From Ehretia macrophylla (taxonomy: Eukaryota; Streptophyta; Magnoliopsida; Boraginales; Ehretiaceae), in assembly GCA_037974665.1 (NCBI GenBank), contig CM075775.1:36234152-36298151 (forward strand): DNA of 64,000 nt, written 5' to 3'. The notes beneath the pieces are model-generated. The model was not told where the DNA came from. It saw nothing but the letters and a program-made list of their open reading frames with translations, and made no database searches. A program made the translations under genes and the position numbers. Below are positions 1 through 64,000 of the stretch, one piece after another (the stretch's first letter is position 1; each line of letters begins with the position of its first letter).

Positions 1-3000
1 GCAGCCCCCGTCGTAGTGCTCTTAGAGAGCTTTCTAACGGTATGTTGTGCGCCGCGTAACTCCCTGCGAATCAAAAGTTATGGGCACAGGAGCGACGGAT
101 ACCTGGTCACAAGCCCCACTCCCTCAATTTGCAGGCCCAGCCTTTACGTGAAGCGAAGTTGTCTTGCCCTAGGTGCTGTGGGATTTGATAATAGAAATGT
201 GATGGATTTGGTTGTCGTCCTTTTTGCGACTCACGTCGTATGATTCGGGAAGGAAAAATAGCGCAAATGAAGAAAAGTGTCCCGACACTGACGAAAATGT
301 TATATTTTGGGATCCAAAAACAAACGCAGCAAACAAGCTGCCAGCCCCAACGTAGAGCTCCGGGAGAGCTTTCCAACAGTATGTTGTGCGCCTCGTAACT
401 TCTTATAGATCAAAAGTTATGGGCACCGGAGCGACGGATCTTGGTCACAAGCCCCACGCCCTCGGTTTGCGGGCCCAGCCTCTACGTGAAGCGAAGTTGT
501 CTTGCCCAAGGTGCTGTGGGATTCGGTAATATAAATGTGATGGATTTGGTTGTCGTCCTTTTCACGGCTCACGACGTACGATCCGAGAACGAAAATCAGC
601 GTAATTGAAGAAAAGTGTCCCGAAACTGACGAAAATGTTCAATTTTGGGATTCAAAAAGAGGCACAACAAGCATGCTGGCTGCCCCTGACGTAGTGCTCT
701 CGGAGAGCTTTCCAACCGTATGCTGTGAGCCACGTAACTCCTTACGAATCAAAAGTTATGGGCACCGGAACGACGGATACCTGGTCACAAGCCCTACGCC
801 CTCGGTTTGCTGGCCCAGCTTCTACGTGAAACGAAGTTGTCTTGCCCAAGGTGCTGTGGGATTCGGTAATAGAAATGTGATGGATTTGGTTGTCGTCCCT
901 TTCGTCCCTCACGACGTACGATCCGGGAAGGAAAAACAGCGCAAATGAAGAAAAGTGTCCTAAAACTGACGAAAACATTCGATTTTAGGATTCAAAAACA
1001 GGCGCAGCATGCAAGCTAATTGCCTCCGTTATAGTGCTCTCAGAGAGCTTTCCAACGGTATGTTGTGCGCCGCGTAACTCCTTGCGAATCAAAAGTTATG
1101 GGCACCAGAGCGACGGATACCTGGTCACAAGCCCCACACCCTCAGTTTTTGGGCCCAGCTTCTACGTGAAGCGAAGTTGTCTTGCCCAAGGTGCTGTGGG
1201 ATTCGGTAATAGAAATGTGATGGATTTGGCTGTCGTCCTTTTCGCGATTCACGACGTACGATCTGGGAAGGAAAAACAGAGCAAATGAAGAAAAGTGTCC
1301 CGAAACTGACGAAAAGTTCGATTTTGGGGTCCAAAAATAGGCGCATCGAGCAGGTTGGCTACCCACATCGTAGAGCTTTCCAACGGTATGCTGTGCGCCG
1401 CGTAACTTCTTATGGATCAAAAGTTATGGGCACTGTAGCGACGGAGACTTGGTCTCAAGCCCCACGACCTCAGCTTGCGGGCCCAGCCTCTACGTGAAGC
1501 GAAATTGTCTTGCCCAAGGTGTTGTGGCATTCTGTAATAGAATTGTAATGAATTTGGTTGTCGTCCTTTTCGCGGTTCATGATGTACGATCCGGGAAGGA
1601 AAAAACATAGCAAATGAAGAAAAGTGTCCCGAAATTGACGATAATGTTCGATTTTGGGATCCAAAAATAGGCGCAGCGAGCAAGCTGGCTGCCCCCGTCG
1701 TAGAGCTTTCCAACGGTATGTTGTGCGCCGCATAACTTCTTACGGATCAAAAGTTATTGGCACTATAGCGACAGAGACCTGGTCTCAAGCCCCACGCCGT
1801 CAGTTTGCGGGCCCAGCCTCTACGTGAAGCAAAGTTGTCTTGCCAAGGTGCTGTGGGATTCGGTAATAGAAATGTGATGGATTTAGTTATCGTCCTTTTC
1901 GCGGCTCACGACGTACGATCCGGGAAGGAAAAATAGCGCAAATGAATAAAAGTGTCCTGAAACTGACGAAAACGGTCAATTTTGGGGTCCGAAAACAGGC
2001 GCAACGAGCAGGCTGGCTACCCCCGTTGTAGAGCTCTCAGAGAGCTTTCGAACGGTATGCTGTGCACCGCGTAACTCCTTACAGATAAAAGGTTATGGGC
2101 AATGGAGCGACGGATACCCAGTCACAGGCCCCACGCCCTCAGTTTACGGGCCCAGCCACTACGTGAAGTGAAGTTGTCTTGCCCAAGGTGCTGTGGGATT
2201 CCATAATAGAAATGTGATAGATTAGGTTGTCATCCTTTTCACGGCTCACGACGTATGATCCGGGAAGGAAAAACAGCGCAAATGATGTAAAGTGTCCCGA
2301 AACTGGCAAAAATGTTCGATTTTGGGATTCAAAAATTGGCGCAGCAAGCAGGCTGTCTACCACCGTCGTATAGCTCTCGGAGAGATTTCTAACAGTATGT
2401 TGTGCACCGCGTAACTATTTACGGATCAAAAGTTATGGGCACCGGAGGGACGGACACCTGGTCACAAGCCCCACACCCACGGTTTGCGGGACTAGCCTCT
2501 ACGTGAGCGAAGTTGTCTTGCCAAAGGTGCTGTGGGATTCGGTAATAGAAATGTGATGGAATTGGTTGTTGTCCTTTTCGCGGCTCACGACGTACGATCC
2601 GAGAAAGAAAAACAGCGCAAATGAAGAAAATTATCCTGAAACTGATGAAAATATTCGATTTTGGGATCGAAAAATAGGCACATCAAGCAGGCTAGCTGCC
2701 TCAGTTGTAGAGTTCTCGGAGAGCTTTCCAACGGTATGCTTTGCGCCGCGTAACTCCTTACGGATCAAAAGTTAAGGACACCGGAGCGACAGATACCTGG
2801 TCATAAGCCCCACTTTCTCGGTTTATAGGCCTAGCCTCTACGTGAAGTGAAGTTCTCTTGCCCAAGGTAATATGGTATTCCATAATAGAAATGTTATGGA
2901 TTAGATTGTCGTCCTTTTCGAGACTCACGACGTACGATCCGGGAAGAAAAAATAGCATAAATGAAGAAAAGTGACCCAAAACTGTTGAAAACGTTTGATT

Positions 3001-4644
3001 TTAGGCTTTAAAAGTAGGCACAGCCGAGCAGGCTTGCCACCGTGGTCGTAGAGCTCTCGGAGAGCTTACCAACGGTATGCTGTTCACGTCGTAACTCCTT
3101 ACGGATCAAAAGTTATGGGCACCAGAGCGACGGATACCTGGTCACAAGCCCCATGCCCTTGGTTTACGGGCCCAGCCTCTACGTGAAGCGAAGTTGTCAT
3201 GCCCAAGGTGCTGTGTCATTCGGTAATAGAAATGTGATGGATTAGGTTGTTGTCATTTTCGCGACTCACGACGTACGATCCGGGAAGGAAAAACAGTGCA
3301 AATGAAGAAAAGTGTCCCGAAACTGACGAAAATATTCAATTTTGAGATACGAAAATAGGTTTAGCGAGCAGGCTAGCTGCCCCCGTCGTAGTGCTCTCAG
3401 AGAGCTTCCCAACGGTATGTTATGCGCCATGTAACTCTTTACGGATCAAAAGTTATGGGCACCAAAGCAACGGATACCTGGTCATAGGCCTCACGCCCTT
3501 GGTTTGCAGGCCCAGCCTCTACGTGAAGCGAAGTTGTCTTGCCCAAGGTGCTGTGGGATTCGGTAATAGAAATGTGATTGATTAGGTTGTCGTCCTTTTC
3601 GTGGCTCACGACGCACGATCTTGGAAGGACAAACAGCGCAAATGAAGAAAAGTTTTCTGAAACTGACGAAAATGTTCAATTTTGGGATCTAAAAACAAGC
3701 GTAGCGAGCAGGCTGGCTACCCCCATTATAGAGCTCTCGGAGAGCTTTCCAATGGTATGCTGTGCGCCGCGTAACTCCTTACGGATCAAAAGTTATGGGC
3801 AACGCAGTGACGGACACCTGGTCACAAGCCCCAAACCCTCAGTTTACGGGCCCAGCCACTATGTGAAGCGAAGTTGTCTTGCCCAAGGTGCTGTGGGATT
3901 TGATAATAGAAATGTGATGGATTAGGTTGTCGTCCTTTTCGCGGCTCACGACGTACGATCCGGGAAGGAAAAACAGCGCAAACGAAGAAAAGTGTCCCAA
4001 AACTGGCTAAAATGTTCAATTTTGGGATCCAAAAATTGGCGCAGCAAGTAGGCTGACTACCACCGTCGTAGAGCTCTCGGAGAGCTTTCTAACGGTATGC
4101 TGTTCACCGCATAACTCTTTACGGATCAAAAGTTATGGGCACTAGAGCGACGGATACTTGGTCACAAGCCCTATACCCTCGGTTTGCGGGCCCAGCCTAT
4201 ACGTGAAGCGAAGTTGTCTTGCCTAAGGTGCTGTGGGATTTGGTAATAGAAATGTGATGGAATTGGTTGTCGTTCTTTTCGCGGCTCAAGATATACAATC
4301 CAAGAAGGAAAAACAGAGCAAATGAATAAAAGTGTCCCCAAACTGATGAAAACATTCGATTTTGGGATCTGAAAATAGGCGCAGCGAGCAGGCTGGCTGC
4401 CCCCGTCGTAGTGCTCTCAGAGAGCTTCCGAATAGTATGTTATGCGCCGCGTAACTCCTTACGAATCAAAAGTTATGGGCACCAGAGCGACGGATACCTG
4501 GTCACAAGCCCCATGCCCTCGGTTTACGGGCCCAGCCTCTACGTGAAGCGAAGTTGTCATGCCCAAGGTGCTGTTTCATTCGGTAATAGAAATGTGATGG
4601 ATTAGGTTGTCGTCCTTTTCGCGGCTCACGACGTACGATCCGGG

Positions 4645-4716
4645 AAGGAAAAACAGCGCAAATAAAGAAAAGTGTCCCGAAACTGACGAAAATGTTCAAT
4701 TTTAGGATACGAAAAG
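4645..4716. other. Phased A-tract block of the monomer (representative copy)
   Basis: In the typical monomer, runs of three to five A or T recur about every 10 bp over some 70 bp. Counted on the consensus, their centres lie near offsets 9, 19, 28, 39, 49, 59 and 72. Helically phased A-tracts are known to bend DNA, so this part of each monomer is probably intrinsically curved. The rest of the monomer is GC-richer. The 233-bp monomers at 43.8, 45.4, 47.0 and 48.6 kb lack this block. Confidence 0.6.
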
Positions 4717-5757
4717 AGGCGCAGCGAGCAGGCTGGCTGTCCCTGTCGTAGTGCTCTCGGAGAGCTTCCCAACATTATGTTATGCGCCGCGTAACTCCTT
4801 ACGGATCAAAAGTTATGGGCACCTAAGCGACGGATACCGGGTCACAGGCCCCACGCCATCAGCTTGTAGGCCCTGCCTTTACGTGAAGCGAAGTTGTCTT
4901 GCCCAAAGTACTGTGGGATTCGGTAATTGAACTGTGATGGATTTGCTTGTCCTTTTCGCGGCTCACGACATACGATTCGGAAGGAAAAAACATAGCGAAT
5001 GAACAAAAGTATCTCGAAATTGACGATAACATTTGCTTTTGGGATATGAAAACAGGCGCAGCGAGCAAGCTGGCTGCCCCCATCGTAGAGCTTTCCAACG
5101 GTATGCTGTGCGCCGTGTAACTTCTTACGGATCAAAAGTTATGGGCACTATAGCGACGGAGACCTGGTCTCAAGCCCCACGCCGTCGGTTTGCGGGCCCA
5201 GCCTCTACATGAAGCGAAGTTGTCTTGCCTAAGGTGCTGTGGGATTCGGTAATAGAAATGTGATGGATTTAGTTATCGTCCTTTTCGCGGCTCATGATGT
5301 ACGATCCGGGAATGAAAAACAGTGCAAATGAAGAAAAGTGTCCTGAAACTAATGAAGACATTCAATTTTGGGATCCGAAAATAGGCGCAACGAGCAGGTT
5401 GGCTACCCCCGTTGTAGAGCTCTTGGAGAGCTTTCGAACGGTATGCTGTGCGCTGCGTAACTCCTTACGGATAAAAAGTTATGGGCAACGGAGCGACGGA
5501 CACTTGGTCAAAGGCCCCACGCCCTCGGTTTACAGGCCTAGCCACTACGTGAAGCGAAGTTGTCTTGCCCAAAGTGCTGTGGGATTTAGTAATAGAAATG
5601 TGATGGATTAGGTTATCGTCCTTCTCGCGGCTCACGACGTACGATCCGGGAAGGAAAAACAGCGCAAACGAAGAAAAGTGTCCCGAAACTGGCTAAAATG
5701 TTGGATTTTGGGATCCGAAAATTGGAGCAGAAAGCAGGCTGGCTACCACCGTCGTAG

Positions 5758-5772
5758 AGCTCTCGGAGAGCT
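5758..5772. other. Conserved 15-bp dyad in the satellite monomer (representative copy)
   Basis: AGCTCTCGGAGAGCT is a perfect inverted repeat with 7-bp arms and a single central base. It recurs 10-12 bp upstream of the TATG landmark in most monomers, usually exact or with one change. AGAGCT also occurs twice in direct orientation 11 bp apart, which explains the recurrent 11-bp-shorter monomers. Its function is unknown. Short dyads are common in centromeric satellites, but that link is only inference here. Confidence 0.7.
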
Positions 5773-5783
5773 TTCTAATGGTA

Positions 5784-5788
5784 TGCTG
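5784..5788. repeat. Left target-site duplication of element A
   Basis: TGCTG here pairs with TGCTT at 42306-42310 (four of five bases). With element A removed the monomer reads on in register from the left flank into TGCTTTGCACCGC, as expected for insertion of an LTR element into a monomer with a 5-bp duplication. Confidence 0.75.
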
Positions 5789-6246
5789 TGTGAAACCCCG
5801 CACGAGACCCCATATGCATTTTATAATATTTCATATATTTTTGCATCATTTAATGTGAATTTATATAAATTAACGTGCATTTACCTTAGTTAACGTGCAT
5901 CTATCTTCTTTAACGTGTAAATGAGTGCAATAGCATGCATTCGAGAATCTTAGAGGTTGTGGATGATAATTAAATTTTACTGAATTAAATTAACTAACCA
6001 AAATAATTAAAATTAGAACTACATGATAATATTATGCATTCACAACATTAGAAATGCATTTATATCATTTAACGTATGTTTGCATCGTTTTATGTGCATT
6101 TACGTTGTTTAACGTGCATTTGTGTGATTTAGATATCATAGAAATTAAATAAATTACACTGCACTAGCTAACTAAATAAGTTTAAATAGAACCACATGGC
6201 AAACTGGTAGATTTCAATTAGTTAAGAGGGCAATTTGGGCATTAGG

Positions 6247-6255
6247 CTTATAAGA
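6247..6255 (+). promoter_or_regulatory. Possible TATA box of element A LTR
   Basis: CTTATAAGA is followed about 25-35 bp downstream by a CA-rich stretch (possible start site) and then a GA-rich leader of about 60 bp, a common plant promoter layout. The 3' LTR copy reads ATATAAG at the equivalent place. A second candidate, TATAAAAG at 7183-7190, cannot be excluded. No start site can be fixed from sequence alone. Confidence 0.35.
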
Positions 6256-6301
6256 TATTTCCTACTAACTAAAAACACACATTACACACTTTACACACAC
6301 A

Positions 6302-6328
6302 AAAATCACACACACACACACACACCAC
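6302..6328 (+). repeat. (CA)n microsatellite in the A LTR
   Basis: A short run of CA dinucleotides sits within a longer CA-rich stretch. An equivalent run lies at about 11240-11262 in the 3' LTR. GA-rich sequence follows both. Confidence 0.7.
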
Positions 6329-6479
6329 ACGCAGAGATCAGGAGAAGAGAGAAGGAAGAGAGAAAAGAGAAGAAGGAAGGAGAAGAAGAAGAGGAAGAAG
6401 AATTGTAAGCCATTTCCTTTGCATTTGCTAGCTAATTTCAGCCATTATCTTGCTCCTCTTGCTTTCTATGTCAAGATCA

Positions 6480-6491
6480 AAGGTGAGGGTT
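6480..6491 (+). other. Splice-donor-like box in the A 5' LTR
   Basis: AAGGTGAGGGTT fits a plant 5' splice site (AAG then GTGAGG). The same 12-mer lies at 11415-11426 in A's 3' LTR, and on the - strand in each B LTR (15072-15083 in the first). Use as a splice donor is inference. Confidence 0.4.
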
Positions 6492-6799
6492 GTTTTCAAA
6501 TGCTTTCCAAGATACATCAAGCATGGTGTATGATGATACTTGTGTTTAGAGCTTGATTGGATGCTTACATGTGGTATATATATGTATGCTTGAATTTGTT
6601 GAGATGTGTATTGAGTGTTGAGGGTATTGTGTTGTAGATCTAGGGCTTTGAATTTGATTTTGGGTGTTGGTTGATTGTTGATATGGGATGGTTTTGGTTG
6701 AGTTAGAACACTTATATGATGCCTAATAGCCATTTAGAACTTGTTTGTATGTTGGTAGAAGGATTTGGTTGTTGTATAGATGTTTTGGGTAAAATTTGG

Positions 6800-6935
6800 G
6801 TGTTTCCCGTCAGCTATCCGAGCGTTACAGGCCCTATCCGGTCGCCTGGATAGAGGCCTCAACGCCCGGCAGAAAACTCCGATCCGGGCGTTATTGGCTT
6901 CTTTCGGGCGCCCGGATTAGGGCCTCAGTGCCCGG
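6800..6935 (+). repeat. CpG-rich CCGGGCG motif cluster in the A 5' LTR
   Basis: Several direct and inverted copies of CGCCCGGAT and its complement crowd this otherwise AT-rich LTR. The 3' LTR copy at about 11745-11875 contains the perfect 12-bp palindrome CCGGGCGCCCGG at 11839-11850. The dense CG and CHG sites would be good methylation targets. Function is not known. Confidence 0.6.
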
Positions 6936-8627
6936 ATGTTTGACAACTCTACGCAATGAAATTGCGGAGGCCATATCTTATTCGTTTCAACTCTGAATTG
7001 AGTTCTGTTTGATTCTATAGTTATCTACATTCGATAAGCTTCGATCCTAGACAAAAATCATATTAATTGGAGTTTAGGAAGGTAGGTAAATTTATCTCCT
7101 AAGTTGGGATAATCAGGGAGTATTGAGGTTGTTTGATTTCTTGATATACCTTTGTGGCATTGGTACCAATTTGTTTCATGGTTATAAAAGGAGGTTAATT
7201 GCGAAATGATTGAGGTATAAGATTGTATGTGTTGTGTGGTATGGGAGATTATGTTTGATCATGAACGTGATTCCCTTTGCTTCGAACTTGTACACATTAA
7301 ATGTGCATACGAAAGTCATGCTTGTGAGTCTTAAGTTCACTTTGTACTTTGCAATCTAAACTCTTGCATGGCCATATTGTGAATGTTATATATATATATA
7401 TGAACTGTGAAATATTCCACATCGGACGTGTAGGAAGTGATATAGCTGGATATAAGGGGTTAGTCCCTTGTATCAGCCGAGGTACGCTTGAGCCATAGAG
7501 ATTCGGGGTGCACAGAGCTGACAATACCTCGGTAGTAGTTGCAACCTTGAGCCTCTGAGATTTCGGGGTGGCTACAAACTGTATGGGTACGACTTAGTTT
7601 CAACCTCTTGTTTGTTAAGGGATTGGATCAAAGCTGCATACGACAGTGATAGTGGTAGACACCTTTTGAGGTACACACGGCTGTGATAGTGGCAGACACC
7701 TCCTACCCTAATGGTTCCTATATGACTATGGTAAATGAAGGGGAGAGATCCTCGAAGGGCCAAACCCATAAGGCACCCTTGAGCCGTTGAGATTCGGGGT
7801 GTACAGAGCGGACAATAACTCGGTAGTAGTTGCCCTTGAGCCTTTGAGATTTCGGGGTGGCTACACTCGAGGTCCTCGGAGAGTAGAGTTGAATACTGTT
7901 AACATGTTATATTTGTTATCTCAATTCATGCTCTACCAATGTCCATATTGAATATGTACAGGATCAGGTATTGATACTTGTGAGTTATACATATTTATGC
8001 ATGTCAAAGTTTTCGAAATGGATTTCAAAATGATAAAACCTTTGTGAAAACCTTTCCTTGTTTTCCTCCTCACTGAGCTATATGCGAGAGGATCTAGCTC
8101 ACCCCTCTTTTATGACAATTACAGGTAAGGCTGGTTGAGTTAACTTTACAAGTTGAAGAAAAGGATTGCATATGTAAAAGACTTCTAGATTGATTGGTGT
8201 TCTATAAGTACATGAGATATTAATGTAAATTGAAGAATCTAGATCTTGTATATATATTTATCCAGGGATAAGCATTATATAATTTGATGGTTTATGATGG
8301 TGTTTTTAATAATCAGTGATGAAGTTTGTATAATATAGTGTTGGATAATATAACTTTAAGTTGGTGATTATTCTTTTGAGACCCAGAAACTTGATTCCTA
8401 GTTAATTGTTATGTTGAATAAGGGAATTCAAGGTCTTGTGAATATTTCTTGAATTGTTGTAATCCTTTAAGGCCAATGGATGGGTAATTATTTGGAGTTA
8501 TTATGAAGGTTTAAGTGGATGTACATATGCTAAATTATTATTTACATGTTTTAAGCGATTCGAACATCATGTTTCGGCCTTAACCTAGCGAGGGGTCGGG
8601 GTCGGGGTCGGGGCGTGACACCAAGAA

Positions 8628-8639
8628 TGGTATCAGAGC
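8628..8639 (+). other. Primer binding site of element A (tRNA-iMet)
   Basis: TGGTATCAGAGC lies 7 bp after the LTR end. It complements the 3' end of plant initiator methionine tRNA, the usual primer for Ty3/gypsy reverse transcription. Confidence 0.9.
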
Positions 8640-9177
8640 TTAGCTCATTAGCTAGGCGCAAGCTGGGTTAGGAACCCCTGGTCAGTGGGTAGAAGCCTCA
8701 TGGTGAAATTGATTAAGATGGCTTTAACGAAAGTTGGAGGTTATGGTTGTTCGAGGTTATCTTAGTCAAAGAATCGAGTCGAAAATTGAAGATCCTTGAG
8801 TAAGACTTTAGCCATGGTGTCATGTAGTACATAAGAATTGTCTTGGATTATGAATTAAGCTGAGGTTGTATCATAGGGATAAACTTTAATGTTTGAATTG
8901 GTGGTTTAGTTTTCTTACTTGGAAATTATGTGCTCTTGTGTTACATGTAACTTGCTCAGTATGCCTCATGTTATGTGTTATGTGTGAATTTTTATGTTTA
9001 ATGTGTTATATGAATCATATATGCTTAACATGTGCCACGAATGTTTGATGAATTTACATATTAGATATAGTCATGACACATACATGCTAGGAGCATTGAT
9101 AGAGAACATATTCCTTTGTCATACCATGCATATATATATCATATAACTATAAAGGGCATCGTGCATCCATCCCATAG

Positions 9178-10266
9178 ATGGCAGGGCCTAATACTTGTGG
9201 TAGCACTGGGATTCGAGAGGTAGAGAACGTTGATCGAGATGGGTCTGGAAGAGAGATGTTTAATCTGCTGATAACTGCCGTGGATAGAATGAGCTGAATT
9301 TTAGAGAATCAAGTGACCGGAGTAGGTGCGGGAACTAGTGATGGCACATTGAAGGATTTCTTAAGCTATGGACCTCCTAAGTTTCTAGGTGAACCTGACG
9401 ATGAAAAGGCTGAAGCTTGGTTGACAAAAGTTGAAAAGATATATGTTGCTCTTGACTACCGTGATGAAAAAAATGTGGTTTTCGCAGTATTCTTGTTAGA
9501 AGAAGATGCGGAACAATGGTGGAGAACTAAAAAGCTTCGTTAGGAGCGGGATGGCACACCCGTCACTTGGGCTAACTTCGTTAAATCCTTCAAGGAGAAT
9601 TATATTACGGAAGTAGCTCGAGAGAGGAAAGAAGAAGAGTTTCTTACTTTGAAGCAAGATGAGATAACTGTGGTTCAATATGAAACTCGTTTTAATAGGC
9701 TATCTCATTACCTCCCCAAGTTGGTTCAAACGAAAAACGGGAGAATCAAACAATTTGTTCAAGGATTAAGGCCCGAGATTCAAGATTTCATAGCTTCACA
9801 TCGCTTTACATCATACAATGGTATGCTAGACTCGGCATCCCACATTAAGAAGAGGCAACTTGAAACCCGAAGTGGGCCAAGTCAAGAAAATAAAAGGTCA
9901 TTCTTATCTCCGACACCACAAGAACCCTATCCGACTCAGAATCAAAGGCCACCCGCTGCTATTGGATCTCAGCTTAGTGCATTCAATACTAAGACAACTC
10001 GAGGGTTATCAAGTAATGCAACCATTTCTCAGAAAATCGTGTGTGCTTGTTGCAACAAGAGGGGGCATACTGAGACCCAATGTTGGAGAAAGTTAGGCAA
10101 GTGTGTAAGGTGTGGGAGTGATCAACACCTATATAAGGACTGCTTAAGGATGCAAAAGGTAGGAACACGGTCTCGACTCGTCAGGATTGCCTTAGGACAA
10201 AGAATTGAAGCCCAAGTTGATGCTACTGACCAAGGGGAAACTTCCAGGGGCAGTAGCTGTAGTTGA
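9178..10266 (+). pseudogene. Element A gag remnant
   Basis: This is Gag capsid-like coding sequence, broken by about two or more lesions. The recognisable parts are a retrotransposon Gag domain with DDEKAEAWL and AEQWW motifs resembling the B Gag, and near the end two CCHC zinc knuckles separated by WRKLGKC, as in B. The likely start is ATGGCAGGGCC at 9178, matching the B Gag start (MAGP). It would have packaged element RNA into virus-like particles. No protease, reverse transcriptase, RNase H or integrase follows. It is a fossil of a gag-only element that would have depended on a related autonomous element. Confidence 0.85.
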
Positions 10267-10590
10267 AGGTAGATTTTCATTTGCTGGTATTTCTATTTGA
10301 TGACTTCACTTGGTCTTCTTATTTGTCATTCGGATTTTATTTTGGGATTTATCATGGGTATTCTCACTTGGTATTCTTGATAGTATTCTTATTCAGGACT
10401 TCTATTTGGTATTTTCAATTGGTGCTCTTATTCTGTGAATTCTTATCTAATATTCGGTATTATTTATTGGTATTTTCTTTTGGCATCCGGTATTCAGTAT
10501 TCTTATTCGGGGTCTTCACATGGTATCTATATTTGATATTCTGTGGTATTCAATATTGCATCGGGACTTCTTGATCGGCAACAACTATAC
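10267..10590 (+). repeat. T-rich degenerate repeat zone in place of pol
   Basis: The stretch is built from loose copies of a GGTATTCTTATTC-like unit of about 12-20 bp, varying in sequence and spacing. A frame of about 100 codons runs through it, but its composition is that of a degenerate simple repeat and I do not call it coding. No pol similarity is visible here or down to the polypurine tract. Confidence 0.7.
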
Positions 10591-10710
10591 AGAATTCTTA
10601 GTTGGGTATCTTCATACTTCCCTAGTGAACTCCTTTATGCACTTTAATCAGAGTCGTTGCAGCTTACAAGGAATTGTCAGTTGAGCGAAATGCGAGGGCG
10701 CAATTCTGTT

Positions 10711-10723
10711 AAGGAGGGGAGGA
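10711..10723 (+). other. Polypurine tract of element A
   Basis: AAGGAGGGGAGGA directly precedes the 3' LTR and would prime plus-strand synthesis. The identical 13-mer is used, on the - strand, by element B. Confidence 0.92.
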
Positions 10724-12564
10724 TGTGAAACCCCGCACGAGACCCCATATGCATTTTATAACATTTCATATATTTTTGCATCATTTAATGTGCATTTATA
10801 TAAATTAACGTGCATTTACCTTAGTTAACGTGCATCTATCTTGTTTAACGTGTAAATGAGTGCAATAGCATGCATTCGAGAATCTTAGAGGTTGTGGATG
10901 ATAATTAAATTTTACTGAATTAAATTAACTAACCAGAATAATTAAAATTAGAACTACATGATAATATTATGCATTCATAACATTAGAAATGCATTTATAT
11001 CATTTAACGTATGTTTGCATCGTTTTATGTGTATTTGCATTGTTTAACGTGCATTTGTGTGATTTAGATATCATAGAAATTAAATAAATTACACTGCACT
11101 AGCTAACTAAATAAGTTTAAATAGAACCACATGGCAAACTAGTAGATTTCAATTAGTTAAGAGGGCAATTTGGGCATTAGGCATATAAGATATTTCCTAC
11201 TAACTAAAAACACACATTACACACTTTACACATACAAAAAGCACACACACACACACACACCACACACAGAGATCAGGAGAAGAGAGAAGGAAGAGAGAAA
11301 AGAGAAGAAGGAAGGAGAAGAAGAAGAGGAAGAAGAATTCTAAGCCATTTCCTTTGCATTTGCTAGCTAATTTCAGCCACTATCTTGCTCATCTTGCTTT
11401 CTATGTCAAGATCAAAGGTGAGGGTTGTTTTCAAATGCTTTTCAAGATACATCAAGCATGGTGTATGATGATACTTGTGTTTAGAGCTTGATTGGATGCT
11501 TACATGTAGTATATATATGTATGCTTGAATTTGTTGAGATGTGTATTGAGTGTTGAGGGTATTGTGTTGTAGATCTAGGACTTTGAATTTGATTTTGGGT
11601 GTTGGTTGATTGTTGATATGGGATGGTTTTGGTTGAGTTAGAACACTTATATGATGCCTAATAGCCATTTAGAACTTGTTTGTATGTTGGTAGAAGGATT
11701 TGGTTGTTGTATAGATGTTTTGGGTAAAATTTGGGTGTTTCCCGTCAACTATCCGGGCGTTACAGGCCCTATCCGGTCGCCCGGATAGAGGCCTCAACGC
11801 CCGGCAGAAAACTTCGATCCGGGCGTTACTGGCTTCTTCCGGGCGCCCGGATTAGGGCCTCAGCGCCCGGATGTTTGACAACTCTGCGCAGGGAAATTGC
11901 AGAGGCCATATCTTATTCGTTTCAACTCCGAATTGAGTTCTGTTTGATTCTATAGTTATCTACATTCGATAAGCTTCGATCCTAGACAAAAATCAGATTA
12001 ATTGGAGTTTAGGAAGGTAGGTAAATTTATCTCCTAAATTGGGATAATGCAGGAGTATTGAGGTTGTTTGATTTCTTGATATACCTTTGTGGCATTGGTA
12101 CCAATTTGTTTCATGGTTATAAAAGGAGGTTAATTGCGACATGATTGAGGTATAAGATTGTATGTGTTTTGTGGTATGGGAGATTATGTTTGATCATGAA
12201 CGTGATTCCTTTTGCGTCGAACTTGTACACATTAAATGTGCATACAAAAGTCATGCTTGTGAGTCTTAAGTTCACTTTGTACTTTGCAATCTAAACTCTT
12301 GCATGGCCATATTGTGAATGTTATATATATATATATATATGAAATGTGAAATATTCCACATCAGACGTGGAGGAAGTGATATAGTTGGATATAAGGGGTT
12401 AGTCCCTTGTATCAGCTGAGGTACCCTTGAGCCGTAGAGATTCGAGGTGTACAGAGCTGACAATACCTCGGTAGTAGTTGCACCCTTGAGCCTCTGAGAT
12501 TTCGGGGTCGCTACAAACTGTATGGGTACGACTTAGTTTCAACCTCTTGTTTGTTAAGGGATGG
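10724..12564 (+). repeat. Element A 3' LTR, left part
   Basis: It begins TGTGAAACCCCG after the polypurine tract and runs parallel to the 5' LTR until element B interrupts it at 12565. The last five bases (GATGG, 12560-12564) are the left target-site duplication of B. The LTR resumes at 41316. Confidence 0.94.
12560..12564. repeat. Left target-site duplication of element B
   Basis: GATGG here is repeated exactly at 41311-41315 on the other side of the 28.7-kb B block. The A LTR reads through cleanly when the block and one copy are removed. Confidence 0.95.
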
Positions 12565-15071
12565 TGTCACGCCCCAACCCGGCCTATAAAGGTTAGACTA
12601 GGGTGTGATCTAAACAATCAAGTCCTTTCACATTCTTAATCATTCTAGGAGGTTTAACACTTAACGTTTTATTCTAGACTCCAAAACTTTCCGAAAATTC
12701 GGCAGCATGACGGCTGTAATTGAGCTTTTTGTTTTGACCTAAATTTTCTAACAGCCTCAAAATTTACCATTTCAAATTCAATTCCAGCTAAGATTACTAT
12801 TATTCCATCAATTGAATTGCCTATTGGTTAATTCGACGTCCCGTTTGATTTATAACCTAACATGATACTATGTCTCGTTTGTTCATTTATCCTCATTTCA
12901 AAATATACCTGTTGATCTTAGCTTATTAGCGAGTACCTGCTAAGATTGGATAAGTTCATTAACCTATTTCTTAACTAAGCATCATAACCTGTGATAGATA
13001 CTAGCGGTAGTAAAAGCAAAACGATCATAGTAGTGTCATGTCTAGTATCAGTCTACTTAAAATAAGTACAACCCAAAATTAGACCCCAAATTACAGCGGG
13101 GGTCTTTTACATCACAAGCAACAACAACATAAGGGAAATAGTCTTTAAGTAACAAAAGTTCACAAGAAGTCACGTTCAAGCAAAACAACGATAACAAGCA
13201 ATCATTCCAGAGGTTCATCATTAGGTACATTGAGCTCGGGTTCCTGTGTCTGTTCTTCTTCACCTGAAATGATGAAAGAGGGTGAGTCCTTATGAACTCA
13301 GCGAGGGGGAAACGAGAAATAAGTTTGAAACTCGTTTTCCGGTTAAACTTATGAAAATCCCTTTTTCAAACATGAATACAACAGAAGTACAAGTACAGAA
13401 ATACAAATACAGAAACAGGAATACCAGTCTTTCCTCCCCGAGGTTCTCTAGGATCCAAGCGGGAGTACTTATACATATAATAAAAAGGATACGGTGAGCT
13501 TTTGCTCTCAGATCAGATCCAGGATCAACTGTTGCGGCCGACTTCAAATCATTCCCCAAACACACCAGGTGGGTGTACTCCGGATGTACCCCAAAATCCT
13601 ACGACCCAACTCTCCGAGGAAGTCTAGCCCCCAAGCGAGAGAGGGAATGGGACCATGGTGGTCACGGTATCACCGGCAAGCCCGATGCCGCCCGGCGTAC
13701 GTGATCACTACCATGCCAACAGGAAAGGTTGCAACCTTGTATGCAATGCACATTTATGACAGGTAATATATATCACAGAAGGAGGACAACAAAGTAGGTT
13801 GCCTCCGGACAGTCATAAGATTGCACATTGACAGATAAACAGGCAGGACAAGATAGGACAGGAAATTTCACTTGAAAGGCATATAGAGTTATATGGAAAT
13901 TAAACGGGCAGCCATGTAACACATGTAAAACAGGCCATATAACTCATTAAAAGTCCACGCAATCAAGTGATAAGATTACTCAACATGTAGTGATATCAAC
14001 AAGGGTTCAAATGCGAGAAAAGCTTATTTGTCAACATGCAATGGTCAAGATCACTTTTAAAGTTATAAAACATTTACGGGTAGCCCACGCAACGTATAGT
14101 TTCCTCACAATATCCAATGGTTAACACTTAGCAAGAATATTTAATCATTAGGGTTTCCATTTCATGCATAATCGTGCGATCAAACCCTAAGTCAACTTAA
14201 CATCATTCCCAAGTCATACATCATTCAATTCATACATCCTCAAGTGCTTAAAACAGTCCACATAATATTCCAACACCACAATTCCAAGCAACTAGTGCCA
14301 CAAAAGAGGTTACAATAGTTTTCCAAGCACATAGCTAAGTGGAACACTTACTGCAATAGGCTGTTTTCTCATGATCAATGGGATAATCAAACAATCTCCA
14401 AATTCAGTGAATAAGATGTCAAATTAAAGCTTAAGAAGTTATCTAAAATCAGAAACAATCCTTGCATCAATTGGAGTTCAGAATCATTAGTTATAACCGA
14501 AACAGTGAGGTAACACAAAACTGTCCAGATTTTCACACTTTTCAGAAAATGACGTTTTTGAGGTCCTTAGAGTCGTTTTTAGCTTTGGTCTATTTCTGAC
14601 AAAGTTGTCCAGAACTGAAAAATCTAGCAGCACACCAATTTTCATACATTTTGGACAACATTTACTAAGTCAAATATGGTTCGTTCCACAAGGTCAGTGC
14701 ATCTGCCAAAACCTGATTCATTTTTCCAGATTTCCAGATTTGGTCACATTTTAATGATTTGCCATTTTGAGGACCTTAGAGTCAAAATTTGCTTCGACCT
14801 ATTTCTGGGAAAAATGTTCAAAACTGCCCAAACTAGTCACCTACCAATTTTGAAGCATTTTCAACACCATTTGCTTAGCTAAACTTACCTCGAACAGACT
14901 GGTCAGAGAGCTGTCACATAAATTCGACTTCACCTAGCATCATTTTCAAGCCAAGTTCTTGCCATGCATGGTTGTTTAAGCTCATGGACGACCACATAAC
15001 TCAAGTACAGAAGCAAACATACTCATTTGTGAACATGCATGTGAAATTTCAAAGAGTTTTCAAAAGCTTTT

Positions 15072-15083
15072 AACCCTCACCTT
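15072..15083 (-). other. Splice-donor-like box in B LTR 1
   Basis: On the - strand this reads AAGGTGAGGGTT, identical to the box in element A's LTRs. A second donor-like site, CCTAGGTGAGTTAC, lies upstream in element direction at 15252-15265. Equivalent boxes occur in LTRs 2-4, and the solo LTR has AAGGTGAGGGCT at 58885-58896. A role in splicing the leader is inference. Confidence 0.4.
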
Positions 15084-15924
15084 AGCAATCAACCACAAAA
15101 TGCTCAAGACCCTTTGTTGAAGCTCAAACCTTCTCCTTTCCCTTGCTTAGCCGAGAACCTCACTAGTTTTTCTCTATTTTTCCTAGCTTAATGTTCAAAC
15201 TCTTAGCACAAGCATGATGTTAAACTATGAAGAAAAGAAATGGATGCTTAGTAACTCACCTAGGCCGAAATGGAGCTCCAAATGCGCATGCAAGAGAAAT
15301 TTTCGAACTCTAGCTTGTTTGCTTGGTTTTCTTGATGGTTTGCTTGCCTTGTTCGACCAAGGTGTGATGAAGATGGACAAAGATGATGAGATTTCAGCCA
15401 AGGACCGAAATGGAGAGAGAAGAATGAGAGGAGAGAGAGTTTGTGAGAGGAAATGAAAGAAATGACAAAGAAATGAAGGTCTTGGCATTTTTTGAGGTGT
15501 ATGTCGGCATTGGGCTTCAAAATTCTGCAATTTGTGTCTCCAATGTGATATTTTGAAATTGTTAGGATGGGCAAGGATGAAGTGGTCGAAAATTTGTGCA
15601 AGTGGAAGGATTTTGAGCAATTTTTTAATGGCTTTGTGTCATAAGTTGTCTTGGCATGCATTAGAATAAAGAATTTTTTGCTCAAACCTTGTGCAAGACC
15701 ATGGTATGGTCGGCCAAGGCTAATAAAATGGCTGAATTTGTGTCATCTTTTGGGTGTTGATTGTTGTGTGTTGAATTTGCAAAAAGAACAAAGAATAAAG
15801 AATAAGGAATGTCTAGTGTTTGGTGCCTTTTTGTCTTCTAGTGAATGGAATTTTGATTATTATATTGTTAGTGGATTTTGTAGAATTGTTTAATAGTCTA
15901 GTGTTTCGTGAAAGATGCTTTCTT

Positions 15925-16135
15925 GATTAGTGTGTAGGCACGCTTTTCTAGGTTTAGGGCACGCACTTCTAGGTAGGACACGAACTACGAGACGAACGCA
16001 CGTTTTTCAAGTAAACGCTCGTAACCCTATATGAATGCACGAAATTCAATGCAAGGCACACAACTAAATACAATTCTCAAACCTAGGTCATGGCACGCAC
16101 ATCTAGGTTAGGGCACGCAAAAAGAGATATCGCAC
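15925..16135 (-). repeat. Short degenerate repeats at the start of B U3
   Basis: Loose copies of a GGGCACGCA-TCTAGGTTAG-like unit of about 20-25 bp line the beginning of the LTR in element orientation. The same zone occurs in the other three LTRs and, diverged, in the solo LTR (about 59725-59930). The A LTR has repeats of a different motif in the same position. They might be enhancer-like; this is inference. Confidence 0.5.
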
Positions 16136-16158
16136 GCAATTCGGGGTCGGGCTTCACA

Positions 16159-16171
16159 TCCTCCCCTCCTT
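16159..16171 (-). other. Polypurine tract, B unit 1
   Basis: On the - strand this is AAGGAGGGGAGGA, directly abutting LTR 1. It is identical to the tract of element A. Confidence 0.92.
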
Positions 16172-16192
16172 AAAAGAATTTCGTCCCGAAAT

Positions 16193-19100
16193 TCAATATT
16201 TACCTTGAAATAAAGCTGGATATTGCTGCTCCATCTGGTCTCGCCTTTCCCACGTTGCTTCCTCAACTCCATGATGATCCCACAGCACTTTCACCATCGG
16301 TATGGTTCTGTTGCGCAACTCCCGATCCTGCTGGTCTAGGATCCGAATGGGCTTCTCCTCGTAAGACAAGTTTTCCCGAAGCTGCAACGGCTCTGGCTCC
16401 AAGATATGCGACGGGTCAGGATGATACTTCCGTAGCATCGACACATGAAAGACGTCATGAATATTGGAGAGGTTCTGGGGTAGTGCTAGTCGATACGCCA
16501 ACTTGCCAATCTTCTCAACTATCTCAAACGGTCCTACAAATCTCGGGCTCAACTTTCCACCCTTGCCATGTTTAATCAGTCCCCTCCGGGGTGATATCTT
16601 CAAGAACACCCTGTCGCCAACCTCAAACTCGAGACTCCGTCTCCGTCGGTCTGCATAACTCTTCTGCCTGCTCTGGGCGGTAAGCATCCGTTTCCGGATG
16701 AGATGGATGTTATCAACAGTCTTCATCAGTTCAGGTAAAAGGGTCGGGTCAAAAGTCCTCGCCTCACCTACTTCATCCCAGTAAATTGGTGATCGACATT
16801 TCCGTCCATACAGCGCCTCAAATGGGGCCATCCCGATCGTGGCCTGATAACTATTGTTGTAGGCGAACTCTGCTAGAGATAGATATTTCTCCCAACCTTT
16901 CCCGAAGTCCAACACACATGCCCTCAGCATGTCCTCCAAAATCTGAATAGTTCTCTCCGATTGACCATCCGTCTGAGGGTGATAAGCCGTGCTAAAACTT
17001 AATTTCGTCCCCAAAGCTTCTTGCAATCTTCTCCAAAATCGGGAAGTAAAACGAGGATCCCTATCCGATACAATACTCACAGGCATCCCGTGCAATCTTA
17101 CAATCTCCGCCACATACATATCTCCCAGTTTCTCAGGATTATCCTCCTTGTTTATTGGTAAAAAGTGTGCCGACTTAGTCAATCTATCTACTATAACCCA
17201 AGCGGCGTCACGACCCTTCTGTGATCTAGGCAGGTCCATAACAAAATCCATAGTGATATGTTCCCATTTCCATTGAGGAATCTCCAACGGCTGAAGTAAA
17301 CCTGCAGGTCGTTGATGTTCCGCTTTGACTCTCTGGCAGGTTAAACACCGTGCTACAAACTCCGCAATTTCTCTTTTCATGTTATTCCACCAATAGTGTT
17401 GCTTCAAATCCCGGTACATCTTGGTTCCACCGGGGTGAATAGTATATCTTGAATTATGTGCTTCCTCAAGAATCTTCTTTTTCAGCTCTGGCTCATTGGG
17501 AACACAAACCCGGTTCCTAAACCTCCAAACACCATCGTCGTGAAACTTGAAATCCGCATTGCTTTCCTTAATCTTTTGAAATTGTTGGTCCTTCTGTTGA
17601 GCCTCTCGTAACTCAGATAACAAAGTCGATTGAACTTGGGTAGTGGAAAAAAGTAACCCCTTCTGAGTTAATTGTGGTTTCCATAGAAACGCTTCCTCCA
17701 ACAACTCCTGCACTTTGACTTCCAGTTTCGCCATGCTTGCTTTTCTGCTTAAGGCATCTGCAACTACGTTCGCCTTACCGGGCACATAATTAATTGAGCA
17801 GTTATAATCATCCAAAAGCTCCATCCACCGCCTTTGCCTCATATTCAATTCCTTTTGAGAAAACAAGTATTTCAAGCTCTTATGATAGGTAAATACCTCA
17901 AACTTGTTACCCCACAGATAATGCCTCCATTTCTTGAGTGCAAACACAATGGCCGCTAACTCCAAGTCATGCGTCGGGTAATTCGTCTCATACGGTTTTG
18001 GTTTCCTAGAAGCATATGCAATAACTCTTCCATTTTGCATCAATACACATCCCAATCCTTCTTTCGAAGCATCACTATAGATTACGAAACCTTGACTCCC
18101 TTCAGGCAATGCAAGAACTGGTGCAGTAGTCAATCTCTTCTTCAACTCTTGGAAGCTGTTCTCACACTTATCATCCCACACGAACTTGGTTTTCTTTTGA
18201 GTGAGCTTTGTAAGTGGTCCTGCAATCTTAGAGAAATCCTTCACGAACCTCCGATAATAGCCGGCTAGACCAAGAAAACTCCGGACTTCCGTAACATTTT
18301 CTGGCTTCTTCCAAGACATCACTGCATCGATCTTTGCTGGATCTACCGCTATTCCCTCTTGGGATATGATATGCCCCAAAAATGCAATCTGCTGCAACCA
18401 GAATTCACACTTGCTAAACTTTGCATACAATTGATGCTCTCGAAGTTTCTGCAGTACCAACCGCAGATGTTGTTCATGCTCCGCCTCCGATTTCGAGTAT
18501 ACCAAAATATCATCAATGAAGATCACCACAAATTGGTCCAAGTAGGGTTGAAACACCCTATGCATCAAATCCATAAAGGCTGCAGGGGCATTAGTTAGTC
18601 CAAAAGGCATCACTACATACTCATAGTGCCCATATCTCGTCCTGAAAGCTGTTTTAGGCACATCTTCCTTCTTGATCCGCAACTGATAATACCCTTGCCT
18701 CAAGTCGAGTTTCGAATACACTTTGGCTCCTTGCAGTTGATCAAATAACTCGTCAATCAGGGGAAGTGGGTATTTATTCTTGACAGTCACTTGGTTCAAT
18801 CCTCGGTAGTCAATGCATAGCCTCAACGTTCCGTCTTTCTTCTTAACAAATAACACGGGCGCACCCCACGGTGAAGAGCTCGGTTGTACAAATCCCTTCT
18901 TCAGCAATCCTTGCAATTGGTCCTTCAATTCTTGTAGCTCGGCCGGTGCCATACGATAGGGAGCTCTCGATATCGGCTGGGCGTCAGGCAGCAACTCTAT
19001 AACAAACTCGATCTCCCGATTTGGGGGTAAACCGGGTAACTCTTCAGGGAACACATCTGCATAATCTTTGATTACAGGCATCTCCTCCAACTTAGCTTTA

Positions 19101-20713
19101 TCCGACGGCTTGTTGATAAGGTAAGCCAAGTATCCGCTGCATCCTTTCCTCAAGGACTTCACTGCTTTTGTAGATGAAATGATGGAACTCCCGGTGAAAT
19201 CTCTTCGACCCATAATCTCCAGTATCGGTTGATCAGGTACCCGGAACGTTATGATCTTCGCCCGGCAATCCAGTTGGACATGATGTTTTGCCAGCCAGTC
19301 CATCCCTAAAATGACCTCGTAGTCTCGAAAAGGTAATACAATAAGATTGGCCGAGAATTCCCTATCCTTAATTTGGATTTTACATGCTTTACAAGCTGAA
19401 CTAGTTACAAGTTTAGAACCCATTGGAGTACCAACTTCTACTTCAAATGGCAAACATACAACTTTCAATTTCACACGTTCCACACATAATGGAGTAATAA
19501 ATGAATGAGTAGCACCCGGATCAATTAACACCTTAACAGGTTGATTCAGTATGAAGAATGTACCTTCAACAACAGCGGTCTCATCTGGGATCTCCTCGCA
19601 CTCGATAGCATAGGCTCGGGCCTGGACCCTGGGAACTGGAGTCTTACCTCTACCGGCTGGTTTACCCTGATTCTGCCCTGCCTGACGTTTAGGGCAATCC
19701 TTGATCTGGTGCTGATCACTGCCGCACCTCATACATCGTCCCAACTTTCTCCAACACTGGGCCTCGGTATGCCCCTTCCTGTCACAATATGAGCAGCTGA
19801 CGGACTGAGTAGCAGGTGAACTACCTGTGGATCCGCGGGTGGAAGAGGCTGATGGCGCTTTAGTCGGGCCACGGTTATTCCCTGGTCTGTTCTGGCTCTG
19901 GCCCTGACTGCGACTCTGACTCTGAAACTTCCTCTGCTGACCTGGAGGCTGGTAAGGTTTCTTGCTCGGCTGACTCGAATCGGCTCCATCTAGTTTCCTC
20001 TTCTCAACTCGAGAGGCAGCAGCAAAGAGAGCAGAATAAGTATCGAAGTCATGAGAAGCTAACTGGTCTTGAATCTCTGGCCTCAATCCAATAGTAAATT
20101 TCCACATTTTTGCCTCCGGAGTACAAACCATATACTGAGCATAACGGGACAGTCGATCAAAACGAGCCTCGTACTGGGCCACCGTCATATTACCCTGGGT
20201 CAAGTGCATGAACTCCTCGATCCGCCTCTGCCTAGAAACTGCAGGTACATATTTTTCCTTAAATGCCTTAACAAAACTACCCCACAAGCGAGGTGTCCGA
20301 TCAGTCTCCCATAGTGCCTCTACAGTGTGCCACCAATGCTCGGCATCCCCGTGCAACAGAAATACAGCAAACTCCAATTTCTCTTCATCTGTATAATCAA
20401 GTGGCCTAAAAATCTTCTCGATCTCGGACAGCCAAGCCTCTGCTTTCTCATCATCAGCTTCCCCGTAGAATTTAGACGGGCGAAAGTCAAGGAATTCCCT
20501 CATTCTGCTGTGTCTCCCATGGTTACCCTCATTCCTGTTGTTGATGTTGTTGTTGGCCTCACGAGCATCCTGACGCTCCATCACACGTGACACGCGATCC
20601 ATGGCAGTTGCCATCATGTTAAACATAGCTATACCGGGATTAGTCTGATAAGCATCCCCGGTCTCTTGAGGTTCACCACTCCTATTAGTAGTACGGGTAC
20701 TAGGGCCAGCCAT
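16193..20713 (-). CDS. Gag-Pol polyprotein of element B, unit 1 (Tekay/Del chromovirus)
   Basis: This is a single 1506-residue frame holding all proteins for copying and inserting the element. By residue: Gag domain about 70-235; CCHC zinc knuckles at 307-320 and 327-340; aspartic protease with DPGATHSF near 398; reverse transcriptase about 580-790 with [10 protein letters not shown] and the catalytic FIDDILVYS near 732; RNase H about 865-990 beginning near YSDAS; integrase zinc-binding region about 1085-1127 and a D-D-E core at D1156, D1217 and E1253 (35 residues between the last two); and a C-terminal chromodomain-like region about 1450-1503 ending in [20 protein letters not shown]. Fused Gag-Pol, domain order and chromodomain place it in the chromoviruses, probably Tekay/Del. 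The start MAGPST lies about 210 bp after the primer site. The frame looks whole. Such proteins form cytoplasmic virus-like particles, and integrase acts in the nucleus. Confidence 0.96.
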
Positions 20714-20925
20714 CTATAGGCACAATTTGTTGAAATATGATAATTAAGAATCTAATGCATAAGATATGCAACATTTTATAGATACAATTCTAAAAACATT
20801 TAAGGCATATAAGTCACTTAAGCACATAAAGCATAGAAGGTACATTTAACACATAAAAAAGTCATCCTAATTATCTTAGGGCTCAACCCATGGTCCGAGA
20901 GTTAAACCCGGCTTAAGCAATCTAA

Positions 20926-20937
20926 GCTCTGATACCA
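20926..20937 (-). other. Primer binding site, B unit 1 (tRNA-iMet)
   Basis: TGGTATCAGAGC on the - strand lies 11 bp inside LTR 2, which acts as the 5' LTR of this unit. It complements initiator methionine tRNA. Confidence 0.9.
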
Positions 20938-20948
20938 TTCTTCTAAGG

Positions 20949-23900
20949 TGTCACGCCCCAACCCGGCCTATAAAGGTTAGACTAGGGTGTGATCTAAACA
21001 ATCAAGTCCTTTCACATTCTTAATCATTCTAGGAGGTTTAACACTTAACGTTTTATTCTAGACTCCAAAACTTTCCGAAAATTCGGCAGCATGACGGCTG
21101 TAATTGAGCTTTTTGTTTTGACCTAAATTTTCTAACAGCCTCAAAATTTACCATTTCAAATTCAATTCCAGCTAAGATTACTATTATTCCATCAATTGAA
21201 TTGCCTATTGGTTAATTCGACGTCCCGTTTGATTTATAACCTAACATGATACTATGTCTCGTTTGTTCATTTATCCTCATTTCAAAATATACCTGTTGAT
21301 CTTAGCTTATTAGCGAGTACCTGCTAAGATTGGATAAGTTCATTAACCTATTTCTTAACTAAGCATCATAACCTGTGATAGATACTAGCGGTAGTAAAAG
21401 CAAAACGATCATAGTAGTGTCATGTCTAGTATCAGTCTACTTAAAATAAGTACAACCCAAAATTAGACCCCAAATTACAGCGGGGGTCTTTTACATCACA
21501 AGCAACAACAACATAAGGGAAATAGTCTTTAAGTAACAAAAGTTCACAAGAAGTCACGTTCAAGCAAAACAACGATAACAAGCAATCATTCCAGAGGTTC
21601 ATCATTAGGTACATTGAGCTCGGGTTCCTGTGTCTGTTCTTCTTCACCTGAAATGATGAAAGAGGGTGAGTCCTTATGAACTCAGCGAGGGGGAAACGAG
21701 AAATAAGTTTGAAACTCGTTTTCCGGTTAAACTTATGAAAATCCCTTTTTCAAACATGAATACAACAGAAGTACAAGTACAGAAATACAAATACAGAAAC
21801 AGGAATACCAGTCTTTCCTCCCCGAGGTTCTCTAGGATCCAAGCGGGAGTACTTATACATATAATAAAAAGGATACGGTGAGCTTTTGCTCTCAGATCAG
21901 ATCCAGGATCAACTGTTGCGGCCGACTTCAAATCATTCCCCAAACACACCAGGTGGGTGTACTCCGGATGTACCCCAAAATCCTACGACCCAACTCTCCG
22001 AGGAAGTCTAGCCCCCAAGCGAGAGAGGGAATGGGACCATGGTGGTCACGGTATCACCGGCAAGCCCGATGCCGCCCGGCGTACGTGATCACTACCATGC
22101 CAACAGGAAAGGTTGCAACCTTGTATGCAATGCACATTTATGACAGGTAATATATATCACAGAAGGAGGACAACAAAGTAGGTTGCCTCCGGACAGTCAT
22201 AAGATTGCACATTGACAGATAAACAGGCAGGACAAGATAGGACAGGAAATTTCACTTGAAAGGCATATAGAGTTATATGGAAATTAAACGGGCAGCCATG
22301 TAACACATGTAAAACAGGCCATATAACTCATTAAAAGTCCACGCAATCAAGTGATAAGATTACTCAACATGTAGTGATATCAACAAGGGTTCAAATGCGA
22401 GAAAAGCTTATTTGTCAACATGCAATGGTCAAGATCACTTTTAAAGTTATAAAACATTTACGGGTAGCCCACGCAACGTATAGTTTCCTCACAATATCCA
22501 ATGGTTAACACTTAGCAAGAATATTTAATCATTAGGGTTTCCATTTCATGCATAATCGTGCGATCAAACCCTAAGTCAACTTAACATCATTCCCAAGTCA
22601 TACATCATTCAATTCATACATCCTCAAGTGCTTAAAACAGTCCACATAATATTCCAACACCACAATTCCAAGCAACTAGTGCCACAAAAGAGGTTACAAT
22701 AGTTTTCCAAGCACATAGCTAAGTGGAACACTTACTGCAATAGGCTGTTTTCTCATGATCAATGGGATAATCAAACAATCTCCAAATTCAGTGAATAAGA
22801 TGTCAAATTAAAGCTTAAGAAGTTATCTAAAATCAGAAACAATCCTTGCATCAATTGGAGTTCAGAATCATTAGTTATAACCGAAACAGTGAGGTAACAC
22901 AAAACTGTCCAGATTTTCACACTTTTCAGAAAATGACGTTTTTGAGGTCCTTAGAGTCGTTTTTAGCTTTGGTCTATTTCTGACAAAGTTGTCCAGAACT
23001 GAAAAATCTAGCAGCACACCAATTTTCATACATTTTGGACAACATTTACTAAGTCAAATATGGTTCGTTCCACAAGGTCAGTGCATCTGCCAAAACCTGA
23101 TTCATTTTTCCAGATTTCCAGATTTGGTCACATTTTAATGATTTGCCATTTTGAGGACCTTAGAGTCAAAATTTGCTTCGACCTATTTCTGGGAAAAATG
23201 TTCAAAACTGCCCAAACTAGTCACCTACCAATTTTGAAGCATTTTCAACACCATTTGCTTAGCTAAACTTACCTCGAACAGACTGGTCAGAGAGCTGTCA
23301 CATAAATTCGACTTCACCTAGCATCATTTTCAAGCCAAGTTCTTGCCATGCATGGTTGTTTAAGCTCATGGACGACCACATAACTCAAGTACAGAAGCAA
23401 ACATACTCATTTGTGAACATGCATGTGAAATTTCAAAGAGTTTTCAAAAGCTTTTAACCCTCACCTTAGCAATCAACCACAAAATGCTCAAGACCCTTTG
23501 TTGAAGCTCAAACCTTCTCCTTTCCCTTGCTTAGCCGAGAACCTCACTAGTTTTTCTCTATTTTTCCTAGCTTAATGTTCAAACTCTTAGCACAATCATG
23601 ATGTTAAACTATGAAGAAAAGAAATGGATGCTTAGTAACTCACCTAGGCCGAAATGGAGCTCCAAATGCGCATGCAAGAGAAATTTTCGAACTCTAGCTT
23701 GTTTGCTTGGTTTTCTTGATGGTTTGCTTGCCTTGTTCGACCAAGGTGTGATGAAGATGGACAAAGATGATGAGATTTCAGCCAAGGACCGAAATGGAGA
23801 GAGAAGAATGAGAGGAGAGAGAGTTTGTGAGAGGAAATGAAAGAAATGACAAAGAAATGAAGGTCTTGGCATTTTTTGAGGTGTATGTCGGCATTGGGCT

Positions 23901-24542
23901 TCAAAATTCTGCAATTTGTGTCTCCAATGTGATATTTTGAAATTGTTAGGATGGGCAAGGATGAAGTGGTCGAAAATTTGTGCAAGTGGAAGGATTTTGA
24001 GCAATTTTTTAATGGCTTTGTGTCATAAGTTGTCTTGGCATGCATTAGAATAAAGAATTTTTTGCTCAAACCTTGTGCAAGACCATGGTATGGTCGGCCA
24101 AGGCTAATAAAATGGCTGAATTTGTGTCATCTTTTGGGTGTTGATTGTTGTGTGTTGAATTTGCAAAAAGAACAAAGAATAAAGAATAAGGAATGTCTAG
24201 TGTTTGGTGCCTTTTTGTCTTCTAGTGAATGGAATTTTGATTATTATATTGTTAGTGGATTTTGTAGAATTGTTTAATAGTCTAGTGTTTCGTGAAAGAT
24301 GCTTTCTTGATTAGTGTGTAGGCACGCTTTTCTAGGTTTAGGGCACGCACTTCTAGGTAGGACACGAACTACGAGACGAACGCACGTTTTTCAAGTAAAC
24401 GCTCGTAACCCTATATGAATGCACGAAATTCAATGCAAGGCACACAACTAAATACAATTCTCAAACCTAGGTCATGGCACGCACATCTAGGTTAGGGCAC
24501 GCAAAAAGAGATATCGCACGCAATTCGGGGTCGGGCTTCACA
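20949..24542 (-). repeat. Element B LTR 2 (internal, shared)
   Basis: This LTR serves as 5' LTR of unit 1 and 3' LTR of unit 2. It is the same length as LTR 1 at an offset of 8384 bp. It carries T at 23596, where LTRs 1 and 4 have G, a variant shared with LTR 3 only. Confidence 0.96.
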
Positions 24543-24555
24543 TCCTCCCCTCCTT
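24543..24555 (-). other. Polypurine tract, B unit 2
   Basis: AAGGAGGGGAGGA on the - strand adjoins LTR 2, as in unit 1. Confidence 0.92.
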
Positions 24556-24576
24556 AAAAGAATTTCGTCCCGAAAT

Positions 24577-27500
24577 TCAATATTTACCTTGAAATAAAGC
24601 TGGATATTGCTGCTCCATCTGGTCTCGCCTTTCCCACGTTGCTTCCTCAACTCCATGATGATCCCACAGCACTTTCACCATCGGTATGGTTCTGTTGCGC
24701 AACTCCCGATCCTGCTGGTCTAGGATCCGAATGGGCTTCTCCTCGTAAGACAAGTTTTCCCGAAGCTGCAACGGCTCTGGCTCCAAGATATGCGACGGGT
24801 CAGGATGATACTTCCGTAGCATCGACACATGAAAGACGTCATGAATATTGGAGAGGTTCTGGGGTAGTGCTAGTCGATACGCCAACTTGCCAATCTTCTC
24901 AACTATCTCAAACGGTCCTACAAATCTCGGGCTCAACTTTCCACCCTTGCCATGTTTAATCAGTCCCCTCCGGGGTGATATCTTCAAGAACACCCTGTCG
25001 CCAACCTCAAACTCGAGACTCCGTCTCCGTCGGTCTGCATAACTCTTCTGCCTGCTCTGGGCGGTAAGCATCCGTTTCCGGATGAGATGGATGTTATCAA
25101 CAGTCTTCATCAGTTCAGGTAAAAGGGTCGGGTCAAAAGTCCTCGCCTCACCTACTTCATCCCAGTAAATTGGTGATCGACATTTCCGTCCATACAGCGC
25201 CTCAAATGGGGCCATCCCGATCGTGGCCTGATAACTATTGTTGTAGGCGAACTCTGCTAGAGATAGATATTTCTCCCAACCTTTCCCGAAGTCCAACACA
25301 CATGCCCTCAGCATGTCCTCCAAAATCTGAATAGTTCTCTCCGATTGACCATCCGTCTGAGGGTGATAAGCCGTGCTAAAACTTAATTTCGTCCCCAAAG
25401 CTTCTTGCAATCTTCTCCAAAATCGGGAAGTAAAACGAGGATCCCTATCCGATACAATACTCACAGGCATCCCGTGCAATCTTACAATCTCCGCCACATA
25501 CATATCTCCCAGTTTCTCAGGATTATCCTCCTTGTTTATTGGTAAAAAGTGTGCCGACTTAGTCAATCTATCTACTATAACCCAAGCGGCGTCACGACCC
25601 TTCTGTGATCTAGGCAGGTCCATAACAAAATCCATAGTGATATGTTCCCATTTCCATTGAGGAATCTCCAACGGCTGAAGTAAACCTGCAGGTCGTTGAT
25701 GTTCCGCTTTGACTCTCTGGCAGGTTAAACACCGTGCTACAAACTCCGCAATTTCTCTTTTCATGTTATTCCACCAATAGTGTTGCTTCAAATCCCGGTA
25801 CATCTTGGTTCCACCGGGGTGAATAGTATATCTTGAATTATGTGCTTCCTCAAGAATCTTCTTTTTCAGCTCTGGCTCATTGGGAACACAAACCCGGTTC
25901 CTAAACCTCCAAACACCATCGTCGTGAAACTTGAAATCCGCATTGCTTTCCTTAATCTTTTGAAATTGTTGGTCCTTCTGTTGAGCCTCTCGTAACTCAG
26001 ATAACAAAGTCGATTGAACTTGGGTAGTGGAAAAAAGTAACCCCTTCTGAGTTAATTGTGGTTTCCATAGAAACGCTTCCTCCAACAACTCCTGCACTTT
26101 GACTTCCAGTTTCGCCATGCTTGCTTTTCTGCTTAAGGCATCTGCAACTACGTTCGCCTTACCGGGCACATAATTAATTGAGCAGTTATAATCATCCAAA
26201 AGCTCCATCCACCGCCTTTGCCTCATATTCAATTCCTTTTGAGAAAACAAGTATTTCAAGCTCTTATGATAGGTAAATACCTCAAACTTGTTACCCCACA
26301 GATAATGCCTCCATTTCTTGAGTGCAAACACAATGGCCGCTAACTCCAAGTCATGCGTCGGGTAATTCGTCTCATACGGTTTTGGTTTCCTAGAAGCATA
26401 TGCAATAACTCTTCCATTTTGCATCAATACACATCCCAATCCTTCTTTCGAAGCATCACTATAGATTACGAAACCTTGACTCCCTTCAGGCAATGCAAGA
26501 ACTGGTGCAGTAGTCAATCTCTTCTTCAACTCTTGGAAGCTGTTCTCACACTTATCATCCCACACGAACTTGGTTTTCTTTTGAGTGAGCTTTGTAAGTG
26601 GTCCTGCAATCTTAGAGAAATCCTTCACGAACCTCCGATAATAGCCGGCTAGACCAAGAAAACTCCGGACTTCCGTAACATTTTCTGGCTTCTTCCAAGA
26701 CATCACTGCATCGATCTTTGCTGGATCTATCGCTATTCCCTCTTGGGATATGATATGCCCCAAAAATGCAATCTGCTGCAACCAGAATTCACACTTGCTA
26801 AACTTTGCATACAATTGATGCTCTCGAAGTTTCTGCAGTACCAACCGCAGATGTTGTTCATGCTCCGCCTCCGATTTCGAGTATACCAAAATATCATCAA
26901 TGAAGATCACCACAAATTGGTCCAAGTAGGGTTGAAACACCCTATGCATCAAATCCATAAAGGCTGCAGGGGCATTAGTTAGTCCAAAAGGCATCACTAC
27001 ATACTCATAGTGCCCATATCTCGTCCTGAAAGCTGTTTTAGGCACATCTTCCTTCTTGATCCGCAACTGATAATACCCTTGCCTCAAGTCGAGTTTCGAA
27101 TACACTTTGGCTCCTTGCAGTTGATCAAATAACTCGTCAATCAGGGGAAGTGGGTATTTATTCTTGACAGTCACTTGGTTCAATCCTCGGTAGTCAATGC
27201 ATAGCCTCAACGTTCCGTCTTTCTTCTTAACAAATAACACGGGCGCACCCCACGGTGAAGAGCTCGGTTGTACAAATCCCTTCTTCAGCAATCCTTGCAA
27301 TTGGTCCTTCAATTCTTGTAGCTCGGCCGGTGCCATACGATAGGGAGCTCTCGATATCGGCTGGGCGTCAGGCAGCAACTCTATAACAAACTCGATCTCC
27401 CGATTTGGGGGTAAACCGGGTAACTCTTCAGGGAACACATCTGCATAATCTTTGATTACAGGCATCTCCTCCAACTTAGCTTTATCCGACGGCTTGTTGA

Positions 27501-29097
27501 TAAGGTAAGCCAAGTATCCGCTGCATCCTTTCCTCAAGGACTTCACTGCTTTTGTAGATGAAATGATGGAACTCCCGGTGAAATCTCTTCGACCCATAAT
27601 CTCCAGTATCGGTTGATCAGGTACCCGGAACGTTATGATCTTCGCCCGGCAATCCAGTTGGACATGATGTTTTGCCAGCCAGTCCATCCCTAAAATGACC
27701 TCGTAGTCTCGAAAAGGTAATACAATAAGATTGGCCGAGAATTCCCTATCCTTAATTTGGATTTTACATGCTTTACAAGCTGAACTAGTTACAAGTTTAG
27801 AACCCATTGGAGTACCAACTTCTACTTCAAATGGCAAACATACAACTTTCAATTTCACACGTTCCACACATAATGGAGTAATAAATGAATGAGTAGCACC
27901 CGGATCAATTAACACCTTAACAGGTTGATTCAGTATGAAGAATGTACCTTCAACAACAGCGGTCTCATCTGGGATCTCCTCGCACTCGATAGCATAGGCT
28001 CGGGCCTGGACCCTGGGAACTGGAGTCTTACCTCTACCGGCTGGTTTACCCTGATTCTGCCCTGCCTGACGTTTAGGGCAATCCTTGATCTGGTGCTGAT
28101 CACTGCCGCACCTCATACATCGTCCCAACTTTCTCCAACACTGGGCCTCGGTATGCCCCTTCCTGTCACAATATGAGCAGCTGACGGACTGAGTAGCAGG
28201 TGAACTACCTGTGGATCCGCGGGTGGAAGAGGCTGATGGCGCTTTAGTCGGGCCACGGTTATTCCCTGGTCTGTTCTGGCTCTGGCCCTGACTGCGACTC
28301 TGACTCTGAAACTTCCTCTGCTGACCTGGAGGCTGGTAAGGTTTCTTGCTCGGCTGACTCGAATCGGCTCCATCTAGTTTCCTCTTCTCAACTCGAGAGG
28401 CAGCAGCAAAGAGATCAGAATAAGTATCGAAGTCATGAGAAGCTAACTGGTCTTGAATCTCTGGCCTCAATCCAATAGTAAATTTCCACATTTTTGCCTC
28501 CGGAGTACAAACCATATACTGAGCATAACGGGACAGTCGATCAAAACGAGCCTCGTACTGGGCCACCGTCATATTACCCTGGGTCAAGTGCATGAACTCC
28601 TCGATCCGCCTCTGCCTAGAAACTGCAGGTACATATTTTTCCTTAAATGCCTTAACAAAACTACCCCACAAGCGAGGTGTCCGATCAGTCTCCCATAGTG
28701 CCTCTACAGTGTGCCACCAATGCTCGGCATCCCCGTGCAACAGAAATACAGCAAACTCCAATTTCTCTTCATCTGTATAATCAAGTGGCCTAAAAATCTT
28801 CTCGATCTCGGACAGCCAAGCCTCTGCTTTCTCATCATCAGCTTCCCCGTAGAATTTAGACGGGCGAAAGTCAAGGAATTCCCTCATTCTGCTGTGTCTC
28901 CCATGGTTACCCTCATTCCTGTTGTTGATGTTGTTGTTGGCCTCACGAGCATCCTGACGCTCCATCACACGTGACACGCGATCCATGGCAGTTGCCATCA
29001 TGTTAAACATAGCTATACCGGGATTAGTCTGATAAGCATCCCCGGTCTCTTGAGGTTCACCACTCCTATTAGTAGTACGGGTACTAGGGCCAGCCAT
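24577..29097 (-). CDS. Gag-Pol polyprotein of element B, unit 2
   Basis: This is an uninterrupted 1506-residue frame with the same domains as unit 1 (Gag, two zinc knuckles, protease, reverse transcriptase, RNase H, integrase, chromodomain). It differs from unit 1 at only two residues, both private to this unit. Catalytic and zinc-binding motifs are all retained and it looks whole. It lies between shared LTRs 2 and 3, so it could be transcribed from LTR 3 as its 5' LTR. Whether each unit is expressed separately or by read-through is unknown. Confidence 0.95.
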
Positions 29098-29309
29098 CTA
29101 TAGGCACAATTTGTTGAAATATGATAATTAAGAATCTAATGCATAAGATATGCAACATTTTATAGATACAATTCTAAAAACATTTAAGGCATATAAGTCA
29201 CTTAAGCACATAAAGCATAGAAGGTACATTTAACACATAAAAAAGTCATCCTAATTATCTTAGGGCTCAACCCATGGTCCGAGAGTTAAACCCGGCTTAA
29301 GCAATCTAA

Positions 29310-29321
29310 GCTCTGATACCA
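29310..29321 (-). other. Primer binding site, B unit 2
   Basis: TGGTATCAGAGC on the - strand, 11 bp from LTR 3, complements initiator methionine tRNA. Confidence 0.9.
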
Positions 29322-29332
29322 TTCTTCTAAGG

Positions 29333-32300
29333 TGTCACGCCCCAACCCGGCCTATAAAGGTTAGACTAGGGTGTGATCTAAACAATCAAGTCCTTTCACA
29401 TTCTTAATCATTCTAGGAGGTTTAACACTTAACGTTTTATTCTAGACTCCAAAACTTTCCGAAAATTCGGCAGCATGACGGCTGTAATTGAGCTTTTTGT
29501 TTTGACCTAAATTTTCTAACAGCCTCAAAATTTACCATTTCAAATTCAATTCCAGCTAAGATTACTATTATTCCATCAATTGAATTGCCTATTGGTTAAT
29601 TCGACGTCCCGTTTGATTTATAACCTAACATGATACTATGTCTCGTTTGTTCATTTATCCTCATTTCAAAATATACCTGTTGATCTTAGCTTATTAGCGA
29701 GTACCTGCTAAGATTGGATAAGTTCATTAACCTATTTCTTAACTAAGCATCATAACCTGTGATAGATACTAGCGGTAGTAAAAGCAAAACGATCATAGTA
29801 GTGTCATGTCTAGTATCAGTCTACTTAAAATAAGTACAACCCAAAATTAGACCCCAAATTACAGCGGGGGTCTTTTACATCACAAGCAACAACAACATAA
29901 GGGAAATAGTCTTTAAGTAACAAAAGTTCACAAGAAGTCACGTTCAAGCAAAACAACGATAACAAGCAATCATTCCAGAGGTTCATCATTAGGTACATTG
30001 AGCTCGGGTTCCTGTGTCTGTTCTTCTTCACCTGAAATGATGAAAGAGGGTGAGTCCTTATGAACTCAGCGAGGGGGAAACGAGAAATAAGTTTGAAACT
30101 CGTTTTCCGGTTAAACTTATGAAAATCCCTTTTTCAAACATGAATACAACAGAAGTACAAGTACAGAAATACAAATACAGAAACAGGAATACCAGTCTTT
30201 CCTCCCCGAGGTTCTCTAGGATCCAAGCGGGAGTACTTATACATATAATAAAAAGGATACGGTGAGCTTTTGCTCTCAGATCAGATCCAGGATCAACTGT
30301 TGCGGCCGACTTCAAATCATTCCCCAAACACACCAGGTGGGTGTACTCCGGATGTACCCCAAAATCCTACGACCCAACTCTCCGAGGAAGTCTAGCCCCC
30401 AAGCGAGAGAGGGAATGGGACCATGGTGGTCACGGTATCACCGGCAAGCCCGATGCCGCCCGGCGTACGTGATCACTACCATGCCAACAGGAAAGGTTGC
30501 AACCTTGTATGCAATGCACATTTATGACAGGTAATATATATCACAGAAGGAGGACAACAAAGTAGGTTGCCTCCGGACAGTCATAAGATTGCACATTGAC
30601 AGATAAACAGGCAGGACAAGATAGGACAGGAAATTTCACTTGAAAGGCATATAGAGTTATATGGAAATTAAACGGGCAGCCATGTAACACATGTAAAACA
30701 GGCCATATAACTCATTAAAAGTCCACGCAATCAAGTGATAAGATTACTCAACATGTAGTGATATCAACAAGGGTTCAAATGCGAGAAAAGCTTATTTGTC
30801 AACATGCAATGGTCAAGATCACTTTTAAAGTTATAAAACATTTACGGGTAGCCCACGCAACGTATAGTTTCCTCACAATATCCAATGGTTAACACTTAGC
30901 AAGAATATTTAATCATTAGGGTTTCCATTTCATGCATAATCGTGCGATCAAACCCTAAGTCAACTTAACATCATTCCCAAGTCATACATCATTCAATTCA
31001 TACATCCTCAAGTGCTTAAAACAGTCCACATAATATTCCAACACCACAATTCCAAGCAACTAGTGCCACAAAAGAGGTTACAATAGTTTTCCAAGCACAT
31101 AGCTAAGTGGAACACTTACTGCAATAGGCTGTTTTCTCATGATCAATGGGATAATCAAACAATCTCCAAATTCAGTGAATAAGATGTCAAATTAAAGCTT
31201 AAGAAGTTATCTAAAATCAGAAACAATCCTTGCATCAATTGGAGTTCAGAATCATTAGTTATAACCGAAACAGTGAGGTAACACAAAACTGTCCAGATTT
31301 TCACACTTTTCAGAAAATGACGTTTTTGAGGTCCTTAGAGTCGTTTTTAGCTTTGGTCTATTTCTGACAAAGTTGTCCAGAACTGAAAAATCTAGCAGCA
31401 CACCAATTTTCATACATTTTGGACAACATTTACTAAGTCAAATATGGTTCGTTCCACAAGGTCAGTGCATCTGCCAAAACCTGATTCATTTTTCCAGATT
31501 TCCAGATTTGGTCACATTTTAATGATTTGCCATTTTGAGGACCTTAGAGTCAAAATTTGCTTCGACCTATTTCTGGGAAAAATGTTCAAAACTGCCCAAA
31601 CTAGTCACCTACCAATTTTGAAGCATTTTCAACACCATTTGCTTAGCTAAACTTACCTCGAACAGACTGGTCAGAGAGCTGTCACATAAATTCGACTTCA
31701 CCTAGCATCATTTTCAAGCCAAGTTCTTGCCATGCATGGTTGTTTAAGCTCATGGACGACCACATAACTCAAGTACAGAAGCAAACATACTCATTTGTGA
31801 ACATGCATGTGAAATTTCAAAGAGTTTTCAAAAGCTTTTAACCCTCACCTTAGCAATCAACCACAAAATGCTCAAGACCCTTTGTTGAAGCTCAAACCTT
31901 CTCCTTTCCCTTGCTTAGCCGAGAACCTCACTAGTTTTTCTCTATTTTTCCTAGCTTAATGTTCAAACTCTTAGCACAATCATGATGTTAAACTATGAAG
32001 AAAAGAAATGGATGCTTAGTAACTCACCTAGGCCGAAATGGAGCTCCAAATGCGCATGCAAGAGAAATTTTCGAACTCTAGCTTGTTTGCTTGGTTTTCT
32101 TGATGGTTTGCTTGCCTTGTTCGACCAAGGTGTGATGAAGATGGACAAAGATGATGAGATTTCAGCCAAGGACCGAAATGGAGAGAGAAGAATGAGAGGA
32201 GAGAGAGTTTGTGAGAGGAAATGAAAGAAATGACAAAGAAATGAAGGTCTTGGCATTTTTTGAGGTGTATGTCGGCATTGGGCTTCAAAATTCTGCAATT

Positions 32301-32926
32301 TGTGTCTCCAATGTGATATTTTGAAATTGTTAGGATGGGCAAGGATGAAGTGGTCGAAAATTTGTGCAAGTGGAAGGATTTTGAGCAATTTTTTAATGGC
32401 TTTGTGTCATAAGTTGTCTTGGCATGCATTAGAATAAAGAATTTTTTGCTCAAACCTTGTGCAAGACCATGGTATGGTCGGCCAAGGCTAATAAAATGGC
32501 TGAATTTGTGTCATCTTTTGGGTGTTGATTGTTGTGTGTTGAATTTGCAAAAAGAACAAAGAATAAAGAATAAGGAATGTCTAGTGTTTGGTGCCTTTTT
32601 GTCTTCTAGTGAATGGAATTTTGATTATTATATTGTTAGTGGATTTTGTAGAATTGTTTAATAGTCTAGTGTTTCGTGAAAGATGCTTTCTTGATTAGTG
32701 TGTAGGCACGCTTTTCTAGGTTTAGGGCACGCACTTCTAGGTAGGACACGAACTACGAGACGAACGCACGTTTTTCAAGTAAACGCTCGTAACCCTATAT
32801 GAATGCACGAAATTCAATGCAAGGCACACAACTAAATACAATTCTCAAACCTAGGTCATGGCACGCACATCTAGGTTAGGGCACGCAAAAAGAGATATCG
32901 CACGCAATTCGGGGTCGGGCTTCACA
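29333..32926 (-). repeat. Element B LTR 3 (internal, shared)
   Basis: This 3594-bp LTR lies between units 2 and 3. It shares T at 31980 with LTR 2 and otherwise appears the same as LTR 1 by eye. Confidence 0.96.
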
Positions 32927-32939
32927 TCCTCCCCTCCTT
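32927..32939 (-). other. Polypurine tract, B unit 3
   Basis: AAGGAGGGGAGGA on the - strand adjoins LTR 3. Confidence 0.92.
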
Positions 32940-32960
32940 AAAAGAATTTCGTCCCGAAAT

Positions 32961-35900
32961 TCAATATTTACCTTGAAATAAAGCTGGATATTGCTGCTCC
33001 ATCTGGTCTCGCCTTTCCCACGTTGCTTCCTCAACTCCATGATGATCCCACAGCACTTTCACCATCGGTATGGTTCTGTTGCGCAACTCCCGATCCTGCT
33101 GGTCTAGGATCCGAATGGGCTTCTCCTCGTAAGACAAGTTTTCCCGAAGCTGCAACGGCTCTGGCTCCAAGATATGCGACGGGTCAGGATGATACTTCCG
33201 TAGCATCGACACATGAAAGACGTCATGAATATTGGAGAGGTTCTGGGGTAGTGCTAGTCGATACGCCAACTTGCCAATCTTCTCAACTATCTCAAACGGT
33301 CCTACAAATCTCGGGCTCAACTTTCCACCCTTGCCATGTTTAATCAGTCCCCTCCGGGGTGATATCTTCAAGAACACCCTGTCGCCAACCTCAAACTCGA
33401 GACTCCGTCTCCGTCGGTCTGCATAACTCTTCTGCCTGCTCTGGGCGGTAAGCATCCGTTTCCGGATGAGATGGATGTTATCAACAGTCTTCATCAGTTC
33501 AGGTAAAAGGGTCGGGTCAAAAGTCCTCGCCTCACCTACTTCATCCCAGTAAATTGGTGATCGACATTTCCGTCCATACAGCGCCTCAAATGGGGCCATC
33601 CCGATCGTGGCCTGATAACTATTGTTGTAGGCGAACTCTGCTAGAGATAGATATTTCTCCCAACCTTTCCCGAAGTCCAACACACATGCCCTCAGCATGT
33701 CCTCCAAAATCTGAATAGTTCTCTCCGATTGACCATCCGTCTGAGGGTGATAAGCCGTGCTAAAACTTAATTTCGTCCCCAAAGCTTCTTGCAATCTTCT
33801 CCAAAATCGGGAAGTAAAACGAGGATCCCTATCCGATACAATACTCACAGGCATCCCGTGCAATCTTACAATCTCCGCCACATACATATCTCCCAGTTTC
33901 TCAGGATTATCCTCCTTGTTTATTGGTAAAAAGTGTGCCGACTTAGTCAATCTATCTACTATAACCCAAGCGGCGTCACGACCCTTCTGTGATCTAGGCA
34001 GGTCCATAACAAAATCCATAGTGATATGTTCCCATTTCCATTGAGGAATCTCCAACGGCTGAAGTAAACCTGCAGGTCGTTGATGTTCCGCTTTGACTCT
34101 CTGGCAGGTTAAACACCGTGCTACAAACTCCGCAATTTCTCTTTTCATGTTATTCCACCAATAGTGTTGCTTCAAATCCCGGTACATCTTGGTTCCACCG
34201 GGGTGAATAGTATATCTTGAATTATGTGCTTCCTCAAGAATCTTCTTTTTCAGCTCTGGCTCATTGGGAACACAAACCCGGTTCCTAAACCTCCAAACAC
34301 CATCGTCGTGAAACTTGAAATCCGCATTGCTTTCCTTAATCTTTTGAAATTGTTGGTCCTTCTGTTGAGCCTCTCGTAACTCAGATAACAAAGTCGATTG
34401 AACTTGGGTAGTGGAAAAAAGTAACCCCTTCTGAGTTAATTGTGGTTTCCATAGAAACGCTTCCTCCAACAACTCCTGCACTTTGACTTCCAGTTTCGCC
34501 ATGCTTGCTTTTCTGCTTAAGGCATCTGCAACTACGTTCGCCTTACCGGGCACATAATTAATTGAGCAGTTATAATCATCCAAAAGCTCCATCCACCGCC
34601 TTTGCCTCATATTCAATTCCTTTTGAGAAAACAAGTATTTCAAGCTCTTATGATAGGTAAATACCTCAAACTTGTTACCCCACAGATAATGCCTCCATTT
34701 CTTGAGTGCAAACACAATGGCCGCTAACTCCAAGTCATGCGTCGGGTAATTCGTCTCATACGGTTTTGGTTTCCTAGAAGCATATGCAATAACTCTTCCA
34801 TTTTGCATCAATACACATCCCAATCCTTCTTTCGAAGCATCACTATAGATTACGAAACCTTGACTCCCTTCAGGCAATGCAAGAACTGGTGCAGTAGTCA
34901 ATCTCTTCTTCAACTCTTGGAAGCTGTTCTCACACTTATCATCCCACACGAACTTGGTTTTCTTTTGAGTGAGCTTTGTAAGTGGTCCTGCAATCTTAGA
35001 GAAATCCTTCACGAACCTCCGATAATAGCCGGCTAGACCAAGAAAACTCCGGACTTCCGTAACATTTTCTGGCTTCTTCCAAGACATCACTGCATCGATC
35101 TTTGCTGGATCTACCGCTATTCCCTCTTGGGATATGATATGCCCCAAAAATGCAATCTGCTGCAACCAGAATTCACACTTGCTAAACTTTGCATACAATT
35201 GATGCTCTCGAAGTTTCTGCAGTACCAACCGCAGATGTTGTTCATGCTCCGCCTCCGATTTCGAGTATACCAAAATATCATCAATGAAGATCACCACAAA
35301 TTGGTCCAAGTAGGGTTGAAACACCCTATGCATCAAATCCATAAAGGCTGCAGGGGCATTAGTTAGTCCAAAAGGCATCACTACATACTCATAGTGCCCA
35401 TATCTCGTCCTGAAAGCTGTTTTAGGCACATCTTCCTTCTTGATCCGCAACTGATAATACCCTTGCCTCAAGTCGAGTTTCGAATACACTTTGGCTCCTT
35501 GCAGTTGATCAAATAACTCGTCAATCAGGGGAAGTGGGTATTTATTCTTGACAGTCACTTGGTTCAATCCTCGGTAGTCAATGCATAGCCTCAACGTTCC
35601 GTCTTTCTTCTTAACAAATAACACGGGCGCACCCCACGGTGAAGAGCTCGGTTGTACAAATCCCTTCTTCAGCAATCCTTGCAATTGGTCCTTCAATTCT
35701 TGTAGCTCGGCCGGTGCCATACGATAGGGAGCTCTCGATATCGGCTGGGCGTCAGGCAGCAACTCTATAACAAACTCGATCTCCCGATTTGGGGGTAAAC
35801 CGGGTAACTCTTCAGGGAACACATCTGCATAATCTTTGATTACAGGCATCTCCTCCAACTTAGCTTTATCCGACGGCTTGTTGATAAGGTAAGCCAAGTA

Positions 35901-37481
35901 TCCGCTGCATCCTTTCCTCAAGGACTTCACTGCTTTTGTAGATGAAATGATGGAACTCCCGGTGAAATCTCTTCGACCCATAATCTCCAGTATCGGTTGA
36001 TCAGGTACCCGGAACGTTATGATCTTCGCCCGGCAATCCAGTTGGACATGATGTTTTGCCAGCCAGTCCATCCCTAAAATGACCTCGTAGTCTCGAAAAG
36101 GTAATACAATAAGATTGGCCGAGAATTCCCTATCCTTAATTTGGATTTTACATGCTTTACAAGCTGAACTAGTTACAAGTTTAGAACCCATTGGAGTACC
36201 AACTTCTACTTCAAATGGCAAACATACAACTTTCAATTTCACACGTTCCACACATAATGGAGTAATAAATGAATGAGTAGCACCCGGATCAATTAACACC
36301 TTAACAGGTTGATTCAGTATGAAGAATGTACCTTCAACAACAGCGGTCTCATCTGGGATCTCCTCGCACTCGATAGCATAGGCTCGGGCCTGGACCCTGG
36401 GAACTGGAGTCTTACCTCTACCGGCTGGTTTACCCTGATTCTGCCCTGCCTGACGTTTAGGGCAATCCTTGATCTGGTGCTGATCACTGCCGCACCTCAT
36501 ACATCGTCCCAACTTTCTCCAACACTGGGCCTCGGTATGCCCCTTCCTGTCACAATATGAGCAGCTGACGGACTGAGTAGCAGGTGAACTACCTGTGGAT
36601 CCGCGGGTGGAAGAGGCTGATGGCGCTTTAGTCGGGCCACGGTTATTCCCTGGTCTGTTCTGGCTCTGGCCCTGACTGCGACTCTGACTCTGAAACTTCC
36701 TCTGCTGACCTGGAGGCTGGTAAGGTTTCTTGCTCGGCTGACTCGAATCGGCTCCATCTAGTTTCCTCTTCTCAACTCGAGAGGCAGCAGCAAAGAGAGC
36801 AGAATAAGTATCGAAGTCATGAGAAGCTAACTGGTCTTGAATCTCTGGCCTCAATCCAATAGTAAATTTCCACATTTTTGCCTCCGGAGTACAAACCATA
36901 TACTGAGCATAACGGGACAGTCGATCAAAACGAGCCTCGTACTGGGCCACCGTCATATTACCCTGGGTCAAGTGCATGAACTCCTCGATCCGCCTCTGCC
37001 TAGAAACTGCAGGTACATATTTTTCCTTAAATGCCTTAACAAAACTACCCCACAAGCGAGGTGTCCGATCAGTCTCCCATAGTGCCTCTACAGTGTGCCA
37101 CCAATGCTCGGCATCCCCGTGCAACAGAAATACAGCAAACTCCAATTTCTCTTCATCTGTATAATCAAGTGGCCTAAAAATCTTCTCGATCTCGGACAGC
37201 CAAGCCTCTGCTTTCTCATCATCAGCTTCCCCGTAGAATTTAGACGGGCGAAAGTCAAGGAATTCCCTCATTCTGCTGTGTCTCCCATGGTTACCCTCAT
37301 TCCTGTTGTTGATGTTGTTGTTGGCCTCACGAGCATCCTGACGCTCCATCACACGTGACACGTGATCCATGGCAGTTGCCATCATGTTAAACATAGCTAT
37401 ACCGGGATTAGTCTGATAAGCATCCCCGGTCTCTTGAGGTTCACCACTCCTATTAGTAGTACGGGTACTAGGGCCAGCCAT
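32961..37481 (-). CDS. Gag-Pol polyprotein of element B, unit 3
   Basis: This is an uninterrupted 1506-residue frame, identical in domain content to units 1 and 2. It differs from unit 1 at a single residue in the N-terminal Gag region. It looks whole. In element orientation it is the first unit, lying directly after the outer 5' LTR (LTR 4), so it has the arrangement most like an ordinary single insertion. Frames on the opposite strand within it are shadows. Confidence 0.95.
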
Positions 37482-37693
37482 CTATAGGCACAATTTGTTG
37501 AAATATGATAATTAAGAATCTAATGCATAAGATATGCAACATTTTATAGATACAATTCTAAAAACATTTAAGGCATATAAGTCACTTAAGCACATAAAGC
37601 ATAGAAGGTACATTTAACACATAAAAAAGTCATCCTAATTATCTTAGGGCTCAACCCATGGTCCGAGAGTTAAACCCGGCTTAAGCAATCTAA

Positions 37694-37705
37694 GCTCTGA
37701 TACCA
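37694..37705 (-). other. Primer binding site, B unit 3
   Basis: TGGTATCAGAGC on the - strand, 11 bp from LTR 4, complements initiator methionine tRNA. Confidence 0.9.
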
Positions 37706-37716
37706 TTCTTCTAAGG

Positions 37717-40700
37717 TGTCACGCCCCAACCCGGCCTATAAAGGTTAGACTAGGGTGTGATCTAAACAATCAAGTCCTTTCACATTCTTAATCATTCTAG
37801 GAGGTTTAACACTTAACGTTTTATTCTAGACTCCAAAACTTTCCGAAAATTCGGCAGCATGACGGCTGTAATTGAGCTTTTTGTTTTGACCTAAATTTTC
37901 TAACAGCCTCAAAATTTACCATTTCAAATTCAATTCCAGCTAAGATTACTATTATTCCATCAATTGAATTGCCTATTGGTTAATTCGACGTCCCGTTTGA
38001 TTTATAACCTAACATGATACTATGTCTCGTTTGTTCATTTATCCTCATTTCAAAATATACCTGTTGATCTTAGCTTATTAGCGAGTACCTGCTAAGATTG
38101 GATAAGTTCATTAACCTATTTCTTAACTAAGCATCATAACCTGTGATAGATACTAGCGGTAGTAAAAGCAAAACGATCATAGTAGTGTCATGTCTAGTAT
38201 CAGTCTACTTAAAATAAGTACAACCCAAAATTAGACCCCAAATTACAGCGGGGGTCTTTTACATCACAAGCAACAACAACATAAGGGAAATAGTCTTTAA
38301 GTAACAAAAGTTCACAAGAAGTCACGTTCAAGCAAAACAACGATAACAAGCAATCATTCCAGAGGTTCATCATTAGGTACATTGAGCTCGGGTTCCTGTG
38401 TCTGTTCTTCTTCACCTGAAATGATGAAAGAGGGTGAGTCCTTATGAACTCAGCGAGGGGGAAACGAGAAATAAGTTTGAAACTCGTTTTCCGGTTAAAC
38501 TTATGAAAATCCCTTTTTCAAACATGAATACAACAGAAGTACAAGTACAGAAATACAAATACAGAAACAGGAATACCAGTCTTTCCTCCCCGAGGTTCTC
38601 TAGGATCCAAGCGGGAGTACTTATACATATAATAAAAAGGATACGGTGAGCTTTTGCTCTCAGATCAGATCCAGGATCAACTGTTGCGGCCGACTTCAAA
38701 TCATTCCCCAAACACACCAGGTGGGTGTACTCCGGATGTACCCCAAAATCCTACGACCCAACTCTCCGAGGAAGTCTAGCCCCCAAGCGAGAGAGGGAAT
38801 GGGACCATGGTGGTCACGGTATCACCGGCAAGCCCGATGCCGCCCGGCGTACGTGATCACTACCATGCCAACAGGAAAGGTTGCAACCTTGTATGCAATG
38901 CACATTTATGACAGGTAATATATATCACAGAAGGAGGACAACAAAGTAGGTTGCCTCCGGACAGTCATAAGATTGCACATTGACAGATAAACAGGCAGGA
39001 CAAGATAGGACAGGAAATTTCACTTGAAAGGCATATAGAGTTATATGGAAATTAAACGGGCAGCCATGTAACACATGTAAAACAGGCCATATAACTCATT
39101 AAAAGTCCACGCAATCAAGTGATAAGATTACTCAACATGTAGTGATATCAACAAGGGTTCAAATGCGAGAAAAGCTTATTTGTCAACATGCAATGGTCAA
39201 GATCACTTTTAAAGTTATAAAACATTTACGGGTAGCCCACGCAACGTATAGTTTCCTCACAATATCCAATGGTTAACACTTAGCAAGAATATTTAATCAT
39301 TAGGGTTTCCATTTCATGCATAATCGTGCGATCAAACCCTAAGTCAACTTAACATCATTCCCAAGTCATACATCATTCAATTCATACATCCTCAAGTGCT
39401 TAAAACAGTCCACATAATATTCCAACACCACAATTCCAAGCAACTAGTGCCACAAAAGAGGTTACAATAGTTTTCCAAGCACATAGCTAAGTGGAACACT
39501 TACTGCAATAGGCTGTTTTCTCATGATCAATGGGATAATCAAACAATCTCCAAATTCAGTGAATAAGATGTCAAATTAAAGCTTAAGAAGTTATCTAAAA
39601 TCAGAAACAATCCTTGCATCAATTGGAGTTCAGAATCATTAGTTATAACCGAAACAGTGAGGTAACACAAAACTGTCCAGATTTTCACACTTTTCAGAAA
39701 ATGACGTTTTTGAGGTCCTTAGAGTCGTTTTTAGCTTTGGTCTATTTCTGACAAAGTTGTCCAGAACTGAAAAATCTAGCAGCACACCAATTTTCATACA
39801 TTTTGGACAACATTTACTAAGTCAAATATGGTTCGTTCCACAAGGTCAGTGCATCTGCCAAAACCTGATTCATTTTTCCAGATTTCCAGATTTGGTCACA
39901 TTTTAATGATTTGCCATTTTGAGGACCTTAGAGTCAAAATTTGCTTCGACCTATTTCTGGGAAAAATGTTCAAAACTGCCCAAACTAGTCACCTACCAAT
40001 TTTGAAGCATTTTCAACACCATTTGCTTAGCTAAACTTACCTCGAACAGACTGGTCAGAGAGCTGTCACATAAATTCGACTTCACCTAGCATCATTTTCA
40101 AGCCAAGTTCTTGCCATGCATGGTTGTTTAAGCTCATGGACGACCACATAACTCAAGTACAGAAGCAAACATACTCATTTGTGAACATGCATGTGAAATT
40201 TCAAAGAGTTTTCAAAAGCTTTTAACCCTCACCTTAGCAATCAACCACAAAATGCTCAAGACCCTTTGTTGAAGCTCAAACCTTCTCCTTTCCCTTGCTT
40301 AGCCGAGAACCTCACTAGTTTTTCTCTATTTTTCCTAGCTTAATGTTCAAACTCTTAGCACAAGCATGATGTTAAACTATGAAGAAAAGAAATGGATGCT
40401 TAGTAACTCACCTAGGCCGAAATGGAGCTCCAAATGCGCATGCAAGAGAAATTTTCGAACTCTAGCTTGTTTGCTTGGTTTTCTTGATGGTTTGCTTGCC
40501 TTGTTCGACCAAGGTGTGATGAAGATGGACAAAGATGATGAGATTTCAGCCAAGGACCGAAATGGAGAGAGAAGAATGAGAGGAGAGAGAGTTTGTGAGA
40601 GGAAATGAAAGAAATGACAAAGAAATGAAGGTCTTGGCATTTTTTGAGGTGTATGTCGGCATTGGGCTTCAAAATTCTGCAATTTGTGTCTCCAATGTGA

Positions 40701-41310
40701 TATTTTGAAATTGTTAGGATGGGCAAGGATGAAGTGGTCGAAAATTTGTGCAAGTGGAAGGATTTTGAGCAATTTTTTAATGGCTTTGTGTCATAAGTTG
40801 TCTTGGCATGCATTAGAATAAAGAATTTTTTGCTCAAACCTTGTGCAAGACCATGGTATGGTCGGCCAAGGCTAATAAAATGGCTGAATTTGTGTCATCT
40901 TTTGGGTGTTGATTGTTGTGTGTTGAATTTGCAAAAAGAACAAAGAATAAAGAATAAGGAATGTCTAGTGTTTGGTGCCTTTTTGTCTTCTAGTGAATGG
41001 AATTTTGATTATTATATTGTTAGTGGATTTTGTAGAATTGTTTAATAGTCTAGTGTTTCGTGAAAGATGCTTTCTTGATTAGTGTGTAGGCACGCTTTTC
41101 TAGGTTTAGGGCACGCACTTCTAGGTAGGACACGAACTACGAGACGAACGCACGTTTTTCAAGTAAACGCTCGTAACCCTATATGAATGCACGAAATTCA
41201 ATGCAAGGCACACAACTAAATACAATTCTCAAACCTAGGTCATGGCACGCACATCTAGGTTAGGGCACGCAAAAAGAGATATCGCACGCAATTCAGGGTC
41301 GGGCTTCACA
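37717..41310 (-). repeat. Element B LTR 4 (outer 5' LTR)
   Basis: This is the last 3594-bp LTR, followed directly by the GATGG duplication. It carries G at 40364, like LTR 1, and a private A at 41295 where the other three have G. It would drive transcription leftward into unit 3. Confidence 0.96.
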
Positions 41311-41315
41311 GATGG
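41311..41315. repeat. Right target-site duplication of element B
   Basis: GATGG is an exact copy of 12560-12564 and is followed by the rest of A's 3' LTR. Confidence 0.95.
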
Positions 41316-42305
41316 GATCAAAGGTGCACACGGCAGTGATAGTGGTAGACACCTTTTGAGGTACACACGGCTGTGATAGTGGCAGACACCTCCCTACCCT
41401 AATGGTTCCTATATGACTATGGTAAATGAAGGGGAGAGGTCCTCGAAGGGACAAACCCATGAGGCACCCCTGAGCCGTTGAGATTCGGGGTGTACAGAGC
41501 GGACAATAACTCGGTAGTAGTTGCCCTTGAGCCTTTGAGATTTTGGGGTGGCTACACTCGAGGTCCTCGGAGAGTAGAGTTGAATACTGTTAACATGTTA
41601 TATTTGTTATCTCAATTCATGCTCTACCAATGTCCATATTGAATATGTATAGGATCAAGTATTGATACTTGTGAGTTATACGTATTTATGCATGTCAAAG
41701 TTTTCGAAATGGATTTCAAAATGATAAAACCTTTGTGAAAACCTTTCCTTGTTTTCCTCCTCACTGAGCTATATGTGAGGATCTAGCTCACCCTTCTTTT
41801 ATGACAATTACAGGTAAGGCTGGTTGAGTTAACTTTACAAGTTGAAGAAAAGGATTGCATACGTAAAAGACTTCTAGATTGATTGGTGTTCTATAAGTAC
41901 ATGAGATATTAATGTAAATTGAAGAATCTAGATCTTGTATATATATATTTATCCAGGGATAAGCATTATATAATTTGATGGTTTATGATGGTGTTTTTAA
42001 TTATCAGTGATGAAGTTTGTATAATATAGTGTTGGATAATATAACTTTAAGTTGGTGATTATTCTTTTGAGACCCAGAAACTTGATTCCTAGTTAATTGT
42101 TATGTTGAATAGGGGAATTCAGGGTCTTGTGAATATTTCTTGAATTGTTGTAATCCTTTAAGGCCAATGGATGGGTAATTATTTGGAGTTATTATGAAGG
42201 TTTAAGTGGATGTACATATGCTAAATTATTATTTACATGTTATAAGCGATTCGAATGTCATGTTTCGGCCTTAACCTAGCGATGGGTCGGGGTCAGGGCG
42301 TGACA
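41316..42305 (+). repeat. Element A 3' LTR, right part
   Basis: This continues A's 3' LTR after element B and matches the 5' LTR from about 7623 to 8620. It ends GGGCGTGACA before the satellite resumes. The two parts total about 2831 bp, against 2832 bp for the 5' LTR. Confidence 0.94.
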
Positions 42306-43419
42306 TGCTTTGCACCGCATAACTCTTTACGGATCAACAGTTATGGGCACTAGAGCGACAGATACTTGGTCACAGGCCCCACGCCCTTAGTTTGCGGGCC
42401 CAGCCTCTACTTGAAGCGAAGTTGTCTTGCCCAAGTTGCGGTGGGATTTGGTAATAGAAATGTGATGGAATTGGTTGTCGTCCTTTTCAGGGCTCAAGAC
42501 ATACGATCCGAGAAAGAAAAACAGCGCAAATGAATAAAAGTGTCCTGAAACTGATGAAAATATTCGATTTTGGGATCCGAAAATAGGCGCAGCGAGCAGG
42601 TTGGCTGCCCCCGTCGTAGTGCTCTCGGAGAGCTTTCGAACAATATGTTATGCGCAGCGTAACTCCTTACGGATCAAAAGTTATAGGCACTGGAGCGACG
42701 GATACCTGGTCACAAGCCCCATGCCCTCAGTTTACGGGCCCAGCCTCTACGTGAAGCGAAGTTTTCATGCCCAAGGTATTGTGTCATTCGGTAATAGAAA
42801 TGTGATGGATTAGGATGTCGTCCTTTTCGCGGCTCACGACATACGATCCGTGAAGGAAAAACAGAGCAAATGAAGAAAAATGTCCCAAAACTGACGAAAA
42901 AGTTCGATTTTGGGATCCAAAAATAGACACATCGAGCAGGCTGGCTGCCCCCGTCGTAGAGCTTTCCAACGGTATGTTGTGCGCTGCGTAACTCCTTACA
43001 AATCAAAAGTTATGGGCACAGGAGCGACGGATACCTGGACACAAGCCCCATGCCCTTGGTATGCAGGCCCAGCCTCTACGTGAAGCGAAGTTGTCTTGCC
43101 CAAGGTGCTGTGGGATTCGGTAATAGAAATGTGATGGATTTGGTTGTCTTCTTTTTCGCGGCTCACGACGTACGATCCGGGAAGGAAAAACAGCGCAAAT
43201 GAAGAAAAATGTCCTGAAACTGACGTAAACTTTTAATTTTGGGATTCAAAAATAGGCACAGCGAGCAGGCTAGCTACCCACGTTGTAGAGCTCTCAGAGA
43301 ACTTTCCAACAGTATGCTGTGCGGCGCATAACTCCTTACGGATCAAAAGTTATGGGCACCGGAGTGACGGATACCTGGTCACAAGCCCCACGCCCTCGGT
43401 TTGCGGGCCCAGCCTCTAT

Positions 43420-46400
43420 ATGAAGCGAAGTTGTCTTGCCCAAGGTGCTATGGTATTTGGTAATAGAAATGTGATAGATTAGGTTGTCGTCCTTTTTGCA
43501 GCTCACGATGTACGATCCGGGAACGAAAAACAGCGCAAATCAAAAAAAGTGTCCCGAAATTGATGAAAACATTCAATTTTGGGATCCGAAAATAGGCGTA
43601 GTGAGCTGGCTAGCCATCCCCTTCGTAGAGCTCTCGGAGAGCTTTCCAACGGTATGCTGTTCGCCACGAAACTCCTTACAGATCAAAAGTTATAGGCACC
43701 AAAGCGACGGATACCAGGTCACAAGCCTTACGCCCTCGGTTTTGCGGGCCCAGCCTCTACGTGAAGCGAAGCTGTCTTGCCCAAGGTGTTGTGGGATTCA
43801 GTAATAGAAACGTGATGGATTAGGTTGCCGTACTTTTCACGGCTCGCTGCACCCGTCGTAGAGCTCTCGGAGAGCTTTCCAACGGAATGCTGTGTGTCGC
43901 ATAACTCCTTACGGATCAAAAGTTATGGGCACTGTAGCGACGAAAACCTGGTTTCAAGCACCAAGCCCTCGGTTTACGGGCCCAAGCTCTACGTGAAGCA
44001 AAGTTGTCTTGCCCAAGGTGCTGTGGGATTCGGTAATAGAAATGTGATGGATTAAGTTGTCGTCCTTTTCGCGGCTCACGACGTACGATCCGGGAAAGAA
44101 AAACAGCGCAAATGAAGAAAAGTGTCCCAAAACTGACGAAAATATTCAATTTTGGGATTCGAAGACAGGCGCAGCGAGCAGGCTGGCTGCCCCCGTCATA
44201 GAGCTCTCGGAGAGCTTTTCAACGGTATGCTGTGCGCCGCGTAACTCCTGATGGATCAAAAGTTATGGGCACCGGAGCGACGGATACCTGGTCACAGACC
44301 CCACGCCCTCGGTTTGCTGGCCTAGCCTCTATGTGAAGCGAAGTTCTCTTGCCCAAGGTGTTGTGGGATTCGGTAATAGAAATGTGATGGATTAGGTTGT
44401 CATCCTTTTCGCGGCTCACGACGTACGATACGGGAAGGAAAAACATAGCAAATGAAGAAAAATGTCCCGAAACTAACGAAAACATTCAATTTTTGGATCC
44501 GAAAACAAGCTTAGCGAGCATGCTGGATGCCCCCGTCGTAGAGCTCTAAGGGAGCTTTACAACGGTATGCTGTGCGCCGAATAACTCCTTACCGATCAAA
44601 AGTTATAGGCACCGGAGCAACGGATACCTGGTTACAAGCCCCACGCCCTCGGTTTGCGGGCCCAGCCTCAACGTGAAGCGAAGTTTTCTTTCCCATGGTG
44701 CTATGGGATTAGGTAATAGAAATGTGATGGAATGGATTGTCATCCTTTTCGCGGCTCACGACGTACGATCCGGGAAAGAAAAACATCAAAAATGAAGAAA
44801 AGTGTCCCGAAATTGACGAAAACGTTCGATTTTGGGATCCAAAAATAGGTGCACCGAGCAAGCTCGTTGCCCCCATCGTAGAGCTTTCGGAGAGCTTTCC
44901 AACGGTATGCTGTGCGCCGCGTAACTCCTTACGGATCAAAAGTAATGGGCACCGGAGCGACGGATACCTGGTCACAAGCCCCATGCCCTCGTTTTGCGGG
45001 CCCAACCTCTACATGAAATCTAGTTGTCTTGCCCAAGGTGCTGTGGGATTCGGTAATAGAAATGTGATAGATTAGGTTGTTGTCCTTTTCGCGGCTCACG
45101 ACGTACGATCCGGGAAGGAAAAATAGTGCAAATGAAGAAAAGTGTCCCGACATTGACGAAAACGATCAATTTTAGGATCCGAAAATAGACGCAGCTAGCT
45201 GGCAGGCTACCCCTATTGTAGCGCTCTCGGAGAGCTTTCCAACGGTATGTTGTGTGTCGCATAACTCCTTACGGATCAAAAGTTATGGGCACCGGAGTGA
45301 CGGATACCTCATCACAAACCCCACGCCCTCGGTTTGTGGGCTCAGCCTCTACGTGAAGCGAAGTTGTCTTGCCCAAGGTGTTGTGGGATTCGGTAATAGA
45401 AATGTGATGGATTACGTTGTCGTACTTTTCATGGCTCGCTACACCCGTCGTAGAGCTCTCGTAGAGCTTTCTAACGGTATGCTATGCGCTGCGTAACTCC
45501 TTACGGATCAAAAGTTATGCGCACTGTAGCGACGGAGAATTGGTCTGAAGCCCCACGCCCTCGGTTTGCTGGCCCAGCCACTACATAAAGCGAAGTTGTC
45601 TTGCCCAAGGTGCTGTGGGATTCGGTAATAGAAATGTGATGGATTAGGTTGTCGTCCTTTTCGCGACTCATGACGTACGATCCGGGAAGGAAAAACAGCG
45701 CAAAAGAAGAAAAGTGTCCCGAAACTGACGAAAACATTCGATTTTGGGATTCGAAGACAGGTATAGTGAGTAGGCTGGCTGCCTCCGTCGTAGAGTTCTC
45801 GGAGAGCTTTCCAACGGTATGATGTGTGCCGCGTAACTCCTTACGGATCAAAAGTTATGGGCACCGGAGCGACGGATACCTGGTCACAGGCCCCACGCCC
45901 TCGGCTTGCGGGCCCAGCCTCTGCGTGAAGCGAAGTTGTCTTACCCAAGGTGCTATGGGATTCAGTAATAGAAATGTGATGGATTATGTTGTCGTCCTTT
46001 TCGCGGCTCACGATATACGATCCGGAAGGAAAAACAGCGCAAATGAAGAATAATGTCCCGAAACTGACGAAAACATTCAATTTTGGAATCCGAAAACAGG
46101 CACAGTGAGCAGGCTTGCTACCCCCATCGTAGAGCTCTCGGAGAGCTTTACAACGGTATGTTGTGCGCCGCGTAACTCTTTACGGATCAAATGTTATGGG
46201 CACCGGAGCGACAAATACCTGGTCACAAGCCCCACGCCCTCGGTTTGCTGGCCCAGCCTCTGCATGAAGCGAAGTTGTCTTGCCCAAGGAGCTATGGGAT
46301 TCAGTAATAGAAATGTGATGGATTAGGTTGTCGTCCTTTTCGCAACTCACGATGTACGATCCAGGAAGGAAAAACAGCGCCAATGAAGAAAAGTGTCCCG

Positions 46401-46602
46401 AAACTGACGAAAACATTCAATTTTGGGATTCAAAAATAGTCAAACGAACATGCTAGCTACCCCCGTCATAGAGCTCTCGGAGAGCTTTCCAACGGTATGC
46501 TGTGCGCCATGTAACTCCTTACGGATCAAAAGTTATGGGCACCGGAGCGACAGATACCTGGTCACAAGCCCCACACCCTCAGTTTGCGGGCCCAGCCACT
46601 AT
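43420..46602. repeat. Higher-order repeat, copy 1 (3183 bp, ten monomers)
   Basis: Ten successive monomers of 233, 340, 340, 340, 340, 232, 340, 339, 339 and 340 bp sum to 3183 bp. They recur in the same order and lengths in the next copy. The two short monomers have junctions near 43845 and 45437, where GGCTC joins GCTGCACCC or GCTACACCC, omitting about 107 bp. Over about 300 bp sampled, the copies differ by roughly 3%. Borders are approximate. Confidence 0.88.
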
Positions 46603-49600
46603 ATGAAGCGAAGTTGTCTTGCCGAAGGTGCTATGGTATTTGGTAATAGAAATGTGATAGATTAGGTTGTCGTCCTTTTTGCAGTTCACGATGTACGATC
46701 CGGGAATGAAAAACAGCGTAAATCAAAAAAAGTGTCCCGAAATTGATAAAAACATTCAATTTTGGTATCCAAAAATGGGCGGAGTGAGCTGGCTAGCCAT
46801 CCCCGTCGTAGAGCTCTCGGAGAGCTTTCCAACGGTATGCTGTGCACCACGAAACTCCTTACAGATCAAAAGTTATAGGCACCGGAGCGACGGATACCTG
46901 GTCACAAGCCCTACGCCCTCGGTTTTGCTGGCCCAGCCTCTACGTGAAGCGAAGCTGTCTTGCCCAAGGTGTTGTGGGATTCGGTAATAGAAACGTGATG
47001 GATTAGGTTGCCGTACTTTTCACGGCTCGCTGCACCCGTCGTAGAGCTCTCGGAGAGCTTTCCAACGGAATGTTGTGTGTCGCGTAACTCCTTACGGATC
47101 AAAAGTTATGGGCACTGTAGCGACGGAGACCTGGTTTCAAGCACCAAGCCCTCGGTTTACGGGCCCAAGCTCTACGTGAAGCAAAGTTATCTTGCCCAAG
47201 GTGCTGTGGGATTCGGTAATAGAAATGTGATGGATTAGGTTGTCGTCCTTTTCGCAGCTCACGACGTACGATCCGGGAAAGAAAAATAGCGCAAATGAAG
47301 AAAAGTGTCCCGAAACTGATGAAAATATTCAATTTTGGGATTCGAAGACAGGCGCAGTGAGCAGGCTGGCTGCCCTCGTCATAGAGCTCTCGGAGAGCTT
47401 TTCAACGGTATGATGTGCGCCGCGTAACTCCTGATGGATCAAAAGTTATGGGCACCGGAGCGACGGATACCTTGTCACAGACCCCACGCCCTCGGTTTGC
47501 TGGCCTAGCCTCTATGTGAAGCGAAGTTCTCTTGCCCAAGGTGTTGTGGGATTCAATAATAGAAATGTGATGGATTAGGTTGTCATCCTTTTCGCGGCTC
47601 ACGACGTACGATACGGGAAGGAAAAACATAGCAAATGAAGAAAAATATCCCGAAACTAACGAAAACATTCAATTTTTGGATCCAAAAACAAGCGCAGCGA
47701 ACATGCTGGATGCCCCCGTCGTAGTTCTCTAAGGGAGCTTTACAACGGTATGCTGTGCGCCGCATAACTCCTTACAGATCAAAAGTTATAGGCACCGGAG
47801 CAACGGATACCTAGTCACAAGCCCCACGCCCTCGGTTTGCGAGCCCAGCCTCTACGTGAAGCGAAGTTTTCTTGCCCAAGGTGCTGTGGGATTAGGTAAT
47901 AGAAATGTGATGCAATGGATTGTCCTCCTTTTCGCGACTCACGACGTACGATCCAGGAAAGAAAAACAGCGAAAATGAAGAAAAGTGTCCTGAAATTGAT
48001 GAAAACGTTCGATTTTGGGATCCAAAAATAGGTGCACAGAACAAGCTGGTTGCCCCCATCGTAGAGCTTTCGGAGAGCTTTCCAACAGTATGCTGTGCGC
48101 CGCGTAACTCCTTACGGATCAAAAGTAATGGGTACCGGAGCGACGGATACCTGGTCACAAGCCCCATGCCCTCGGTTTGCGGGCCCAACCTCTACATGAA
48201 ATCTAGTTGTCTTGCCCAAGGTGCTGTGGGATTCGGTAATAGAAAAGTGATAGATTAAATTGTTGTCCTTTTCGCGGCTCATGACGTACGATCCGGGAAG
48301 GAAAAATAGCGCAAATGAAGAAAACTGTCCCAAAATTGACGAAAATGTTCAATTTTAGGATCCGAAAATAGACGCAGCTTGCTGGCAGGCTACCCCTATT
48401 GTAGCGCTCTCGGAGAGCTTTCCAACGGTATGTTGTGTGCCGCATAACTCCTTACGGATCAAAAGTTATGGGCACCGGAGTGACGGATACCTCATCACAA
48501 ACCCCACGCCCTCGGTTTGTAGGCTCAGCCTCTACGTGAAGTGAAGTTGTCTTGCCCAAGGTGTTGTGGGATTCGGTAATAGAAATGTGATGGATTACGT
48601 TGTCGTACTTTTCACGGCTCGCTGCACCCGTCGTAGAGCTCTCGGAGAGCTTTCTAACGGTATGCTATGCGCCGCGTAACTCCTTACGGATCAAAAGTTA
48701 TGTGCACTGTAGCGACGGAGAACTGGTTTGAAGCCCCACGCCCTCGGTTTGCTGGCCCAGCCACTACATAAAGCAAAGTTGTCTTGCCCAAGGTGCTGTG
48801 GGATTCGGTAATAGAAATGTGATGGATTAGGTTGTCGTCCTTTTTGCGACTCATGACGTACGATCCGGGAAGGAAAAACAGCGCAGAAGAAGAAAAGTGT
48901 CCCGAAACTGACGAAAACATTCGATTTTGGGATTCGAAGACAGGCATAGTGAGCAGGCTGGCTGCCTCCGTCGCAGAGTTCTCGAAGAGCTTTCCAACGG
49001 TATGATGTGTGCCGCGTAACTCCTTACAGATCAAAAGTTATGGGTACCGGAGCGACGGATACCTGGTCACAGGCCCCACGCCCTCGGCTTGCGGGCCCAG
49101 CCTCTGCGTGAAGCGAAGTTGTCTTACCCAAGGTGCTATGGGATTCAGTAATAGAAATGTCATGGATTATGTTGTCGTCCTTTTCGCAGCTAACGATATA
49201 CGATCCGGAAGGAAAAACAGCGCAAATGAAGAATAGTGTCCCGAAACTGACGAAAACATTCGATTTTGGAATCCAAAAACAGGCGCAGTGAGCAGGCTTG
49301 CTACCCCCGTCGTAGAGCTCTCGGAGAGCTTTACAACGGTATGTTGTGCGCCGCGTAACTCCTTACGGATCAAATGTTATGGGCACCGGAGCGACAAATA
49401 CCTGGTCACAAGCCCCACGCCCTCGGTTTGCGGGCCCAGCCTTTGCGTGAAGCGAAGTTGTCTTGCCCAAGGAGCTATGGGATTCAGTAATAGAAATGTG
49501 ATGGATTAGGTTGTCATCCTTTTCGCAACTCACGATGTACGATCCAGGAAAGAAAAACAGCGCCAATGAAGAAAAGTGTCCCGAAACTGACGAAAACATT

Positions 49601-49785
49601 CAATTTTGGGATTCAAAAATAGGCAAACGAACATGCTAGCTACCCCCGTCATAGAGCTCTCGGAGAGCTTTCCAACGGTATGCTGTGCCCCATGTGACTC
49701 CTTACGGATCAAAAGTTATGGGCACCGGAGCGACGGATACCTGGTCACAAGCCCCACGCCCTCGGTTTGCGGGCCCAGCCTCTAT
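46603..49785. repeat. Higher-order repeat, copy 2 (3183 bp, ten monomers)
   Basis: This is the second copy, in exact length register with copy 1, with short-monomer junctions near 47028 and 48620. A looser relative of some of its monomers continues at about 50640-50950, with the same GAAGACAGGCATAG and CCGGAAGG variants, suggesting a third, partial and older copy. Confidence 0.88.
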
Positions 49786-52700
49786 GTGAAGCGAAGTTAT
49801 CTTGCCCAAGGTGCTGTGGGATTCAGTAATAGAAATGTGATGGATTAGATTGTCGTCCTTTTTGCGGTTCACGACGTACGATCTGGTAAGGAAAAACAGC
49901 GCAAATGAAGAAAAGTGTCCCAAAATTGATGAAAACATTCGATTTTGTGATCCGAAAATAGGCACAGTGAGTAGGCTGGCTGTCCCGGTCGTAGAGCTCT
50001 CAGAGAGCTTTCCAATAGTATTATGTGCGCCGCGTAACTCCTTACGGATCAAAAGTAACTGGCACCGGAGTGACGGAAACCTGGTCACAAGCCCCACGCC
50101 CTCGGTTTGCAGGCCCAACCACTACATGAAATGAAGTTGTCTTGCCCAAGGTGCTGAGGGATTCGGTAATAGAAATGTAATGGATTTGGTTGTCGTCCTT
50201 TTCGTGGCTCACGACGTACGATCCAGGAAGGAAAAACAACGCACATGAAGAAAAGTATCCCAAAACTGAAAAAAATGTTCAATTTTGGGATCCGAAAATA
50301 GGCGCATCGAGCAGGCTAGCTGCCCCAGTCGTAGAGCTCTCGGAGAGCTTTCCAATGGTATGCTGTGCGCCGCGTAACTCCTTACGGATCAAAAGTTATG
50401 GGCACTGGAGCGACGGATACCTGGTCACAAGCCCCACGCCCTCGGTTTATGGGCCCAACCTCTACGTGAAGCGAAGTTGTCTTGGCCAAGGTGCTGTGGC
50501 ATTCGATAATAGAAATGTGACAGATCAGGTTGTCGTCCTTTTCGCGGCTCACGACGTATGATTCGGGAAGGAAAAATAGTGCAAATGAAGAAAAGTGTCC
50601 CAAAACTGACGAAAACATTTGATTTTGGTATTCGAAGACAGGCATAGCGAGCAGGCTGCCTACCTCTGTCGTAGAGTTCTTGGAGAGCTTTCCAACGGTA
50701 TGTTGCGCGCCGCGTAACTCCTTACGGATCAAGAGTTATGGGCACTGGAGCGACGGATACCTGGTCACAGGCCCTACGCCCTCGGTTTGCGGGCCCAGCC
50801 TCTGCGTGAAGCGAAGTTGTCTTACCCAAGGTGCTGTGGGATTCTGTAATAGAAATGTGATGGATTAGGTTGTCGTCCTTTTCGCGGCTCACGATGTACG
50901 ATCCGGAAGGAAAAACAGTGCAAATGAAGAATAGTGTCTCAAAACTGACGAAAACATTTGATTTTGGAATCCGAAAATAGGTTCAATAAGCAGGCTGGCT
51001 GCCCCCGTCGTAGAGCTCTCAGAGAGCTTTCCAACGGTATGCTGTGCGTCGCGTAACTCCTTACGGATCAAAAGTTATGGGCACCGGAGCAACGGATATC
51101 TGGTCATAGGCCCCACGCCCTCGGTTTGCGGGCCCAGCCTCTACGTGAAGCGAAGTTGTCTTGTCCAAACTGCTGTGGGATTCGGTAATAGAAATGTGAT
51201 GGATTAGGTTGTCATCCTTTTCGTGTCTTACGACGTACGATCCGGAAGGAAAAACAGCGCAAATGAAGAAAAGTATCCCAAAACTGACGAAAATTGTCTA
51301 TTTTGGAATCCGAAAATAGACAAAGTGAGCAGGCTAGCTGCCCCATCGTAGAGCTCTCGGAGAGCTTTCCAACGGTATGTTGTGCTCCGCGTAGCTCCTT
51401 ACAAATCAAAAGTTATGGGCACCGGAGTGACAGATACCTGGTCACAAGCCCCACGCCCTCGGTTTGCGGGCCCAACCTCTACTTGAAGTGAAGTTGTGTT
51501 GCCCAAGGTGCTGGGGGATTCAATAATAGAAATGTGATGGATTAGGTTGTCGTCCTTTTTGTGGCTCACGACGTACGATCTAGGAAGGAAAAATAGCGCA
51601 AATGAAGAAAAATGTCCCGAAATTGATGAAAACATTCGATTTTGTGATCCAAAATTAGGCGCAGTGAGCAGGCTGTCTGTCCCGGTCGTAGAGCTCTCGG
51701 AGAGCTTTCCAACGGTATGCTTTGCGCCTCGTAACTCCTTACGGATCAAAAGTTATGGGCACTGGAGCGACGGATACATGGTCACAAGCCCCACGCCGTC
51801 GGTTTACTAGCCCAGCCTCTATGTGAAGTGAAGTTGTCTTGCCCAAGGTGCGGTGGCATTCAGTAATAGAAATGTGATGGATTAGGTCGTCGTCCTTTTC
51901 ACAGCTCACGACGTAAGATCCTGGATGGAAAAACAGCGCAAATGAAGAAAAGTCTACCGAAACTGACGAAAATGTTCAATTTTGGGATACGAATACAGGC
52001 ACAGTGAGCAGGCTGGCTGCCCCCGTCGTAGTGCTCTCTGAGAGCTTCCCAACGGTATGTTGTACGCTGCGTAACTCCTTAAGGATCAAAAGTTATGGGC
52101 AGTAGAGCGACGGATACCTGGTCACAGGCCCCACGCCCTCGGTTTGCGGGCCCAGCCTCTACGTGAAGCGAAGTTGTCTTGCCCAATGTGCTGTGGGATT
52201 CGGTAATAGAAATGTGTTGGATTTGGTTGTCGTCCTTTTCGCGGCTGACGACGTATGATCTTGGAAGGAAAAACAGCGCAAATGAAGAAGTGTCCCGAAA
52301 TTGATGAAAACATTCGACTTTGGGATTCAAAAATAGGCGCAACAAGCAGGCTGGCTGCCCCGTCGTAGAGCTTTCCAACGGTATGTTGTGCGCTGCGTAA
52401 CTCCTTGTAGATCAAAAGTTATAGGCACTATAGCGACGGAGACCTGGTCTCAAGCCCCACACCCTCGGTTTGCTGGCCCTGCCTCTACATGAAGTGAAGT
52501 GGTTTTGCCCAAGGTGCTGTGGGATTCGGTAATTAAAATGTGATGGATTTGGTTGTCGTCCTTTTTGCGGCTCACAACGTACTATCCGAGAAGGAAAAAC
52601 AGCGCAAATGAAGAAAAGTGTCCCGAAACTAATGAAAACCTTCAATTTTGGGATTCAAAAACAAGCGCACCAAGCAAGCTGGCTGCCCCCATCGTATTGC

Positions 52701-55700
52701 TCTCAGAGAGCTTCCCAACGGTATATTGTGCGCTGTGTAACTCTTTAAGGATGAAAAGTTATCGGCACCGGAGCAACGGATACCTGGTCACAGGCCCCAC
52801 GCCCTCGGTTTACGGGCCCAGCCTCTACGTGAAGTGAAGTTGTCTTGCCCAAGGTACTATGGGATTCGGTAATATAAATGTGTTGGATTTGGTTGTCGTC
52901 CTTTTCGCGGCTGACAACGTATGATCCGGGAAGGAAAAACAACGCAAATGAAGAAAAGTGTCCCAAAATTGACGAAAATGTTCGATTTTGGGATTCAAAA
53001 ATAGGCGCAGCAAGCAAGCTGGTTGCCCCCGTCATAGAGCTCTCGGAGATCTTTCCTACGGTATGCAGTACATCGCGTAACTCCTTACGGATCAAAAGTT
53101 ATGGGCTTCGGAACGACGGATACTAGGTCACAAGCCCCACGCCCTCGGTTTGCGGGCCCATCATCTACATGAAGCGAAGTTGTCTTGCCCAAGGTACTTT
53201 AGGGTTCGGTAATAGAAATGTGATGGATTTGGTTGTCGTCCTTTTCGTGGCTCACGACGTATGATTCGGGAAGGAAAAGCACTGCAAATGAATAAAAGTG
53301 TCCCGAAACTGACAAAAATGTTCAATTTTGGGAACCAAAAATAGGCGCAACAAGCAAGCTGGCTGTCCCCGTCGTAGAGCTCTTGGAGACCTTTTCAACG
53401 GAATGTTGTGCGCCGTGTAACTCCTTACGGATCAAAAGTTATTGGCACCGGAGCGACGGATACCTAGTCACAAGCCCCAAGCCCTCGTTTTTCGGGCCCA
53501 GCCTCTACGTGAAGCGAAGTTGTCTTGCCCAAGGTGCTGTGGGATTCGGTAATAGAATTGTGATGGATTAGGTTGTCGTCCTTTTCGCGGCTCACGACGT
53601 ACGATCCGGGAAGGAAAAGCAGTGCAAATGAAGAAATGTGTCTCAAAATTGATGAAAAAGTTCGATTTTGGGATCCGAAAATAGGCACAGAGAGCAAGAT
53701 GGCTGCCCCTGACGTAGAGCTCTCAGAGAGCTTTCCAACGGTATGCTGTTCACCGCGTAGCTCTTTATAGATCAAAAGTTATGGGCACCGGAGCGACGGA
53801 TACCTGGTCACAAGCCCTACGCCCTCGGTTTGTGGGCCCAGCCTCTACGTGAAGCGAAGTTGTCTTGCCCAAGGTGCTATGGGATTCGGTAATAGAAATG
53901 TGATGGATTAGGTTGTCCTCTTTTTTGCGGCACACGACGTGTGATCCGGGAAGGAAAAACAATGTAAATGAAGAGAAGTGTCCCGAAACTGATAAAAACA
54001 TTCGATTTTGGGATCCAAAAATAGGCGCAGCGAGCAGGCTGGCTTGGCCCATCATAGAGCTCTCGGAGAGCTATCCAACGGTGTGCTTTGCGCAGCTTAA
54101 CTCCTTTCGGATCAAAAGTTATGGTCACTGTAACGACGGAGACCGGGTTTCAAGCCCCACTTCCTTGGTTTACGGGCCCAGCCTCTACGTGAAGCGAAGT
54201 TGTCTTTCCCAAGGTGCTGTGGGATTCGGTAATAGAAATGTGTTGGATTTGGTTGTCTTCCTTTTCGCGGCTTTCGACGTACGATCTGGGAAGGAAAAAC
54301 AGTGCAAATGAAGAAAAGTATCCCAAAAGTAACGAAAATGTTCAATTTTCGGATCCCAAAATAGGGGCACCAAGCCAGCTGGCTACCCCCATCGTAGAGC
54401 TCTCAGAGAGCTTTCCAACTGTATGCTGTGCGCCGCGTAACTCCTTACGGATCAAAAGTTATGGGCACCGGAGCGACGGATACCTGGTCACAAGCCCCAC
54501 GCCCTCGGTTTGCGGGCCCAGCCTCTACGTGAAGCGAAGTTGTCTTGCCCAAGGTGCTGTGGGATTCGGTAATAGAAATGTGATGGATTATGGTGTCGTC
54601 CTTTTCGCAGCTCACGACGTACGATCCGGGAAGGAAAAACAGCACAAATGAAAAAAAGTGTCTAGAAACTGACAAAAATATTCAATTTTGGCATACGAAA
54701 ACAAGAGCAGTGAGCAGGCTGTCTGTCCCGGTCGTAGAGCTCTCGGAGAGCTTCCTAACGGTATGTTGTGCACCGCATAACTCCTTATGGATCAAAAGTT
54801 ATGGGCACCGGAGCGACGGATACCTGGTCATAGGCCCCGCACCCTGGGTTTGCGGGCCCAGCCTCTACGTGAAGCGAAGTTGTCTTGCCTAAGGTGCTGT
54901 GAGATTCGGTAATAGAAATGTGATAGATTTAGTTGTCGTCTTTTTCGCTACTCACGATGTACGATCCGGGATGGAAAAGCAACGCAAATGAAGAAAAGTG
55001 TCTCGAAACTGACGAAAACGTTCGATTTTGGGATCCAAAAATAGGCGCAGTTAGCTGGATGGCTACCCACGTCGTAGAGGTCTTGGAGAGCTTTCCAACG
55101 GTATGCTATGCACAGCGTAACTCCTTACGGATCAAGAGTTATGGGTACCAGAGCGACGGATACCTGGTCAGAAGCCCCACGCCCTCGGTTTGCATGCCCA
55201 ACCTCTACTTGAAACGAAGTTGTCTTGCCCAAGGTGCTGTGGGATTCGGTAATAGAAATGTGATGGATTAGGTTGTCGTCCATTCGCGGCTCACGACGTA
55301 CGATCCGAGAAGGAAAAACAAAGCAAATGAAGAAAAGTGTCCCGAAACTGATGAAAACATTTGATTTTGGGTTCTGAAAACAGGCGCAGCAAGCTAGCTG
55401 GCTGCCCCCGTCATAAAGCTCTCGGAGAGCTTTCTAACGGTACGCTGTGCGTCGTGTAACTCCTTACGGATCAAAAGTTATGGGCACTGTAACGACGGAG
55501 ACCTGGTCTCATGCCCTATGCCCTCGGTTTGCGGGCTCAGCCTCGACGTGAAGCGAAGTTGTCTTGCCCAAGGTGCTGTGGGATTCGGTAATAGAAATGT
55601 GATAGATTTGGTTGTCGTCCTTTTCGCAGCTCACAACGTACTATCCGAGATGGAAAAACAGCGCAAATGAAGAAAAATGTCCCGAAATTGACGAAAACCT

Positions 55701-56392
55701 TCAATTTTGGGATCCAAAAATAGGCGCAGCAAGCAAGCTGGCTGCCCCCATCGTAGTGCTCTCGGAGAGCTTCCCAACGGTATGTTGTGCGCCACGTAAC
55801 TCCTTACGGATCAAAAGTTATGGGCACTGTAACGACGGAGACCTGGTCTCATGCCCCATGCCCTCGGTTTGCGGGCCCAGCCTCTACGTGAAGCGAAGTT
55901 GTCTTGTCCAAGGTGCTATGGGATTCGGTAATAGAAATGTGTTGGATTTGGTTGTCGTCCTTTTCGCGGCTGACGACGTATGATCCGGGAAGGAAAAACA
56001 GTGCAAACGAAGAAAAGTGTCCCGAAATTGACGAAAACGTTCGATTTTGGGATTCGAAAACAAGCGCAGCGAGCAGGCTGGCTGCCCCGTCGTAGAGCTT
56101 TCCAACGGTATGCTGTGCGCTGTGTAACTCCTTGCAGATCAAAAGTTATGGGCACTGTAGCGACGAAAACCTGGTCTCAAGCCCCACGTCCTCGGTTTGC
56201 GGGCTCGGCCTCTACGTGAAGCAAAGTTGTCTTGCCCAAGGTGCTGTGGGATTCGGTAATAGAAATGTGATGGATTAGGTTGTCGTCCTTTTTGCGGCTC
56301 ACAACGTACTATCCGGGAAGGAAAAACAGCGCAAATGAAGAAAAGTGTCCCGAAACTGACGAAAACCTTCAATTTTGGGATCCAAAAACAGG

Positions 56393-56397
56393 CGCAG
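56393..56397. repeat. Left target-site duplication of the solo LTR
   Basis: CGCAG is repeated exactly at 59937-59941. The satellite reads through it when the LTR is removed. Confidence 0.93.
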
Positions 56398-59300
56398 TGT
56401 CACGCCCCAACCCGGCCTATAAAGGTTAGACTAGGGTGTGATCTAAACATTCAAGTCATGTCTCGTACTTAGTTGTTCATAAAAGTTTAACGCTTAACGT
56501 TTAGCCTAGACTCCACAATTTTTTTGGAAAACCGGCAACATAACGGCTATAATTAGGCTCTTTAGTTTGACCTAGTTCTTTAAACGCCTCAAATTTCATT
56601 TCCAACTAAGATTACTATTTACCATCAATTGAGACGCCTACTTGTTATCTCGATGTCTCGTTTGATTAATAACCTAACATGATACTATGTCTCATTTGTT
56701 TGTTAATCCTCGTTACAAAAGTACCTGTTGATCTTAGCTTAACAATGGGTACCTGCTTAAGATTGGATAGGTTCATTTTACTTAGTCCTTACCTGATACT
56801 TCATAATCCTATGATAGATACTAACCAGTAACGATAGCAAAATGACCATAGTAGTGCCTATCTAGTTATTATCAGTACAAGCCAAAATTAGACCCCAAAT
56901 TACAACGGGGGTCTTTTACATTACAAACATCAAGCAACATGAAAAGAAATAGTCTTCAAGCAGTATAGTGTTCACAATGGCCATAATCAAGCAAAGCACA
57001 TAGGACAGGAAATCATTCCAAGGAATCATCGTTAGGCACGTCGTCCTCGGGTACCTGTTCTTGATCTTCTTCACCTGAGATGATAAAAGAGGGTGAGTCC
57101 TTATGAACTCAGCGAGGGGGAGTGAGAAATAGGTTTTGAAACTCATTTTACGGTTCAACTTATGAAAACCCTTTTGGAAGCATGAATATATCACAAGTAA
57201 GTACATAACATGATATAAAAGTAAAGGAACACAATTACCCGACTTTCCTTCCCGAGGTCCTCTAGGAACCAAGCAAGAGTACTTATACACATAGTGAAAA
57301 GGATACGGTGAACTTTTGCTCTCAGTTCATGTCAGTATCAATTGTTGCGGCCGACTTCAAATCATCCCCTTATCACGTCAAATGGGTGTACTCCGGATGT
57401 ACCCCGAAATCCTACGACCCAACTCTCCGAGGAAGTCTAGCTGCCAAGCGAGATAGGGAATTGGACAATGGTAGTCACGGTTGCACCGGCAAGCTCGATG
57501 CCGCCCGGTGTGCATGAACGCTACCACGCCAGAATGAAAGGTTGCAACCTTGTATACAATGCACATTTATGACATTTAATATATCACATTAGGAGGACAA
57601 CAAAGTAGGTTGCCTCCGAGCAGTCATAAGATTGCACATTGACAAGTAAACAAGCGAGGCACGATAAGACAAGTAATTTCACTTGAAAGGCACATGGAGT
57701 TATATGAACATTAAATGGGCAGCCATGTAACGCACGTAAATCAAGTCATCTAACTCATTTCAAAGTTCACGTAATCAAATAATAAGATTATTCATCATGC
57801 AACGACATCTACGTGGGACCGGGTGCAAGAAAAGCCTACTTATCAACATGAAATCATCGAAATCATATTTAGGGCTACAGGGGAAACTACGGGTAGCCTA
57901 CTAAACACATAATCCAACACAACATCCAAAGGATCAACACTTAGCAAATTCACCTAGTTACTAGGGTTCTAATTCGTGCTTACCCGTGCAATTAAGCCCC
58001 AAGTCATCTCGAAATCAAACTCAATCCACATGTTGATTAGTTCATACACCCTCAAGTATTCAAAATAGTCCACACAACATCTCAATGCCACAATCCCAAG
58101 CATTTAATACAACGAGAGAAGCTACAATAATTTTTCTAAGCATATCACTAAGTGAAACCCTCACTGCAATGGACTGTTTTCTCACAATCATTAAGACAAG
58201 AAAAAAAATCCCCAATTCCAGTGAATAAGATGTCAAATTAAAGGTTAGGAAGTGAACTAAATTCAGAAACTAACCTCGTATCATTTGGAGTTCGGGTTCA
58301 ATAGTTATAGCCAAAACAGTGAGACTACACAAAACTGTCCAGATTTGCACACATTTCAATACTTGTCATTTTTAGGGCCTTAGGGTCAGATTTATCCTTA
58401 GTCCATTTATGACAAAAATGTCCATAACTGAAAAATCTAGCAGTGCACCAAATCTCATGGTTTTTGGATGTCATTTACTAAGTCAAAACTGGTTCGTTCT
58501 ACAAGGTCAGTGAATCTGCCAAAACCTGCTTCATTTTTCCAGACTTTCCAGATTTGGACACATTTTAATAATTTGCCATTTTGAGGACCTTAGAGTCAAA
58601 ATTAGCTTTGACCTATTTCTGTGAAAAATGTTCATAACTGGAAAAACTAGTTACCTACCAATTTTTATGCATTTTAAACATCATTTATGTAGCCAAAATC
58701 ACATAGCACCAACAAGGCAGAAAACTGTCCCATACACGATTTCATCCAACACCACATTTTAGCCAAATATCTTGCCATGCATGTTTGTAAAAGCTTATGA
58801 ACACACATATATCTCAAGTACAGAAGTAAAGATAGACATTTAAGGGCATGCATGTGGGTTTTTGAAAGATTTTCAAGAAGTTTTAGCCCTCACCTTAGCA
58901 AAACAACAAGAAGATGCAAAGACTCTTGGTGAAGGACAAAGTTGACCTTTTTCCTTGCTTAGCCGAGACACCACTCGATTTTTCTCAAATTCCTAGCTTA
59001 GTAACCAAGTTCTTAGTAGGTGCATGTGGTTAGAACAAGAAGAAAAGAAATGGAAGCTAGCAAACTCACCTAAGCCAAAATGGAGATTCAAAGAGCTTGA
59101 ATATGTGTTTCTTGCAACCTAGCTTGCTTAGTCAAGCTCCCTAGCTTCTTGCATGCCTTGATGAACCATGGAGTGATGAAGATAAGCTAAGGAGTGTAGA
59201 AAATCAGCCAAGGCCGAGAGAGAGAGAGAAGGATGAGAGGGAATGTGAGAAATGAAAGAAAAATAAAAGCTTTTGCAAGGTTTGAAGCATGTGTCGGCCT

Positions 59301-59936
59301 TGAGCTTTGCAATTTCAGATTTTTGTGTCTTCAAGGAGTATAATTTGAAGTGTTTAGCATGGGCTAGGAGCTTATTTCGAGATTGGTGGAGCTTGGTAGA
59401 GTTTTTGAGCTATTTTTTATTGCTTTGTGTCATTAGTTGTCATAGAATTGTCTAGGTTCAATTTGAATTATGCAAAGCAAGCACAAAGCACACAAGGTGG
59501 TCGGCCAAAGAGGTGTTCAAATCTGAATTTTTTTGTCTTGTTCAAGGCTTATTTTATTGTGTGTTTGGGATATGCAAAGAATAAAGAATAAAGAATAAAG
59601 AATGTCTAGCTTTTTGTGAGATTTTGTCTTCTAGTGGGTTGAATTAGTAATTTAATATTAGTTAGTGGGATTTGTAGGATTAATTATTGATCTAGTGCTT
59701 CGTGTACGATGCTTTCTTGATTAGCGTAAGGGCACGCTTTCCTAGGTCTAGGGCATGCACTACGAGGTTAAATCTACGTTTCCCAAGATAATGCATGCAA
59801 TTTTAAATGAAGGCACGTAATTCAATGCAAGGCACATAAAATGAAATATGATTCTTAAATCTAGGTTAAGGCACGTAAATCTAGGCTAGGGCACACGAAA
59901 TGAGGTATTGCACGCAAATCGAGGTCGGGCCTCACA
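56398..59936 (-). mobile_element. Solo LTR related to element B (3539 bp)
   Basis: It begins TGTCACGCCCCAACCCGGCC like the B LTRs on the + strand and ends GGGCCTCACA. Similarity to the B LTR runs end to end with many differences. There is no primer site, polypurine tract or internal domain, and CGCAG flanks both sides. This is the usual product of recombination between the two LTRs of one element. It is clearly older than element B. Confidence 0.93.
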
Positions 59937-60012
59937 CGCAGCAAGCAAGCTGGTTGCCCCCGTCGTAGAGCTCTCGGAGAGCTTTCCAACGGTATGCTGT
60001 GCGTCGCGTAAC
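57491..60012. repeat. Tandem segmental duplication, copy 1 (solo-LTR 3' part plus satellite)
   Basis: This segment of about 2.5 kb, made of the last 2446 bp of the solo LTR plus 76 bp of satellite, is repeated directly downstream. Sampled divergence between the copies is about 4-5%, with small indels. Confidence 0.88.
59937..60012. repeat. Satellite fragment between the LTR copies
   Basis: These 76 bp begin with the CGCAG duplication and contain the conserved dyad and TATG landmark. They stop at CGCGTAAC, where the LTR-derived AAGCTAGCCCGATG abruptly follows. Confidence 0.92.
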
Positions 60013-62480
60013 AAGCTAGCCCGATGCTGCCCGGTGTGCGTGAACGCTACCACGCCATAATGAAAGGTTACAACCTTGTATGCAATGCACATTTATAACA
60101 TTTAATATCACATTAGGAGGACAACAATGTAGGTTGCCTCCGAGCAGTAATAAGATTGCACATTGACAAGTAAACAAGCGAGGCACGATAAGACAAGTAA
60201 TTTCACTTGAAAGGCACATAGAGTTATATGAACATTAAACGGGCAGCCATGTAACGCACGTAAATCAAGTCATATAACTCATTTCAAAGTTCACGTAATC
60301 AAATAATAAGATTATTCATCATGCAACGACATCCACGTAGGACCGGGTGCAAGAAAAGCCTACTTATCAACATGAAATCATCAAAATCATATTTAGGGAT
60401 ACAAGGGCAACTACGGGCAGCCTACTAAACACATAATCCAACACAACATCCAAAGGATCAAAACTTAGCAAATTCACCTAGTTACTAGGGTTCCAATTCA
60501 TGCTTACCCGTGCAATTAAGCCCCAAGTCATCTCGAAATCAAACTCAAGCCACGCGTTGATTAGTTCATACACCCTCAAGTATTCAAAAAAGTTCACACA
60601 ACATCTCAATGCCATAATCCCAAGCATTTAATACAACGAGAGAAGCTACAATAATTTTTCTAAGCATATCACTAAGTGAAACCCTCACTGCAATGGACTG
60701 TTTTCTCACAATCATTAAGACAAGCAAACAATCTCCAATTCTAGTGAATAAGATGTCAAATTAAAGCTTAGGAAGTGAACTAAATTCAGAAATAAACCTC
60801 GCATCATTTGGAGTTCGGGTTCAATAGTTATAGCCAAAACAGTGAGACTGCACAAAACTGTCCAGATTTGCACACATTTCAATACTTGTCATTTTTGATG
60901 GCCTTAGGGTCAGATTTAGCCTTAGTCCATTTCTGAAAAAAATGTCATTAACTGAAACATCTAGCGGCACACCAAATCTCATGGATTTTGGATGTCATTT
61001 ACTAAGTCAAAACTGGTTCGTTCTATAAGGTCAGTGAATCTGCCAAAACCTGCTTCATTTTTCCAGACTTTCCAGATTTGGACACATTTTAATAATTTGC
61101 CATTTTGAGGACCTTAGAGTCAAATTTAGCTTTGTCCTATTTCTGTGAACAATGTTCATAACTGGCAACAATAGTTACCTACCAATTTTCACTCATTTTA
61201 AACATCATTTACCTAGCCAAAATCACATCGCACCAACAAGGCAGAAAACTGTCCCATACACGATTTCATCCAACACCACATTTTAGCCAAATATCTTGCC
61301 ATGCATGTTTATAAAAGCTCATGAACGCACATATATCTCAAGTACAGAAGTAAAGATAGACATTTAAGGGCATGCATGTGGGTTTTTGAAAGATGTTCAA
61401 GAAGTTTTAGCCCTCACCTTAGCAAAATAACAAGAAGATGCACAAGACTCTTGGTGAAGCACAAAATTGACCTTTTTCCTTGCTTAGCCGTGATACCACT
61501 CGATTTTTCTCAAATTTCCTAGCTTAGTAACCAAGCTCTTAGTAGGTGCATGTGGTTAGAACAAGAAGAAAAGAAATGGAAGCTAGCAAACTCACCTAAG
61601 CCTAAATGGAGATTCAAAGAGCTTACATGTGTGTTTCTTGCAACCTAGCTTGCTTAGTCGAGCTCCCTAGCTTCTTGCATGCCTTGATGAACCATGGAGT
61701 GATGAAGATAAGCTAAGGAGTGTAGAAACTCAGCCAAGGCCGAGAAAGAGAGAGAAGGATGAGAGGGAATGAGAGAAATGAAAGAAAAATAAAAGCTTTT
61801 GCAAGGTTTGAAGCATGTGTCGGCCTTGAGCTTTGCAATTTCAGATTTTTGTGTCTTCAAGGAGTATAATTTGAAGTGTTTAGCATGGGCTAGGAGCTTA
61901 TGTCGAGATTGGTGGAACTTGGTAGAGTTTTTGAGCTATTTTTTATTGCTTTGTGTCATTAGTTGTCATAGAATTGTCTAGGTTCAATTTGAATTATGCA
62001 AAGCAAGCACAAAGCACACAAGGTGGTCGGCCAAAGAGGTGTTCAAATCTGAATTTTTTTGTCTTGTTCAAGGCTTATTTTATTGTGTGTTTGGGATATG
62101 CAAAGAATAAAGAATAAATAATAAAGAATGCCTAGCTTTTGGTACAATTTCGTCTTCTAGTGCATTGACTTAGCATTTTAATATTAGTTAGTGGGATTTG
62201 TAGGATTAATTATTGATCTAGTGCTTCATGTAAGACGCTTTCTTGATTAGCGTGAGGGCACGCTTTTCTACGTCTAGGGCACGGACTACAAGGTAGGGCA
62301 CGAACTATGAGATGAATGTACATTTCCCAAGTAAATGCATGCAATCCTAAATGAATGCATGTAATTCAATGCAAGGCACATAAAACGAAATATGATTCTT
62401 AAATCTAGGTTAAGGCACGCAAATCTAGGCTAGGGCACATGAAATGAGGTATCGCACGCAAATCGAGGTCGGGCCTCACA
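60013..62480 (-). repeat. Truncated solo-LTR copy (duplication copy 2)
   Basis: This 2468-bp stretch matches 57491-59936 and ends at the same GGGCCTCACA followed by CGCAGCAAGCAA. The shared right flank shows it arose by duplication and not by a separate insertion. It lacks the first 1.1 kb of the LTR (as read on the + strand). No gene is supported. The 60-68 codon frames shared with copy 1 are part of the LTR. Confidence 0.9.
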
Positions 62481-64000
62481 CGCAGCAAGCAAACTGGTTG
62501 CCCCCATCGTAGAGCTCTCGGAGAGCTTTGCAACGGTATGCGGTGCATCGCGTAACTCCTTACGGATCAAAAGTTATGGGCTTCGAAACGACGGATACTT
62601 GGTCACAAGCCCCAAGCCCTCGGTTTACGGGCCCAGCATCTACGTGAAGTGAAGTTGTCTTTCCCAAGATACTGTGGGATTCGGTAATAAAAATGTGATG
62701 GATTTGGTTGTTGTCCATTTTGCCGCTCACGACGTATGATTCGGGAAGGAAAAACACTGCAAATGGAGAACAGTGTCCCAAAACTGACAAAATCGTTCAA
62801 TTTTGGGAACCAAAAACAGGCGCAGCAAGGAAGCAGGTTGTCCCCGTCGTAGAGCTCTCGGAGAGCTTTCCAACGGTATGCTGTACGTCGCGTAACTCCT
62901 TACGGATCAAAAGTTATGGGCTTCGGAACGACGGATACCTGGTCACAAGCCCCACGCCCTCGGTTTACGGGCCCAACATCTACGTGAAGTGAAGTTGTCT
63001 TGCCTAAGGTGCTATGGGATTCGGTAATAGAAATGTGATGGATTAGGTTGTCGTCTTTTTCGCGGCTCATGACGTACGATCCGGGAAGGAAAAACAGCGC
63101 AAATGAATAAATATGTCTTGAAATTGATGAAAACGTTTGATTTTAGGATCCGAAACAGGCACAGCGAGTAGGCTGGCTGCTACCGAAGTAGAGCTCTCAG
63201 AGAGCTTTCCAACGGTATGTTGTACGCCGCGTAACTCTTTACAGATCAAAAGTTATGGGCACCGGAGTGACGGATACTTGGTCAAAAGCCCCACGCCCTC
63301 GGTTTGTGGGCCCAGCCTCTACATGAAGCAAAGTTGTCTTGCCCAAGGTGCTATGGGATTCGGTAATAGAAATGTGATGGATTAGGTTGTCGTCCTTTTC
63401 GCGGCTCACGATGTATGATTCGGGAAGGAAAAATAGCGTAAATGAAGAAAAGTGTCCCGAAATTGATGAAAACATTCGATTTTGGGATCCAAAAATAGTC
63501 ACAGCGAGCAGGCTGGCTGCCCCTATCGTAGAGCTCTCGGAGAGCTTTCCAACGGTATGTTTTGCACCGCGTAACTCCTTTCAGATCAAAAGTTATGGGC
63601 ACTATAACGATTGAGACCAGGTCTCAAGCCCCACTTCCTCAGTTTACGGGCCCAGCCTCTACGTGAAGCGAAGTTGTCTTTCCCAAGGTGCTGTGGGATT
63701 CGGTAATAGAAATGTGTTGGATTTGGTTGTCGTCCTTTTCGCGGCTTTCGATGTACAATCTGGGAAGGAAAAATAGCGCAAATGAAGAAAAGTGTCTTGA
63801 AATTGACGAAAATGTTCAATTTTTGGATCCCAAAATATGGGCACCAAGCCAGCTAGCTGCCCCCATCGTAGAGCTCCCGTGAGCTTTCCAATTGTATGTT
63901 GTGCGCCGCGTAACTCCTTACAGATCAAAAGTTATGGGCACCGGAGCGACGGATATCTGGTCACAAGACCCACGCCTTCGGTTTGCGGGCCCAGTCTCTA
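62481..64000. repeat. Satellite array, ~340-bp monomer, segment 3
   Basis: The array resumes in register after the LTR copies, with landmarks at 62535, 62877, 63216, 63556 and 63895, and continues past the window edge. Its monomers match those at 53062, 54082 and 54422 at an offset of about 9473 bp. Subtracting the 6088 bp of LTR and duplication leaves 3385 bp, ten monomers. Confidence 0.95.

Follow-up and report, generated by a model that had tools for sequence, protein, structure and literature searches.

A three-unit LTR-retrotransposon array in Ehretia macrophylla: a single insertion, probably enlarged by unequal exchange

Introduction

How does one site in a plant genome come to hold three whole retrotransposon units that share their LTRs? 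The question is raised by a 64,000-nt stretch of Ehretia macrophylla DNA (GCA_037974665.1, contig CM075775.1, positions 36,234,152 to 36,298,151, forward strand), hereafter the window. Tandem LTR-retrotransposons are called common in plants in the parts of Morales-Diaz et al. (2025; PMC11899658) drawn on here, with 266 candidates in a rice pangenome and 130 in cotton; the origin of shared-LTR tandems, by exchange or by insertion of ready-made tandem DNA, is left undecided in those same parts. Complex LTR elements have also been found in Arabidopsis by LTRtype (PMC5379124, in part). A literature phrase search on four-LTR arrays and circle-derived tandems found nothing relevant.

Results

Structure and coding capacity

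Four LTRs (3,594 bp each) alternate with three internal domains (4,790 bp each) at a period of exactly 8,384 bp, with no indels between units (Table 1). The first-pass annotation had described this arrangement, and both the coordinates and offset self-comparison of the window agree with it: self-identity peaks at offsets of 8384 (0.52) and 16768 (0.44), and the next-best offset, a multiple of the satellite period, reaches 0.32. A chance repeat is ruled out by these peaks. Only five columns vary across the whole array, two in the LTRs and three in the internal domains. The number of units, three, depends on the assembly in which they were counted.

Each internal domain carries one uninterrupted 1,506-aa Gag-Pol frame on the minus strand, with no internal stop in any of the three units; the annotation was thus right that all three frames are whole, and the orientation is a detail absent from it. 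A Pfam search with the unit-1 frame, cut into five overlapping pieces, recovered Retrotrans_gag (2e-20), RVP_2 (1e-38), RVT_1 (7e-37), RT_RNaseH (3e-35), Integrase_H2C2 (8e-20) and rve (3e-9). The domain order gag, PR, RT, RNase H, INT within one element is that of Ty3/gypsy elements, and the TG...CA LTR ends, primer binding site (PBS), polypurine tract and 5-bp target duplication of an LTR-retrotransposon are all present. We take the PBS, TGGTATCAGAGC, to be of the initiator-tRNA-Met type. The Chromo domain match is weak (E 0.004; 17.4 bits against a cut-off of 25.1) and lies at the expected place at the integrase C-terminus; PF00385 is present in some of the 120 listed relatives. The element is a Ty3/gypsy retrotransposon and most likely a chromovirus; its long LTRs and PBS type are only leads toward the Tekay/Del lineage. 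The LTR had no match in a plasmid collection, and scans of the window with ARAGORN (bacterial code) for tRNA genes and for Rfam families at gathering score found none.

Table 1. Features of the window array, its insertion site and its variable columns (window positions), with tandem relatives elsewhere in the assembly
Feature	Position	Strand	Remark
Left LTR of older host element	5789..8620	+	undisturbed; empty site GATTG at 7621-7625
Right LTR of host element, portion left of insertion	10724..12564	+	
Target-site duplication GATGG, left	12560..12564	.	
LTR 1	12565..16158	-	3' LTR of element (element on minus strand)
Internal domain, unit 1	16159..20948	-	
Polypurine tract adjoining LTR 1	16159..16176	-	other units: 24543-24560, 32927-32944
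Gag-Pol frame, unit 1 (1506 aa)	16196..20713	-	gag, aspartic protease, RT, RNase H, integrase, SH3-like, weak chromodomain
PBS TGGTATCAGAGC, unit 1	20926..20937	-	other units: 29310-29321, 37694-37705
LTR 2	20949..24542	-	common to units 1 and 2; LTR column 2648 reads T
Internal domain, unit 2	24543..29332	-	private bases 26730, 28415
Gag-Pol frame, unit 2 (1506 aa)	24580..29097	-	A228D, V790I vs units 1 and 3
LTR 3	29333..32926	-	common to units 2 and 3; identical in sequence to LTR 2
Internal domain, unit 3	32927..37716	-	private base 37363
Gag-Pol frame, unit 3 (1506 aa)	32964..37481	-	R40H
LTR 4	37717..41310	-	5' LTR of element; private base 41295
Target-site duplication GATGG, right	41311..41315	.	
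Right LTR of host element, portion right of insertion	41316..42305	+	
LTR column 2648, LTRs 1-4			G,T,T,G
LTR column 3579, LTRs 1-4			G,G,G,A
Internal column 2188, units 1-3			C,T,C
Internal column 3873, units 1-3			G,T,G
Internal column 4437, units 1-3			C,C,T
Sibling trimer	C3:22180638-22209375		
Sibling trimer	C1:23.247-23.273M		
Sibling dimer	C2:83.923-83.943M		
Sibling dimer	C1:39.532-39.553M		
Sibling dimer	C3:60.062-60.079M		
Sibling dimer	C16:21.36-21.38M		

A single insertion

The array is one insertion, because a single GATGG duplication bounds the block, as had been proposed, and because a paralogous empty site, in the left LTR of the host element in the same window, accompanies it. 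The inner junctions, where differing duplications had been named as a sign of separate events, have no target duplication: TAAGG precedes and TCCTC follows the LTR. Separate insertions side by side are ruled out, the inner joins being exact LTR/internal junctions without duplications. Insertion into plain satellite is likewise rejected, since the sequence on either side of the block is an LTR of the older element, which itself sits within a region of ~340-bp satellite. The array thereby resembles the tandems of PMC11899658, in the sense given in the parts drawn on here: internal domains alternate with shared LTRs, an LTR stands at both ends, one short duplication flanks the whole and an empty site (here paralogous) exists. 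Unit identity is high in both, and those tandems are mostly Ty3/gypsy.

Tandem relatives in the assembly

A search of the assembly for the LTR/internal junction gave 1,319 matches at up to two mismatches; the 100 exact junctions listed fall into 93 loci, six of them tandem, including two trimers, and all with LTRs shared between units as in the window. All six tandem loci among the matches listed lie on the minus strand, six being too few for inference, and C1:12.37M is a possible three-LTR locus. The C16 dimer was outside the duplication, divergence and polarity tests, and C1:123.38M, with a truncated left LTR, was excluded from them. Each of the five siblings tested has a single 5-bp outer duplication (CCTAA, TTCGG with one changed LTR end base, CTTTA, GGCCT and GCGAC), of which CCTAA flanks one trimer on both sides and TTCGG the other, its last LTR base being taken as changed. 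The siblings are older than the window array, with outer-LTR divergence of 0.36 to 2.5% (five measured), and in two of them the units are shorter, at 7,300 and 6,709 bp. In four of the five tested, the LTRs are 3 to 16% diverged from that of the window, so these loci are informative on the family more than on the window sublineage.

The closest relatives among the matches listed are a single copy at C2:81.24M and the dimer at C2:83.9M. The youngest clade comprises three of the loci found, with one, two and three units; two of them are thus tandem, against five of 91 others among the matches listed (p 0.014, in a post hoc comparison resting on three loci). The expectation that undecayed multi-unit arrays are unusual finds no support: dimers and trimers recur in this assembly, and tandems are published as common (PMC11899658, in part). 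The window array is not singular, and is a good natural case of the shared-LTR tandems already known in plants.

Evidence on mechanism at the window locus

At LTR column 2648 both inner LTRs have T and both outer LTRs G. G is also found in 2/2 LTRs of the C2:81.24M single copy, 3/3 of the C2:83.9M dimer and 4/4 of the C3:22.2M trimer, which makes T the derived state in the window array, present before the duplication that copied it, the order expected of stepwise growth. Distant copies have T as well (six of the 100 listed, out of 252 places), so the base may instead have come by conversion from another copy. This is the only shared derived base informative on mechanism at the locus. Exact 25-mers around the two unit-2 bases occur at one and seven other places, with no locus holding both, which argues against a different source copy for unit 2; the genome-wide base searches covered these two bases and T at LTR 2648, three of the five derived bases of the array. 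The internal domains differ at 3/4,790 positions and the outer LTRs at 1/3,594 (p 0.64), and one site is too few for dating duplication against insertion.

Evidence on mechanism at sibling loci

Exchange was judged by two criteria: internal domains younger than the outer LTRs, and an inner LTR that joins the left part of the last LTR to the right part of the first. Both are seen at the C3:22.2M trimer. Its internals 1 and 3 differ by six changes in 4,789 bp (five substitutions and one 1-bp deletion), and its outer LTRs by 27 substitutions in 3,593 bp (p 8e-6; 9e-4 with clustered changes merged); 24 of the 27 outer-private bases match the predicted breakpoint polarity (permutation p 1e-4; 0.008 thinned), including a right-hand position for 15 of the 16 private bases of LTR 4. 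At the C3:60.06M dimer the first criterion alone is seen, at 5/2,925 in the internals against 40/3,784 in the outer LTRs (p 3e-6; merged 0.002). At both loci, therefore, the internals were duplicated once LTR divergence was under way. The private bases of the first LTR at C3:60.06M are crowded to the left (30/33) with no matching right-hand excess in the last LTR (4/7), unlike the prediction for a plain single exchange. LTRs may also mutate or convert faster than internals.

Elsewhere the signals are slighter. Both criteria are weak at C1:39.5M and the C2 dimer, where the divergence signals fade with clustered changes merged (p 0.44 and 0.11). Apart from the two C3 loci, polarity is weak or absent at all three loci tested (p 0.05, 0.07 and 0.20). 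The star-like trimer at C1:23.25M has almost as much divergence among its internals as between its outer LTRs, and so formed at or near insertion; a ready-made tandem would look alike. Overall, internals are clearly less diverged than outer LTRs at two of five siblings, and clear exchange-type breakpoints are present at one.

Discussion

The array is young, exactly periodic and uninterrupted in its frames, and its structure recurs in the assembly. We infer that it was built by one insertion followed by stepwise unequal homologous exchange in place, in two steps, a reading to which we give a probability of about two in three. The Ty3/gypsy element entered the right LTR of its older host a single time, through the usual activity of an integrase. 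Soon after, homologous recombination at the LTRs of misaligned copies of the locus, on sister chromatids or homologues, would have added one unit; once the middle LTR had acquired a new base, a second unit-offset exchange would have yielded the third. Each such exchange would preserve the outer ends, the single target duplication and the exact period, and leave neighbouring units sharing LTRs. Unequal exchange had been offered beforehand as the simplest origin; it stands as the better supported mechanism, through the shared derived base here and the signals in some siblings, and is probable at the window locus.

The chief competitor, which we consider unlikely though worth serious attention, is the integration in one step of a multi-unit cDNA, derived from read-through RNA of a tandem locus, from a one-LTR circle or from cDNAs joined by recombination. 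This route is named as possible in PMC11899658 (in part). A single target duplication fits it equally, a trimeric RNA, once reverse-transcribed, would also give alike outer and alike inner pairs at column 2648, and the star-like trimer and the post hoc excess of tandems in the youngest clade are in its favor. However, the window trimer and the closest C2 tandem share no unit-differing base, the two unit-2 bases are found together nowhere else by exact 25-mers, the arrays at C3:22.2M and C3:60.06M have internals younger than their outer LTRs, and the source would itself require an array with differing inner LTRs. Somewhat more doubtful is the broader idea that the youngest sublineage makes tandems at or near insertion, multi-unit arrays being a routine outcome of its life cycle and not a late accident of repair, and that arrays may mobilise as arrays.

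It is improbable that units were added when a one-LTR circle of DNA from this family recombined into the resident element. Such an event would preserve the target duplication and the shared LTRs, and circles of this kind are discussed in PMC11899658 (in part), but a circle from another copy should import that copy's bases, against which the 25-mer result again stands; a circle from the same locus is indistinguishable from exchange in place. Least probable of all is that the assembler expanded a one- or two-unit array. The units are more than 99.9% identical and their count is read from the assembly alone, yet no two of the internals agree when their three variable positions are read together (C,G,C / T,T,C / C,G,T), and siblings with internal differences of 0.1 to 2.5%, which an assembler could not invent, show a like structure.

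The window array is larger than those detailed in PMC11899658: in the parts drawn on here, the two loci so described have two units and three LTRs, against three units, four LTRs and three uninterrupted frames in the window. The CRM1TR and CRM4TR repeats of maize (PMC3648361, in part) are likewise tandem repeats derived from Ty3/gypsy elements, but each monomer derives from an internally deleted LTR-UTR structure, whereas the window array consists of whole units.

One family in one genome thus offers loci of one, two and three units, with arrays whose outer LTRs differ by as little as about 0.03% or as much as about 2.5%. Breakpoints and relative ages can be read from arrays of such graded age, which makes the differing predictions of exchange and ready-made insertion testable. 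That all three frames are uninterrupted in so young an array implies, moreover, that recombination can change the copy number at one site without new insertion.

Structure and insertion of the array

The first-pass annotation's alternation of four LTRs and three internal domains, with a period of 8,384 bp and zero indels, is confirmed in this minus-strand array: its LTRs, all direct copies, are 3,594 bp each and its internal domains 4,790 bp each, and only five columns vary across its 28,746 bp (see table). The three Gag-Pol frames that had looked whole are likewise present, at 1,506 aa per internal domain with no internal stops, and all three internal-domain variants are nonsynonymous (unit 2 has V790I and A228D, unit 3 has R40H). 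When the unit-1 frame was compared with Pfam in pieces, domains for gag, aspartic protease, reverse transcriptase, RNase H, integrase and integrase-type SH3 scored above the cut-offs; the chromodomain match lies in the expected place and scores below its cut-off. Among 120 listed of 7,996 scored relatives of the C-terminal piece, those named to species are all flowering-plant proteins.

The proposed single insertion is borne out by the flanks: GATGG stands on both sides of the array, its inner LTR junctions lack the duplications that separate insertions would have left, and an empty site survives inside the window, in the left LTR of the host (the older element whose right LTR received the array), as a single GATTG at the equivalent place. 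This left LTR agrees with the joined flanks in 2,742 of 2,817 aligned positions (K2P 0.027 for the host LTR pair), and the nested outer LTRs differ at 1 of 3,594. The five changes give a rough age of ~13 thousand years (4 to 31), assuming that all copies were alike at insertion and a rate, not derived from this plant, of 1.3e-8 per site and year.

Features of the window and tandem loci in the same assembly
Feature	Position	Strand	Remarks
Array	12565-41310	-	LTRs 1-4, units 1-3, left to right
Variable site	LTR column 2648		LTRs 1-4: G,T,T,G
Variable site	LTR column 3579		LTRs 1-4: G,G,G,A
Variable site	internal column 2188		units 1-3: C,T,C
Variable site	internal column 3873		units 1-3: G,T,G
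Variable site	internal column 4437		units 1-3: C,C,T
Host element	5789-12564 + 41316-42305	+	in satellite; internal just 2.1 kb; outer flanks TGCTG/TGCTT
Host left LTR	5789-8620	+	
Host right LTR	10724-12564 + 41316-42305	+	split by array
Host ORF	9649-10266		205 aa, gag-like, below Pfam cut-off
Solo LTR	56398-59936		distant relative, 76% to nested LTR; CGCAG on each side
Partial second copy of solo LTR	60015-62480		94% to 57489-60012, right flank included; adjoining local duplication
Satellite	1-5790, 42306-56397, 62481-64000		~340-bp period, local 232-bp variants; encloses nested elements
Trimer	C3:22180638-22209375		CCTAA at both ends
Trimer, 7,300-bp units	C1:23.247-23.273M		TTCGG at both ends, if last LTR base is counted as changed
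Dimer	C2:83.923-83.943M		duplication CTTTA
Dimer	C1:39.532-39.553M		duplication GGCCT
Dimer	C3:60.062-60.079M		duplication GCGAC
Tandem-type locus	C1:123.38M		left LTR truncated
Dimer	C16:21.36-21.38M		read without right end
Candidate two-unit tandem	C1:12372089-12385749		three LTR-site matches spaced 6,818 bp

Tandem relatives in the assembly

The internal/LTR junction occurs at 1,319 places in the assembly with at most two mismatches. The 100 exact junctions listed, all on C1 to C3, represent 93 loci, six with neighbouring same-strand junctions less than 10 kb apart; uniform scatter of 100 sites would yield ~0.75 same-strand neighbours within 9 kb. Given that dimers and trimers recur in this genome, and that tandems are described as common in the available text of PMC11899658, the supposed rarity of undecayed multi-unit arrays is not supported. 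When relatives were ranked by a 1-kb LTR piece (40 of 8,042 candidates scored), the nearest were the C2:83.9M dimer and a copy at C2:81.24M, whose LTRs match the window's at 99.7 and 99.8% and whose one junction, with flank on the other side, marks it as single; C10 (99 and 96%) and C1:3.48M (98%) followed among these candidates.

Origin of the array

Unequal homologous recombination between LTRs after insertion predicts that internal domains are younger than outer LTRs and that an inner LTR is a composite, with its left part from the last LTR and its right part from the first; tandem DNA integrated ready-made predicts that every copy begins diverging at the same time. At the C3:22.2M trimer the internals carry 6 changes (one a 1-bp deletion) in 4,789 bp against 27 in 3,593 for the outer LTRs (p 8e-6; p values throughout are uncorrected for locus number). 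Corresponding values are 5/2,925 against 40/3,784 at C3:60.06M (p 3e-6), 42/4,789 against 59/3,596 at C1:39.5M (p 0.002), 7/4,790 against 13/3,594 at the C2 dimer (p 0.07), and a nearly equal 60 to 87/~3,422 against 96/3,876 at the C1:23.25M trimer (lowest pair p 0.035). With LTR or internal changes no more than 20 bp apart merged into one event (C3:22.2M internals left unmerged), the signal was kept at C3:22.2M (p 9e-4) and C3:60.06M (p 0.002) and lost at C1:39.5M (p 0.44), C2 (p 0.11) and C1:23.25M (p 0.27). As a rate check, fixed differences between the array and the C2 dimer number three in the LTR and four in the internal domain, about equal per base. Exchange polarity fits 24 of 27 changes at C3:22.2M (p 1e-4), 12/13 at C2 (p 0.046; substitutions only, 11/12, p 0.05), 43/58 at C1:39.5M (p 0.07) and 34/40 at C3:60.06M (p 0.20), where the last LTR lacks the expected right-hand excess (4/7); when no more than one change is kept in any 50 bp, p becomes 0.008, 0.20 and 0.41 at the first three. 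Private bases cluster near the outer end of the first LTR (columns 14-207) at C2:83.9M, C3:22.2M and C1:39.5M, some of them common to other copies, and these clusters look like conversion tracts.

Judged from these alignments, exchange is well supported at two of the five tested sibling loci, by both signs at one and by divergence alone at the other; one formed near insertion, and two point neither way. The first-pass annotation's preference for unequal exchange stands in part: divergence and polarity favour it at some siblings, and a single shared derived base does so in the window, but C1:23.25M formed near insertion. For the window array we put exchange at about two chances in three, slightly lowered because the C3:60.06M breakpoints misfit a plain exchange. 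The only shared derived base, the T at column 2648 of both inner LTRs, is G in 5/5 LTRs of the closest relatives (two loci) and in 4/4 of the C3:22.2M trimer. Its surrounding 25-mer occurs at 252 places, with T in 6 of 100 listed, none being the window's; four of the six were compared with the window and share 86 to 95% identity with it across 746 to 955 aligned bases, so T either had a separate origin in them or was transferred by conversion. For the window array, the simplest path would be one exchange adding a unit, followed by a G-to-T change in the middle LTR, which a second exchange then copied. Alternatively, trimeric RNA from an array like the window's may have supplied a ready-made insertion, but the unit-2 bases, sought as exact 25-mers, occur at 1 and 7 other places and never both in one locus, and the array and the C2 dimer have no between-unit difference in common. 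Returning to exchange, its other expected product is a solo LTR, such as that at 56398-59936.

Significance

Morales-Diaz et al. 2025 (PMC11899658) report that shared-LTR tandems with single duplications are common in rice, where they are polymorphic and enriched for Tekay; the available text of this account makes no choice between exchange and ready-made insertion. For Arabidopsis, LTRtype lists 10 elements with three LTRs and four with a larger number (PMC5379124, available text). Since such tandems are described in these sources, the array belongs to an already known kind. What makes it valuable is that it is young, that all three of its frames are uninterrupted, and that a single genome holds a family of graded age.
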